A DNA stretch of 64,000 nt from Agelas oroides (Eukaryota > Porifera > Demospongiae > Agelasida > Agelasidae), in contig OX422183.1 in NCBI GenBank assembly GCA_949130485.1, forward strand, positions 27,964,816 to 28,028,815, read 5' to 3'. Each line of letters begins with the position of its first letter. The stretch's first letter is position 1. Below are positions 1-64,000 of the stretch, piece by piece. A program made the translations under genes and the position numbers. Below the pieces are notes generated by a model that saw nothing but the letters and a program-made list of their open reading frames with translations, ran no database searches and was not told where the DNA came from.

Positions 1-1582
1 GATATCTTCTAACTTTGCCTATATCTCATTTTGTATACTCTCATTTTGCCCTTTATTAACTTCTGTCATTTTGTCTACAAGACAAAATCATTAGTTTAGG
101 GCACAGTAATGAACTGAGGCATTATACGCAACCACAATTTTTCACATAACAAGGTCAACAAATATGTCTCTAATTGATTAAGGGAGTCTACAGCAATCCC
201 ACTGTTCACATTACATCATTTTTGAGTGAAGTCCATTTTTGCTTCTGCATAAAAGGGATGTGGATACATCGGTATGTCACATAGCCTCAGTTGTGTTAGT
301 CATCTACCATGCAGCTATACACGGGTGTTAGTAAATCAAGAAACGAAACAGTGAGACAAAATGAAGCAAAACAAAAGCTGCGCCCACAATAATTGCAAAT
401 TTGTGCATCTGACCTCTGTAGTAGCTACATAAGCTACCTCAGGCTCATGTGTATCTTCCAGCATTGTTAATCAGGTAACCGATACATTGCTGTTTACATG
501 CTTTTATTGTTTTGATACTTGGAGAGGCTGAGAACTGGTTTGTTTTAGCCCCTTACCCGATGCAGTTTATAGCTAATAACCGAGGAGTTAGCTGTGCTAA
601 CAGATGTCAGCTGGCATTGCTAGCAACTGGTGTCAGGCAGCTCAGTCCCGTACCTAGTGTTTTATCGATGATTAAAGCCATTGTGAAAATGACATGACCA
701 GCACAACCAGGCTGCAAGTACATACTCTGCATTTACCAAGGTAGACATATTCTACCCGTAGGTAGCTAAATGTTCAGTGTATAAGAAAGGGAGACGAGAG
801 CCCAGTACTGAAAACTAGCTACTGATGTTAACTGTCAGCATGCAGCTAAACGACAAGAACTGCATAAAAAACTAGCTGCCACAACAAGGAACACACAGAG
901 AACATTAGCCTAATTACCTTACTAACACTGTTGTTGCTCGGAGCGAGCCATATAGCACAAGAGAAAATACACACACTGTGACACACTTGCGTGGAACTTG
1001 TAATTTTGTGGATGTGGCTTCCATTTTGTTTCATTTCACCCTTTCCTGTGTTTCGTTTCATTTCTTGATTTACTAACACCCCTATGCACACAATCAGAAA
1101 GAGCACTTCAATTATGTTTAGGCTGGTATTATGAGTCGATGCCAATTATGGGCTTATGACCTTATGAGAATTTACAGATGTTGATACCTTTGCTAAACAT
1201 TAGTGATATTGTCCTTTCTCACTTTCTAACACAAATGGTTGTAACAAATATGCTGTTCACATTTTAAATTTTGAGGCATTTTTCCCACACATTTTGATTA
1301 GCATGAAAAATTTGTGCTGCTGAAAATTCTGGGATATGATTGGTAAGGATAACAGTTTCAGCATCACCTTCTAGGTTCAAGGTATCTGACTACATGGTAA
1401 AGTGCTGTTAGAAATGCAAACTGCAAAATTTCAGTGAGTGTCTCATAATAGGTCCACTGAGTTGTATAACAAAAGTAATGGCTAACTCTATATAGTCGAA
1501 GACAGAACATCATGTTTCTATCACTGAATAGCATAGGCACATGACTTTAAATACACGCACTAGAATCAAACATGGAAAGTCT
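1..1582. other. Non-coding, AT-rich sequence with a foldback repeat
   Basis: No exon with a domain or paired splice sites was recognised here; the short open frames at 512-697 and 846-1145 have no recognisable composition. The only structure seen is the inverted repeat listed at 323-1081. Confidence 0.5.
323..1081. repeat. Foldback (inverted) repeat, possible non-autonomous DNA element
   Basis: The sequence GGGTGTTAGTAAATCAAGAA at about 323 reappears in reverse complement at about 1060-1081, and pairing continues inward with gaps to about 400 and 1010. Spacing is about 760 bp. No clear target-site duplication was found, so the ends are approximate. Confidence 0.4.
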
Positions 1583-1946
1583 CCTACTTTGGCCATCCCT
1601 ATTTTCCGGAACGGAACGGAACTCTACCCTAAAACACGGAACGGACCAAGCGTCAAAGATGCATGCGCAAGACATCTCACCGGTACTTCTACGTGAGTTT
1701 AGTTATGTAGCGAAAGTCTCAGCTTGTCCACTGGCTGCTGGCAGTGCTGGCATTATAATCTATATACTGTGCATGGTGAGACGATCTAGAAAGGATATAT
1801 GCATGTAAAATTATACAATGTCATACTATCAGATTCAGCAAGTAGCATATCTGCCTTATCAAAGTTCAAAGTGGCACATCCACAGTATTTTGTCCGAACC
1901 TGCAGTATAGAGTATAGGAAATAAGTATACTTGTATACATTTAAGA

Positions 1947-2029
1947 GTCCATTTCAAACTGGATTACAGAGTGTGCACAAGTTTGAAATTTCAAAGTTGT
2001 GCACACCTGTAATCCAGTTTGAAATGGAC
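1947..2029. repeat. Near-perfect hairpin inside the 1591-3809 transposon
   Basis: GTCCATTTCAAACTGGATTA at 1947 is mirrored as its reverse complement ending at 2029, with a short spacer of about 16 bp. The arms are about 33 bp with a single mismatch region. Confidence 0.8.
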
Positions 2030-2577
2030 ACTTTGAATAAACATGTGTATGTACAAACTAGTATGCTTGTTCAAAAAATTCACCTGCATGGTACTGACTT
2101 TCTCCCTTATTCCAACATCTGCGTGTTCTCCACAAGTACATTGACTTAGTCGCCGTAAGTTTATAAGTTAACGCTTCTAACTTTTGAACTAAACAGTTTT
2201 AGAGAAAAAGGCTTTTTAATTTTACTGCATTTTCCGCGCTGTAGCCGCTGATACCTCTCGTTGGACACCTAAAAGCGCGAGAAGGCAGAATAGAAAAACG
2301 GACAGACACACAGGACAACTACCGTAACCCTCGCTGCGCATGCACGCCGAGGGTTAACAACATTGAACACTTTACTCAGTTTTCAATTGGGCAGAGAGCC
2401 TGGGTACAGCCATTTTCTTCACGTGCAATGTTTCCGTATCCCTCTCCGTAACACGTACGTAGCGGTAATGTGTGATCACGTGACTTGGAGCACGCGTATA
2501 GTGCGTCGAACGTTTGTGACTGTCTTTTATGAGAGGTTCAGAAAGCCTGAAAGGTATGCCCACAGTGTAATACCGTA

Positions 2578-2859
2578 GTGCATGCAATGGAGTGCAATAG
2601 GTCTATGCGTCTGAGAAAGGTATGCGCACAGTGTAATACCGTAGTGCATGTGAAGAGGTCAGTTTGTGACTGTGGCCATGCCTTCGCATCGAAGAAAAGG
2701 AAAGCACGGTGTACTGCTGTTGGGGAGCCTGAGAACGCAATGAAACGTAGAAAAGCCTTACTGCCTGAGGAAGGGTTATTAGTGGGGAAAGAGAGTTACA
2801 AAGTCCGCAAAACGAGTAAGAGAGCTTCTGAAACACGTGAGCAGACTTTGCACAGGTAA
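2578..2859 (+). pseudogene. Transposon-borne zinc-ribbon-like protein fragment (decayed)
   Basis: The 93-codon frame has a C-x2-C ... C-x-C-G-H pattern (CAQCNTVVHVKRSVCDCGHA, residues about 17-36) followed by a lysine/arginine-rich stretch and the peptide SETREQTLHR. After the TAA at 2857-2859 the same frame continues as EQNRTHLASM, which reads as a natural continuation, so the stop may replace a glutamine codon (CAA to TAA). I recall similar zinc-ribbon plus SETxEQT proteins as multicopy mobile-element genes in sponges and cnidarians; this is from memory and not verified. A GTAAGA donor-like site overlaps the stop, so splicing is an alternative explanation. It lies inside the 8-bp-TSD transposon. 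Confidence 0.45.
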
Positions 2860-3817
2860 GAACAGAACCGAACACATCTGGCAAGCATGACAGCTTCTAT
2901 TGTTCACGAGACAGTGATCGATTCTAGTCAACACACAAGTACAATCACATGCACTGCTGCGCCGAGGGTTTGGCACTTCAGTGCCTTTCATTTATTGTGC
3001 AGGAATTCATCCCTGTGTATTAAATTTAATGTCCCTGGAGGAGCAGTTGTAGCTGTGCATGTGCTGATGCTTAGGACAGACTTCTATGTATACTCCACAA
3101 CAGTCACATATTAGTGATAATGACGATTTTCTGGATATGGAGATATAACCATATAGTTGTACTGAAGTAAGGTAAGGTGCATAGAGTAACTTGGGACATG
3201 CCCAACTTGGAATGTGGCACTTTCTTCAGCTCCACCACAACAAAGACTGCTAGACAAGCTTTGTGGGATGGTGTTGCAAGGTACATTTGCACTTTCTTAC
3301 CGTGGGTAGCAAGTCTCTTGCTTTATCATGCATGCAGACAGATCTATAGACTTTTGACAAATGCACAGGCTCGAGAAACTATAAATTTTGGTAGGTCTTC
3401 TAAGCGAAATTTGCTGCTGTCACATGAAAAGTAAAGGTGAGTACACAGTATTGTGTACCACTGTTTGCATGCAAATCTATTACACGCAAAAGTTGCAAAC
3501 AGAACATGCCTCAAAGGCATGTACAGCGATAAACTAGAGGCAGATAGCTTTTGTTGAGATGCCATACGTATGCAACCTACTATCTAAACCTACTATCTAA
3601 ATCGGTATATTTACACGTGCATATCCTTTTATATGTCTCACCATGCACAGTATATAATGCCAGCTGCAACTGGACAAGCTCAAACCTTCGCTACATAACT
3701 AAACGTATGTTGAGGTAGCGGTGAGATGTCGTGCGCATGCGTCGGATCTCTTGGTCCGTTCTGTGTTTTAGGGTTGCGTTCCGGTCCATTCTGGAAAATA
3801 GGGACGGCCCCTACTTT

Positions 3818-4495
3818 TTTCTAGTTAATTAAATGTGTTTGTGTCTCATAAATGGGGTGCATACCCTAGTTGTAAGGGAGTGCAAATGACAACATCTGCA
3901 TGTGCTCAAAAATCATTTACAAATACACACATGGCAGGAAGGGGTTGAGTGAATACATTATGGGCCCACCCTTTAATGAGCTTGTAACTGTTTTGATTGT
4001 CAAATTTATTCAGTAGTGAGGTAGGCTAGGGCCATAATGATTAAACTCATCACTCAACCCCTTGCTACAGTGTATCCCTGGATTTTGGCCCACGGTGCAT
4101 GCATAATTACATTGAAACCTGCATCCTGGCTAAACCGAGTTTTCAATTTGTGCAAGCCAGCTGGTCTGATCTCATATGCCATAGATGCAAATGCAGTGGG
4201 GTGGGGTAGGCCGGATCCCTCAAGTGAGTTATTGACAGTGATAAAAGTAGCTAAATGCACTGTTAAGCACAGCAGAGAAGAACCAGTGACATATGCTTCC
4301 AGTTCAGGCAAAAAAGAATGCAGGGTAGTCTTCTTGAGGGCACATTGATATGTACATACCACATGCAACTACTCATGTGTTTGAGTGGTGTTGATATAGT
4401 ATCACAATGCACATAAACAACCAATAGTAACATTAGTTGCTTTCATACTTGAGCATGCTCTCCCGGAACAATTCTTTTATGTTTACTGATTTCAG
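3818..4495. other. Non-coding sequence upstream of the first recognised exon
   Basis: Open frames exist on both strands over 4037-4368, but they overlap each other and match no domain. The sequence ends in a splice acceptor (TTTACTGATTTCAG) at 4482-4495. It is probably intron, because the next exon starts mid-codon. Confidence 0.5.
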
Positions 4496-4804
4496 GTCCT
4501 CCTTCTGTCCCCATGCTCTCCTGTGTTGGCCTCTCTGAAAATATAAATGGAACTGTGAATATCACTGTGAACTGGACACGGAGTGGTGGAGACAGTGCTG
4601 ATTTCTACCTCATCAACATTACCACTAATGCTCCCCAGACCCCATATGGGGGACTTCTGAACATCATCACTGCCAGTGTCACACAATGTGAACTGACTGG
4701 TTTTATGTCAGGCTATAAGTACAACATCACAGTACGTGGTGGGACAGTGAACTGTGGTGGTCTGGAGGGCAGTGAGAGTAAGACCCTGACAATCACTCCA
4801 CAAG
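4496..4804 (+). CDS. Exon: fibronectin type III domain 1 of a membrane receptor
   Basis: One complete FN3 domain of about 103 residues. It begins PPSVPMLSC, has the FN3 strand-B/C tryptophan (ITVNWTRSGGDSADFYLI) and ends in strand F/G with the typical Y-x-I-x-V (YKYNITVRGG). Several N-x-S/T sequons (NGT, NIT, NWT) fit an extracellular location. The acceptor TTTCAG and donor GTACGT give a phase 1-1 exon (2 nt of a split codon first, 1 nt last), the usual exon class for shuffled extracellular modules. No start codon or signal peptide precedes it in the window, so the N terminus lies further upstream. Confidence 0.85.
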
Positions 4805-4916
4805 GTACGTATGTATCATTGTATCACTGAGTGGTGAATTTAATTTTCTGATAGTTAATTAGGCCTAAAAATCTCTCAAGTAAGTTGATGGTATATTCTC
4901 ATCTGTATTGATGCAG

Positions 4917-5005
4917 TTCCTGCTACTCCTATGTCTGATGTGTGTGCTGTGTATGATAAGGAGAATGAAACCTTGCAGATCATTGAGAGCAGTTGGGATG
5001 AAGTG
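4917..5005 (+). CDS. Exon: first part of FN3 domain 2
   Basis: This 89-nt exon joins in phase 1 to the previous one and ends in phase 0 at GTATGT. It encodes VPATPMSDVCAVYDKE and ends at the strand-C tryptophan (SSWDEV), exactly where an FN3 fold would be interrupted. Its second part is the exon at 6118. An internal FN3 intron of this sort is common. Confidence 0.75.
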
Positions 5006-6117
5006 GTATGTATGTTGGAATGTAGTGGTACATATGTTGTGTTTGGTAAAGACTGGTGACTCACATTATAAATCTACATTGAAAGTTACCTTATACACAG
5101 GGACAGCATCTTGAATTACAGAATATATATATATTGGTAGAAACAGAGTTAAGTGAGTACATAGCTATGAAGCAGGGTTAAATTTGAGAAAGAGATCCAT
5201 AACAAAATGGAGTGAAATCAGTGCCCATAGGAATAGTGTACTTACTCTATAGAACACATGATCCAGTGTAGTGCACGAAATTCAATTCTGAAAAACTCAT
5301 GGGTGAATCTAACTTAGTGCAAGCAGTAATACACAACAGGAATGAAGCCTCTCAGTTGTCACAGTCAGTTTATTTGTGACAAGAGAACTGTAAAGTGAAG
5401 ACAATTTCTGGAAGAAAGAGCTAGCCCACACATACTCTACTGTAACTTTAGAAAAGCTTGTTGTTCCTGCAGCTGCCAAAACTGCTTCTTGACTGCAAGA
5501 AATCTAAGACTGAAGCAACAACTTGCTTTGCATTTGTGTCTAGCTTTGATAATGCATGATCTAATCTAATACCCCAATTCCTGTTGGAGTGACAGCTGCC
5601 CAGTTCATCTTACAATACGCTGACAACCCTCAGAACATATCTGAAGGAGTCATTACAAATACACTCCAAAGTTGTAGTAAGGATCTCCCATGCGCTTAAT
5701 GCAAGCAGGTGATTCCCTCACAGATGTTCTGAGGGTTGTCAGTGTGTTGTGGTTGTAAGATGAACTGGGCAGCAGCCTCTCAGGTTGCCTTACACAATTA
5801 GTTTCTAATACCCAAAATAATCACCCTCTTATAACCACCATCTCTCTAGCTAGTCTGCAACCAAGGTAACCACTTTGTGGTTAAGCAACCAATTTGATTT
5901 ATATATATATATATAGCTGTTGCATTTTATGTGCATAGTCTGCCCCCCCCCCCAATTCAGAATACCTTTTCTGCCACTGGACTCGTTTGTGTCACTTATG
6001 TATTCCCTCCATGCACACTTCCAGACACAAATCTATCCCAGTTTGCCATTGCTTTCCTACATATGTACAATTATGTACATGTCCAGAGTGTAATTATGCA
6101 TGTCAACATTCATTCAG
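5006..6117. other. Intron within FN3 domain 2
   Basis: It holds a 179-bp hairpin MITE-like element (5595-5773), a short (AT)n tract near 5898-5914 and a poly-C run at 5942-5953. No coding sequence was recognised. Confidence 0.7.
5595..5773. repeat. Hairpin MITE-like inverted repeat
   Basis: GCTGCCCAGTTCATCTTACA at the left end is mirrored at the right end (TGTAAGATGAACTGGGCAGC). The arms include CTGACAACCCTCAGAACAT and its complement. No clear target-site duplication was seen. Confidence 0.7.
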
Positions 6118-6394
6118 GACGATGTGACAGTTTCTGAAGACTGTACAAATGGAAATGATATCAGTGCTAGCTATGAACTCTCCTATACTACTGACTCTGG
6201 TACACTCAATGCTACCTGTATTGTGAATGCGACTAACTGCAGTAATGACACATGCCGCTATGAATTACCAAACAACACTGCAGACAGCAGATGTCAACCT
6301 CCAGTGTCTAAATTTAGTAATGAAGATGTGACTGTGTCTGTGACTGCCGGAAATATAGTGGGAAGAAGCAAGTCTTCGGTGCCAAGGAGTATAA
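6118..6394 (+). CDS. Exon: second part of FN3 domain 2
   Basis: A phase 0 to phase 1 exon of 277 nt. It encodes the C-terminal beta strands of an FN3 domain, with the tyrosine-containing SYELSYTT strand, a cysteine-rich insert (CIVNATNCSNDTCRYELP) and a final strand VTVSVTAGNIVGRSKSS resembling strands F and G. Sequons NAT, NCS, NDT and NNT support glycosylation outside the cell. The acceptor ATTCATTCAG and donor GTGAGT fit. The cysteines may form a domain-specific disulfide. Confidence 0.75.
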
Positions 6395-6723
6395 GTGAGT
6401 TTTCTGAGGTTGAGCTACAATTTGGATGATAAAATCATGAATTGTTAACTTGCACATCTTGTTTATCATCTTGTATAGCTACTAGGAATGCATCACCTTT
6501 GTATCTCAGGGTTTCTTAATACTGTAATGACTTGAACCTGAGCATGCTGTACAGCAACTTTTTAACAGTATGAAAGCACATGCTCACTCACGTAACTGGA
6601 TATGATACAAGATTATCACACAAGGGTCTTATGCCATCCACTAATGCCTTACTGTTAAAAGCAGGGAAATCTCTAAGTATTGTAAGCACACACACTCAAT
6701 GGTATGAAAAAACGTGGCAGTTA

Positions 6724-7000
6724 CTGGATTTTGGCTTGAGCTACCAGTGTTCTGACCACTGAGCTATGACCAACGGGCGACCACCAGCCCCCGCAATCTA
6801 CTAGGCAGGTGATACTGAATGCTTCAGTTGCAATACCTGGCAGCCACTCAGCATGTGCCATAAGAACTCTGTCAGAGCACTGGCAACTCAAGCCAAGGGC
6901 CTTGGGTTTGTTTCCTGGCATATGCCGGCTTTTCACTTTTCCATCTCATGCCATCAAAGCTGTGTTTACGTATAGATATTTTAATGCACTTTGAATCAGA
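6724..7000. repeat. tRNA-derived SINE-like repeats in head-to-head arrangement
   Basis: On the minus strand about 6729-6777 reads GTCATAGCTCAGTGGTCAGA, a tRNA-type box A. On the plus strand about 6868-6915 reads GTCAGAGCACTGGCAACTCA followed by a degenerate box B (CTTGGGTTTGTTTCC). The two halves are the same repeat in opposite orientation. Confidence 0.5.
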
Positions 7001-7129
7001 GAAACCACTCAGCATGACTTAATTATTTCATGATGGAGAAAATTTTCTGGTTAACCCCTAATGGAGTTCTGATGGCGCATACTGTGTGGCTGCAAGGTGT
7101 TGTTACTGAAGCATTTGGTACAAACTGTA

Positions 7130-7300
7130 CAGTATATATGGAAGATTGTGGAGCAGATGGTTACTTGGTGGTCATAGCTCAATGGTCAGAGCACTGGCAG
7201 CTCAAGCCAGAGAACCTGGATTAAAGTCCCTTCAACTGCCAGGTTTTTACTTCTCTATTTCACGTCACACCATTGAATGTGTGTTTATTTACAGCTGAGG
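7130..7300 (+). repeat. tRNA-derived SINE-like repeat
   Basis: Box A-like TAGCTCAATGGTCAGAGC at 7175-7192 and a decayed box B around 7210-7230 have the spacing of a tRNA promoter. Flanking sequence on both sides resembles the 6780-7000 copy, which suggests members of one family. The acceptor-stem pairing of a true tRNA is absent. Confidence 0.5.
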
Positions 7301-7544
7301 CAAGATGTTCTAAAGCAGTCTCAGCAAGGTGCCTGTAATAACTACAATTGGAGACTAAGAGGCTTGAAAACAAAGGAGAGAAGGACAAACCTGCAACTTA
7401 TACATTTACAAGTATATTTATTGGTGCTTTAGGCATGGCAGATGAAACTAAACTGACACTAGTGAATCATTAGTAGTTGCAAACTAAACTATATTGCTCC
7501 AACTAGTATGTGTTTCAAAGCTCTGTGTAGGCAGATTGATGTAA

Positions 7545-7645
7545 ACTTTCGAGAGAGAGAGAGAACGAAAACCCACAGAAATTGAACCTGAGACCTGAAT
7601 CTGGTCGGACAGTCTTAGCCTCTGAGCCACTTGACCCTAGCAAGT
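7545..7645 (-). repeat. Second tRNA-like SINE family, minus-strand copy
   Basis: Read on the minus strand it gives GGTCAAGTGGCTCAGAGGCT (box A-like), then CAGGTTCAATTTC (box B-like), then a GA-rich tail (7552-7565). A related plus-strand copy lies at 8250-8345. This unit is unlike the 6724/7130 family. Confidence 0.45.
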
Positions 7646-7656
7646 ATGCTTTTTAC

Positions 7657-8212
7657 AGCCAGGCTAGAGGCCTCAACCGGTTTCAGCTGTCTTTCCATAT
7701 CCTGTGGTTGGGTACAGTGCCTATTGTAAATGGAGATCCCCTGTAAATGGGACTGTTGGTACGGGGCTGTACAAGCACATTGCCTTAGCTAGTATGCTTC
7801 CACCACCCCAGCCTCTGTCTCATGTATCTCCTGACGTGTTTTTCCTGTTATTCAACAGGCCTTAAAAGCTGACATTTATGCAGATGGTAGCTAACAACTT
7901 CATAGAAATCCGTATGATTTGCTTGTAGGCAGGAATGAACTTGACATAAGTTTTTGACATCTATGGCAATGTTCACCTTCCGTATCTATGTTCGTGTTGT
8001 ATAACAAGCAACAATGCACAATGCATGCACCAGGAGATAATTGAGCTGGACATTGGGGTGGTGGATAGTGAGAGTATCTACTCAATAAATGTGCTTGTAC
8101 AGCCAATCCAGTGAATCCACCCTGGGCCTGCAAGCCCGTCCACAGGGGATCTCCATTTACAACTCTACCAAAGCATGAGAGCAAGACAGCAAGGTTGGCT
8201 GGAGCCTCTAGC
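7657..8212. repeat. Foldback element with about 180-bp imperfect arms
   Basis: The left arm (AGCCAGGCTAGAGGCCTC, GGAGATCCCCTGTAAATGG, CTGTACAAGCACATT, CACCACCCCAGC) is mirrored in the same order in reverse complement on the right (8030-8212). It sits exactly between the two copies of the second SINE-like family. Confidence 0.55.
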
Positions 8213-8249
8213 CTGTCTGTTGTAAGCAGACTTGCTTCTGCCTCTCTGC

Positions 8250-8345
8250 CATTGGTCGAGTGGCTGCTCAGTGGTATGAACGTCTGACTGATATTTGGAA
8301 CTTCCTGTGTTTGATTCCAGCTTTTTCTCGGTGGATTTTCTTTCT
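8250..8345 (+). repeat. Second tRNA-like SINE family, plus-strand copy
   Basis: A box A-like TGGCTGCTCAGTGGTATGAA at about 8261 and box B-like TGTGTTTGATTCC at about 8306 have tRNA-promoter spacing. The copy is related in inverted orientation to 7545-7645. Confidence 0.45.
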
Positions 8346-8519
8346 ATCTCTCAGCTTACATTGTGTCTGTATGTGTTGTTAAATATTGGTTTGAAAGACA
8401 GTGATCAACAATGCTTACGCAGTCTGATCCCATGATGAGAAATAAAGCAAGTCTAAACCGCACCACAAGATGCCCAAAGAACCTACAATTTAGTGCTGCA
8501 GATTTGCTTAGCTAAAACA

Positions 8520-8970
8520 TATACACGTAGACTTGAGAGTTTAGTGCTACCTAGCTTTGTCATAATGCTTGATCACAAGAAGCTTATACGTAATTACCCT
8601 CAAGGGAGGAGCCAAAAATTACATGGTTGTCATGAAGGCCTGCCTGTACTTGCTTTACACTCATGTGCAGCATTAGCGAAGCCTGAAGCACTGTAACATG
8701 CTCAATACACCCTGCAATGATTTATGTGTAAGCATATGGAATGCATGCCATCACGTAAGCAGGAAAATCCCTTCTGTAGATGCTATGAAGGGTGAGGGTG
8801 ATGTAGCACCACTTTCCCATACTTACTTGTGAACAAAAGTTCGATTCACGTGTTATGTGCATTATGGCACTTTTACAAATATGCACTTAGATTGGATGCC
8901 CATTGCTCTTTTGGGGTGTGGGAGTTATATTATGTGAATATTTTTCATCCTGCATCTCTGGGTGTAACAT
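8520..8970 (+). repeat. Dispersed repeat, copy 1
   Basis: This stretch shares ordered blocks with 24390-24930: GAGTTTAGTGCTAC, TACCCTCAAGGGAGGAGCCA, CATCACGTA, AGATTGGATG and CTTGGGGTGTAA-like ends. It carries no recognisable coding sequence. Confidence 0.6.
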
Positions 8971-9051
8971 GCCATTGCTCCCAGTACTGCATGGCTTGGC
9001 ATGTGGTCACATCGGCAATTAATGAACCACAACTCTCTTTTCTATGAACAG

Positions 9052-9390
9052 CTCCTGGTACCATCATAGCTATGTATGTCAGCATCATCATGGAATTACA
9101 TTCTTCATCCACAGCTGGTAGAAACGTTGATCTCGAGGTTCGTATTGACACCACTAACCTATCAAGTGCCTTTGTGGAGTGCACATTTGAAGGAGGGTAT
9201 AACTGCACCATTGACTATGGTACAGATCCATCATACACCAACCTGGTCTACAGTGACATGGCCTCCACCACAGATCAAAGGGCCATCATCACACTTTCTC
9301 AGAAGATCAGAGGAGACACCACTTACCACTATATTGTGTCTGCAGAGAGTAGCTCCCGGTGTGTGAGGGTGTTGGGGAAGTTTCGAGCAG
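9052..9390 (+). CDS. Exon: extracellular beta-rich domain of uncertain family
   Basis: A 339-nt phase 1-1 exon encodes about 113 residues between FN3 domain 2 and the Sushi domain. It has alternating hydrophobic strands (VDLEVRIDTTN, AIITLSQKI, TTYHYIVSAES), a cysteine pair (VECTFEGGYNCTIDYG) and a late cysteine (SSRCVRVLG). The Y-H-Y-I-V-S-A strand resembles the last strands of an FN3-like fold, but the usual tryptophan is missing, so I call it a beta-sandwich of unknown family. Borders are GAACAG and GTGGGT. It may also supply the juncture to the CCP module. Confidence 0.7.
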
Positions 9391-11174
9391 GTGGGTACAT
9401 GAGCTTTGTTGTATGTCAGTAAAGAAGTGGGAAAATCATGACACTGAAATGAAGACACTCAGATTGTGTCAGCATCAAGTTTTATTCCAGGCCCATAGCC
9501 AGGATTTTTAGAAGGGGGGTTGCATGGGTGTCTGATGTGTATGTATGCATGCATTACCATTCAAGACTGGGGGGGAGGTCTGGGGGCATGCTCCCCCAGG
9601 AAATTTCAGAAATTAGATGCTCTGAGATTGCCATTTTGGGACAGATGCAGAGCTGTATAGCAGCCGTATAAGCTACATGGCTCGCGGAGTATTGTATCCA
9701 ATTTTTGGCTATCCATGTATGCATTTGCATGCTAAGCCAGCTGACATCGAATTTCCAAGAGAGAAGGTACTACAGTTAGCAGAACAGCAGGTGGGGTAAC
9801 AGATGGTGAAATAGTAGGCAGAGAATACTGAAATAATGTCTGTCAGAAAAGCATCAAGCTTATACGACCGAAAAATGTCTATAGACTACCATAATATACA
9901 ATACGTTTCCATGCATTTTCAGAAAGATGGTATGACTCAAGGTTGTACAGGTGCCACTTCATCGTTGGGGATGACTCACTAGAAGGACAACTGGTGAACT
10001 CTCGAACACCTGAAATCGTGATTTATTTACGCACGTATTTACATGTGTACAGTTAATTAAGCGGTGTATAAAACCTTTTTGGCGGCCAAAAGGGGAGTTC
10101 GAGTGAACCCCCTCGAACCCCCCCTGCCTATGGGCCTGTATTCACTGTTGATGTGCCAAGTTGATGTGTCAAGTTAGCCTTGCAAAATACTTAGTTTTGT
10201 AGTTGCACATATAAACCATCAATTCAAAAGTTAATGAGCAAAACATTTGCTAGAAAAGACATTTGGCTATAACAATTGTGCACTTCATCACAGTACGGTC
10301 AAATGAGAGTAAGTTCACACTGATGGTAGAAAGATCTATGTGCTATCTACTGCCTAAACAGTACCAGAGTAACTTTCCACAGGGCTTGCATTTATTCAAC
10401 AACTTTGAACAGTCAGGGCTTGCATTCATCCAATAGTTTCAAAAGGTCACTTACGTAATTGCATATAGTGTAAAAAGGAATTGATGCTTCAGTGCTTTTT
10501 TCAAGGTTCAAACTCTTGCTTCATTTCCAAGATTCTGCATGCATGGTTTAGTTGCCATGTATGAGATCTGAATATTCATAGTGGATGAAAGTCACAAGTA
10601 GAGTGACTCTTTGGAAGCACATTTATCCTCATAAGTAGTGGATCCAGGCTGGTTCTGTGGTTGCTACAGAAACCCCCTTTTCCAGTGCTGGCACAGATTT
10701 TACCTACTGTAGGTGGTGTGGTGGCTTGTGAGCATGCCAGTGCCTTCTGGTGGGGCAGTGTGTCATCAAGCAAAAATTGACTAGCAGAATACTATGAGAG
10801 TGCTTCTTAAAAGGTGAAAATTGTGCAGGTAAAAATTTTCTGCGCTACATTCGGATAATCTGTGCATACTCCAGGTGTTTCCACATGTTACTGAGATCAG
10901 GCACGTTCTGATAAAGATGACTTGTGAAGTTCCTTACTGCTACTATGGTGTCAGCTAAACCTGTACATGGTGCTAGCTCACCAACCAACTCAGACACCCT
11001 ACCTACAATCATCACTCTTAACATGTACTGCTAGCACCAGTGTGTACCATGATGTGCAGATGCCCCTGTACAATTGTGTGCAACTAGTAGCATTTCCGGT
11101 CCAAAAATGGCCTCTGAAGCGATCTCAGAAGTGATCTCAGAGCATATTATATATATATATATGTTTATAAATTT

Positions 11175-11206
<32 letters not shown>

Positions 11207-11345
11207 CGTCCCTGCCTCCTGCATGCTTACACTCACACATCACCCCATGCCACCCAATCTGACACCCACCTTCCACAATCCTAGCTTTGCCACTGCTCAT
11301 CATTGCCGAATTGCTTGTTCATATATTGTCATTTCTGGTATGCAG
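9391..11345. other. Intron with a MITE and AT/G-rich low complexity
   Basis: It holds the 651-bp element 9488-10138. At 11091-11300 there is a repeat containing an (AT)n run followed by long T and G homopolymers (about 11165-11205). No exon was recognised. Confidence 0.7.
9488..10138. mobile_element. Non-autonomous DNA element with CAGGCCCATAG ends
   Basis: The termini are CAGGCCCATAGCCAGG and the complement CCTGCCTATGGGCCTG, followed inward by G-rich and C-rich stretches that also pair. The pentamer TATTC flanks both ends (9483-9487 and 10139-10143) as a probable target duplication. Sequence near 9575-9650 resembles a block at 25965-26050. Confidence 0.75.
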
Positions 11346-11594
11346 GCTGCAAAGAAGCAGACCTCACTGGTGGAAGTGGGACACTGAACCCGGAAAGATG
11401 TGCAGACAGAGGATTTGTGAACAGCTCATCCATCTCTGGTGGTGTGGTGTGCTATAATGGAACCACTGCAGGGTCTAGGGCAGTGTACATTTGTAATGAT
11501 GGTTTTGTTTTGATGGAGGCAAATGAGACCAGGGTCTGCCAGAGTGATGGCATGTGGAATGGGAGCATACCCCGGTGCATCCCTGAGGAATCAG
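11346..11594 (+). CDS. Exon: Sushi/CCP domain
   Basis: A phase 1-1 exon encodes one Sushi (complement control protein) module of about 82 residues. The diagnostic features are ERC, then GSRAVYICNDGFVL (Sushi strand with second cysteine), then RVCQSDGMWNGSIPRC with the third cysteine, conserved tryptophan and fourth cysteine. Two extra cysteines (GCK near the start, VVCYNG) could form an additional disulfide. Sequons NSS, NGT, NET and NGS support an extracellular location. It is the last extracellular module before the membrane exon. Confidence 0.9.
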
Positions 11595-12570
11595 GTATTG
11601 TAGTCAACTCCATCACTCCAGGAGAGTGCTGTATTCATATCCACCATTACATCAAGTTTCTTTCATTACTTAGGTGTCTGTATATTGTCATTCTTGTCAT
11701 GGATGTATTGTGGGAGGTTGAATAGTTTTTCTCTAAGACTCAGCCACCAAATCCACACTGTACATCATTTGCTGTATAGTTAACTACTCAGTCTACAGCA
11801 CTACACAATACTGACATTACTACCTAGGCAGCATGTTCATAATTAACACACTGCTAGCTATGTACATTAACCATGCTACATGCTATTGGCTAGCCAGTTA
11901 TTTCACATCAGCAACAGCATTAAGTCAAGGTTTAGCTACATCTTTTGCTTGCAAATTATGTGGCTGTGGTTTCATAGGTGAATAGTACTGAATTACACCA
12001 AGCACTCCTGATAGCTAAAAACCCTAAACCCCCCCATATGATACATTTTGTCATGTGTGAGATGGTAAGAAATCACCTTGTATCTAACAACACAATAGTC
12101 ATGTTCATATTTAACATATTGCCAGCACACCACAATGTTGCGCACTAATGGAGCTGTAGCCTATAAGAGGAGATAGATTATTGGTAGACACAACTGATTT
12201 GTGCGTGTGTGTGTGAAGGGGGTGATTTTAAAGTCAGGACTGCAGAAATATTTGACTGTAGTTGATGTATATGCACTGTGTCTATGATCCACTAGCTTTA
12301 TCTAAGTTATTTGAGAGCCTTGCTTGCACAGAAAAATTTTGGGGGGTATAAATGTTTTCCTTTGTGTACCCTTTATTTCACGTACATGATGAAACATACC
12401 TGGCGGTATTTCGTGCTGTATATGTAATAATGGCTTGGGAGGCAACCAAGACTAACTAGGACATACAACTACAACTGGCTGGTGACTAGCTATGAAAGTT
12501 AGAGACTTAGTGATCAACCAAGTGGTCTCTAATATAATGTCATGACAGATAATTTGTTATCTACATGCAG
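11595..12570. other. Intron between Sushi and membrane exons
   Basis: No coding sequence or clear element was seen. A short block around 12040-12190 (GTGAGATGGTAAG, CACTAATGGAGCTGTAGCCT) is repeated at 12740-12800 in the next intron. Confidence 0.6.
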
Positions 12571-12680
12571 ATCAAATTGGTCCCATTTTTGGTGGAGTTA
12601 TTGGAGGAGCTATTGGAGTAATCATTCTTTCGGTATTGCCGATTGTCATCATCACTGCTGTTTTGCACCGAAGACGGAGT
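12571..12680 (+). CDS. Exon: transmembrane helix and stop-transfer
   Basis: This 110-nt exon enters in phase 1 and leaves in phase 0. It encodes a single membrane helix with a glycine zipper (GGVIGGAIGVIILSVLPIVI) ending in HRRRS, a classic cytoplasmic stop-transfer signal. With sequon-rich modules before it and basic residues after it, the predicted topology is type I (N terminus outside). The donor is GTAAGT. The phase change here, from 1 to 0, coincides with the switch from extracellular modules to the intracellular part. Confidence 0.88.
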
Positions 12681-12794
12681 GTAAGTTAACAATCACCGGA
12701 TGATAGGTGTAATTGGACACTCATATATAACACTTACCATTTCAGATGTGTGAGATGGTAAGCACTAATGGAGTTGTAGCCTACAACAGGAGAC

Positions 12795-12845
12795 TGTACT
12801 ATTTGAGGATAGGAAGAAGACCTCTTGATATCCTCAAATAGTACA
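12795..12845. repeat. Perfect 17-bp-arm hairpin
   Basis: TGTACTATTTGAGGATA at 12795-12811 is followed after 17 bases by its exact reverse complement at 12829-12845. Confidence 0.85.
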
Positions 12846-12886
12846 ATGTTCAACATCTACTTCCCCACTACCACACCAGGTGTGGT

Positions 12887-12967
12887 ATGGCAGAAGAAGA
12901 GAGGTGTGTGCTGTGTCGTAGTGGGGGAGTTGATGTTGAACACTTCTTGGTAAGATGTGATGAATGA
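12887..12967 (+). pseudogene. LINE reverse-transcriptase C-terminal zinc knuckle (remnant)
   Basis: The frame encodes MAEEERCVLCRSGGVDVEHF followed by LVRC: a C-x2-C-x8-H-x4-C arrangement characteristic of the region after the reverse transcriptase in many non-LTR retrotransposons. A stop follows at once. Continuation in a shifted frame to about 13140 looks like decayed coding sequence. A similar knuckle occurs at 23830-24123. Confidence 0.55.
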
Positions 12968-13488
12968 GAGGGAGAGGCTGTTAGAAAGGATTGGGGAATT
13001 GAAGGTGCAGGGGAGTGCATAGAGGCATTCCAAAGAGAGTGCATAGCTGCAAAGGAAAGGACAGCATTGATGCTGGGCGAAAGAATTGAGGGGTTGGATT
13101 TGATGTTGATGGGAAGAGTTTGGATAACCTGGTGATGGTGGAGGTTTTGAAGTGGTGGGAAGAGATTAAGGAGCTAGCTTTTGGTTAGAACCCCTTACAA
13201 CCCTAATCCCTGTACTCCCAGAACCTCCATCCTCCCACAAGAGAACAAACTTTGGAGCCATCTGTCAGAAACTCCTTTTTTAACATTCTTAATGTGCCAT
13301 CCATACATATATGGCCATAGTAATAAATATCATTGTTTCTCAGGCAATTGCACATGCCAATTTCCACCCGCATGACAAGTTTTTAATAATGGTCACGTGA
13401 CAGCTTTTTTTCCTCGAGCATGCACATTTAACTTTGTAGCCAGTGCCTCATGTCGCCTTTTCAATACTTGTAGCTGTTCCATTCAGTC

Positions 13489-13733
13489 TCAAGTTGTGCC
13501 TACAGGTTTTTGTTGATAGAAATCTGCAACAGTCTGAGGGTCTTGTACCTCGTGAATGAGATTGCAACCATGGTGGAAGTCTTCAAAGAGTTCGGACAAC
13601 AACAGATGGAAGGCTGTTCTGGTTTTACCTTCTCTGAAGATTTGAGTGCTTTGTTGCTTCGACGTCTTCTGGACTGTTTCAGACATTGCTTTCAGGGCCG
13701 ATACCTTGCTAACTTGTGGCTTTTTTGATTTAT
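13489..13733 (-). CDS. Candidate terminal exon of an unidentified minus-strand gene or retrocopy
   Basis: On the minus strand an acceptor (ACCTGTCTTTCAG) precedes an open frame of about 81 codons ending at a TGA at 13489. It contains TAFHLLLSELFEDFHHGCN and a lysine/serine-rich start (DKSKKPQVSKVSALKAMSET). Residue composition is protein-like and amphipathic, but I recognise no family. It lies inside the intron after the membrane exon, antisense to the receptor. It could be a nested gene, a gene fragment carried by a mobile element, or chance; the overlapping plus-strand frame at 13510 appears to be its shadow. Confidence 0.35.
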
Positions 13734-14229
13734 CTGAAAGACAGGTTAGTATTGAAGTAAATAGAAGGACAGTTGGGATTTTTGGAAGTGTCCATTATAT
13801 GTAATAGATGTCCGCTATTGACAGGTGTCCATTGAGTGAGGTCATTTCCAAACAATTACCCACCTACCCAACCCATCACTCTCTTTTTCACTCATGCATG
13901 CATGATTTTATCATACCAAATACAATTGGTAGGAGGCAGGGCCTAGCCTGTTTTTATTTTATTGTTTTTCTGAGTGAATTAAGCCTGTGTACCCCATGCA
14001 CCCCCCAGACTCCTTTGAAGGCCAACATAGCCAATATGATTTTAAGTACATGAAAGGAATTGTTAGCATTTGTATGTATAACTGCTTGCAAGTTCATCAA
14101 TTTATTCTGTTCAAAAAAGAGTCTGCATGAGACTCAAGGGAGACAAGTACTTCAAATCCACCATCAGAAATGTTAGGAATCTGTATACTTCTATAATACA
14201 TTTTGCAACTATGACTTTTTCTCCACCAG

Positions 14230-14310
14230 TTGCGCATCGAAGCTAAGCAATGTGATCTGGACAGAAGACAGCTAGAAGCCACTACCAATAGCAACGATAC
14301 TCATTCTGAT
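14230..14310 (+). CDS. Exon: polar juxtamembrane segment
   Basis: An 81-nt phase 0-0 exon between a CTCCACCAG acceptor and a GTAAGT donor. It encodes 27 polar residues beginning LRIEAKQCDLDRRQLEATT, probably helical, consistent with a cytoplasmic juxtamembrane stretch. It fits in frame after the membrane exon (phase 0). The next phase-0 exon recognised is the first ankyrin exon 14.4 kb downstream; intermediate small exons may have been missed. Confidence 0.65.
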
Positions 14311-15397
14311 GTAAGTATATGAGATTATATTGTTTGTGGTTGATTTAGTTGTAGGCCTGTTTCCAAGTACCCCTGTATCTACCTTTATGCAATCATCATC
14401 ACAATGGAGGATCATATCTACTACAGTGACCTACCTACTACATTAACCGGCCCAGAACTTCTTCAGTCTCTGCTCTTGAAAGAATCAATTGCATGGGTAG
14501 TGCAGAGGTACACTAGGTATATAGTTCAACCTAGATTGAGCAGCGCCAGTTATGCAAGTTAGCTACAACTGTGCACCACTCCTTTCCATTTTCCATTCCA
14601 TGTGCCCGTCCATTCCATGCACTGTTCCATTCCATACTACAGTACAGCAATTAGAGACACCCCTTGTGGATACTGGGGAATGCAGAATAACGAAAAGCAG
14701 CATTAATAACAGAACCCTGCAACAATGAAATACTATAAATATTCATGTTGCAGATTTTCATGTTACAAATTTTAAAAGAATATCGTAGAAGCGGACAGGC
14801 AACCAAAATTATTTAACGCCGAAATTTCTTACATTTGTACGTGGAAGCATCATTCAAGAAGCACAAGACTTCGAGCGGCATGGAAGAGCACGAAAGAGCT
14901 TGCTGCATCCGAGGCTACCATGAATATAAAGTACCGACCGTGCTTCTTGCCAAGGCCTTTGTCCACGGTAGCTTGTTTGCAAGGGCAACCACTTGCGTTC
15001 GCAGACATGTTAACAGCGATCCTTTGGAATCAGGAAGACCACCCTTCGGCTTGAAGTAGCTTCGAATTGACATCGTGAATGAGGACCAGCAGTGAACTGA
15101 TCAAGAGCAGAGCATTCAAAATGCCTGTCTTTGTGTGCACATCGCTTCGTACCGTAAATTTAAACTGTTAAAAATTTATCTTGAGTTTAATTTTCGTTGT
15201 CAGCTGCACCGAACTTTTCCCAATTCATGGTAATAAGCTTACACATGCGTATTGCATGCAAGCCATGCCCTTGTCTGAGACCAGTCTCTACATCTGGTTG
15301 TTAGATACTGTTGTGAGGTACAGATTTTTGCTTGTGAGAATTCATTAATGAGTTGCTAGGCTTCATTAATAATGACATTATAGGTAAGGCATCAAGC

Positions 15398-15650
15398 TGT
15401 TTGGCTCAGGAGCGAGGCTAATATGATCTCAGCTGTAGTGTGAAAAAGATGTAGGGATGGGGCTTTGCCAATATGTTGACCTTTGCTTTCATGCATTATC
15501 CCTACCTTGTTTGCATACTTTTTGATCCCTACATCTTTATACATTATTTTTTTTATGTGTTTTAAGTCTTATTTCTGTACTTTTGTGATGTTACAGTTAG
15601 ACCTAAGCCTAAGAAGAATATTTCAAGTCCAACCACAATTCCAGAACTTC
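15398..15650 (+). repeat. Dispersed repeat with GATGTAGGGATG palindrome, copy 1
   Basis: The block from GTGTGAAAAAGATGTAGGGA to CTAAGCCTAAGAAGAAT reappears in reverse complement at 54665-54890 with the same order of segments. Within each copy ATGTAGGGAT and ATCCCTACAT form an internal inverted pair. Confidence 0.7.
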
Positions 15651-16184
15651 AAACGGCATTGACAGTTTAGTAGTGGTTCCAGGCATGTAATAATTATGTG
15701 CAATATAGCCAGCTAGAACCTGATGAAGGGCCAACCACTCTCTGTACCAAACTTTGTGAAACCAATTTCATGATTCAGTTGTCAATCACATGATGACTGA
15801 CCAGCCGCAGCACAGAAAACTATCATACTGACAATGGCATCCTAGCTTTACAGTTCACTAAAAGCTGTGAGTAGGTTATTTTTAGTGTAGGCTGTAGCTA
15901 CAAGTAGGCAGCTGAATGCAGCGCCTTACCTACGTGGTGTTCATAAGCCTTGCCCAATTACCCATGTCCCCAGGCCACTCCCAGATTTTTATCTCGCAGC
16001 TGTGGAGAAAACTCGGGAGAAGGCCTGGGAGCAATATACGTCACGGACCGGAAATGGTGGACTCGGTTAGTACGTAATGTGGACGCGATGATGGCAATGT
16101 GCCCACGCAATATGCGGCAAAGTTTGCCTAGGTGATTTGTCGACAGCTACGGACTTCGCAAGTACCAAGTCGCTAACGAAGGGT

Positions 16185-16490
16185 GTGTAGACGTAAGTGG
16201 AAGGCGTTATGCGTGTATGTTGACTGAGGAAAGCAGCAGGCTGAGGGCAAGCGCATCGTTCCGTGTCAAAATAAGTGTCTGCACTTGGACCACTATCCTC
16301 AAGAAGGCTCACAGCCAGGGCTGAACCGCTTAGATAACTTGTACATACCTACAAGTAGCCTTTCCACCTGTTTCTCCGTCCTAGAGGACGGTGGCCCGAA
16401 TGCAGAGACATATTTTGACACGGAGCGAGGCGCTTGCCCTAAGCTTGCTGCTTTCCTCAGTCAATGTACACGCATAAGCGCTTCAAACAA
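16185..16490. repeat. Inverted duplication of a coding-like segment
   Basis: The minus-strand frame over 16200-16312 and the plus-strand frame over 16370-16490 both encode TYFDTERxACP and AAFLSQxTRI, separated by about 60 bases. The arms differ at many third codon positions yet keep the peptide, which suggests both derive from a once-functional coding segment. No family was recognised. It abuts the Crypton-like frame. Confidence 0.55.
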
Positions 16491-17060
16491 TTTTCAAAGG
16501 GTTAGTGCCAAGTTCAAAATTACCGGTTGCTTCAGTTTCTTCATGCAGGAGTCCAAGGGTATCACAGAACATTGCAAATCCTGGGCTGTTGAAGATATCG
16601 ATTTCTGATCTGACAGCAATACGCAGAGCACGCCCGAGTCCACAGCATATCTGATAGAGACTGTTCGGGGGATAGGGCTTTCCATCGCTGCGTTGTACTT
16701 TCGTAACGAATTTCTCCAGCCCAAACTTCAGTCCGTCCTCAGACATGGCAACGAAAATGGTAAGCAATGGGTCAATTATCATCTCACGCCTGTAGGAAGC
16801 CCACTGCACCCAAATGGAAACTGCCAAATCAGTCTGTTTTTGCGTCTGTTTGGGAATTCCATCTTGCCTAATCTTCTTAAGTTTCTCATCGCACTTGGGC
16901 AAAGACCACCTGCTGGAAGACTCTTCTTTGGAATGCAGTTTTGTTACCAACTGTCGATATGCTGTGACGCAGCTACTAATACGCTTTCTTTGGCCTCATC
17001 ATCGCATTCCCATGGATCTGGCTCCCATGGTTGCCTAGACCCAGCAAGAACTCCTTCGGT
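16483..17060 (-). pseudogene. Crypton-like tyrosine recombinase N-terminal fragment
   Basis: The minus-strand frame 16950-16483 encodes DLAVSIWVQWASYRR, then MSEDGLKFGLEKFVTKVQR, then SDGKPYPPNSLYQICCGLGR. This resembles the N-terminal part of the DUF3504/QRICH1-ZMYM type domain derived from Crypton DNA transposons. Upstream, a second frame reads ECDDEAKESVLVAASQHIDS before a stop, and joins only by a frameshift or intron, so the gene looks broken. The catalytic Arg-His-Arg-Tyr region is not seen. Assignment rests on remembered motif similarity. Confidence 0.5.
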
Positions 17061-17129
17061 GGAACACAGTTCGGGCGAGGATAGAGGGTGAAATCACTGA
17101 AGACTCCATCTATCACTAGTTTGAACTGA

Positions 17130-17300
17130 GAACTAGCAAAGCAATGATTTCATTGGCTGGTTGAAATTTCTATGGAAACTAATGCTGCACTTCTCGCTCA
17201 AAGCTGTGATTTCATTGGCTGGCTGAGGTTTCTACGGTAACTGCACTTCTCCGGCTCCACTTCCTGCTGCATACACAAAGCAGTGATTTCATTATCTGGA
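17130..17300 (-). promoter_or_regulatory. Repeated CCAAT-type boxes upstream of the Crypton-like frame
   Basis: GTGATTTCATTGGCTGG-like units occur three times (about 17139, 17202 and 17279, the last with TTATCTGG). On the minus strand these read CCAGCCAATGAAATCAC, i.e. CCAAT boxes, and they lie just upstream of the minus-strand recombinase fragment. A promoter role is an inference; a decayed tandem repeat is equally possible. Confidence 0.25.
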
Positions 17301-17891
17301 TGAAGCAACAATTTTCGCGCGCCCATAGTCTCGCGCCCATGCTCTAAGTCGGTTATTGTACTATGCCTCGGCTCTACGCTGTTTATAGAAACGGGATCGT
17401 CTAAGTTCACATAGCTCCATGAGGTTATGTCATAAAACTACACAAGGGAGTTCCCGTGCCCACTCAATATGTACTTAACCCTCTTTTTACGTAATTTAAA
17501 AATTGTTCTGAACAGGCATGCTTTCAGAGAGTATGCAGCATATCAAGGTAAAAGAGAGCATAATATCAGTAAGACAAAGTAGTCAGGATGAAGGTATATA
17601 TTCGTGGCAGTTGTTGATGGGGAAATCGACTGTACAGCACAGAGCTAGCCTGCACAAAACATGCATATAAGACTGAGTACAGCACACTTGGTGAAGATGA
17701 TCATGTGAGAGTACCATCAGTCCATGAGGCCTAAATTTGGGCAGTGAAAGCATGTACATGGTAGCTTCTTGTCACACACAACTATCAAGATTTCAAGTGC
17801 TTGTGTGCATACTTTTGTTAGTACCATGGCAAACCTGCTGTGTACAGTTAGGTGCGTGCATTGTGAGCTAGCTATGCATGTACTTAAACTA

Positions 17892-18639
17892 CCGTAATGA
17901 GTCTAATTATTCGAATCATCCAATTATTCGAACACCCCCTTTTCCAGGAAAAATGATTAATTATTGTATTCCAAGCATTCGAACACCCACGTTTGAAATT
18001 ATTCCAATATCCGAACACCTACCCTTGCGGAGCTCGATCGGGGGCACCGAACGTCTACAAGACTTAGACAGTCTTTGCAGGACTCCAACGGAGTTTGCCA
18101 AACGTGTACTAGCCTTCCACAGTCTCTGTGGAGCTAGAGCGAGGGTTACCGAACGTCTTCTAGCATACTACAGGTGTCTTCGAACGTCTACTAGAGTCCT
18201 ACAATCGTTTCCAAATATCTAGTAGACTCCTACTGTCACTGCGGAGCTCAAACTAGGGTTGCCAAACATGTACAAGCCTTCGACAGTCTCTGCAGAGCTC
18301 GTACGGGGGTCGCCAAATGCGTACTACCTTCGACAGTCTCTGCGGAGCTTGAACGGGGGTTAGAGAACGTCTGCAAACTTTTGACAGTCTTTGCCGAGCT
18401 CGAACGGGGGTTGCCAAACGTCTACTAGCCTTCGACAGTCTATGGACTGGCCTAGTTATAGTAACTAATAATGTATATAGTGCGTTTGTGTAATTGTGTT
18501 ACTATAATTCTAATTTTCAAACAATTCCTCTAATTGTTTGAACACCCCCCCTTTCCGGGAAAAGTCGTTAATTAATGTATTCCATGGAATTCGAACGCCA
18601 GAAATGACAATTTTGTTCAAATAATTAGACTCATTACGG
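17892..18639. mobile_element. TA-flanked element containing a roughly 60-bp minisatellite
   Basis: CCGTAATGAGTCTAATTATT at the left end is mirrored by AATAATTAGACTCATTACGG at the right, each flanked by TA, as for Tc1/mariner/pogo insertions. Most of the interior (about 18030-18450) is a degenerate tandem repeat of about 60 bp with units such as TTCGACAGTCTCTGCGGAGC and GAACGGGGGTTGCC. No transposase frame is present. Confidence 0.75.
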
Positions 18640-18795
18640 TATCCATGAAATTTTTACCTTCTCCACTGACTACGTATATGCTAAATTCTCACTCAATGAT
18701 ACTGTCTGTGTCACTTGCATGCACAGACAGCCTCATACTACAAGCCCAAGACCGTGTCACACAATCATTACTTTAGCATACTTGTATGTTTGAAA

Positions 18796-18883
18796 TTAGC
18801 CTTGTTTCCAAGCTCCCACCCAGCTCTCTGTCAGCACTGCAAGTGACGGATAGCTAATTAAGGAAGGCCTGGAAATGAGGCTT
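18796..18883. repeat. Short decayed TAGCC-type inverted repeat
   Basis: TAGCCTTGTTTCCA on the left and GGCCTGGAAATGAGGCT on the right resemble the ends of the TAGCCTC element family. No target duplication is visible. Confidence 0.35.
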
Positions 18884-20420
18884 TTCTCAACTTGTGTATG
18901 CACTCCCCTCCCTTCACCAACAAAACGACTACACAAATGCACACAAGTTCTAATACCATTATCAGATTACGAAGAAATAGACTAGGGGAAGCTTCTCCCC
19001 CACCCCTGAACCCTGGAGGAAAACACTTTTGTTAAAGACTACCTAATACAGTTATAGGTGTGATTTTACCTCTCAGATTGCATCGCAAACAATCTCAGAG
19101 CACCTAAAGCCCAACTTTTTGTTGAGGAGCATGCCCCCAGAGCCCCTAGACAATGCTTCAAACAACTTCCCCAAAAATCCTAGATAGAACCCTCTCCTCT
19201 CAAAACATGAGGGGACTGCACACAACAGACCCTTCCTCTAGCAACCCTCTTGGAGAAAAAGGAGACCTGCTATATTTGAAGACAAGCATCCCGGGTGTAT
19301 GTTCTAACTCTCACTTCCAGTGTCAGGCATCCCATGACCCATTTGCTGCCTTGTGATCTCTATCTGTGCTGTTCTACCTGGATGGGGCTTAACAGATACT
19401 TCCATCATTTCTTCACTTGATGGAATTGTCTGAGTCTGTATTTATGTACTCTGTCTGTTGAGAAAAGGTTGTTGTAGTGATTGCATGATTAGAAATCAGA
19501 AATCTGGCTGAGCTCTTCATTGAATCTTGCATCCTTGTGCAAATTTATCCAGTGATCAGTCCCTCACGGTGCATGGATTCGTATATTTATAGGTTTGCCT
19601 TAGCCTTGTACCCAGGCTCTCTCAACACAAGGCTATGTCCACATATTTGAAACAGTCTCAGACTTCACAATGCCAAACCATCCTCTACCATTTCCCTCAG
19701 AGCATCTCCCCTCCTTCCACTCATTTACATTTTAGTTGATGTAATTTGTAAATCAAGACTTGTTGTGTATGCAACAGTGATATGATACTCGTCATGAGAC
19801 CAGATTTTTTTTGCTGTTTCAGACAGGTGGTTGCTTTATACAGGTCATTTTGCACAAGATTAGCACAACTGGGACCAGGAGTAGTGGCTGTAACAAACAA
19901 GAGGTGGCTGTCTTTAACATGCAGTGACCACTACAGACAGGTTTCACTCTAGTGACAATACATTGAGTGAGAATGCAGCATATCAACTAGTAAGCGGTAG
20001 AATATAGGTAGTCAAAGGAGAAGGTACGCATTCTATGGATAGTTTGAGTACAGCACAGTTAGCTTGCAGTACATGCCGATATTAAATGCACACTGTCACT
20101 GCTCACTTTGGCCTGGGCTTGCTACGGAACGATACACACAAATGATCAAAAAGTAATTCGTGTGGAATAGTAAACCTTTTACAAGCCTTTGCTGCCAATA
20201 GAGCACAAATTTAGGGCTCAAGAACAGACTGTACCTTCAAATGGTCATCTCAGTTGATCCAACATGCCTCTTATGGAGGGCTAGCTCTGAGCTGAACAAT
20301 CCATCTCTCCCTCCACAGCTGCCACGAATATATACCTTCATCCTGAGTACGTTACAGGGGCGTAACTAGAATAATCAGAGTGAAGGGGCGAAGGTGTAGC
20401 CGGCTATAACTAGCCTCTTT

Positions 20421-20453
20421 CCCAGGCTGGGAGAACGAGGCTACGCTATAATT
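20421..20453. mobile_element. Minimal TAGCCTC-family MITE
   Basis: TAGCCTCTTTCCCAGG and its near-complement CTGGGAGAACGAGGCTA form a hairpin of only about 33 bp. The flanks GCTATAAC and GCTATAAT look like an 8-bp target duplication with one change. Confidence 0.55.
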
Positions 20454-20607
20454 AGGCTAGCCATAAGTTGAAGATCATAAGCAGTGGCGGATCTGAAAAG
20501 GGGGCTTCCAGTGTGCACTTGATCACTATACTTGGCGAAGCATAACCACAGAAGAACCCATTCCAATAAACATAAACCACTTTTATACACACTTCAGTAA
20601 TCTAAAT

Positions 20608-22110
20608 GATGGACCCCTTCCAACCAAACGCTACCCCAGGGAACGAAATTAACACCCTGACTGACACTCCATTCTCTGAGGAGGAAGTGCTAATAGCCAT
20701 TAAAAGATACATAAAGCTCCAGGCCCTGATGGTCTCCCCCAGTGCAATTCAAACTCTTTAATAACAGTCTGGTCTCACACCTCACTACATTATTCAACTC
20801 AATCCTATCTAGTGAATCCTTCCCAGAGGCTTGGAGCCTGGGTTCAATCAAACCTATATACAAGAAAGGGGACAAGAGCAACCCATCTGACTATAGAAGC
20901 ATTACTCTGTCATGGGCAAGATCTTCAATTCTTCAAGACAGGATTTCTGACTGGGCTGAAGCCAATGGCATACCGAATGAGTCTCAATTCAGATTCAGAG
21001 AAAACAGAACAACAGATGCTATTTTCATCCTAAATACCATCACACAAATATTCAAAAATGCTACTAGAATCTGCCCACCTGTAGTTTCTGCAGCCAGTAA
21101 AGCCATTTGAAGCGATTGAACCGTGCTGGCTGAAATGACCGCCTCACACGGGCATTTCGCGCATGTTAGCCCCTCCCCAATTTCGTCCCGCGCTCAAATA
21201 TCGCCATAGAAAATTGAGAAAGCCTCAATCCTCTCGTCGCTACTTTGGATGCTTGAAGACTCGAAAACGTCCTCGTCATATGGAGACGTCCCAAGCTACG
21301 ACGAACTGCTGTGAGAGGCTATTCCATAATGCACGTGTGAGTTAGAATCCAAGCAACGCCACTTTTCTGCCTCAAAAACCAGTAAGGCCATGGCCGTACC
21401 GGCCGTACCATTGCCGCCGGCCCTGCAACATACACATTTCAATCTAAATGGGCACCCCATCAAAATAGTAAAACACTACAAATATCTTGACATTCTCTTA
21501 TCTGATAGTTCCTCTCTTAAACCAGCTATCTCTACCCTTGCCAAACAGGCGCAGAAGGCAATGTTCTCTCTATTCAAGAAAATTAGACATCTACAATTTC
21601 CTAAACCATCTCTGCTTTGTCATCTCTTTGACTCCCTGATTCGCCCAATAGCCAACTATGGGTGTGAGGTATGGGGCTATGTGAAAGCAGAAGACTTAGA
21701 AGTAGTCCATCGTAAGTTCTGCAAATTTGCTCTTGGAGCACCTAACACAGCAACTAACTTAGCAGTGTATGGTGAATTGGGCAGAGTCCCCTTGGAAATC
21801 AACAGAAGAAGTGTAATCATAAAATATTGGTTACGAATTGTATCTGACTGGAATACTCCAGCTTTACACAAAGAAATCTATGTCATGCATACAGAAAGTG
21901 GCTCTGATTGGTTATCTTACATAAATGAAACCTTATCCAATTTGGGTTTCGCAAATATATGGATAAACCCCACATCGGTACCCAAAGGGCCCTTTCTTGC
22001 CGAACTGGAACAAAGATTAAGGGACCAGTATGTCCAAACATGGAATAGTCAGCTATCAGGAAAACTAAGATTCTACAAACTATTTAAGGTGGCAGAGAAC
22101 CCTGTGCTTT
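20608..22110 (+). pseudogene. Non-LTR retrotransposon reverse transcriptase, broken
   Basis: Pieces in different frames give the fingers region: SEEEVLIAIKR (about 20675), KAPGPDGL (about 20715), and PEAWSLGSIKPIYKKGDKSN with PSDYRSITL (20742-21110). The thumb and connection region follows at 21390-22130 (KYLDILLSDSSSLKP, LFDSLIRPIANYGCEVWG). The catalytic FADD block between them is absent, replaced by GC-rich sequence (about 21063-21390) bounded by CCAGTAAAGCCAT and CCAGTAAGGCCAT. Frameshifts and the missing core show it is dead. The zinc-knuckle C terminus appears at 23830-24270 after another insertion. Confidence 0.8.
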
Positions 22111-22585
22111 CAAGGTCGACAAGTTGGTGACCGTGGCCAGGTGCTTCATCTGGGCGCCCTCCCTTCGCTTAAGAGTAAGGAAAGGAGTTCTGAAGTTTTG
22201 ACAGGTCAAACTGGCGCCATTTTACTTACAGCAACCACAAGTGACGCCAGATCTGTGCAAAGGAAGTAAGGTCTCGACTTTGCTGACAGGTATGATGTAG
22301 CTAAGTGTATATGTATAGCACCGTAGTTTTGGCTGAGAGCGTAGCTGTTAGAATAGAGAAGTCCTTCTCTACTAAGTGACTGGAAATACCCCGTGACCGA
22401 AATTACCCCGACTTACCTTAGGCCATACCAAATTGATTTTATGTTTCACGGATTGCTTAGGTCAGAAACATGACCCGGTAGGCAGGCAAAAAAATTAAAA
22501 TAAAAATGACAAAACCTCTCATGAATTTAATTAGATACGCTCAGCCACTGCTTGCCATCCTCCATCCTTGCCATGTTGTGAGTAC

Positions 22586-22659
22586 TTAGCCTCATTTCCA
22601 GGCCTTCGTGCGTTCGCCGCGTTCAGCGACGAATGCGCGAAGGCCTGAGAATGAGGCTA
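22586..22659. mobile_element. TAGCCTC-family MITE, 74 bp, 8-bp target duplication
   Basis: TTAGCCTCATTTCCAGGCC and GGCCTGAGAATGAGGCTA form the arms of a nearly continuous hairpin. GTGAGTAC flanks both sides (22578-22585 and 22660-22667). Confidence 0.8.
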
Positions 22660-22729
22660 GTGAGTACCGGATTACGTGTACATATTAATTGCATTTTTAC
22701 TTTTTTTTTCTTTCAATTTTCCGAAAAAA

Positions 22730-23430
22730 AGACCCGGCCGGATCCGTGAAACAATTTGGTATGGCCTAATAGTGACAAACATGAGTCTAGCCTGACTTTG
22801 AGAGTAGCTCTGAACAAAAGCTGGCACAGACTGATTTGAGATACATTGGTGGTTAGGACGCTACCTACAGTGAGCGTGTAGATGCGTCCATCGAGTGGCA
22901 ATTTTGGGTCATGAATATATTAATGAGCTACTAAAACCCTTTTTTAAAATTAGGCAAAGCAACATTGCCCTAAACCAACCCCTAACCCTGAAACTAGGAG
23001 TAACACTGGTCCTGACTGTAACCCAGGTTTATGTTTTCGTTATAGCCTCCGCCGAGAGACTTCCACCGCCACCTTCCACGCCACCTGAAACATAAACTTG
23101 GGTTACAGTCAGGACCAGGGTTACTCCTAGTTTCAGGGTTAGGGTTTGCTTTAGGGCAAGATTCATGTTTGTCACTAACTCTTGGAATGGACAACTTTGA
23201 CGGCACCAAAATGAATGCACATTTCGAAAATTCACAGCTTGTCTACGGGAGGGGCTCATTCACGAGTGGAAGCAAGCATTACTAGCCCCACCTCTCCCCC
23301 TTATGTCGCTAAACAACTCACGGCTCTGTTCGACACACAACCACCGTTCAGCTCCCTTGGGTACCAGAGCGTAGCACCAACGACAAATTGCGTATTCTAG
23401 ATAAAGCCCAGCCCAGCACTCGAAGCACCG
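22730..23430. repeat. Palindromic repeat inserted in the LINE, related to 27000-27480
   Basis: The block CCTAACCCTGAAACTAGGAG with following CTGGTCCTGACTGTAACCCA is mirrored around a short spacer near 23065. The left half matches 27200-27460 in direct orientation, while 23160-23330 matches 27000-27180 in reverse. It separates the two parts of the LINE (22110 and 23811). Confidence 0.65.
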
Positions 23431-23810
23431 GGCCACGATCACCTACTAGGCTTGGCATACGATCGCAAGACCTGGGCCTGCCCAATGAGTACAGTCTTGG
23501 CCACTGTGGCCTTTCTGCTGCTTCTAGACACAAGCTTGCTTTCACAAGCAGGCACTACGCACTACTCACAGCTACTGACACTACAGCACTCTACTAAACT
23601 CCTCCTTTTTTTTATTTTTTAAGTCGATCTAAGCTTATCTTCAAAGTTCCGACCACCACATGAGGGGTTCCGCCAGGCCACATCTTAACTAACTTAATTG
23701 TAAACTGATTATTGAATGCCAATGCTGACAGGAAACGGGGAAAATCCAATTTTACGGACAGTGAACGGTTGAAGACTCCCAAAACTGACGGTGCACTAAA
23801 AGTTTAACAA

Positions 23811-24270
23811 GACAAAGAAGTTTATCAGCTTGGATTCCAGGTTTGTCGACCTTGAAAGTAACAGGGTTCTCTGCCACCTTAAAACAACTTTTGAAAGAGA
23901 ACCTTACCTCAACCTTCCACCACACCTTCGGGTCCCAATCATAAAACTAAGGATCAGCTTTCACCCCCTCCAAATAGAGACCAGTCGATATACATTACCC
24001 TCCCCAATTCCCTGCAGTGAGAGGCTTTGCTGGTGCTGCGAGGAAAAAGTCGAAGAGGAATTACATTTTGTGTTCCGATGCCAAATTTACCTGAACGGGG
24101 ACAGTTCTGCCATGACAAATTAAACTCCTGCTACAACTACCGAAGACATTGAAAAATTTAAGCTCATTTGGTCAGCTGGGAATTCTCAAGCACTATACTT
24201 ACTAGGTGTCTTTCCACTTAAGGCCTTCCAAACCAGAAAGCAATATATAATGAACCATGCAACTTAGTTA
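23811..24270 (+). pseudogene. LINE C-terminal region with zinc knuckle
   Basis: The frame 23830-24123 encodes LRVPIIKLRISFHPLQIETS, then CWCCEEKVEEELHFVFRC, a C-x2-C-x8-H-x4-C knuckle typical after LINE reverse transcriptases. After a stop, a decayed frame continues with EDIEKFKLIWSAGNSQA and FPLKAFQTRKQYI. It reads naturally as the continuation of the reverse transcriptase ending near 22110, so one LINE copy was split by the 22130-23800 insertion. Confidence 0.75.
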
Positions 24271-24389
24271 GAGATTGAACTCTCTAGTCATGACTGTTGG
24301 GCCTTCTGGCCACTATCTGTCATTAAAATTAAATGTATATCGAGCAAAGCCCAAGATGCTCATAGGAGGTTAGTGCTGCATGCAGGTTT

Positions 24390-24930
24390 ACCTTGGCGAA
24401 CACTTCAGAGTTTAGTGCTACACATAGGTGAAATCTTTGTTAGTAGGCTTTAGGAAAACAAAGTTCACTGCTACTTAGCTACAAGACCTGAAGTAGAAAG
24501 CCTTAGAGTTCAGAGTTTTGTGGTTTCTTAAAAAGCTTTACCCTCAAGGGAGGAGCCAGACATCAGTTTATCAATCGTGAATAGCAAGGCACGCCTTCAC
24601 CTGCTTTATACTCGCGCATTACGCGCGTAATATCAGCCCGAAGCGCGGTAGCGCGCTCAATACACGCAATGATTTTATACGTAGTATATTGAACGTGTGA
24701 CATCACGTACGCAAAAACATCGCTTCGGGAGTCGCTGTGAGGGATGACGGTGGTGTAGCTGGTGAAGGGAGAGTTGTTGGTGTACCAAAGTTTCATTCAT
24801 GGGGTAAGTGCACCATGCCATTAACGAATATCAACTCAGATTGGATGTCCAACGCTTGCTCTGGCCTGCGTATTAATTATATTATTTAATTTTATATTAC
24901 GCGGGTCCTTTAAGTTGCATCTTGGGGTGT
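24390..24930 (+). repeat. Dispersed repeat, copy 2
   Basis: Related to 8520-8970. This copy keeps more CG dinucleotides (for example ATTACGCGCGTAATATCAGC) where copy 1 has TG or CA, as expected if the older copy lost methylated CpGs. Confidence 0.6.
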
Positions 24931-24934
24931 AATA

Positions 24935-25926
24935 CAGTAAAACTTCCGAATAAAGGACACATTGGGGACTGGCCATTTGTCACTTGTAGAGAGGTTGTCC
25001 TCTTCTCGGAGGTTTTCTTTTAAACCTATTGGAAAGTCCTAAAGACAAATAACTACACTGTAAAAACAAATTTGCTGTTTTAGCAAATTATTTTGTTACT
25101 ACAATTGCGTGACTATCCTTCCTACGCTAATTCAAAGAATGCAGTGCTTGTAAAACATTTTGTGGGAGGCTATTAAAGTTTACTCATGTATCAGCTCCCA
25201 CTGCATGAATCTTTTCCAGCACTGCATTCATAAAATTTTATAGTAAGGATAGTCACGCAACTGTAGTAACCAAATACTTAGCTAAAATAACAACGTTGTT
25301 TTTGCAGTGTAACACTATAATGTATTCTGTCCTTATATTTTCATTTTGATGTTTTTTTTTTTCAATTGCAAGATAGCAAGAGCAATACTACTTGCATAAA
25401 AGAAGTAGAATGATTGCAATTATGACAACAGTAACACTCGATTGTGCGTAACCGCTCATTTGCGAGTACAGTTGAAAGGACTACCGCTACGTATCCGAAA
25501 TATACGGAGGTATCCGTTATGGGTATTCGGTATACTTCCGGTAGGCGTGGTAATGCGTGCTCGGGCTGTTGAACCATGGTTGAACACAATGAAGTCGCAT
25601 TTTAGGACTTCTCCGTTGCTGTACCATGGCGAGAAAGGCTAGCACGATAAGCAGCAGTGCTAATATAATGCCCGGTCTTTGAATCCAGCGATGGTGGCGC
25701 ACAATCTTATGAAAGCCGTCGATCACTGTCCGTTTTCGGAGGTAATTTTGTATTGGCTAAGGTACGTATAGGGCTCATCAGTGTCCGTTGTTCAGAGTTG
25801 AGAGGTGTCCGCTTCTCGGAGGTTCGAAATGTATTAGTTCTATGGTAAAATCAATCGGGGAAAGTGATCTGTCCGCTGTACAGAAGTTGTCCATTTTCGG
25901 AGGGTCCGTTATTAGAGGTTTTACTG
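24935..25926. mobile_element. Pogo/Tigger-like TA-flanked element, 992 bp
   Basis: The ends CAGTAAAACTTCCGAATAAA and TTATTAGAGGTTTTACTG, each flanked by TA, fit the pogo/Tigger group. The interior (25440-25780) aligns with the shorter element at 32496-32949, and another MITE (25056-25309) is nested inside. No complete transposase was seen. Confidence 0.8.
25056..25309. mobile_element. Nested MITE inside the pogo-like element
   Basis: CACTGTAAAAACAAATTTGC on the left pairs with the right end TTTTTGCAGTG, and the arms continue inward (GCGTGACTATCCTT with AAGGATAGTCACGC). The target duplication is unclear. Confidence 0.65.
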
Positions 25927-25929
25927 TAT

Positions 25930-26220
25930 ATAATAAAGCGCGCGAAGCGCGCCTGCTAGGGGTGTGTGGGGGCATTGCCCCCCCAGGGAAATTGTTGATT
26001 TCAGACCTTCTGAGATCGTTTTCTGGTGCCGTTTTGGAGTGAAACAGCAAGAGGTGGACGACCTACTGCCAAATCTAGTCATTGTGTTTGAAGCCTTTAA
26101 ACGCTCGCAGAATTTAAAGGCGTGGCTCCGCTTCGCTCCGCAGAGGCTGCAAAGCAGCCGTGAGGCGCGAAAAAAAAGGAAAAAAAAGCGTGTGTTATTG
26201 CTACTGTGAAGCTTGAGTGT
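25930..26220. repeat. Dispersed repeat with GGGGGCATTGCCCCC core
   Basis: The start contains a CG-rich palindrome (GCGCGCGAAGCGCGC). The block CCCCCAGGGAAATT with CTTCTGAGATCGTTTTCTGG resembles part of 9575-9650, so the two share a repeat family. The open frames over it appear non-functional. Confidence 0.45.
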
Positions 26221-26307
26221 GGGTTCAGTGTATCGCCAGCGTGTGCCGTAGTGTACGTAGTTACATTTGTGCAAACTTACTAACTATACGCGAAGTTTAG
26301 TAGGAAC

Positions 26308-26655
26308 TTGAACGCTGAGTATAGGGAAACTAGGGGTGCTAATAATATCCAACTACAATGCCCTCACACGAACTTCTACAGAAAGTCTTTTGAGTTCAAT
26401 GGGGCTTACCTATGGAACAAGCTTCCCAGGGCTCTCAAGTCAATCCAGGCTAAAGAAACATTTAGGCAGGCTCTTCGGGAGCACCTGCTTCAATCTGCAT
26501 AAACTATTATATATCTATTGTCTTGTTTTATGTTTTGTAACCCACCCTGTTTTGTTTTACGTCTTGAACTTGTGTTCTGTAAACTAGCCATATGCAGGAC
26601 CCTCAGGTAGACCGGCACAAGTGCCAATGAGGCACTTCCTGTTCAAATGAAAATT

Positions 26656-26706
<51 letters not shown>
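26308..26706 (+). pseudogene. LINE 3-prime end with (TATC)n tail
   Basis: The frame 26308-26502 encodes FYRKSFEFNGAYLWNKLPRA and ETFRQALREHLL, the common R-S-F-x-x-G-A-x-L-W-N-x-L-P ending of CR1/L2/jockey-like reverse transcriptases. A 3-prime UTR of about 150 bp follows and then (TATC)12 at 26657-26706, which fits the microsatellite tail these elements use. The rest of the element is missing (5-prime truncated). Confidence 0.75.
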
Positions 26707-26999
26707 AGTCAGCCCTTCAAAAGGGGGGTTCCATGGGTTCCATGGAACCTCCTCTAGATCCGCCACTGGTAAGTTTATTTACACTGACTCTACTCGACTC
26801 ATACTACGGTAGTGAGTACTGACGTTGGATGCTGTAGTTGGCCATTCCATCGTTAATGGTAATTGTTAGACTGGGTACGAGAGTAATATTGAGCCTGGGT
26901 ACGAGGGTAATGTTTAAATTTCTAATTTTTAATTTTGATCCTTCGAAAAGCGTGACCATGGCCAGGTGCTTCTAGTGATTGGGCTGGGCTTTAACTAGA

Positions 27000-27480
27000 A
27001 CACAATTTATTGTTGGTACTACACTGTAGTACACAAGAGTGCTGAACTATCGTGTGTTGAGCAGAACTGCGATTTGTTTACCAACGTAAGGGGGAGAGGT
27101 GGGGCTAGCAATGTATGCTTCCACTTGTGAATGAGGCCCTCCCATAGACAAGCTGTAAAATGTGCATTCATTTTTGCACAGTCAAAGTTGTCCATTTCAA
27201 GAGTATAATGACAGACATGAGCCAAGCCTGACTTTGAGTGGCTCTGCTCTGAACAATTGCTGGCATACATCGATTTGACACATGTTAGTGGTTAAGACCT
27301 TACCTACAGTGAGCATGTGGATGTGTCCATTGAGTGACAGTGAGGAGTTATGAAGGTTAAAAATCCTGATTTAAATTAGGCAAAGCAAGATTGCCCTAAA
27401 GCAAACCCTAACCTTGACACTAGAGTAACCCTGGTCCTGACTCCTGGTTTATGTTTTGTTAACCTCTGCCTAGTGCCTTC
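27000..27480 (+). repeat. Dispersed repeat related to 22730-23430
   Basis: Ordered blocks GTAAGGGGGAGAGGTGGGGC, AGCCTGACTTTGAG, CTACAGTGAGCATGTG, TTAGGCAAAGCAAGATTGCC and CCCTGGTCCTGACT match the palindromic copy. This copy is collinear, so it probably shows the ancestral layout. Confidence 0.65.
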
Positions 27481-27490
27481 TGGCCATTAA

Positions 27491-27492
<2 letters not shown>

Positions 27493-27527
<35 letters not shown>
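27493..27527. repeat. (GT)n microsatellite
   Basis: Uninterrupted GT dinucleotides, about 17 copies. Confidence 0.95.
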
Positions 27528-27528
<1 letters not shown>

Positions 27529-27929
27529 ATGGGTTTGTGTGTGGGTGTGTTAGTGGGAGTCTCCCAGTCCCCTTCTAGCTATGTGAAGCATGGAAAGTCC
27601 TATAAATATCATTTATGTAAGGCTCTTGAAACATTATTTCTAAGCTTGGACCCTCATCAAAGCACAAAAGAACACGAGTCACTAGCACCCAAAGCTGGTG
27701 ATTGAACTTCAACAATATTTTTGTGCAAAGCATGGAAACTCTAAATATGCCTTGAAAAAGCTATTTCTGAACTTGGACCCCTCATCACTGGACACAAGAA
27801 TGGTGCTTGAATGTTGACGAGATGTCACATCTAATACCTTCGCCATCATTCTTTATCATTAGCAATTAATGTAGGTCGCACCTACCTTGGTGATCTGTAA
27901 AAAGAGAGGGGGGGGGGGGGGTGGGGCTA

Positions 27930-28425
27930 TAGTCCCCCCTTTGATCCAGTGCGGTTCTGCGTGAGCAGAATGGGGAGGTGGGTGGGTGGGGTCACCCACA
28001 GGGTGACATGCACATGGTGGCTGCTCGGCTTGGCTGTCAAAGTGCCATGGTTGGAACTGGGTGGGCCAACTCTTGCCCTGGCTGCATGGACAGGCTTAGA
28101 AAACGCTACTCTCACCTTTCTGGCAGGGAAGGCTGCTTGGGCTCTGAACGGGTGCATGACAACCGAGAGTGCTGACTATTGCATGGTCGTTAATGAGTGG
28201 GCGTGGACATGCACATGGTTGCTGCTCAGCTTGGCTGTCAAAGTGCCATGGTTGGGACCGGGTGGGCCAATTCTTGCCCTGGCTGCATGGACAGGCTTAG
28301 AAAATGCTACTCTCACCTTGTAGGGGGTTCATTTCTGGCAGGGAAGGCTGCTTGGGCTCTGAGTGGGTGTATGACAACCGAGAGTGCTGACTATTGCATG
28401 CTCGTTAATGAGTCTGCTTGCTAAG
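27930..28425. repeat. Tandem duplication of a roughly 195-bp dispersed repeat
   Basis: ACATGCACATGGTGGCTGCT through GCTGACTATTGCATG appears twice in direct orientation (from about 28008 and about 28207). The second unit has an extra block (TTGTAGGGGGTTC). A related inverted copy lies at 43726-44218 and a fragment at 35580-35625. Confidence 0.8.
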
Positions 28426-28739
28426 GCTGGAAGTGGACTTAGGTTCAGTTTTGGAGTCAGACCTTGGACAGAAATGGAGATACGGTGTGTTAAAGGCATG
28501 TATAGGCTAAAACTAGAGTCTCAAGTGAAAATAATTCAGGGTTTAAAGGGCTAATCAACTGCAATCAGGCTCAAAGCTTGAAGCCAAAATCGAAGAGAAA
28601 AAAACAGAGCAGGAATTTAATCGCAGTGGGGCTGCATGCATAACACTTCACACTCACCATCAGAAAAAAATGAGAATTTGTAAACAATGTGGAAGTCAGT
28701 TTCTGATTTTGTAACTAATGTCTTTTCTCTCCCTGTCAG

Positions 28740-28841
28740 TTGCCCCCCTTGCACAAGGCAGCTAGAAAAGGGGATCTGTACAAAGTGGAAGAACTTGTTA
28801 AAAAAAAAGCTGACGTCAATGTCACACATATTCTTTCAGGG
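28740..28841 (+). CDS. Ankyrin exon A1 (first repeat of block A)
   Basis: A phase 0-0 exon (CTGTCAG acceptor, GTAAGG donor) of 34 codons. It begins LPPLHKAARKGDLYKVEELV and ends in an A-D-V-N segment. The L-x-x-L-H-x-A-A core and the following G-D-L helix mark an ankyrin repeat. The G-D-L-x-x-V form is typical of an N-terminal capping repeat and is shared with B1 at 39695. Ankyrin repeats bind protein partners; none can be named here. Confidence 0.85.
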
Positions 28842-29542
28842 GTAAGGATATCAGACTATACTTCTTGTAATAGCAGTGTTAATTTCAGTTTTAGATGGGT
28901 TTAATTTCAGGCACCCAAGACAGAAAATGTTCCTATGTTCACTGCTTGCACGATCATATGTACTATTCCTTCATTCTTGACCATGAAGACAACTTCTTCA
29001 AAAGGAGGTAAAAGAGGCTCTACTTATACAGAGTCATGGCAGTTTTAGCCATGATCTCAGTTTGGCAGTGAACCCAATACAGACCACATTGATGTTTATT
29101 GGTACTGTTTCCTCATTTTCTTGTAATTAGATTACTATGAATACTCTATGTAAATTTCTGCCATTTTCTTGCCAGTAAAAGTGCCCTTGAAATGTCACAA
29201 AAATGAAGTTTTGCAAATGTAGTAGCCTGATGAAGAGAGTAAAAGTGCCATTGAAATGTCACAAAAATGAAGTTTTGCAAATGTAGTAGCCTGATGAAGA
29301 GAGTAAAAGTGCCCTTGAAATGTCACAAAAATGAAGTTTTGCAAATGTACCATTTACGAAGTGTGGTGACATGACCTCAAGGATCATTTTCACTTTTGGT
29401 GACAGCGTATCTGTAACTGTAACACCAGTAAAATTTCTTCCAGTATAAGAAACCTCCATTTCATTCATCATACATAGACTTTTATAAAATTAGTCTGTAT
29501 GCATACGTCATTCACTTTTTTAGTCAGATATTTTCTTGTCAG
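28842..29542. other. Intron A1-A2 with a 64-bp tandem repeat
   Basis: A unit starting AGTAAAAGTGCCCTTGAAAT is repeated from 29174, 29238 and 29302 (period 64), giving about 2.7 copies to 29350. Nothing else was noted. Confidence 0.8.
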
Positions 29543-29641
29543 GTAACCCCCCTCCACAAAGCAGCTGAAGGAGGCCATATGAGCATAGTGGAATATCTTG
29601 TTGAAAATGGAGCAAAAATCAATGTCAAAGAAAATACTGGG
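29543..29641 (+). CDS. Ankyrin exon A2
   Basis: A 33-codon phase 0-0 exon with the canonical V-T-P-L-H-K-A-A start, EGGHMSIVEYLVENGA helices and K-I-N-V-K loop. The acceptor is CTTGTCAG and the donor GTAAGC. Its counterpart in block B is 41203-41301. Confidence 0.9.
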
Positions 29642-30723
29642 GTAAGCATTTAGATTTAGTATTGCTACTTTATTTGAGGTTGGGCATTCCCTTGCTAACA
29701 AGTCCTATATTTGTCATTTGTGCATGCAAAATTATATAAAATACTGCAATCTGATGTTAGTTACAACTAGTCTAAATCTCACCACCTGTAAATTCAGCTT
29801 ATACCATCTGTAACTGAAAACGCATGAAAATACCATGAAACACCAAAATTACAGCAGCAGAACTGTATATACTTCATGTATACTAAACACTTAGCTCATT
29901 AGTGGTTTTTAGCAATTGTAGGAATCCACAGGAGTCATGGTTGCAGTCTCAAGATATAGATGTTGCTGAAGGAAGTGGTTGGCTCAACAATGGTGGTGTG
30001 TGGCTTGACTGCATGGTTCGCACAAAGTTCGCCTACAGTTTCAATGAAAGACACCATTCAGAAAAGTGCTACTTATATGGTTTGACAATTTGCATTCACC
30101 AGCAAGTTCACAATGTAACGGATTAGGACATTTTGGTCTCATTCTCAGGTGCTCTGAATCTGAATTCCAATGGTTGGCAAGTGAGTTGGAAGTTGAGTCG
30201 TTTCAAAATGAAGATCAGCCAACGGCTTGAAAGAGATATCTTTATTGAAAATTTGGACTGTAGCCATTGCTAACAAGTTTGATTGACAATACCATAGATG
30301 ATGAAACCCTTTGGGCTTGCATACAGGATTCAGACCCACTAGCTTGGAAACCATGATTACTCTTGTGCTTTGCATGTGATTGTTTTTGTAGGTTTCTGCT
30401 ACACTCAAATGCTACAGACAACTTGGTTTCATTGTAACCTATATAGAGCTTTCTGCATATCAGTTGGTTAAAAACAATGATTTCTAGGCTCCAACCTCCC
30501 TCAGTACTAAGTCGGTAGTAGCCATCAAGAACTTTATCTGACCGTGGCAATGTCTGAAGTAGTACTTGATAATTGTGTAGAACACCAGCAGCTTAAATTT
30601 CAGTCAGTGGCTACTTTTTCTTAAAATACTGTGTTATTGAATTTGTTTGTTTTTCTCCATCACAAAACTATTCAGCAGTTTGTCAATCTCTGGTTTACTT
30701 TTGTAGCTTCTTCTTTCTATCAG
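29642..30723. other. Intron A2-A3
   Basis: No element was recognised. The last 40 bases before exon A3 (TGGTTTACTTTTGTAG then CTTCTTTCTATCAG) are almost identical to those before B3 at 44450-44481. Confidence 0.7.
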
Positions 30724-30822
30724 TATACTCCCCTGCACATGGCTGCTCTTCGTGGCGACATGAATGTAGTGGTATACCTTGTTGAGAGAGGAGCAGATAT
30801 CGTCACTGAAGATACAATTCAC
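30724..30822 (+). CDS. Ankyrin exon A3
   Basis: A 33-codon repeat with Y-T-P-L-H-M-A-A, LRGDMNVVVYLVERGA and a GTATGT donor. By hand count 27 of 33 residues equal those of B3 (44482-44580), the closest A/B pair. Confidence 0.9.
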
Positions 30823-32041
30823 GTATGTACATAACACACAGGTGGGGGGAGGCAGGGTGGGGGAGCTGATGTGGATATGTGTAGATGCACACAACTGGGC
30901 ATCGCCGGTACATACTGATATTTTGAATACCATAGTAACTTGTACAGAAGAAATACCTTGTTGAGAAACAGAAGGAGCTGATAAATATCATTATCATAGA
31001 AAACACAGATGGAACTGAAGTATTACTACTCATTCTCCAACTTTTGTGTTTTGAGTATGTTTCCATCAGAAAAACTTCCTGCAGCTAGTCTTTAGCTAAA
31101 GGAGACCAAAGGGACATAATGAACTACATAATAATATAGATTTTTATATTGCTCCTTCTGGTAGTACCCTCAACAAAGATTGTAGTAAGAGCTGAAAAAT
31201 AGTGGGAATTTTTACACTTTAGTACTCCTCCATGAAAGTCAGTCAATAAAGATACAGAAAGTGGCTAGGGCACTGAGGTAGTGAAACTGCCAAGAAACAG
31301 CCACAGACCAGTTGTGGGTGCCACTGGTCAACCCTCACATAATGAAAATTGTAAGTGCTTTACTATTACCGTAAGCTCCTGAAAATACGCCGCCCCCCCC
31401 CCCCCCCCCCCCCCCCTTTTTGCACACTATTTTGAGGCAAAAGTGGGGAGGGGATGTTTGCTCGAATATTTCGTCTCGTGCATATGCCCCTCCCACCGTT
31501 CCTCACGCTATCGCAACAACTGCCACGGTTTTCTGGATGAATGGCAGCTTTGATGAACTTGTACTACAGGAAATCAGCGCTGCTTGTGTTGAAACTAAGT
31601 CAAGAGGCATCGAAGCAACTTGCATCGTCAGTGGTAACATGGGACGACAACGCGTAAGTTCGCGTTTCCAGTGCAAGCAGCAAAAACCTTGGCAGTGGCC
31701 AGCGAACGAGGCTATAGTATTTTTGTGTGTGCGTGTTTACTAACACAATCGACTATGGAGCTAAACTAAAGCACACCGAGAAGACACTTGATACGGGGCA
31801 TTTACACGCAGAAAAAATACCTATGTAAGAACTTTGGGGTTAAAGAGGGGGGAGGGCATTTGCTCGAAGGGGGCGTTTTTTGGGAACTTACGGTACATAC
31901 TAGAAACACTTAAAAAAAAATCAACTTTTCTTTGTTTGCCAAAAACCAAAGGCAACTTAGGGCAGCAAGATTTTGGAAGTGGGAAACAGGCAGGGCATAC
32001 TACCATGTTTGTGCATTTTGCTCATTTCCTCCTTTTAACAG
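30823..32041. other. Intron A3-A4 with a TA-flanked MITE
   Basis: It contains the element at 31369-31893, including a long poly-C run (about 31391-31416). No exon was recognised. Confidence 0.7.
31369..31893. mobile_element. TA-flanked MITE, 525 bp
   Basis: CCGTAAGCTCCTGAAAATAC followed by GCCGCCCCC is mirrored as GGGGGCGTTTTTTGGGAACT then TACGG. TA flanks each end. The interior frame 31420-31743 has no recognisable domain. Confidence 0.7.
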
Positions 32042-32143
32042 AGGACCCCCCTGCACTATGCAGCTAAAGGAGGCCGTAAGGACATACTGAAATACTTTTT
32101 TGATGTACAAAAAGTTCATTTCAATGTTGAAGACTGCTTTGGG
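32042..32143 (+). CDS. Ankyrin exon A4
   Basis: A 34-codon repeat with R-T-P-L-H-Y-A-A and an unusual second helix (KGGRKDILKYFFDVQKVHFN), where aromatic and valine residues replace the usual L-L-x-x-G-A-D. The exon keeps phase 0 on both sides. The B4 counterpart (44848) shares this atypical D-V-x-x-x-x-x-x-N pattern. Confidence 0.88.
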
Positions 32144-32346
32144 GTAAGTATACAAGGCTACATTACTGAGAGACTAGTACTCAGCTATTGCAATTACATA
32201 CCTTAGTCCAAGGCACTTAAGAAAGGCCATTGATCGTGCAAAATCATTGGTGTTTTTTTCTTAGCTCAGAAGATACTCAATTTCTCACTCAGTTTGCTAA
32301 TTTCACTGTGTGTTGTAGGGAGTAATTGTTGCTTTCTCTCCATCAG

Positions 32347-32448
32347 AAAGTTCCCCTGCATTTAGCAGCAGGAGAAGGTCATCTTGACATAGTGAGATAC
32401 CTTGTTGAGGACAAGGGAGCTGATAATAATGTCAAAGACAAACATGGA
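32347..32448 (+). CDS. Ankyrin exon A5
   Basis: A 34-codon repeat beginning K-V-P-L-H-L-A-A with GEGHLDIVRYLVEDKGAD. The extra residue before A-D gives 34 rather than 33 codons, as in its counterpart B5 (45067). The preceding intron is only about 200 bp. Confidence 0.9.
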
Positions 32449-33081
32449 GTAAGTAATGTCAACCGTTTTGACTTTTAGAGGGTGTATACGTAATACAGTG
32501 GAACCCCTCTATAGCAGACACCGTTGGAACCACCTCTGTGTGTCCGTAATATGGAGGTATCCATATTTTAGGGTCTTCCAGTATACTTCCGGTGGGCGTG
32601 GTAATGTGTACTTGGGTTGGTGAACACTATGAGGCTGCATTTTCAAACCTTTCAGTTGCTGTACAATGTTGAGAAAGGTTAGCACAATGAGTGACAATGT
32701 TAACATAATGCCTGGCCTTTGAACCCACCGAATGTGACACACAATTTTACGAAAGCGGTAGGTGAGCGTCTGGATTGTTGAGTGAATTTTGCACAGTTCA
32801 AGTACTGTTGGAACTGGGGAACCTGTCCGCTTTACGGAATATGGAGGTTTTGGCATTTCAGGGGTTTTGATTGTACACAAACATACGTAAATGCCAAACT
32901 ATTGTAGATAGCCACATTTCAGGGGTTTCCGTAAGGTGGGGTTCCACTGTATTATATAGGAACACCATGAATTGTGCTCATGGGGAGGTTCTGGTTGTGC
33001 AATAAGGTTACACATGATCTTTTTCTATTTCTGCAGTTTTAAGTTGCAACGGTGACGGTTATTTGTTATTTTTTTCATCAG
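32449..33081. other. Intron A5-A6, mostly a pogo-like MITE
   Basis: The element 32496-32949 fills most of this intron; the rest is pyrimidine-rich sequence leading to the next acceptor. Confidence 0.8.
32496..32949. mobile_element. Pogo/Tigger-like TA-flanked MITE, 454 bp
   Basis: The ends CAGTGGAACCCCTCTATAGC and AAGGTGGGGTTCCACTG are flanked by TA. The interior blocks ATACTTCCGGTGGGCGTGGT and ATAATGCCTGGCCTTTGAA match 24935-25926, so this is a shorter relative of that element. Confidence 0.85.
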
Positions 33082-33180
33082 TTGACTCCTCTACACAGAG
33101 CAGCTAGACGAGGCCGTAAGAATGTTGTGGAGTATCTTGTTGGAAAAGGAGCTTGTATTGACGATGGAGATAATGATCAG
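33082..33180 (+). CDS. Ankyrin exon A6
   Basis: A 33-codon repeat beginning L-T-P-L-H-R-A-A with RRGRKNVVEYLVGKGACIDD. The donor is GTACCT rather than GTAAGT, and its counterpart B6 has GTACAT. About 24 of 33 residues equal those of B6. Confidence 0.9.
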
Positions 33181-34434
33181 GTACCTGGTAGTTTGGTTGA
33201 AATGGTAGTAAGGTAACCAATTTCCATTCTAACATCTCTGTGAACTGGAAGTGTTTGTGCTTAAAAACCCCCCTGCTTTTTGAAAGTTGAACTCATTTCT
33301 CCTATTGAATGTTGAATTACGTATCTCCTGGCAAGGATCGTATGTTGCGTAGCTTATGCTCTATTTTTTTTTTACTCATGAGTACAAAAGGTCTGTTTAG
33401 AGCACACATGTTCCTTGAAATGCATGTACTTGTAGCAACTGTTGTTGAGAACTAGCAACTTGCACAGAGACAATTTTGAAAGAGCATTTTCACTATATCT
33501 CTGTAAGTTGTACTGATAGAGATAGACTGAACACAACACCTGCCTTATGTACACATACTAATTTACATGCATGTTATGATGAGGTTGCAGAAATATCAAT
33601 GTGTGTATTTGTGGACCATCCTCACTGATGCTGACCCTACAATGTCCTACATTCACCTAGTATTACTGCTTTACTAGCTGCTCATCTTTTGATGCTCTAA
33701 CACTGCAACAAAAATCTGATAAGTTAATTGCACTGTGTAAGAACGTCGGACATCTTCAGCTTTGCTACACTTTAAGAGTGCAGTAGACAACAGGATATAC
33801 ATGTAGCATTCCTAATGGATCAGCTTCCATGTGTTTCTGTACCACTGTAGCTAACCTATGTAACAGGTAACTGTTTATCAACTAGACAAAAATTTGTGAT
33901 CCATGCATATTGCGCTCGCATGGATTTTTCTATTTTCCTCTGACCTTTCTACTGAAAAAAGGGATTTTTTGGATTTGATAACTTGACTTTCCGTACACTC
34001 AAAACCAGCAAATGGTGTTGTCAGTTATTTAAGGCACAATGTAAATGCCTTTCACATATAGACCAAAGTACTCATAGATAAACAAGGATACCATTGTATA
34101 CCCGAAGCTCTGCAGCTATAGAAAGTGTATGCAATGCTACCTTCAGACCATGCAGAATTACTGTGTGTGTTTGAAAGATACGTATATCATTAGTGACTAC
34201 ATGCAATATTGCCTAATCTCCCTAAACCAACTTATAGCTATTTGATTGAAGGGATTGCCACTAATTAAAGCTCAAATTTCTGTTAGCTCTTAAAAGAGTT
34301 GCCCATCAGTATGACTATCTGAGGAGGATGGGTACTGCTTCAAATCTCCCATCAGAATTTTTTTGTTCATTGAAAAATCATGTCCAGAAGTCTGAATCAT
34401 TAATTTTTGGCTTTCTTTTTGTACTCTCTAACAG
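33181..34434. other. Intron A6-A7
   Basis: AT-rich sequence of about 1.25 kb; no exon, element or tandem repeat was recognised. Confidence 0.6.
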
Positions 34435-34533
34435 AAAACTCCCCTGCACTGGGCAGCTGAAGGAGGCCATAAGGACACAGTGGTATATCTTGTTAGCCAA
34501 GGAGCTCGTATATACATCAAAGATTGTAATGGG
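34435..34533 (+). CDS. Ankyrin exon A7
   Basis: A 33-codon repeat with K-T-P-L-H-W-A-A, EGGHKDTVVYLVSQGA and a K-D-C-N-G end. The tryptophan after L-H is shared only with B7 (50600), where about 25 of 33 residues match. Confidence 0.9.
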
Positions 34534-34879
34534 GTAAGCATACGCTACTGACAAGAGAGTAGCATAGCCAAGCAAAGGCTCTATATATTTGTGCATGATG
34601 TCCATTACATCTTTCAGGTAAACTGTAACTTCAGTGTCAAATTCTGCTGTTTGCATCACCAGCCTTTAAGCATGTTTAGTGGATAGCTCCCAGGTACATA
34701 GACCGAGCCATGTTGAAACCTGCCTCAAATTATTCTATTTACAGAAGAGAATATCAACTTTCAAGCTCTTTCTGTTAGTACTGGCTAAATCTTTGGCAGT
34801 TGTGAGAGACCATCGGATATATTGAGTAACTTTGTATGCCTGGAAGTCAGTCAATCGTTTGCTTCTTTTGTTCAATCAG
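34534..34879. other. Intron A7-A8
   Basis: No recognisable feature other than the splice sites. Confidence 0.6.
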
Positions 34880-34951
34880 AGTACTCCCTTGGAGTTGGCA
34901 GATAAAAGGGGCCATAAGCCCATAGTGGAATACCTGGAGCTGTCAATCAGT
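34880..34951 (+). CDS. Ankyrin exon A8 (shortened terminal repeat)
   Basis: Only 24 codons: S-T-P-L-E-L-A-D, KRGHKPIVEYLELSIS, then GTAAGT. The histidine of P-L-H is replaced by glutamate, and the exon stops after helix 2 with no beta-hairpin loop. This is what a C-terminal capping repeat looks like. Exons B8 and C4 are shortened in the same way. Confidence 0.85.
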
Positions 34952-37130
34952 GTAAGTATATAAAACTGTGCTATTGACAGTAGTTGTGGTGTCAAGACCA
35001 ACACCAATGGGCACTAAATTAGGTCGGTTTTGTTGTTTGTACTTTCTCCTATTGTATGACATCTCCAGGGGTTTATGGGTCATACTAATGGTGTGGGTGT
35101 GGGTTGAATAGATGATTTGAGTTTGAGTTAACCAGACACCCAAGAGTATCCCTGTATCACCTGCACATACTTGTTTTCAATAAATGATCAAGTGTCGCAG
35201 GCATTGTTTAATGTCAAATACATGTGTAAATGGTGTAGTGTCTTTGAAAATGACGCTACAATTTCCTCTACTCCCCTGCATATCCACTACAAATAAAGCT
35301 AAGAAGGCTTAACAAAACCTCAAACAAGGCTCCAGAAGACTGAAGTGAAGCTTCTGAAACTTCTCTGTTAATTGTCTGAGATGTGTGGCACACATGGCTT
35401 TTCAAGTCCTTGGAAAAAGCTGTGTGAGAAAGCCGTCTGATGCTTGATTTGTGCACCACAAGTGTAGATTAACGATGACATCCCAACAACAGCTTCATCT
35501 TTTAGAATGTGTAGTGTACCAAAGTGTGCCAAAATAGTAGTACTGTTGATCCTGCACAAGCTGCAAGGAAGTGTACGTAGAAGACACTCCCCTTGCCTTG
35601 TAGGGGCTCCATTTCTGTTTTAAGTCTGAACAAGCACTAGCCTCATACCCAGGCCGCATGGGAGGAGAAAGACCGCCTGCTTGCGCATGTGCGGCCGTTT
35701 CCACTATATTTCTGTAAAATTGTAACATTTACATAGATTGTCTACGTGCAATAATATACGGACAAGATATTCGAAAGTAGTATACGTACAAAGCTGAAGA
35801 AAGAGCTACAACAAAACAACGCTCACTCAAGCCTTTACCAACGGTGAGATTGACAAGATAATGATGTAGCTACCGCGCATTGTACCCAACTTGCTTTCTT
35901 TACGGTCAAGCACACAAATGACAGCACCTCGTAGCATACTCACTTACCGGCAAGAAAGCATCCTTGCCTTCGTATACATGGCAATTATCCTGTACATTCA
36001 TGGAGCTGAAGGTAATTCAACTGGCAAATGGCTGTATCTTTCGATGATACGGAAATATATCGGATGTATATGTTCCGCGCAATCTGAGAATTTGCGCAAT
36101 CTCGAGATTGCGTTGCGCATTCTCAGAATCCCGAGATTGCGTTCTAATCTCGAGATCGCGCAGGCAATCTGGAGATTGCGTAACACGTGTGCGCAATCTG
36201 GAGATTGCGTAATACATGTGCGCAATCTGGAGATTGCGTAACACGTGTGCGCAATCTGGAGATTACGTAACACGTGTGCGCAATCTACGAACTTTGCCTG
36301 TACGCCCGACAGTGAGTGATCTACTGTGTAGCTCGCAGGATGGAAGACATCCTTGATAAGCGGCGTCTACCTCCATAGGAGGCATACTGCGATCTGGAAG
36401 AGTGAGTAATGCTGTGTATTGATGAGCAACAGAAGAGAAGGTCGCGTTCGAAGTTTGCCTGTCGATCGTAGTTGGCCACAGTCAGCTTATATGCCACACG
36501 CTACTGGTTCAATCGAGTGTATACTATCTAATTGTGTCAGCGACAGTTGAAACGTACCTTCGCTGAAACTGTCAGCCATCTTTTGCGTGTATTATTGGTC
36601 ATTTTCAGGTACACAGCGGGTACCCGCGTTTCCACCGTTGTAGCTTATTCCAACTTTACTAGCATGCAGGTCTCCTGACTACGTCCTGAGTAAGGCAGGT
36701 TTGTTTTCAACCAAGCTAAGCCAAACTATCACTGCCTGAACTCTGCTATTTTACAAGATATAACGCAAATTATGAATCAACACTACACAAAGTCGCCATT
36801 TTTTAGTAGCTTCTCGAGATGGTTTCTGCACATGCGCGTTGGGGTAAAAGAGATTGCGCACTATACTTGCGCAATCTCGAGATTGCGCAAGTATAGTGCG
36901 CAATCTCGAGATTAGAACGCAATCTCGGGATTCTGAGAATGCGCAACGCAATCTCGAGATTGCGCAAATTCTCAGATTGCGCGGAACATATACGTATTGA
37001 TTTTCCTGACAATTTCCAAATGTAAACGGATTCGCAGTCAATACCAGGCTGTCCTTCTCCTCCCACGTGGCCTGGGTATGAGGCTAGACAAGCATTCATT
37101 GGTCAGAGATCATTTAATTATGTTGCACAG
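34952..37130. other. Region between block A and the cassette exons
   Basis: It contains the 1.45-kb TAGCCTC element at 35637-37087 and, just before it, a fragment (35580-35625) of the 27930 repeat family. No exon was recognised. Confidence 0.7.
35637..37087. mobile_element. Long TAGCCTC-family element with GCAATCTCGAGATTGCG palindromes
   Basis: The ends CTAGCCTCATACCCAGGCC and GGCCTGGGTATGAGGCTAG are perfect inverted repeats followed inward by GTGGGAGGAG-type pairing. ACAAGCA flanks both sides (35630-35636 and 37088-37094). Subterminal arrays of the palindrome CGCAATCTCGAGATTGCG and variants lie at 36078-36290 and, inverted, at 36851-36990. No transposase was seen. Confidence 0.85.
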
Positions 37131-37187
37131 GGTGAAGCAGATGAACCAGAAGTTAATGCAGCAAAGAAGCAGTCAGAGCATAAAGAG
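37131..37187 (+). CDS. Candidate cassette exon 1 (charged linker)
   Basis: A 19-codon phase 0-0 block, GEADEPEVNAAKKQSEHKE, follows a TGTTGCACAG acceptor and ends at a non-canonical-looking GTCTGT donor. A near-identical copy lies 137 bp downstream. It would insert an acidic/basic linker after the terminal repeat of block A. The atypical donor lowers confidence; the preserved frame and length in both copies raise it. Confidence 0.55.
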
Positions 37188-37267
37188 GTCTGTGTGTAGC
37201 CTCATTTCTAAGCACTTACTTGGGGAAGGTCCATCAGTGATCATGATCATTTAATTATGTTGCACAG

Positions 37268-37324
37268 GGTGGAGCAGAAAAACCAGAAGTTGATGAAGCA
37301 AAGAAGCAGTCAGAGCATAAAAAG
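37268..37324 (+). CDS. Candidate cassette exon 2 (duplicate of exon 1)
   Basis: It encodes GGAEKPEVDEAKKQSEHKK, 13 of 19 residues identical to cassette 1, with the same acceptor context (TTTAATTATGTTGCACAG) and donor type (GTCTGC). The intron sequence around both copies is also duplicated (TAGCCTCATTT follows each). Differences change residues but never the frame or length. Confidence 0.55.
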
Positions 37325-39694
37325 GTCTGCGTATAGCCTCATTTTTAATCATTCACTCATACATGTCAAATCCTGCCATTTTGCCCTAACCTAGCTAGGC
37401 TTCCACGTTGTGGGTTAGTTTAATGACTTATTTATGGCAGGACAAGCTGATTTGTCCACCTGCATTCAAGCCACCTGCATTCAAGTCACTGTTTATTTCC
37501 ACTTGGGTGTGGTTAGCCTCGAAATATTACACCCAAAGTGGAAAGAAAAATGTATAGTAAATAATGAATGAATGAATGAATGAAGTTTGACACCACAGCT
37601 TGAAACAGTTATTATTGAAGTATCTACTGTGAAAGTGCTAAGGCTGAGAGCTAATTTACGGCAACTGCACGGGGCCATACATTCGCTATAGATGAGAATA
37701 TGCAATTTTTTTTATTAAACCACTGCTAACCTGAGTTATGATCAAAAATGTTGACACTTTAGTGACCACACAAACTTCATCCCGACTTACATCTCTGGAG
37801 CCTTGTATATAGGCTAAGGTCTGCACATTGTTAACAAGCTAGGCCTATTAGCTACAACCTTCTGGTAACAGACTACCGACACAGCACAGCCACATTGAGC
37901 TACAAGTTGATGATGGCAATGGTGCTTCTTTACAACACCAACCAATGTCTCTCAAAAGGCTTTGTGTGTTTTTTTTAGCTCCTATGCAACTCAGATACAG
38001 ATACACAAATTAGCAGCGTGGCCATCTTCTTCCCAGCCTGTCAACACTGAACGGTACCTGTGCTATAGTCATATATAGAAGTTGGCTGGGCTTTGTTTAC
38101 CATTTTGTCTCTACATGGCTTCAATTACCACCAATTAGCACCCGCTGGAGCACTCAGACCATAGATAGTGGAGTGACATACCCAAACACTCCATGTATAG
38201 TTTTAATGCTCAGCTAGTGTATATCACAATACACGCAGAAAACACATTTGGCGATTAACCACTGGATATTAGACATACTGTACCATCTCAGTGGCTGATT
38301 TCACCAGTTGGCACAACCTTTGTTGTCAGTAAGACCATGTCTTCATTCAACCCTCTGTCTTTCACCCTTGCTTACTACCTCCTTCATACCTATGGGGCCT
38401 TTCTGTTAGTCAAAGTTTGTGCTCTTGCTGAGTGTAACTCTGGCATTCTGGGAGCTGGTATAACTTCTGACAGAGCAATTGAGGCAGGGACTAAACATGG
38501 CACCGTTGGACAACCTCAAGTTAACGGATTGTATGGGAAAAAGACTAAGGGAATGACGTGTGCTATAGTTCTGTGCTTAAACAAGCAACTGCATGTCTAG
38601 CACATTTTTGTGGCCTCAGAATCATGTTAGCCATCACGTACTAGGAGAATGTAGATGATGCATGTTGATAGCAGTTTGTCACTCCAGTGTCAGTGAGAAA
38701 CACAAGCTACCTCCAATTGAGCTTATTTCACCTACTCTCATTTCGCCTACTTAATACCAATTGTGTCAATTTGCTTACTCAGTAAAATTAGCCATTTTCA
38801 AGTTAACATTGCTCTTTGATACCCCATATCAAAGGTTACTCTTAGTACAGTCTCCAATAATGAAGGTTACTCTTGGTACAGCCCCTTCTGTGATCTTAAA
38901 TATAGAATTATGGAGTTTACTGCCACACAGAGGGGAGCATGTTCATTGCTGTACCAAGGCCACAAGTATGATCAGAAGGGGCCTAGATGGAAGAATATTC
39001 TGGAGATGTAGAAAGTAGTGGGGGACTGACGATGTGGTGATATCCACAAGAGCCACCCACAATCACCCAGTAGATACTGTGGAACTGGAAGCACAGAATA
39101 TTACTGCAGCACTTGAATGCAAGGCCAGGGAGAGTATTCAACCCAGAGAATTACCATCTTTGCTACAGATCACATCATGAAACACCTAGCAGAAGTTGAA
39201 ACAGTATTTGTCCATGGAATTTTTCCACACACACCCACAGCTCTTCTATCAAATCTTTACTCTTAATGCTTTCAAGAATTGCCAGCAATATTAATTCCCA
39301 ATTGTATACTGTCTGCTACCCGACAAGATCCGTGATACCTACCAGAGGGCCTTGCACACAAATCTGTCATCTGTATGACTTCCTAATGACATATTTGGAC
39401 ACAAAGTTTTAAGATATTATCTGTATGACTTCCTAATCCCTTATTGTGCATATTTCTGTGAGTAGGCGAAATGACAATCTTTAGTAGGCAAAATGAGACT
39501 AACCTGCTACCTCATGAGGCAGCTAGATGATTTGTCATGAATGCAAAGATTAGCTGTATCACATAATATAGCCATTTGATGTGTACCGTTTGAAAGTACC
39601 ATCAGAAATGTTGAACTTCCTGAAATCAACGGATCTGCAATGAAACTACTTTAATGATGTTTTCTATACTATTAAATTTCTCTCTCACTATTAG
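37325..39694. other. Region between cassette exons and block B
   Basis: It contains a (GAAT)n tract near 37560-37586, an unassigned 87-codon frame (38337-38600, no domain recognised) and the first FLYWCH element (38720-39500). Confidence 0.55.
38720..39500. mobile_element. FLYWCH-bearing DNA element 1 (decayed)
   Basis: TTTCACCTACTCTCATTTCG on the left is mirrored near the right end (AGTAGGCAAAATGAGACTAA), with internal GTAGGCGAAATGA repeats. Inside, TSMIRRGLDGRIFWRCRK followed after stops by STRATHNHPVDTVELE matches the W-x-C ... H-N-H signature of a FLYWCH zinc finger, as found in MULE-type transposons. Stop codons interrupt it. Confidence 0.6.
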
Positions 39695-39799
39695 TTGTCT
39701 CAACTGCACATGGCAGCCGCAGGAGGTGATCTGAATGAAGTGACAAAACTTCTCAATAAAGAAGGTGCAAAGGTCAACATCAAACATCCTCCTTCTGGG
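39695..39799 (+). CDS. Ankyrin exon B1 (first repeat of block B)
   Basis: A 35-codon phase 0-0 exon beginning LSQLHMAAAGGDLNEVTKLL and ending in P-P-S-G before GTAAGA. As in A1, the P of P-L-H is replaced and helix 1 is followed by G-D-L, marking an N-terminal-cap type repeat. It opens block B. Confidence 0.87.
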
Positions 39800-39890
39800 G
39801 TAAGAATATGAATCTGTAAACAATTGAGTTTGAGTTGTTGCTTATTTACAGTACCCAAGTAAAGGCTCTTATATTCATTGTGCAGGTTGC

Positions 39891-40873
39891 TCCCAGAATG
39901 TCTAATCCCAGAATGTCTAAGAGTCAAAATGTCTAATCCCAAAATGTCTAATCCCAATATGTCTAATGAGGTGCTAATTAGATCAGGATTGACATCAAAG
40001 AAAGCTTTGACAGGTCTTAATTGACAGGTATTGAGTATCTATTTAGTATTTAAAGGATGGTTCTTATAGTCTGCCTCACTTGACACATGGAGATCATAAC
40101 AACTCCAAAGGGTGGAGAAGCTCTCATCTGGCAGGGTTACAAGTTTACCCTCAACAGAACCATGGCCAATGGAAAGAAGTACTGGAGGTGTTCCAAGAGG
40201 AGTTGCCCAGCTAGGCTTACATCAGAGGGTGATGAAGTTACACAGCAGACCAATGGCCACAATCATGCAATTGATGGTGTTGAAGCTCAAGTGGAGAGAG
40301 TGAAGCACAACCTAAGAAAGCGGGCTCGAGAGGAGGTCACACCCATTCCGAGTATCTACAATGATGCACCAGTGGACATTGCCACTAACAGTGAAGAGAA
40401 TGAAGCACTTGCTGGGAGTCTTCCTATGTTCCCTAGCCTAAAGTCTTCACTTTATCGGTCTCAAAGCCGAGAAGATATTCAAATTGAAGGCAGGTGGCAA
40501 AAGACATTATCTGGAGAACAGTTTCTACTGAGACAGGAAGGTGATGTTCATATATTCTCTACAAAGGAGAACCTGCATTTGCTAGCTAGAGCAGAGAGTA
40601 CCTATGTTGATGGGACCTTTGAAATATGTCTAAGGTTGTTCTACCAAGTTTTCACCATCAACGCCTTTGTTCATGGCCAGCAGTTTCCAGCAGCAGGCTA
40701 ATGGAGACAGGGACATTGACTCATACATTTCAGCAATTAGACACTGTGTTGTTTCCTTTGATTTTAGCTAATATGTTTCTTTTATGTTTAATTAACACTC
40801 ACTTAGCACCTCATTAGACATTTTGGGATTAGACATTTTGACTATTAGACATTCCGGGATTAGACATTCTGGG
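39891..40873. mobile_element. FLYWCH-bearing DNA element 2 with repeat-built TIRs
   Basis: Both terminal inverted repeats of about 85 bp consist of direct copies of ATGTCTAATCCC and variants (for example TCCCAGAATGTCTAATCCC at 39891; the complement ends at 40873). The inner edge AATGAGGTGCTAA is also shared. It encloses the FLYWCH reading frame at 40087-40701. No target duplication was recognised. Confidence 0.8.
40087..40701 (+). CDS. FLYWCH zinc-finger protein with MULE transposase N-terminus
   Basis: This 204-codon frame starts at an ATG near the left TIR. Residues about 14-65 form a FLYWCH domain: GYKFTLNRTMANGKKYWRCS, KRSCPARLTS, then NGHNHAID with the final H-x-H. The C-terminal end TYVDGTFEICLRLFYQVFTI resembles the start of a MULE transposase catalytic domain (first aspartate of the DDE set). 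The frame then stops, so the transposase core is absent. It is the element's own gene, inserted in the B1-B2 intron, and not an exon of the ankyrin gene. Confidence 0.75.
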   Translation: MEIITTPKGGEALIWQGYKFTLNRTMANGKKYWRCSKRSCPARLTSEGDEVTQQTNGHNHAIDGVEAQVERVKHNLRKRAREEVTPIPSIYNDAPVDIATNSEENEALAGSLPMFPSLKSSLYRSQSREDIQIEGRWQKTLSGEQFLLRQEGDVHIFSTKENLHLLARAESTYVDGTFEICLRLFYQVFTINAFVHGQQFPAAG

Positions 40874-41202
40874 AATGATTCCATTATGTAATCACAATTT
40901 GGGAATTTTACACTAACAGAAGAAGAAAAAATATGGAAGCAGGTAACTGGATTGCATGCAGTGATCAAGAGACTAAAGTAATTCCTATAGACTCTTGTGA
41001 GTGCATCCTATAGCACATGTATGGCTATATGGTTAGCTAAGCATTTAGTTAAGATGTCGGGAAAGCTTATTTCAAATTAATTTGGTTAACACTTATTTAC
41101 GATCCGAAATATTGGAAATTGTGGGGTATACAAAGTTCTGAAAAGTTAGTTGGTATGTCAAATTTTGGCATTAATGTTTCTTATTTTCCTTTTCTCTGTC
41201 AG

Positions 41203-41301
41203 TTAACCCCCCTGCACATGGCAGCTCAAGGAGGCCATATAAACATAGTGGAATACCTTGTTAACAAGGGAGCTGTTGTCAAAACTACTGATAACACTGG
41301 G
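41203..41301 (+). CDS. Ankyrin exon B2
   Basis: A 33-codon repeat with L-T-P-L-H-M-A-A, QGGHINIVEYLVNKGA and a T-D-N-T-G end. The acceptor is CTCTGTCAG and the donor GTAAGT. It corresponds to A2. Confidence 0.9.
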
Positions 41302-42373
41302 GTAAGTAGATATGAGACTGCACTGCTAACATTAGATTATTACTGCTGCGTTTGTTGACACCTGAGGAAACATTCAGTGTCTGTGGAAATTTTTCATAAA
41401 AGCAGTCCATCTGGCATTCAAGCCACTTCACCTTCATAAATCCTGCATAACAGTATGGTATACTACCTGAAAATGAATCACTTACTATTTCAAGAATACC
41501 ATTGGTGCTGGTTGTTAAGTGGACCTCTCTTATTGTTTACTTGCAAAAGATCTTACCTATCACATGTTTAGCAGAGTTGTTACACCACAAATACTGAAAT
41601 AAAGAATTAATAGCTTAATTAATTAATTAAATAAGTAACTTTTACATCCAGAAAAAAAGGATATCCAATTTGATTACATGAATACCACTGTGTACCTTTG
41701 CCCATCAACAATTGTGGGAAAGTTGAACTACACTATCCTCACACCTGGATGGGATTTTTCCTCTTGTGACATCATTGCTACGTTTTTTGAGTGCTATGAT
41801 GCTTTAGGCTTTTTGGCTAATGCTTTGTAGAGTGTGAAGGTGTGCCTTGCTAATCATGATAGGTAAAATGATGTAGGGCTCTTCTTTGGTCGTGTCTAAT
41901 TGCTGGACTGGATTGTGGACTGGATTGCTCAACTGGACTGATGGGCTGGATTACTAGATTTTAAACTTAGTTTGTGCATCCATTTCTAGCCAGGCTATGA
42001 GCTGAATTGGTCGTATGTTTGGAGCTTATTTATACTATGGCTCTTCCACATGTGCTCTGCTACAGTTGACTTCTCGTCATCACTTTTTCGCTGGCATCAC
42101 AGTGTTCCTTCAGTCTTGTCTTTAGTCTCCATCTCGTGTCTCCAATATAGACTTAGCCACAGCTGCAAAGGATACAATACACCGCATTGGATTGTTACCC
42201 AGAGGTAGCATATTTTTGACCCTTGTCAACATTCAGCAGAGAGTCTGTCCAGACTTGAAGATTACCCTAATGTTAAAGTTTTTGCAAACATGCCTGATGT
42301 CTTCACCCATCTTAGCTACACAGGGAATCATCACCAGACTATGAGTGGCCTTTTCTCTGCCTCGGGTTCTTCA

Positions 42374-42750
42374 TGCTAGTGTCTGCTGGCTGCTAGTGTC
42401 TGCTGGCTGCTAGTGTCTGCTCGCTGCTAGTGTCTGCTGGCTGCTAGTGTCTGCTGGCTGCTAGTGTCTTCTGGTTGCTAGTGTCTGCTGGCTGCTGGTG
42501 TCTGCTGGCTGCTATAATGTCTGCTGGTTGCTAGTGTCTGCTGGCTGCTAGTGTCTGCTGGCTGCTAGTGTCTGCTGGCTGCTAATGTCCTCTGGCTGCT
42601 GGTGTCTGCTGACTGCTAATGTCTGCTGGCTGCTGGTGTCTGCTGGTTGCTAGTGTCTGCTGGCTGCTAGTGGCAGACACTAGCAGCCAGAGGACATTAG
42701 CAGCCAGCAGACACCAGCAGCCAGAGGACATTAGCAGCCAGCAGACATTG
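42374..42750. repeat. 17-bp minisatellite ending in an inverted copy of itself
   Basis: Units of CTAGTGTCTGCTGGCTG and close variants repeat about 17 times to about 42671. The array then flips: CAGACACTAGCAGCCAG-type units continue to about 42750. The junction makes a hairpin with about 75 bp of stem. Confidence 0.9.
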
Positions 42751-43725
42751 AATAGCTGTTGCTAGTGCAACTCCAAATAAACTGATTCATTTCATGTTAC
42801 TTTGTTGGGTAGGCTTCACTGTTCCAGTCCAAGCTGTGAAGTAAAAGATTTAGTGCATAACTAATATCCAATTTGAGTGCCATGGTGCACCTAGCCCAAC
42901 AATAATACTTTGTTCATCAAAAAGTTTCCTTCACCAGTTGCACCACCCTCACCTTCACCACTAATATTGGTATAAAAAAGGAATGTGTTACAAGGAGCCA
43001 GGAAATTTTGATGAAGTCAGCAGTGTCAAGCAAGTTTCTGCCTCCCTTGTGGGTCAAGCTTGTTACAATTAAGCCTTATGGGAAAGCAGTTTAGCTAAGC
43101 AGACTACACTCTATTAGCCAAGGTAAACAAACAGTGCATTGAACATACAACATTCATTAATGCAATGATGCATGCACTCGTGTAATAACAATCCTCTGTC
43201 ACCAGCTTCGACACCCTTGCCCCTTACAGCAACTACAGAAGGATTTCCCTGCTTACATGACATTGCATAATTATTCATATGCATATCTAGACATCTATAG
43301 GAAACGTAGAGAAAATTGTGGTGTGAGCCCTGAGCAAGCAATGCTGAGCAGCATCATTTGGTTTGCTAAGGCATCACCAGATCAAAGCATACACACCACC
43401 ATGCATGTCTGTAGCTATAGCAGGTTTGTACACATGGGGTGTTAAGTTTGGCCTCCATCTGATCTCTGTTGATTCTGAACACATTGTCATGCATAGTTCT
43501 CACTTACACAAATAGCGTAGTCATTGAAAGTTGCTATGCATGCTAAATAGTTAACTTGGAGGATCTATGCTGAGTTGCATTAAATTACAGTGTATAAGAC
43601 ATTTGAAATTCATACACCAAATATAGAGAAAATACACATGCAGTTCAACTTTCTAGTGTGTGGCTTGCTCAGGTTCATCCCAGTTAATGCTAGCTGTGTG
43701 TATTGAGCATGCTACAATGCTTTAA

Positions 43726-44218
43726 CTCTTTAACAACCGTAGGCTATTTACTGGAGGTCTTTATTAGGCTATGGATACCTTCCATGGTCCGTATTTTCAC
43801 TTCACTGGAAACTTGAGTCAAAGCTTTATTGACACACTATCTGTGGTTTCTTAACCTTGGACACACCCACTCATTAGTGAGCGTTCAATAGTCAGGACCC
43901 TCCGACCAGAGAACGCTCCTCCAGACTAAAAGCTGCCTAAAATGCCAGAAATGGAGTCCCTACAAGGTGAAAGGAGCGTTTTCTACGCCCGTTTGTGCAA
44001 GAAAGGAGACAAATGGCCCACCCGGCATGGACCAGGGCTTTTCTACAGGCAGCTGCAATGGCCGCCATGCAGTGTCAGCCAGAGTGGTGCACCCACCCAC
44101 CTCCCCCTGTCCCACCCTTTCTGCTACGGCAGACACAATCTTCAAAACGGATTGCGCCAACTGATAACATGTGGCCAAAAACTGATGACACCAAAAGGCG
44201 TCATCGGTTGTTAAAGAG
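43726..44218. mobile_element. TTAA-flanked element, 493 bp
   Basis: CTCTTTAACAACCG and its complement CGGTTGTTAAAGAG form the ends, each next to TTAA (43722-43725 and 44219-44222), the target used by piggyBac-type elements. The interior is a minus-strand relative of the 27930-28425 repeat, with CACCTTGTAGGGACTCCATT on that strand. The long minus-strand frame over it spans repeat sequence and is not a host gene. Confidence 0.65.
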
Positions 44219-44481
44219 TTAAGTGTGCGAATATTGGCACCAATAACTCGACCTTTGGCTCCCCTCTTCACGGTGAAGCTTGTTTTGATAAAACTCTGTG
44301 ATAAAACTCCAAGCACAAAACTGGTTCTGTGAGCATCTTGGGGTTTGGTTTCAACTTGATCAACACCAAGGTGACTTTGGAGCCAACAGTAAATTATCAT
44401 GATTTTAATTTGTTGCCCTAAGTTACATACGTAGTTCAACAGTTTTTCTGGTTTACTTTTGTAGTTTCTTCTTTCTATCAG

Positions 44482-44580
44482 TGCACTCCACTGCACATGG
44501 CTGCTCTTCATGGCGACATGAATGTAGTGGTATACCTTGTTAAGAGAGGAGCAGATATCAACACTGAAGATATAATTCGG
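44482..44580 (+). CDS. Ankyrin exon B3
   Basis: A 33-codon repeat: C-T-P-L-H-M-A-A, LHGDMNVVVYLVKRGADIN, donor GTATGT. It is the close twin of A3 in exon and in the final intron bases, and shares the same unusual GTATGT donor. Confidence 0.9.
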
Positions 44581-44847
44581 GTATGTATATAAGACTGTAT
44601 AGTTCTAAAAGTGCATAGATTGGTCCTTTTGATTTGAGTTGGAGTTGGCATGATTGCCTGCAAAATTTAAGGATTGGGAAGGAACAGAAGCTGAAGCAGG
44701 AAATGATGAAGGGATCCTGTTGATGTGTGTAGTCATTGCATATTACTCTGTTGTGGTTTGCATCAACCTGTACAAAATTTCTGTTCAATAGAAGGGCTTG
44801 CCAGCTTCTAAGCTTCTTTGGTAGCTTTTTTTGTTGTTAATTTCCAG

Positions 44848-44952
44848 CGTAGGACCCCCCTGCACTTTGCAGCTAAAGGAGGCCATAAAAACATACTGGA
44901 ACACTTTCTTGATGTGGAAGAAGCTGATGTAAACAACAAAGATGTGTTTGGG
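44848..44952 (+). CDS. Ankyrin exon B4
   Basis: A 35-codon repeat: R-R-T-P-L-H-F-A-A, KGGHKNILEHFLDVEEADVN, donor GTAAGT. It has one more leading codon than A4. The D-V-E-E-A-D-V-N stretch shows what the diverged A4 loop (D-V-Q-K-V-H-F-N) probably came from. Confidence 0.88.
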
Positions 44953-45066
44953 GTAAGTACATGAACTACATTACTGAAGGCAGACTCAGTTTCATTCCCG
45001 GACCCCCAAGAAATTTATTGTGACCAATTGGCATCGGAAATCATTATGTTTATTTCTCTCTATCAG

Positions 45067-45168
45067 AAAGTTCCCTTGCATATAGCTGCAGGAGAAGGCC
45101 ATCTGGACACAGTGAGGTACCTTGTTGAGATGAAAAAAGCTGATATAAACATCAAAGACATATTTGGG
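45067..45168 (+). CDS. Ankyrin exon B5
   Basis: A 34-codon repeat: K-V-P-L-H-I-A-A, GEGHLDTVRYLVEMKKADIN, donor GTAAGT. The V in place of T before P-L-H is shared with A5 only. The B4-B5 intron is 114 bp, also short like A4-A5. Confidence 0.9.
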
Positions 45169-46802
45169 GTAAGTACACTACTGAATGGATGGTTTGTATG
45201 TAAGATTTGAGTCAGTGCCATCTTCAAACAAACTGGCCCTTCACCAGCTACACCGTAGATAATAGAGAGCATGGAAAGTTGGATTTGAAATTTGCATTTT
45301 CATGACTGAATGCAGGTTTCACAAGAAGTGACATCACTCAGTGTAGTAAGCTGAAAAAAGTTCCAAGCTCCACCCTTAGACAATCTTAATGGCAGAATAG
45401 GCCAATTATAAGGACATTGCAACCAGGTAAGTATATTTGTAGGTCAGCTTTACCACTAAATTTAGCCTCCTTAAGCCAGCATCTCTTTGAAACTGATCTG
45501 TCATTCTGGAGGATCAAGTCCAAGCATATCTTACCAATGCACTGGCCTCTGTAATGGTACTACCAGAGTTGAAAAGACGTATGTACAGTTAATCAAAAAG
45601 CTGAATGTCATAGCTGCATAAAACAATGTTAGCAACGTTACACTTTGGCCAAATCTTTGTACTCTGAAATGTCATTGACTATGGCAGAGGGTGGCTTTAG
45701 TAGGCTGGTACTGTAGCCTCCCCAAGAGTTAGCTTCAAACGGAGGTATACGTAAGTGGATCATTTGAATTTATTTCAACTGCTTGAAGTTTTTCTGTTCA
45801 GCAGCTTGCAAGTGCTATACTGTAGTGAAACACTGTCAAAATTCATTTCTGAGATTTCATGTTCACATAAAAACCCTACTTCAGTATTTCCACCACACCA
45901 CAAATAATGAGCACTTAGATAGTAACTTGTTTCAATTGTCAAGTAAAGGTGATCACACAAACCCACATTCGATTAAAGGCTATGCTCATGCACCATATAT
46001 TAGGAACAGATCGGTGCATACATTTCCAATCCAGATTTCCACACTCTATTGTCCTATATCAACCCCTCACCCTCACAGCAACACAGGTGGGGGTGGGGCT
46101 TTGTATGTTTATCTTTATATCATCACTGTCCCGTTTTGCATGCTATCCCTACATTATCAAAGCAGTCTTATGTCCTGTGACATTGCTAGCAAGAATATGA
46201 TTGTAACTATAGCTACTGGCTGCTACCTTAATTTTTTTCAGTGAAAATATACTGCAAATGCTGAGTACATATCTTGATACATTCCTATTAGCTACTACAT
46301 ACCTAGCAACATTGGAATATTGTTTCCTTGTTCTCATGCTTTAACAATTTTGTGAAGATCCAATGATAGTATGAGAGCTGATCGGCAGATAATATCAAAC
46401 TGCCCAGAAAGAGCTGGTAAAAGTACAGATTCTGTCATGGGATGTACACTGAATGTCTCCTGTCTTATGTTAACTAGGAAAATTGGATTGTGGCAGAAAG
46501 TACTGAAAAGGCAATAATCACACATTTCATGCACCCATTTCTTTTACTATTCATTTATTTCTTGTCTAATTTGGTTTTGAAGTAGCAGAACTGTACTGCT
46601 GAAGTGGTACCACACAACCCACAACCACAGATTGCAGTAAAAAAAAATACAGTTTTTGGCAAATCCACATAGCATTTTGGCCATTGCCATATATGTTTCT
46701 TTTTCACTCATGTTTATAGGCCCCTTGTTGGTAACACTAACAGCTGCCCATAGTCAGTTAATTCTGTGTTTTTAGTGACTGATGTTTCTCACTCTTCATC
46801 AG
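45169..46802. other. Intron B5-B6
   Basis: AT-rich sequence of 1.6 kb; the 153-codon frame at 45783-46244 has no recognisable domain or coding-like composition. Confidence 0.55.
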
Positions 46803-46901
46803 TTGACTCCTCTGCACAGAGCAGCTAGACGAGGCCATAAGGATATAGTGGAATACCTTTTTGGAAAAGGAGCTGGTATTGACAATGGAGATGGTAGTAA
46901 G
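46803..46901 (+). CDS. Ankyrin exon B6
   Basis: A 33-codon repeat: L-T-P-L-H-R-A-A, RRGHKDIVEYLFGKGAGIDN, donor GTACAT. It pairs with A6, including the R-A-A-R-R-G motif and glycine/aspartate-rich end. Confidence 0.9.
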
Positions 46902-47878
46902 GTACATTGGGATATATCTACTGTGCAATGTGGGCTTTAAACTATGCCCAATATATACACTGCACATAATTTTGTGCTTTGAAAGTTGTCATTCATGTTG
47001 TTTATAAAACATTTTTAGTTTGTGTGAACATAATGACCAAGAAAGTAATTACTAGCCTTGTTCCCAGTAATTGCAGTATATGTCAGAGATCTTCAAGGGC
47101 TCTATGTACCATGTATTCCAATGGACAGACTTATACATACCTGTAGCTGTGAGTTTGCATATAGTGTATGGTGAAATCCATTGGATAGCTAGTACTTGAA
47201 GTGTATGTCCAGACCCAGGCAAGGTTAACACCATCCAGAAGACACAATTAGCAGTAAACATCTACACAGATACTTGACAATGTTTAATGAGCTCAACAAG
47301 TTTTCTCCATGCACTGTTTGCTGAGAAGATTGATGATCTAATGAGCTCGCAGAACTGCTGGGTGCTTGAAACAATTTTGGTGACCAAAAGACCTGTGTCA
47401 GTTTTGATGACTCACCATATAGGGTGGGCCTGTTCAGGAGAATACTAACCACTTTCCTAGCCCTCCACACAGCCACAGAACAATGTCACACACAAAGTTC
47501 TGGCAGTAACCTTAGCTTGTGAGTAGTGCTGGAACTAACTTGTAAGTCCACATTTTCACATCAAAGAGTTTACAAACCTCTCTCTCACATCAAAGAACCT
47601 TGATAAGCAGCCCAATAGAGTTACTGTGCATCCATCTCAGTTTTATGCAGTTTAGCTTCTCCATGTTAATGTGCTGAAAAAGAATTTTCTTGACATCCAA
47701 TTAGCTCCAGTTTCATATGCAAACAGTTTCAGGAGAAAGTAAATGTATTCATTGACTAATTGTCTATAGAATGAATACCAGCTTCTGAGCAGTGACTCCA
47801 GCAGCGATAGACAGTCAACCACTTTTCCTCACTATATCAAGGTTTTACAGTTCATGGCAAGAGTAATGATTGAAATCC

Positions 47879-48738
47879 TAGCCTCATACCCAGGCCCCTC
47901 CCCTGCAAAAAAAAACAAACAGGGAGAGAGCCTGGAAGATCTGATCACGTGCTCCGTGACGTACATACTATGTGTGCTTTTATGTGTGGTTTGATAATCG
48001 AATTACTGCCCATGCAGTCCGTACTCAGAGTTATAAGTGGTACTCGGGCATTGTTGGAGTTCTGGATCAGTGGACGTTGCTGAGACTACAGACGGCACTT
48101 GAAGGCTGTTTCACTGTTATCTAGCTAGCTGGTAAGCAGTGTAGCTTCTATCCTACACCTCATTCCTCTCAAACATCACTGAAGACAGTCACTTTAGCGA
48201 CATTCACAGTACTCACTATGACAGCATGCTAGGAGTATACAGAACTCACAGCTGTTCACAGAGACCTTCCAAAGACTCCTTGCTGACATAGTGAGCGATA
48301 GTCAATGCTGTCAACGTCAGTAAGGCAACTGCCTCCTGCCTAGATAATATATGCTCCTGCGCCGTTTGAAACAATATCGTAGCAGCGTAGAACTTGGCGC
48401 TGCAGTAGAAGCTATGCTTGAAATATCATACCGGGGCTCGAGTCTAGCTAGACAAGTCTCAAAAAAGTTTCTTGAATAAGTACAAGCGCATGTAGGTATG
48501 GATCCGGAACCCTCAAAAACAAACCAAACTAGATGGAATGACACCACAACAATTTCACACCATCCCTACAGTGTTAAGTTATCTCAAATCTTATTGGTTG
48601 GGTTAGGGTTAATTGAGGATGTTGTTAGGGCAACGGCGGATATGCATGCACGTATAATATATTGACCAATAGGATTAGAACTTTGATAAGAGCTGCGGGA
48701 TATATCCTTCCAGGCTCTCTCCCCATTTTACGAGGCTG
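47879..48738. mobile_element. TAGCCTC-family element, 860 bp, 8-bp target duplication
   Basis: It starts TAGCCTCATACCCAGGCC and ends ACGAGGCTG; inner blocks GGGAGAGAGCCTGGAAG and CTTCCAGGCTCTCTCCCC are complementary. TGAAATCC flanks both sides (47871-47878 and 48739-48746). The right TIR is shortened relative to the left. Confidence 0.8.
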
Positions 48739-50169
48739 TGAAATCCAGCAGTTCTACATAAGCTCATTTCAAACAGTGGACCACATTTTTTTCATAATTG
48801 TCGGTGCCTTGCCTATCTGCACACAGCACCGCATGTTATGTAACTTTGGTTTGTTTTATGCCTGCACCACTACTGTTGCATTAAACTTTTACATAATATA
48901 TTGCTTGTATGTAGCTATCCATGCATGAGATAATTATGGGGCATTGTGATGTGACTCAAGGGAAGTGGCTACACAGAGCAGCTAGATAAGTTTATACTGA
49001 AGCAGCTGCACAAATTTTCTAAGGAGTTTCTGTGACTTAAATGATGCTCTGTCTATTTGGTAGCATGTTAAATACCACCAAACTACCTTGGAGGAAATTG
49101 GTGAATGCGATGATGCATGCCCTGCTATGCATAACTGATACTGCATGCTCCCATGTGGCCTGGCATAGGGAAATGGTTCTTTCTCAATGGAACTAGAGTC
49201 CATGTGTGGACGTTCTAGAGAAACAGAGGTCAAATGGTGGATTATCATTGTTGAATATATTACTGCTGTATGAAAGCTACATGGAATTTCAACATCTCCA
49301 TTTGCTTGTTTTGTGAGGGCCTGGCTGGTATGACTGACTGCGTTCATTGTCACAAAGTTATCCATCCAGGCTCCTGCATAGCTGATAAAGACTAGCAGGG
49401 ACACATTCTGTACATAATACAGTGCTTTTTATGGAGATTTAGAAATTGCTGGGAAGATTTAGCTCCACCAACTATTCGGCATTCATTCAGAGAATTCTCT
49501 GAGCTAACCAACTTTATTCAGAAACTACCATTCAAGGTACATCATAGAAAGATCAATCAAGTTTCCCCATTGGACAAATGTAGCCATTATGCTGTCTGGT
49601 CTGAAATTATCCTCTGAGTGACATGGATAAAACAGTATACCAGCACATGGTGATCATTGGAAGAAATAGCAGCTTTGGCACAAGTGTCATTTCTGCACTG
49701 GGAGCATGAAGTATGAGTACCACTTCAAACTCACCATCAAATAATGGCTTTTATGGATTTCAGAGCAGTACTTTGCTCTTAAATTTTATGCAGTGAAACT
49801 AGTCTATAAAAGTCACCGTTAAACACAGCCACCTTTTTATTATGGCTACTACTCCTGGTCCTTGTTGAACTAACCTTTTACAGTGTGACCTGGATAAACC
49901 AAATACCTATCTGTAAAACTGCTGGTCCCATGTACTGTTTTACTGTACTAACTTGGACACGCATCAAAAATGGAAGGGCATACAGGTATGAATTGCACTT
50001 TCCTTTTAATGTCTGTAGCTCCTTCTAGATGGTGGAATGTAGTTTCATTTTATAAAAGCCTTGATTTCCATTGTGGGATTCTTCAGGATTTGGTGGGGAA
50101 GTCGTGAATTAAAGCTGAAACTCCTAACCACATAATACTGTGATGCAATATATACAAGATTGCTTTTGT

Positions 50170-50300
50170 GGATTCTGAGGAAAAAGAGGAGGAGGAAAGA
50201 GAAAGAAGAAGGGGGAAGAAAAAGGGGAGGGAAGGAGAGTGGAAGAGGAGGTGGGCGAGAGGAGGAGGAGGAGGGAGGGGAGGAAAGAGTGAAGTGGATT
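50170..50300. repeat. Polypurine tract (G/A on + strand)
   Basis: About 130 bases with almost only G and A on the plus strand, mirrored as proline/serine/leucine-rich false frames on the minus strand. Confidence 0.9.
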
Positions 50301-50599
50301 CCTGAAACTGACCAAATCTCATGCCCTGCATTTTTGACCGGTGTCCAAGTTACTGTATCCCATGCAGAGGAAGATTCAGACGACTGCATTAATTAATAAT
50401 AATAGGGGAGTAATCTTTTGGAATCATCTAAAGTGATCTTTCTATGCACTTAATCTCAGTCTTCAGCCCAAAATACTTACATATACTGGCTGTAAAGAGT
50501 TTCAGATGTACAAATTTTGTACCATAATTGGTAAATCAAACATGTACATTAATGTGCCTAAGAAGCCAATCCATTTGCCTTATAATATCTCTCTATTAG

Positions 50600-50698
50600 A
50601 GAACTTCTCTGCACTGGGCAGCTGAAGGAGGCCATAAAGACACAGTGGAATATCTTGTTGGCCAAGGAGCTTCTAAAGACATCAAAGACTGTGATGGG
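50600..50698 (+). CDS. Ankyrin exon B7
   Basis: A 33-codon repeat: R-T-S-L-H-W-A-A, EGGHKDTVEYLVGQGA, end K-D-C-D-G, donor GTAAGC. It pairs with A7 through L-H-W and the K-D-C end. Confidence 0.9.
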
Positions 50699-51898
50699 GT
50701 AAGCACATGAGACTTGACTGCTGAGACAACACTATTAGCACTGTTCTGAGCTGAGCTGTCACATTCATGCATACATTTCGTACTAACCTGCTCTATGTTG
50801 AATCAATAAGTTTCACTCTTTGGCAAGGAACTTTAGCCAAGTGTGAGCTGGGCATACTTTCAATGGGTTTTGGTCTTTCAGTCAAAAATACATAATTCAT
50901 CTTTCAGCACCAATAGCTGTATGTGTGCAATAACTAAGTAAGTTGCTACTCTTTAAGTGCCTGCATGTACAATACAAACAAATGGTGCCTACCTTTATTT
51001 GATAGTCTTCCGGTTTCAAAAGTGGGATGGGCTTATTTTGGTTGTCTTATTTTACAGAGATCAGTATATCCTACATGATTTGTCTGTTAATTTACACTGT
51101 ACATCTGTCAGAGTTCAAAGTAACTTGATGTAGATTTACACACAACATATTATAAGCTTTACTGCAGTACTATACTTGTAGTTATACAACAAGGAAATGT
51201 AAATTGCTAGGGGGAGGGAAATGTTATAAACATTAATTAGCTACTATTGTCTTCAAGTCAGATTTCAGCCTTAGGGATGTCTCTTGGAACAATGTGCTTA
51301 GCAGATAGGTTCTTCACCTGCAGAAAGTAGAATTGGATTTAGGCAGGGGGGGGGGGGAGCACATGGGGGTCTCTATACTTGGCTCATTGGTCCGCATTGG
51401 GTGGGCCATTTCTCCTTTGCAGGATTGAAAATGTTCCTATCACTGTGTGTGGCCTCAATGTCTGTCACTAGGCATTTATTGGTCTGTATAGCCATTTGCT
51501 GATTGAGGACTCTGACTATAACCTAATCAGTGTGTAGGGTGAGATAATTGGCTAAACATACCCTCAATGGGATAATGTGCTAGCATTTAGTATAAGCTAT
51601 TACATTCCAATTAGGCCAGCATAATGCCTGTTGTGTATGTGACACCCACTGGAAGAATTGGCCATGACTATACTCTGTAAAAACTAAATGGTGAACATCA
51701 CTAACAGGTAGTGATATTTGTGGCAATTGTCGATGACCCTCACCGAAAATTGCCGCAAATATCACTACCTGTTAGTGACATTCACCATTTAGTTTATAAC
51801 CAGTTGATTTAGTCACCTATTCAATTTGGGCATTATGAAGCACTTTGGCATATTTTCTGTACGTTCTTTTATTAGTGAATGTTTTTCCTCTCCATCAG
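50699..51898. other. Intron B7-B8 with a hairpin repeat
   Basis: It contains a poly-G run near 51346-51357 and the inverted repeat 51681-51795. Confidence 0.7.
51681..51795. repeat. Hairpin MITE-like inverted repeat, 115 bp
   Basis: AAACTAAATGGTGAA followed by CACTAACAGGTAGTGATATT is mirrored on the right (AATATCACTACCTGTTAGTG, TTCACCATTTAGTTT), leaving a loop of about 20 bases. Confidence 0.85.
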
Positions 51899-51976
51899 AT
51901 GACTCCCCTGGATATGGCAGTCAAAAGAGGGCATAAGAACATAGAAAATTTTCTCAGAGGAGGTGACACATCAGAT
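51899..51976 (+). CDS. Ankyrin exon B8 (shortened terminal repeat)
   Basis: 26 codons: M-T-P-L-D-M-A-V, KRGHKNIENFLRGGDTSD, donor GTAAGT. P-L-D replaces P-L-H and the loop is missing, as in A8 (P-L-E, K-R-G-H-K). It closes block B and still ends in a donor, so the transcript continues downstream. Confidence 0.85.
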
Positions 51977-53624
51977 GTAAGTACTGTACTGTTAGCAGTA
52001 GATTTACTGTTGATTTAAGTTTGACATATGTAACATCGTTTCTCAAGCACTTGTGAAAAATTGTCCATTGGTGGTAATATTTTTGCTCCAATGATTGTTT
52101 GTCTTATCACCAAAGTGGAGTACCATCCCTGGATTAGAGTGATATGGGGCTAATCAGAACGATTACCACTTTGGGGAAAATGCAACAGCCTATATGTAAC
52201 TCTAAATGTTGTCAAGCAAGTCCATTCTGGTCTTTTCTTTAAACACCTGCTTGCAACTACGTAATGGTTTTCATGTCGTACATCTGTCTACAATCTGAAT
52301 TGTAAATCAATCTGTTGACAGGAGAGAAATGCATAAAAGCGATCTTGTGGATTTGTTGTCAAAACAATGTTGTTGTGACAAACTCTACATACTTATTGTT
52401 TAATGGATATTTTGTACCAGTTAAATTGTTGTACCAGGAGTGTATATTGACATAAAAGGTCTAAGAAACAGTTGGAGTGTGAAACAACCATGCGAAAGGA
52501 ATTTGAGAACTTATTGCCTGTTACTACTTTTATTGTTCAAGCGTATGCATCCCAGCCTGTGTAAGAATTCCTGTTTGTGAGACTCTGAGGAAGTGTATTC
52601 TAGAGCGTAAGGGTTGGGGACAAAGTTGAGACTGTAAAGCCCAGCATCAAGTCACTGAAGTGTAGCTCTGCGTGTAAACTATTTTAGTCTGGCTTTTATG
52701 TATCTCAGCTAGATATTTAGTTCTAGTACAACAGATTTGAAATTGCTGCACCTTCAATTTTTCTGTTGGGAGCCCTATATTTCGCGGCACACAACAAATC
52801 AACCATGCAAATGTCATTTTTTTTCTACCCATACAAATACTCTCCATAAGACATTTTGTTCATTGTGTTTAACAATTGTTCACTGTATTTACTGAACATA
52901 CACACATATGAAGAGCCATTAATTACCAGCCACAATGATTTACTTAATAAGTACTTTATCTCCAACAGAGTTTATGTACACATGATAGGTTCTTTAGCAA
53001 AACACTAGCCAAGTTTTAATATAAAACATTTCAACACACTATCCAGTGGTCATCATCAGTGGTTTACAGAATGTGCTAACAAAGACCACTTATATACAGA
53101 CAGATACTGGAAGTGTGCAATAATTAGGGCAACAGTGCTATTGAGGACATGGACATGAACACAAAATGTAATAAGTATGTGCATATGTTGCTTCAAAGTA
53201 GCGTCATTCAAAGGCTACTTCCAGCTTTGTTACTGACCTCTGCATTATGACCTAAATTCTCTTAGTCATTGCAACTCCCTTCCCCCAAGCCTCCCTAAAC
53301 TGCATCTAGAGTAACTTTGTCCTCAGGTTCCTCCATCACATACTGCATGTATGTGGTATAGTATGCAAGAGTGCAAGCTGAGGCAACCAACATATCAGAG
53401 AGTCGGTAGACTCTCTATGTAGGGTTGGCGCCGACGAGCAATATATGCAATACTTAAGCAAAAGCCGTATAACTTCACCACAAACACGCTAAAAGCTTAT
53501 TTAAGCGCCCAGGCTTCCTCTTTGAGTGGCTTTGTGATCAGCAAGACTGATATAGTTCCCCAAAAGCCACGTGGAAGACAGCTAAGCGCAAAAGTGTGCA
53601 GTAGCAAAAGTACCATTTTTCGTC

Positions 53625-53757
<133 letters not shown>

Positions 53758-53979
53758 TGTTCAGACCACTTGTCAAACGACGATAACTTGAAAACGGCTC
53801 AAGTACTCACCTTGATTTTAGCACGAAACGGATGCTCATCACAGCGCGCAGCTTCCCAACCATTCAGCGTCTTCATAGCTTCAAATTTACCCTGGTCAAA
53901 AAAGCTGTTCACAGTACTGCCTGACTGCTGTCCGTTGCGTAGGACGCCATTTTCTAATCTTGTACACATGCGCACATGC

Positions 53980-54029
53980 AGTCTCGTTCCCAGACCAAAA
54001 ACCGTGGTCATTGCTCTGGGAACGAGACT
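53980..54029. repeat. Short hairpin with TCTCGTTCCCAG ends
   Basis: AGTCTCGTTCCCAGA and TCTGGGAACGAGACT form the arms of a 50-bp hairpin. The ends resemble the TAGCCTCGTTCCCAGG family but no target duplication is visible. Confidence 0.5.
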
Positions 54030-54093
54030 AGTGCTCACACGAAATCACACGCGTTGACCGTGTACCTGTACTGTATGCACAGCTGGCATGGTC

Positions 54094-54485
54094 TATTCCC
54101 GTGGTTGAGGGAAAGGCTTATGGACACCATGTAGGTAAGGAGCTGTATTCTGTTGCTTATTTATAGCTACACTATAAACTAGAAAATGTAGAACATTTTG
54201 GGGGCGAGCCTGAGCAAGCTGATACAGGATATTATGTCGCTGATGAGTGATGCTATAAATCAAGTCAATCATCCTCCTATATGCACATCCATTTACTATT
54301 CCCGTGGTTGACGGAAAGGCTTATGGACACCACATAGGTAAGGAGCTGTATTCTGTTGCTTATTTATAGCTACACTATAAAATACAGCTTTAGGTAACGC
54401 CTGGATGGTCAGTTTTTATGCTCTGTCGGTACAGCTTTAGGTAAACGCCTGGATGGTCAGTTTTTATGCTCTGTCGGTACAGTTT
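54094..54485. repeat. Direct repeats (about 90 bp and about 51 bp)
   Basis: TATTCCCGTGGTTGAGGGAA through GCTACACTATAAA occurs at about 54094 and again at about 54297. Immediately after, TACAGCTTTAGGTAACGCCT with GGATGGTCAGTTTTTATGCT occurs twice in tandem (54384-54485). Confidence 0.85.
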
Positions 54486-54664
54486 TCTGTGCTGGTCAGT
54501 TGTCATGTGATCGTAAATCAGGAAGTCGGCTTCACAAAGAGCTCAAAATCTGGTACAGAGAGTTATTAGCCCTCCATCGGATTCCAGCTGGCATATTACA
54601 TGCTTGGAACCACTGCTAAGCTGTCAAATTTATGCTGTTTCAAGTTCTAGGGTTGTGGTTTAAT

Positions 54665-54890
54665 ACACTTGAACGAAATCTTCTTAGGCTTAGGTCTGAC
54701 TGTAACTGAGATTAACATCAAAAAAGTACAGAAACAAGAAATAAAAAACATTACAAATGTAAAAAGATGTAGGGATGGCATGCCAAAAAGTATACAAACA
54801 AGGTAGGGATGATATCATAAAACCAAAGGTCAACATAAAGGCAATGCCCCATCCCTACATCTTTTTCACACTGCAGTTAGACAGCATGCT
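54665..54890 (-). repeat. Dispersed repeat with GATGTAGGGATG palindrome, copy 2
   Basis: Reverse-orientation relative of 15398-15650, sharing CTTCTTAGGCTTAGGTCT, the internal GTAGGGAT palindrome and CTACATCTTTTTCACACTGC. Confidence 0.7.
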
Positions 54891-55630
54891 TGAAACCTAA
54901 ACCTGCACCATCCGTGGTGTTAATAATGCTGTAAATGAGCACCAACTACTTGAGTTTTTAAATACTACAGCACTTACTATATGACCAGTCCTGCAGCTCA
55001 CTTCAGCTCAGTGTCTAGGTTGTATAAGCAGTCCCGTATACAATATTAAATGCCAACAAGGGTTCTACAAATAGCATGTCAGCACCAAAAGCTACCTGGT
55101 TGTTACATGCATAGCTTCCGGCAAGGCACAGATACACCACATACCCCATGCTGCTAGACTACACTGCAGTCTGGACCCCAGACCCTTCTTGCCCTTTCAG
55201 AAGGGTTTGGAGTCCAGACCCCAGGCCATGTGGGAGGAGGAAAGTGGTCTGAGAACAAGGCTACAGCTATGCCCTTCCAGAGCTGCCAGTAAGGTTGTGG
55301 TACATTTTAGGGAGACCTCCAATACACTGTTATAACTGCAGTGTGAAAAAGATCTCATCTCATCTCCATCTACTCCTTTAGAGGTTTGTGTTACTGAACA
55401 CACCATTAATACATGCATGTAGTCTCATTCAAGACTTTGAAAATGAAAGGCTGGTGGAATAGTAGCCTGAACAAGTTTTGCTGAGCAATGTTTGGCTACG
55501 TATAAAATTTCACCTGTGCATTACTAGATCACAACGTTCAGACCATATATAGATGAGTACTTTAAGTCTGTACATTAACTTGACTAATTCCTGAATCACT
55601 TAATTTAATTGTAAACAATTTCTCTGTTAG

Positions 55631-55729
55631 GAGAATTCCCTACACATGGCAGCTAAACAAGGCAATCTGGGTAGAATGAAATACCTTGTTGACCAGGGAG
55701 CTGATATCAGCAAGAAAGATGATGATGGG
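55631..55729 (+). CDS. Ankyrin exon C1
   Basis: A 33-codon phase 0-0 exon: E-N-S-L-H-M-A-A, KQGNLGRMKYLVDQGADIS, D-D-D-G end, donor GTAAGT. The loss of T-P before L-H suggests a first-in-block repeat like A1 and B1, though less strongly. Confidence 0.88.
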
Positions 55730-56607
55730 GTAAGTATATTAAGCCATCTATCACCTGGTCTCATATCACAATACATCCTGCACAGTGAGTGACTCTAGGC
55801 TGACCTTTATATACATTGATGATTTGGCTATGAGTTCCCAGCTATATGCCCAGCTTTCAATCAGGTTTTGGAGAGAGTCTGGGAATATGGCTAGGATCAA
55901 GGCCTTAGGAAGCATGCAGTCATGCTATGATCGGATAACTATTTCAATTGTGCACAATGGGCAGGACTACACAAGAAAAGTGCACCGTCAATGCTAGATG
56001 AGAACTGATTCGGGCATCATAGACAGAATGCATGAATTGGACTGCATGAAGGCAGACTTTTCCCCAGAGTGATTCTCAAAGGTGTTGGAGACCAGGTTGA
56101 GAGGACTGGCCTCTTGGCTGACAGACGGTGCTCAAAACACTGGACGAGTGACGACCTTGCTCTTCACTTGGAGATGTTAATTCTATGGTTTGTAGACTTC
56201 GTGTCTGCCACAACAACCTGCATGGAAGTCAGTGACACTGTTTGAATAAAAAATTGCTAACTCTCAAGCTCCAAAGCCTGGTCTGATCAAGGAGTATAAC
56301 TACTACATACTAACAAGAGTTTGCAGACTTTTGGATGGCCACAGCAAGCGGTTGGGCTGGTCAGGTTTTGGCCCAACCACTTTTTCATGGACCCAACTTG
56401 GACATGCACATTTTGAACTACGTAGGGTAGGAGATAGCAGCTACAAGCTGTGTCATCCCCGAAAAGCTACCCAAGGCACCGCTGTATCCGGATTTTGCGC
56501 CATTTACAGCAATTTCGGTTCATTCAGTGGCTGTTCCTTTGCTATCTGCTAGGTGCCACGAAGCCAAAGACGTGACGCGTTGCCTACCGCTGACCAACAC
56601 AAGTTGT

Positions 56608-57013
56608 TAGCCTCGCTCCCAGGCCGTTCCCGCCTCCAGTTTTTGATCGCTTGCAGTATGCAAAAAACGGAGGAGGAAGGCCTGGGAGAAAGAGTCATAT
56701 GTGTGACGTCAGGTAGACGTGAGGGTAGACGTGAGGGGGGCGGTGCCCGACGAGGAATCTCGAGGTCCTTCTTGTAATATCTTGTCCGAGAACTTGAGAC
56801 TGTAACATTCGAAAGACAGCGTCAATACAGCTCATTGTTCAGTAGACTTGAGGCTGATCAACACAAAGTTTGTGAGTTACAACGATCAGGCACCACCCCC
56901 CTCACGTCTACCTGACGTCACGCACGTGACTCTTTCTCCCAGGCCTTCCCTCCGTTTTTGCATACTGCAAGTGATCAAAAACTGGAGGTGGTAACGGCCT
57001 GGGAACGAGGCTA
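56608..57013. mobile_element. TAGCCTC-family MITE, 406 bp, near-complete hairpin
   Basis: TAGCCTCGCTCCCAGGCC on the left is mirrored by GGCCTGGGAACGAGGCTA on the right. ACAAGTTGT flanks both ends (56599-56607 and 57014-57022). Inner sequence (GAGAAAGAGTCA, TGACGTCAGGTAGACGTGAG) is also complementary between halves. Confidence 0.88.
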
Positions 57014-57169
57014 ACAAGTTGTCTGGCTGCAACACGTTACATGCAGCCAAGTTTTAAACGTGGAATCCACGATATCAATAGATCTTTCTCCATGTTGTCG
57101 TCTACAGTGAATCAGAATCTAGTTTGCCAAGAAACATAGGTAAGAAGCAATCTCCTAGCAAAATATTTG

Positions 57170-57380
57170 CTGCAGATCTGCGATCCGCTAACTCGCAGTG
57201 TGGACGCTGTAGCAACTATCAAATCTTCCTCGCCAAGAGATTTTTGGCCAACAATGGCCTCAGAAGTGATTCCCGAGCCGTGTAATTTAAAAAAGTTTCC
57301 TGTGGGAGGCTGCTGCGTACTTATTGGGCCACAGGACTTTTGCCACACCACCTCTAAATGGCTTGCTACGGCCCTGTTTT
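57170..57380 (-). repeat. Dispersed repeat with CAGGGCCGTAGCAAGCCA end
   Basis: The minus-strand start CAGGGCCGTAGCAAGCCATT and the internal AATGGCCTCAGAAGTGATTC resemble sequence near 11105 (AATGGCCTCTGAAGCGATCT), so a repeat family is shared. Confidence 0.45.
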
Positions 57381-57474
57381 GTAAATTCTAAAGTAGCTAA
57401 CATGGCTAAAAATTGGCAAATTTGAGAATCAACACGTCTGCAACTACTTTGTTAGTGTTTTTTCTCTCCATCAG

Positions 57475-57579
57475 AGGGATAATACTTCCCTACACATGGC
57501 AGCTGAAGGAGGTCATACAGACATTCTGAGGTACCTTCTTGACGAAGGGGCTGCTATTGACGTTAAAAATGTATTGGGG
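57475..57579 (+). CDS. Ankyrin exon C2
   Basis: A 35-codon repeat: R-D-N-T-S-L-H-M-A-A, EGGHTDILRYLLDEGAAID, donor GTAAGT. It has two extra leading codons compared with the standard 33. Confidence 0.88.
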
Positions 57580-57733
57580 GTAAGTACTAATATATTACTG
57601 ACAATAGCTATGTATTAATTTTATTGCACGGAAGAAAGGGCCTTGAATTCATCGTCAATTCCAAATGTTAAATGTTTGCATTCAATCACTCACTAAACTG
57701 GTCACAATCTTATTGTTTTGTTCTTTCCCTCAG

Positions 57734-57832
57734 AGAACTCCCCTGCATGTCGCAGCTGGAGCAGGCCATGTGGACACAGTGGAATACCTTTTTAAGGAAG
57801 GTGCTAATATCAACTTTAAAGATGATGATGGG
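57734..57832 (+). CDS. Ankyrin exon C3
   Basis: A 33-codon repeat closest to consensus in the window: R-T-P-L-H-V-A-A, GAGHVDTVEYLFKEGANIN, D-D-D-G end. The donor is GTAAAT. Confidence 0.9.
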
Positions 57833-58183
57833 GTAAATATATGTTGCTGAATGCTAATGCTAGCTGCTGATATGTTTGCGTTTACATTACTAGGCACCCC
57901 AGAAAGAGCACAAAATCTACCACCAATGTGAATATTCTGTTTAGTCTCTGGCTTTTGTCATAGATAATTGTGTTTGTCAATGTAAATTTGGCTTACTCTT
58001 TATCATTTTTTGGTTTGTGTGTATGCATAATCACTTACTTTCCAACTTTGTTAATGAATGTTTATTGAAAAGTGATTAAGAATGAAAATGTTACCCTAAG
58101 TACCAATCGCACTATGTGCTCGAAAAGTGGATAAGAATTGGTGTTACTTTTGGTACTTTAAAACTGTCTGTTCTCCCCATCAG
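57833..58183. other. Intron C3-C4
   Basis: AT-rich with no feature except the acceptor CTCCCCATCAG. Confidence 0.6.
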
Positions 58184-58264
58184 AGTACTCCCCAAGATGT
58201 GGCAGCTCAAATGGGCCGTGTTACCATAGTTGAATATCTCAAAAGAGCTGATGTGAAAAAGGTA
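58184..58264 (+). CDS. Ankyrin exon C4 (shortened terminal repeat)
   Basis: 26-27 codons: S-T-P-Q-D-V-A-A, QMGRVTIVEYLKRADVKK. As in A8 and B8, L-H is replaced (Q-D) and the exon ends after helix 2. Two overlapping donors are possible, AAG|GTAGTA (exon end 58261) and GTA|GTAAGT (58264); both keep phase 0, and the second has the stronger consensus, so it is used here. Confidence 0.83.
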
Positions 58265-61200
58265 GTAAGTGTATCACACCATATTGCTGAGGGTATGTAG
58301 ATCTTTCAGTGTCATCTCAGTGCATAAACATCACCTGATGACGACTGAAACATTCAGTCAAAATCTGTCACACGCAGCATTACATGATCACTGTCAATAA
58401 GCATAAAAATTTTGGTGTCAAAATGTTTTTGTAGCACATTGGTTTCTACAAAAAAGGAAACTTTGTCTTACAAAATGTTTTAATTGGAATATTTTCCAAT
58501 TTACGGTACATGGTTTTCTTTTCAAGTAAATATGGCTTTAGTTGTTTCATTGTAGCCACATAAATTCTTATTAAGTTGCCTCTACCTCATGTGATCCATT
58601 GACATCATGCACATGATAAATGTACTAGGCTCTTTCCCTCTTCATTGTGGGGAGACCTGGGAATAATGTGAACTGATACCCATGCCACCCACCTCACACA
58701 CCACTTACACCTCCACACATATAACTTGAACACATCACACACTGTGACACAGAGGGAGACAAATGTGTGAACTCAAATAAAGAAAGAAGTAAGCAACAAC
58801 GCTTATTATCTATTTATTCCCTCACTCTCAGCTACAATAAGTTGTTGAGAGAAATAATTTATATTATAGCATAATTGATTGTTCTACTCTTCTCTGAGTG
58901 TTTAGAACAAAAATCCATTTACTTCTCATTTTCAGACTGCATATGAAACCAGCATATTTTGTTGGAAGCCAGACATTGTCCAAATAGCACACTTGAGTAA
59001 CTTTAAACTTAAGGGCTAGGTCGGGGATTCACCATACAGGCTGGAGCCACTCCCACTATGGATGCTTGGAGATGTGTATAACATCTCAAAAGTATTACCA
59101 AAATGGATATTCAATTATTTAAGTAATGGAAAGATAAGGTTTAGCGGTTTTGGAAAGCATAAAATAGCTACATGAAAATCTGTTTCTAAGCAATATAACA
59201 GAAGTTCATTATCTCTTCCTAACAGGAGTTATAGCAGTAGAAAAGTATATTTTTAGAATCTTGTGTATACACTTATAAACTCTTGATGCATGCCATACTA
59301 CTGTTTGTAAGAGAGACTGTACCTTGACCATTGTGTTTATTATTTGTACATATTAGATATCTTGACTTGTTCATGTTTGTGTAGAAGAGATTGTAATTTC
59401 CTTGACTACAGTTTATTTTACCTTGTACCCATGTTTTCACCCCACCTTTTGACTTCATCTTGCGTAGTGTGTAAGAGAGACTGTATTCTTTCCCTTGACT
59501 GCTATATTGTAAAAGTGCACAAAGCAGAACTACACTATCCTACTCCTAGTGTTGAGCTACAGTTTCAGCTATAGTGTTATTGACTGATCAGCTAGTATAA
59601 TGCTACACAGCCATATGGTCTTGATGCTCAGTGTCAATACTGTACAGCTATCATGCAGACATACTTACATACCTAAACCAAGGATGTACAATGTGTAAAA
59701 TGTAGGCTAGTGCAACTACTGGAATGGTGAGGAGTTGAGGGTTGCAAATAATGTAGCCTGGTGTACTTGAGTGGTGAGAACTTAAGTGGTGCACATAATA
59801 TGTGGACGGAAGGTTAGTCAACGTTGTCTTGGAACTCCACAATTTGTTGCATGAGAGGAAGGTTAATTGTCAAGCCAGTTCGCAAGATCACACATAATTA
59901 TGAGCTGAAGGAGGTGTAATGCAATGTCATACTCATGTACCCATCATGGTACATCTTGCTTTCACACTGAAGGCAGCAGGATCTGGGTTTCTCCTCCACC
60001 ACATAGGAAAGTCTTCCTGATAGGCAGAAACCTTGAATACATAGAAACCTTAGAGTAGATCTGTCACCAAATTTCTTGAAGTGGGCTGAGCTTCTTATCG
60101 AACTCACACGTGTTGACAAACACAAAAACAGCCATTTGTGCTGAATGATCTATGGTGACCAAAAATATGTTACATTTTGACATGTTTCAACTAGTCCACA
60201 ACCTTATTGCAATTCTACTGTGTGCCTGCTTCATTGCTCTTTTTTGTTTTGTTTTGCTTGCATCACACAAAGTGCATTTATATGTGCCACTTCTCTCATA
60301 TGAACATGATGAGAAAGGAACTTTACTACTACAAGTTCAGCGTTTATAATACACAACAATCACATTCTCCAAAGCTACAAGTCATGAAGTATAGTTGTCG
60401 TGATATTAATTTTCAATCTTGCTTTTTTGACCTCAAACATATATCAGAACATTTCCTTTTTCAGTACTGTAGGTTGACAGGCCAGGGTGGAAGCCTGGAA
60501 GCAAGGCCTCATTAATTATTATAGCCTTGTTTATTGTACCCTCACATGCATAATTATGCATGTGAGGTATTACCCAGCTTTTATGTAAATTTGCATTTGT
60601 ATGAGGTAAACTATGTACAGGAAATTGAAGTTGGACTGGCACACTGTCATTCCTATTGGTGTGGGATTAATTATTCTGCATGCAAATTGAGGGTGGAGTT
60701 GAAAACAATGGAGCAATTAAGTGACTTGGAGGTGGGGCAGTTATGACTAAATGTGTTACCTGTATTTATGCTCAACAAACACTGGCCATCAGGATACTTC
60801 CCATTCTGATCATCCCCGACAATGTATGAGTTTCAGTCCCTTTAAATTAGCAGTAGCACAAAAAGAGGTTATAAAATGCTAGGATACAGTTTGACCTCCA
60901 ACTGAAAATGTTTCAATCAACAAAGCACCTGGTGACTCATAACACCAGCAGTCGACTCATAATACATGCAAGAGTGATTTTGATAGGCTCTTACTTTTAG
61001 AACCACTGCCTAGGGGGGATAATACGAATTTTATTTTATAAGTGGTACATTCTCAGGAGAAATGTTTCAAACCTTTAGATGAGACTGATATTGCACTAAT
61101 GAGTAGTAATTCAGTTTAGCTGTCTCACAATACCAGCATCTACTTTCACATCAAATTTGATATAGAGGTTCCTTAGAGGCTTGGGTATATTTGCTTGCAC

Positions 61201-61784
61201 AGCTTTGTTAAAAGTGTCTGCCTGGATCAAAACTATACACACAACATTTCGTTACTTTTCTGCAAATTGTTGAAGTATTAAGACATTTTGTGACGCTGCT
61301 CACAGTTACTTCAATATTCAACAAAGCACAACCAGTTCTGTATACTAGAGTAGTTGTCCAATGGGATGGTACAGGTTTTTGATTGGAACCTTGCCGTTTT
61401 TTGTTTTTTTTCAAGCATTTATCAAGCCTTGTACAAGGATTATACTAGGTATCTAAAAAGAACAACCTTCATTGGACTGAATTAGTACAGACTATCCATC
61501 ACAGCGAGTTTCATTCTGATCAGGCTTACAGTCGCTTGCGGAAAGGTAGTGACCGCAATATTGCGCTAAAATGACGCAGAAAATTTTTTGTTACATTTCG
61601 AAGACCGTGCCGCTTGCTGTTTTTATTGAATTTCATTGATATGGGTACCGTTGGAATCGTCATTTCATGCTTTTTCCATAAATAATGGTTGTTGTTGTGA
61701 TAAACAAATTTTAATTTTCACCCCGACATCGCTATCCTTGGTGGAAATGAGAATCCCCTGTATGGCTGGCCATTTCTCCAAGAG
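58265..61784. other. Non-coding region after block C
   Basis: No exon was recognised. A perfect palindrome sits at 60540-60567, and several membrane-like false frames (for example 60152-60349) lack splice or domain support. Confidence 0.5.
60540..60567. repeat. Perfect palindrome around TAATTA
   Basis: CCTCACATGCATAATTATGC followed by ATGTGAGG reads the same on both strands over 28 bp, with no spacer. Confidence 0.9.
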
Positions 61785-62790
61785 TATGGGGACACTCTGA
61801 TCTTAAATACGTATAGCCAGCCTTTTACTGACCTGCGCATCCCTCTACCGTAGTGTGGGGACCCTCTGTATGGTAGATCTTAAGTAGCCAGCCTTTTACT
61901 GACCTGTGCACCCCTCTACCGTAGTGTGGGGACACTCTGTATGGTAGATCTTAAATAGCCAGCCTTTTACTGACCTGCGCATCCCTCTACCGTAGTGTGG
62001 GGACCCTCTGTATGGTAGATCTTAAATAGCCAGCCTTTTACTGACCTGCGCATCCCTCTACCGTAGTGTGGGGACACTCTGTTATGGTAGATCTTAAATA
62101 GCCAGCCTTTTACTGACCTGCGCATCCCTCTACCGTAGTGTGGGGACACTCTGTATGGTAGATCTTAAATAGCCAGCCTTTTACTGACCTGCGCATCCCT
62201 CTACCGTAGTGTGGGGACACTCTGTATGGTAGATCTTAAATAGCCAGCCTTTTACTGACCTGCGCATCCCTCTACCGTAGTGTGGGGACACTCTGTATGG
62301 TAGATCTTAAATAGCCAGCCTTTTACTGACCTGCGCATCCCTCTACCGTAGTGTGGGGACCCTCTGTATGGTAGATCTTAAATAGCCAGCCTTTTACTGA
62401 CCTGCGCATCCCTCTACCGTAGTGTGGGGACCCTCTGAGGCTCTGTATGGTAGATCTTAAATAGCCAGCCTTTTACTGACCTGCGCACCCCTCTACCGTA
62501 GTGTGGGGACACTCTGTATGGTAGATCTTAAATAGCCAGCCTTTTACTGACCTGCGCATCCCTCTACCGTAGTGTGGGGACCCTCTGTATGGTAGATCTT
62601 AAATAGCCAGCCTTTTACTGACCTGCGCATCCCTCTACCGTAGTGTGGGGACACTCTGTATGGTAGATCTAAAATAGCCAGCCTTTTACTGACCTGCGCA
62701 TCCCTCTACCGTAGTGTGGGGACACTCTGTATGGTAGATCTAAAATAGCCAGCCTTTTACTGACCTGCGCATCCCTCTATACCGTAGTGT
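61785..62790. repeat. 71-bp satellite array, about 14 copies
   Basis: The unit contains TATGGTAGATCTTAAATAGC, CAGCCTTTTACTGACCTGCG and CATCCCTCTACCGTAGTGTG. Successive CCCTCTAC positions are 71 bp apart (61912, 61983, 62054), with small indels in some units. The first and last units are diverged. Identity between inner units is very high. Confidence 0.95.
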
Positions 62791-63961
62791 GGCATAGCAT
62801 AGCCATCGGTGTAGCAACCGTCGCAAAGATTGCGATGGATTTCAGCTGTCCTTGTTCCGAAGTGTTGTTCTCCAGTCTGGATTTGTTTTGAGCTACTGGC
62901 TTTTATTCCACTTTCGTAAGACAGTTTCTATATAGACAGGCCAAGATTTGATTATTGAACACTCTCGGAAAAGTCGTGCGGCGTGGTGCCGGAGGAAGCA
63001 GGGGTCCCCTTTTCCCAATGGAGTCCCCAATTAACAGTGGAAATGGGGACTGGGGGTCCCTAAAGTATTGTACTTATGCTCCCGAGTTTACGGTACGAGT
63101 TCCACATTCCCAAATCGCGCTTGCACCAGAGGTCGAAGTTCCGATTGCCCGCGGTGATCCACCCTCTAGTGTTCCACCCCTTTTTGAATCACCCCTGGTA
63201 GGCGTATACATAGCTATCTTGTGTGTCGCTGTTCATGATGAACGTCTGGAGGACACTGCTGCTTCTCACAGGTATGAACTGTTGGAGATGGTACCGCACT
63301 TATTCTACACAATCCAATGTAGCGCAATTCTGCATTTATGGGTTGAGCTAAGTACAACCGAACACTTTTGTGTACCTTGTGTTTATATTGTGCAACTGCA
63401 TGCGTATGGATCTCAACACTGAGACTGGGGTGCACTGTCTGGTGTGTGAGGACAGTGGCAGTATACTCAGGTCACTAGACCTACCCCCTTCTTCTCTAAT
63501 TGTGAAGAGGAGCTGGATTGAAATACCCTGTAGATTTGATGGACTGGGAACAAAATTAAGAGATTCGAAATATAGATTGTTATATGCATTTCTATTCCTC
63601 CTGTGTCATTGCAGCTCTGTGTATCAATGTGAAAGAATCAAAGTTGATAGGTAAATTACTTGCTGTGTTGTTATGTAGAGCTACATACCTTTGACCAACA
63701 TGGATATTTAGATGTTTATTGCAAACAAATTAAAACCACAGTAAATTGTGCGATAATGCGTACAGATTACTGAGCATCTATCATGTTCTCAGTGTTTGGA
63801 TCCAGGCTAGATATCCATGGTATAGCTAAGTTTATCCTTCTGTGATATTTATGCTGTTGAAAGTTGGTTTCACATTCTACATGTACAAGAGTGCTTTTAG
63901 AATGCTATTTAAGTGTTAAGAACAAGGTATAGCTTTTGGGAGTAATTCTAGCCATGTTTCC
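62791..63961. other. Unassigned region after the satellite
   Basis: A 155-codon frame (62955-63422) and a 94-codon frame (63370-63654) overlap here, the first slightly GC-richer than its surroundings. Neither has a recognisable domain or clear splice pairing, so no gene is called. Confidence 0.4.
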
Positions 63962-64000
63962 AGCTGCAGATGATCGCCCAACCCTTCAAGAACTGCGAAA
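63962..64000 (+). CDS. Possible start of a further exon, cut by the window edge
   Basis: CCATGTTTCCAG at 63950-63961 is a possible acceptor. Read in phase 1 the next bases give ADDRPTLQELRK, protein-like and compatible with the first helix of a death-type domain or a kinase tail. Read in phase 0, as the ankyrin exons require, it gives LQMIAQPFKNCE. The stretch is too short to decide. Confidence 0.2.

Follow-up and report, generated by a model that had tools for sequence, protein, structure and literature searches.

A predicted single-pass receptor gene with an ankyrin-repeat tail and its family on one chromosome of the sponge Agelas oroides

Introduction

A 64,000-nucleotide stretch of the Agelas oroides genome (contig OX422183.1, positions 27,964,816 to 28,028,815; hereafter the window) carries exons for FN3 and Sushi domains and a transmembrane (TM) helix, followed on the same strand by exons for ankyrin repeats. 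Do these two halves belong to one gene? From its sequence, the window is predicted to hold most of a receptor gene, and related genes to form a family on one chromosome. We consider it very likely that one gene for a single-pass type I receptor starts no later than X1 and takes in the exons as far as E8 at least, probably as far as E20. Its outer part would consist of Ig-like, FN3, FN3-like, beta-rich and Sushi domains, followed by one TM helix and, inside the cell, an ankyrin-repeat solenoid.

Ectodomain and transmembrane exons

All features listed in the original prediction were found in place on the plus strand, and its collinear exons with compatible phases were borne out: all 27 exons (X1-X7 and E1-E20) had AG/GT borders, compatible phases and no in-frame stop. 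The seven plus-strand exons X1-X7 encode FN3, FN3-like, beta-rich and Sushi domains, the TM helix and a polar segment. X1 (4496..4804, phase 1-1) is an FN3 domain exon with 66-81% identity to its paralogs. Its Pfam fn3 match was under the cut-off of 25 (E 3.3e-4, 21.2 bits), and a paralog's copy of the domain cleared it (9.2e-8, 32.6 bits). X2 (4917..5005, phase 1-0; conserved in loci B583, C753 and F189) and X3 (6118..6394, phase 0-1; conserved in B583 and F189) encode the first and second halves of an FN3-like domain. X4 (9052..9390, phase 1-1) encodes a beta-rich domain that matches no known family and has paralogs; structure prediction for X4 alone was unusable (pLDDT 44). X5 (11346..11594, phase 1-1) encodes a Sushi (CCP) domain (Pfam Sushi, E 5.8e-9). 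Neither X2+X3 nor X4 matched a Pfam family or gave a significant solved-structure match in structure-sequence searches, so that "FN3-like" is a by-eye call for X2+X3. Of the order originally proposed (FN3, FN3, beta-rich, Sushi), the Sushi domain thus stood, the first FN3 stood by way of its paralog, and the second FN3 and the beta-rich domain were left without a Pfam match.

X6 (12571..12680, phase 1-0) encodes the TM helix with a basic stop-transfer end, HRRRS. A single TM helix with a basic cytoplasmic flank was seen by hydropathy and by eye in X6 and in loci F189 and L030. The polar juxtamembrane exon X7 (14230..14310, phase 0-0) had an acceptor in the top 0.12% and a donor in the top 0.58% under a model trained on ankyrin exons only. 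Its flanks scored 32 against those of E1, slightly better than the shuffle null maximum of 27, and no X7 counterpart was found in the paralogous loci read (5 sequence sets).

An Ig-like exon at C1:27964152-27964505, which lies 311-664 bases ahead of the window's first base, opens the ectodomain. In the search for a signal peptide, hydrophobic phase-1 exons were seen upstream of this exon in 4/4 loci (weak matches, E 0.3-0.5, and by eye), and no ATG exon was found there.

Ankyrin exons and the end of the receptor

The 20 ankyrin repeats of the original prediction were recovered as 20 plus-strand exons (E1-E20, 28740 to 58264), each encoding one repeat and all of phase 0/0. A home-made ankyrin consensus matched these 20 exons in the window and gave one weak minus-strand match. 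At E <= 1 the real window yielded 18 matches (best 3.4e-8), and 40 dinucleotide shuffles yielded 5 in total (best 0.23). The exons are laid out as 8 + 8 + 4, and Pfam Ank_2 matched the three blocks with E 1.2e-65, 7.6e-73 and 4e-38. Block 2 (E9-E16, 39695..51976) is a copy of block 1 (E1-E8, 28740..34951): E2-E7 have the same-place exons of block 2 (E10-E15) as their best partners, and the end pairs E1/E9 and E8/E16 are less similar than these inner exons. Block 3 (E17-E20) spans 55631..58264. Other ankyrin arrays in the genome are long uninterrupted frames, not one-repeat exons.

At five other loci (A444, B583, C784, F189 and L030), ectodomain exons are followed by single-repeat ankyrin exons on the same strand, and in C784, F189 and L030 a TM exon could be recognised between the two sets. 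These loci bear on how far the tail extends. There is somewhat less than an even chance that the receptor stops at E8 and that blocks 2 and 3 are ankyrin-only genes of their own, alternative last parts or leftovers. In the stretch read, A444 and B583 show no further plus-strand repeats after 7 and 8, respectively, the final repeats of the three blocks (E8, E16 and E20) are short and cap-like, and AATAAA occurs 228 and 341 nt behind E8. Against such an end, E8 carries a GTAAGT donor and E9 a good acceptor. E9-E20 are also open with intact sites, although neutral change at the observed dS should have left them with 6.8 stops; this comparison is biased, since intactness was the basis on which the exons were selected. 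Neither a first exon nor a TM exon turned up in front of blocks 2 and 3, and the gaps before them have no ectodomain exon or first exon in common. In F189, moreover, the first capped block is followed by 4 more ankyrin signatures, and no Ig/FN3 match separates them from it among the matches listed. No shared terminal exon was found behind the ankyrin blocks. Where the original prediction placed all 20 repeats in one receptor, the first eight hold up well, and the stops at A444 and B583, the AATAAA behind E8 and the further repeats of F189 leave the other twelve as a probable part of it.

Comparison with known receptors

Apart from Notch, we know of no class of animal single-pass receptors that joins an ectodomain through a TM helix to ankyrin repeats, and none of the papers listed in literature searches describes this architecture. 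Receptor tyrosine kinases (RTKs) and other single-pass receptors with FN3/Ig ectodomains exist. They resemble the predicted receptor in ectodomain type and basic stop-transfer end, but unlike RTKs it has an ankyrin tail, and Pfam found no kinase family in the plus-strand gaps 14311-28760, 34951-39695, 51977-55632 and 58265-64000. ANKRD28/52 and the ankyrins, which are cytosolic scaffolds, share the repeat type and the solenoid but have no ectodomain.

Notch, which is diagnosed by LNR, EGF and ANK domains according to PMC2770060, is like the predicted receptor a single-pass type I protein with a modular ectodomain, one TM helix and ankyrin repeats inside. Judged by exon order and phases in the window, F189, L030 and C784, the predicted ankyrin repeats would likewise follow a single TM helix on its cytoplasmic side. 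Unlike Notch, there is an Ig-like/FN3/FN3-like/beta/Sushi ectodomain, the repeats come as one-repeat exons in blocks with up to 20 repeats, and dozens of loci lie on one chromosome. The shared topology of ectodomain, one TM helix and ankyrin repeats would allow Notch-like signalling, in which intramembrane cleavage frees the tail for nuclear action. This appears improbable, since the family is large and no EGF or LNR domain was found by Pfam in the model protein or in two of the three plus-strand frames of 1-14701. For the single receptor gene that we favour, the ectodomain may bind a ligand or a partner cell, and the ankyrin tail would then be a docking scaffold to which cytoplasmic partners are recruited once the ectodomain is engaged. 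No enzymatic domain was found in the tail.

Halichondria panicea has large animal-side repertoires of membrane and secreted proteins with Sushi, FN3, Ig or SRCR domains (PMC8242945). The Sushi, FN3 and Ig modules are shared with the present family; unlike here, the available part of that paper names ankyrin only in separate responsive genes and not as a receptor tail. No SRCR domain was found here. Protein searches (about 8000 candidates scored each) returned an FN3 relative, P0001, and generic ankyrin proteins. P0001 probably comes from this or a near species, because it resembles locus D19. Neither PF00041 nor PF00084 was present on any of the 120 ankyrin-search matches listed, which lends weak support to the view that the combination is missing in other proteins, and scans of the genome-contig and viral-contig sets found no relatives.

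The gap between the two halves

X7 and E1 are separated by a predicted 14.4-kb intron (14311..28739, plus strand) with transposon remnants inside. In F189 (C1:18.94 Mb) the TM exon ends in AAG before a GTAAGT donor, and an ankyrin-like exon starts with AGG ACT CCC after CAG only 552 bp later, with phase 0 on both sides. This first ankyrin-like exon is degenerate (a short LHTAAREG repeat), and an ordinary repeat first appears about 1.7 kb after the TM exon. The TM-to-ankyrin distance in L030 is 1959 bp, again in phase 0. The gap is short in some paralogs and would have been widened here by transposons. Because paralogous loci carry ankyrin exons downstream on the same strand, we join the window's two halves into one gene. 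The original prediction, worded for the case that they are transcribed together, is supported by the paralogous order, the F189 intron and the strand pairing described below. Exon order, phases, paralogous order and strand pairing were seen in the DNA, and from them we infer the splicing and expression of the gene.

As the mark of separate genes, the original prediction had named transcripts that stop and are polyadenylated between 14310 and 28740. In a DNA signal scan, the first AATAAA/ATTAAA behind X7 occurred at 20081, with none in the preceding 5.8 kb. Within 14311-28739, no Pfam domain of a cellular tail was found on the plus strand. E1 has no in-frame ATG of its own; no good first exon for the ankyrin part was found within the gap, and weak alternative exons occur there. 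CpG o/e was 0.18-0.35 over 26.5-29.5 kb, with no baseline-exceeding CpG just before E1, and the CpG-rich 24-26 kb, where a promoter is possible, overlaps repeats. Because of this overlap, the CpG profile gave no decision as a promoter test.

Alternatively, a short-tailed FN3/Sushi receptor gene and a cytosolic ankyrin gene could be neighbours that were duplicated as a pair. This would suit the long transposon-bearing gap, its CpG-rich stretch, the lack of an ankyrin signature at most Ig loci and locus D19, whose TM exon is followed by 9.8 kb free of ankyrin exons. It is very unlikely in view of the missing ATG and first exon, the 5.8 kb behind X7 without a canonical poly(A) signal, and locus F189, where a strong donor and a strong acceptor are 552 bp apart, so that a terminal exon with its poly(A) site and a promoter with its first exon would hardly fit in between.

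A family on one chromosome

The Ig-like exon query gave 77 matches, 77/77 on contig C1. After 9 with E above 2.1e-20 were dropped, 68 Ig loci remained, and the family may number as many as about 68 loci, all on this one chromosome. For the strand-pairing analysis, ankyrin signatures outside C1:15.9-29.7 Mb were dropped; the underlying lists cover 100 of 290 and 100 of 158 places. Among the matches listed, ankyrin clusters with a 5'-side Ig exon lay on the same strand as that exon in 15/15 cases within 40 kb and in 20/20 within 100 kb. Strands were shuffled within regions because the 14 clusters of the lower region all lie on the minus strand and the 11 of the upper region all on the plus strand; 20000 runs equalled 15/15 once and 20/20 never, with tandem copies that are not independent. 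With FN3/X4/Sushi exons as anchors, 14/15 ankyrin clusters within 30 kb shared the strand of their anchor, and at the lone exception (C1:21412546-21417006) the nearest Ig exon is on the same strand. For five of the 25 ankyrin clusters, no Ig exon among the matches listed comes within 100 kb.

At 49 of the 68 Ig loci, no ankyrin signature precedes the next Ig exon within 80 kb among the matches listed, by a signature that is insensitive and detects 7/20 of the window's ankyrin exons. Loci with a signature numbered 0/26 on the plus strand at 14-21.5 Mb and 0/6 on the minus strand at 27.8-29.4 Mb, again among the matches listed, and C753 is without ankyrin exons in the stretch read. These signature-free strand groups, together with D19 and C753, indicate that ankyrin tails occur in part of the family only.

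It is conceivable, if rather unlikely, that one ectodomain (Ig-FN3-FN3-like-beta-Sushi) is set on different tails throughout a chromosome-wide recognition system of up to about 68 loci, with ankyrin solenoids of 7-20 repeats in part of them and something else in the oppositely oriented part. This would be a second, independently assembled class of Notch topology for self/non-self or microbe recognition. A separate and multiplied class with immunoglobulin-superfamily-type modules would mean that exon shuffling arrived at a Notch-type topology more than once, and would provide early-branching animals with a large set of receptors signalling through scaffolding. Sponge recognition receptors are still poorly known, and the family loci are natural candidates for them.

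Diversifying selection on the FN3 domain was unsupported, with dN/dS above 1 in none of 66 pairs from 12 copies. The median dN/dS was 0.42, and by this measure the FN3 exon is under purifying selection.

Exons of the predicted ectodomain and ankyrin tail

The original prediction placed a plus-strand series from an FN3 domain to a polar segment, followed by 20 ankyrin repeats, in this window. The series is present, and its exon boundaries, phases and open frames were verified throughout. Exons X1-X7 (4496-14310, plus strand) encode an FN3 domain (X1), an FN3-like domain over two exons (X2 and X3), a beta-rich domain (X4), Sushi (X5), a transmembrane (TM) helix (X6) and a polar segment (X7), and exons E1-E20 (28740-58264, plus strand) each encode a single ankyrin repeat, with an ankyrin signal far exceeding chance level. 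Of the predicted domains, Sushi and ankyrin were strongly supported by Pfam and FN3 weakly in the window copy and well in a paralog; the second FN3 domain (X2 and X3), like the beta-rich X4, was named by eye only. Paralog comparison also detected a conserved exon 5' of X1, Ig-like by eye and with no Pfam match.

Judged by its splice sites, X7 is a real exon. Under a splice model built from ankyrin exons only, its acceptor falls within the best 0.12% and its donor within the best 0.58%, and all seven segments passing both levels on either strand were known exons.

The interval between X7 and E1

The distance from X7 to E1 is 14429 bases. We found LINE-like frames (by eye) in this interval and repeats that also occur elsewhere within the window, together with a QRICH1 domain on the minus strand (16486-16995; E 4.1e-12), which in this large intron is probably of mobile-element origin. 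A Pfam scan of the plus strand of the interval returned no domain. The splice model trained on known exons yielded no internal phase-0 exon candidates there, and a looser scan gave two weak ones. The nearest AATAAA/ATTAAA behind X7 lies at 20081, the mean spacing of these signals being 1600.

Over the whole window, CpG observed/expected was 0.40 (baseline 0.1-0.3) and the TpG/CpA excess 1.32, indicating a methylated-type genome. CpG-rich stretches lie at 1.5-2.5, 15.5-18.5, 20.5-23.5, 24-26, 35.5-36.5, 53-54, 56-57 and 61-63 kb.

Paralogous loci in the same genome

Paralogs were sought in the genome that the window comes from, which spans 259 Mb in 141 contigs and has the window at C1:27964816-28028815. 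The ectodomain query gave at least 95 matches (88 of 814 candidates scored), and the X4-X6 query at least 157 (150 of 898 scored). Among the seven paralogous loci read, five carry an ankyrin tail in the expected order. A444 has X1, X4 and X5 followed by seven ankyrin exons; B583 has X1-X4 and then, beyond 5 kb outside the sequence read, eight ankyrin exons; C784 has X1, X4, X5 and TM before eight ankyrin matches; F189 has X1-X5, TM, a 552 bp intron, an ankyrin-like exon and then ordinary repeats with a cap; and in L030, X4, X5 and TM are followed by an intron of 1959 bp and then six ankyrin exons. In contrast, C753 (X1, X2, X4, X5) has no ankyrin exon up to the next copy, and D19, with at least six FN3, three Sushi and a TM exon, shows no ankyrin match over the following 9.8 kb.

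In one paralog on contig C1, an array at 19618001-19623000, continuing to 19636877, consists of tandem X1-type FN3 exons followed by three Sushi and a TM exon, with no ankyrin exons nearby. Behind its TM exon, a 545-aa open frame on the minus strand (C1:19609487-19611121) contains acidic repeats of the GTEDENAG/PGPEDEK type.

Distribution of Ig and ankyrin exons on C1

The Ig exon had 77 matches in the genome, all on C1 (86 of 86 candidates scored), with 68 at E <= 2.1e-20. One-repeat ankyrin exons were located by a DNA signature that combines an acceptor with codons for TPLHxAA; the reversed pattern, used as a control, gave 0. Along C1:15.9-29.7 Mb the signature occurs at no fewer than 77 places, grouped into 25 clusters; since it detects 7 of the 20 window exons, such counts are lower bounds. 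The nearest 5' Ig exon shared the strand of the ankyrin cluster in 25/25 cases (15/15 within 40 kb, 20/20 within 100 kb). Clusters at 15.9-21.4 Mb are all minus and those at 28.0-29.7 Mb all plus, so Ig strands were shuffled separately inside each region. The 40 kb result was matched in 1 of 20000 shuffles and the 100 kb result in 0 of 20000.

An ankyrin signature lay downstream, ahead of the next Ig exon, at 19 of the 68 Ig loci: in the lower region (C1:14.4-21.5 Mb) at 10/25 minus and 0/26 plus loci, and in the upper region (C1:27.8-29.4 Mb) at 9/11 plus and 0/6 minus loci. The ankyrin tail is thus limited to part of the family, and this split makes a second subfamily among the C1 Ig loci likely.

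Further signature clusters were seen on contig C3 at 3.89-4.27 Mb (plus) and 1.7-2.0 Mb (minus), one of them near a Sushi match at C3:4059616. Uninterrupted ankyrin frames of up to 5971 aa at C1:2.7-7.3 Mb and C3:17.57-17.69 Mb are a gene-structure class distinct from one-repeat exons.

Ankyrin blocks and gene ends

The ankyrin exons form three blocks (E1-E8, E9-E16, E17-E20), whose last exons, E8, E16 and E20, are shortened and cap-like. Compared pairwise in order, E2-E7 and E10-E15 share 78-91% DNA and 59-82% protein identity; E1/E9 (50%) and E8/E16 (46%) are less similar, and neither pair are mutual best partners. Introns of the two blocks do not align beyond exon edges. Across the eight exon pairs, dS was 0.36 and dN 0.23, a ratio of 0.63 that indicates weak constraint. 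E9-E20 contain 0 stops against 6.8 expected under neutrality, a comparison biased by the use of intactness in exon selection. FLYWCH zinc-finger frames flanking E9 (38755-39177, plus, by eye; 40084-40701, plus, E 1.6e-12) are probably transposon remnants within introns.

At the 5' end, the Ig exon is preceded in 4/4 loci inspected by a short exon that is hydrophobic, has a donor in phase 1 and likely encodes a signal-peptide core; a search upstream of the Ig exon found no ATG exon. On the 3' sides of the ankyrin blocks, no common terminal exon was found. AATAAA occurs 228 and 341 nt behind E8 and 512 behind E20, with none within 2.5 kb behind E16. At F189, four more ankyrin signatures extend across 18 kb past the first capped block with no intervening Ig/FN3 match, an arrangement like that of blocks 2 and 3 in the window, which favours, short of proof, long multi-block ankyrin tails. 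A tandem repeat of 13.6 copies of a 71-base unit (96% matches) occupies 61813-62792.

Comparison with Notch and possible role

PMC2770060 gives LNR, EGF and ANK as the diagnostic domains of Notch. The ankyrin-tailed Ig/FN3/Sushi family has the topology in common with Notch but not the ectodomain, and is not classed as Notch. No description of the architecture Ig-FN3-FN3-like-beta-Sushi-TM-ankyrin was found in the literature searched, which covers a minority of subscription papers.

Ig, FN3 and Sushi modules are of the recognition or adhesion type, and no enzymatic domain was found in the ankyrin-tail frames scanned. Most likely, the receptor would collect cytoplasmic partners on its ankyrin solenoid. 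The many loci on a single chromosome suggest a role in immunity or self-recognition. The FN3 domain is conserved, with a median dN/dS of 0.42 and 0 of 66 pairs above 1, and so gives no pointer to rapid FN3 diversification.
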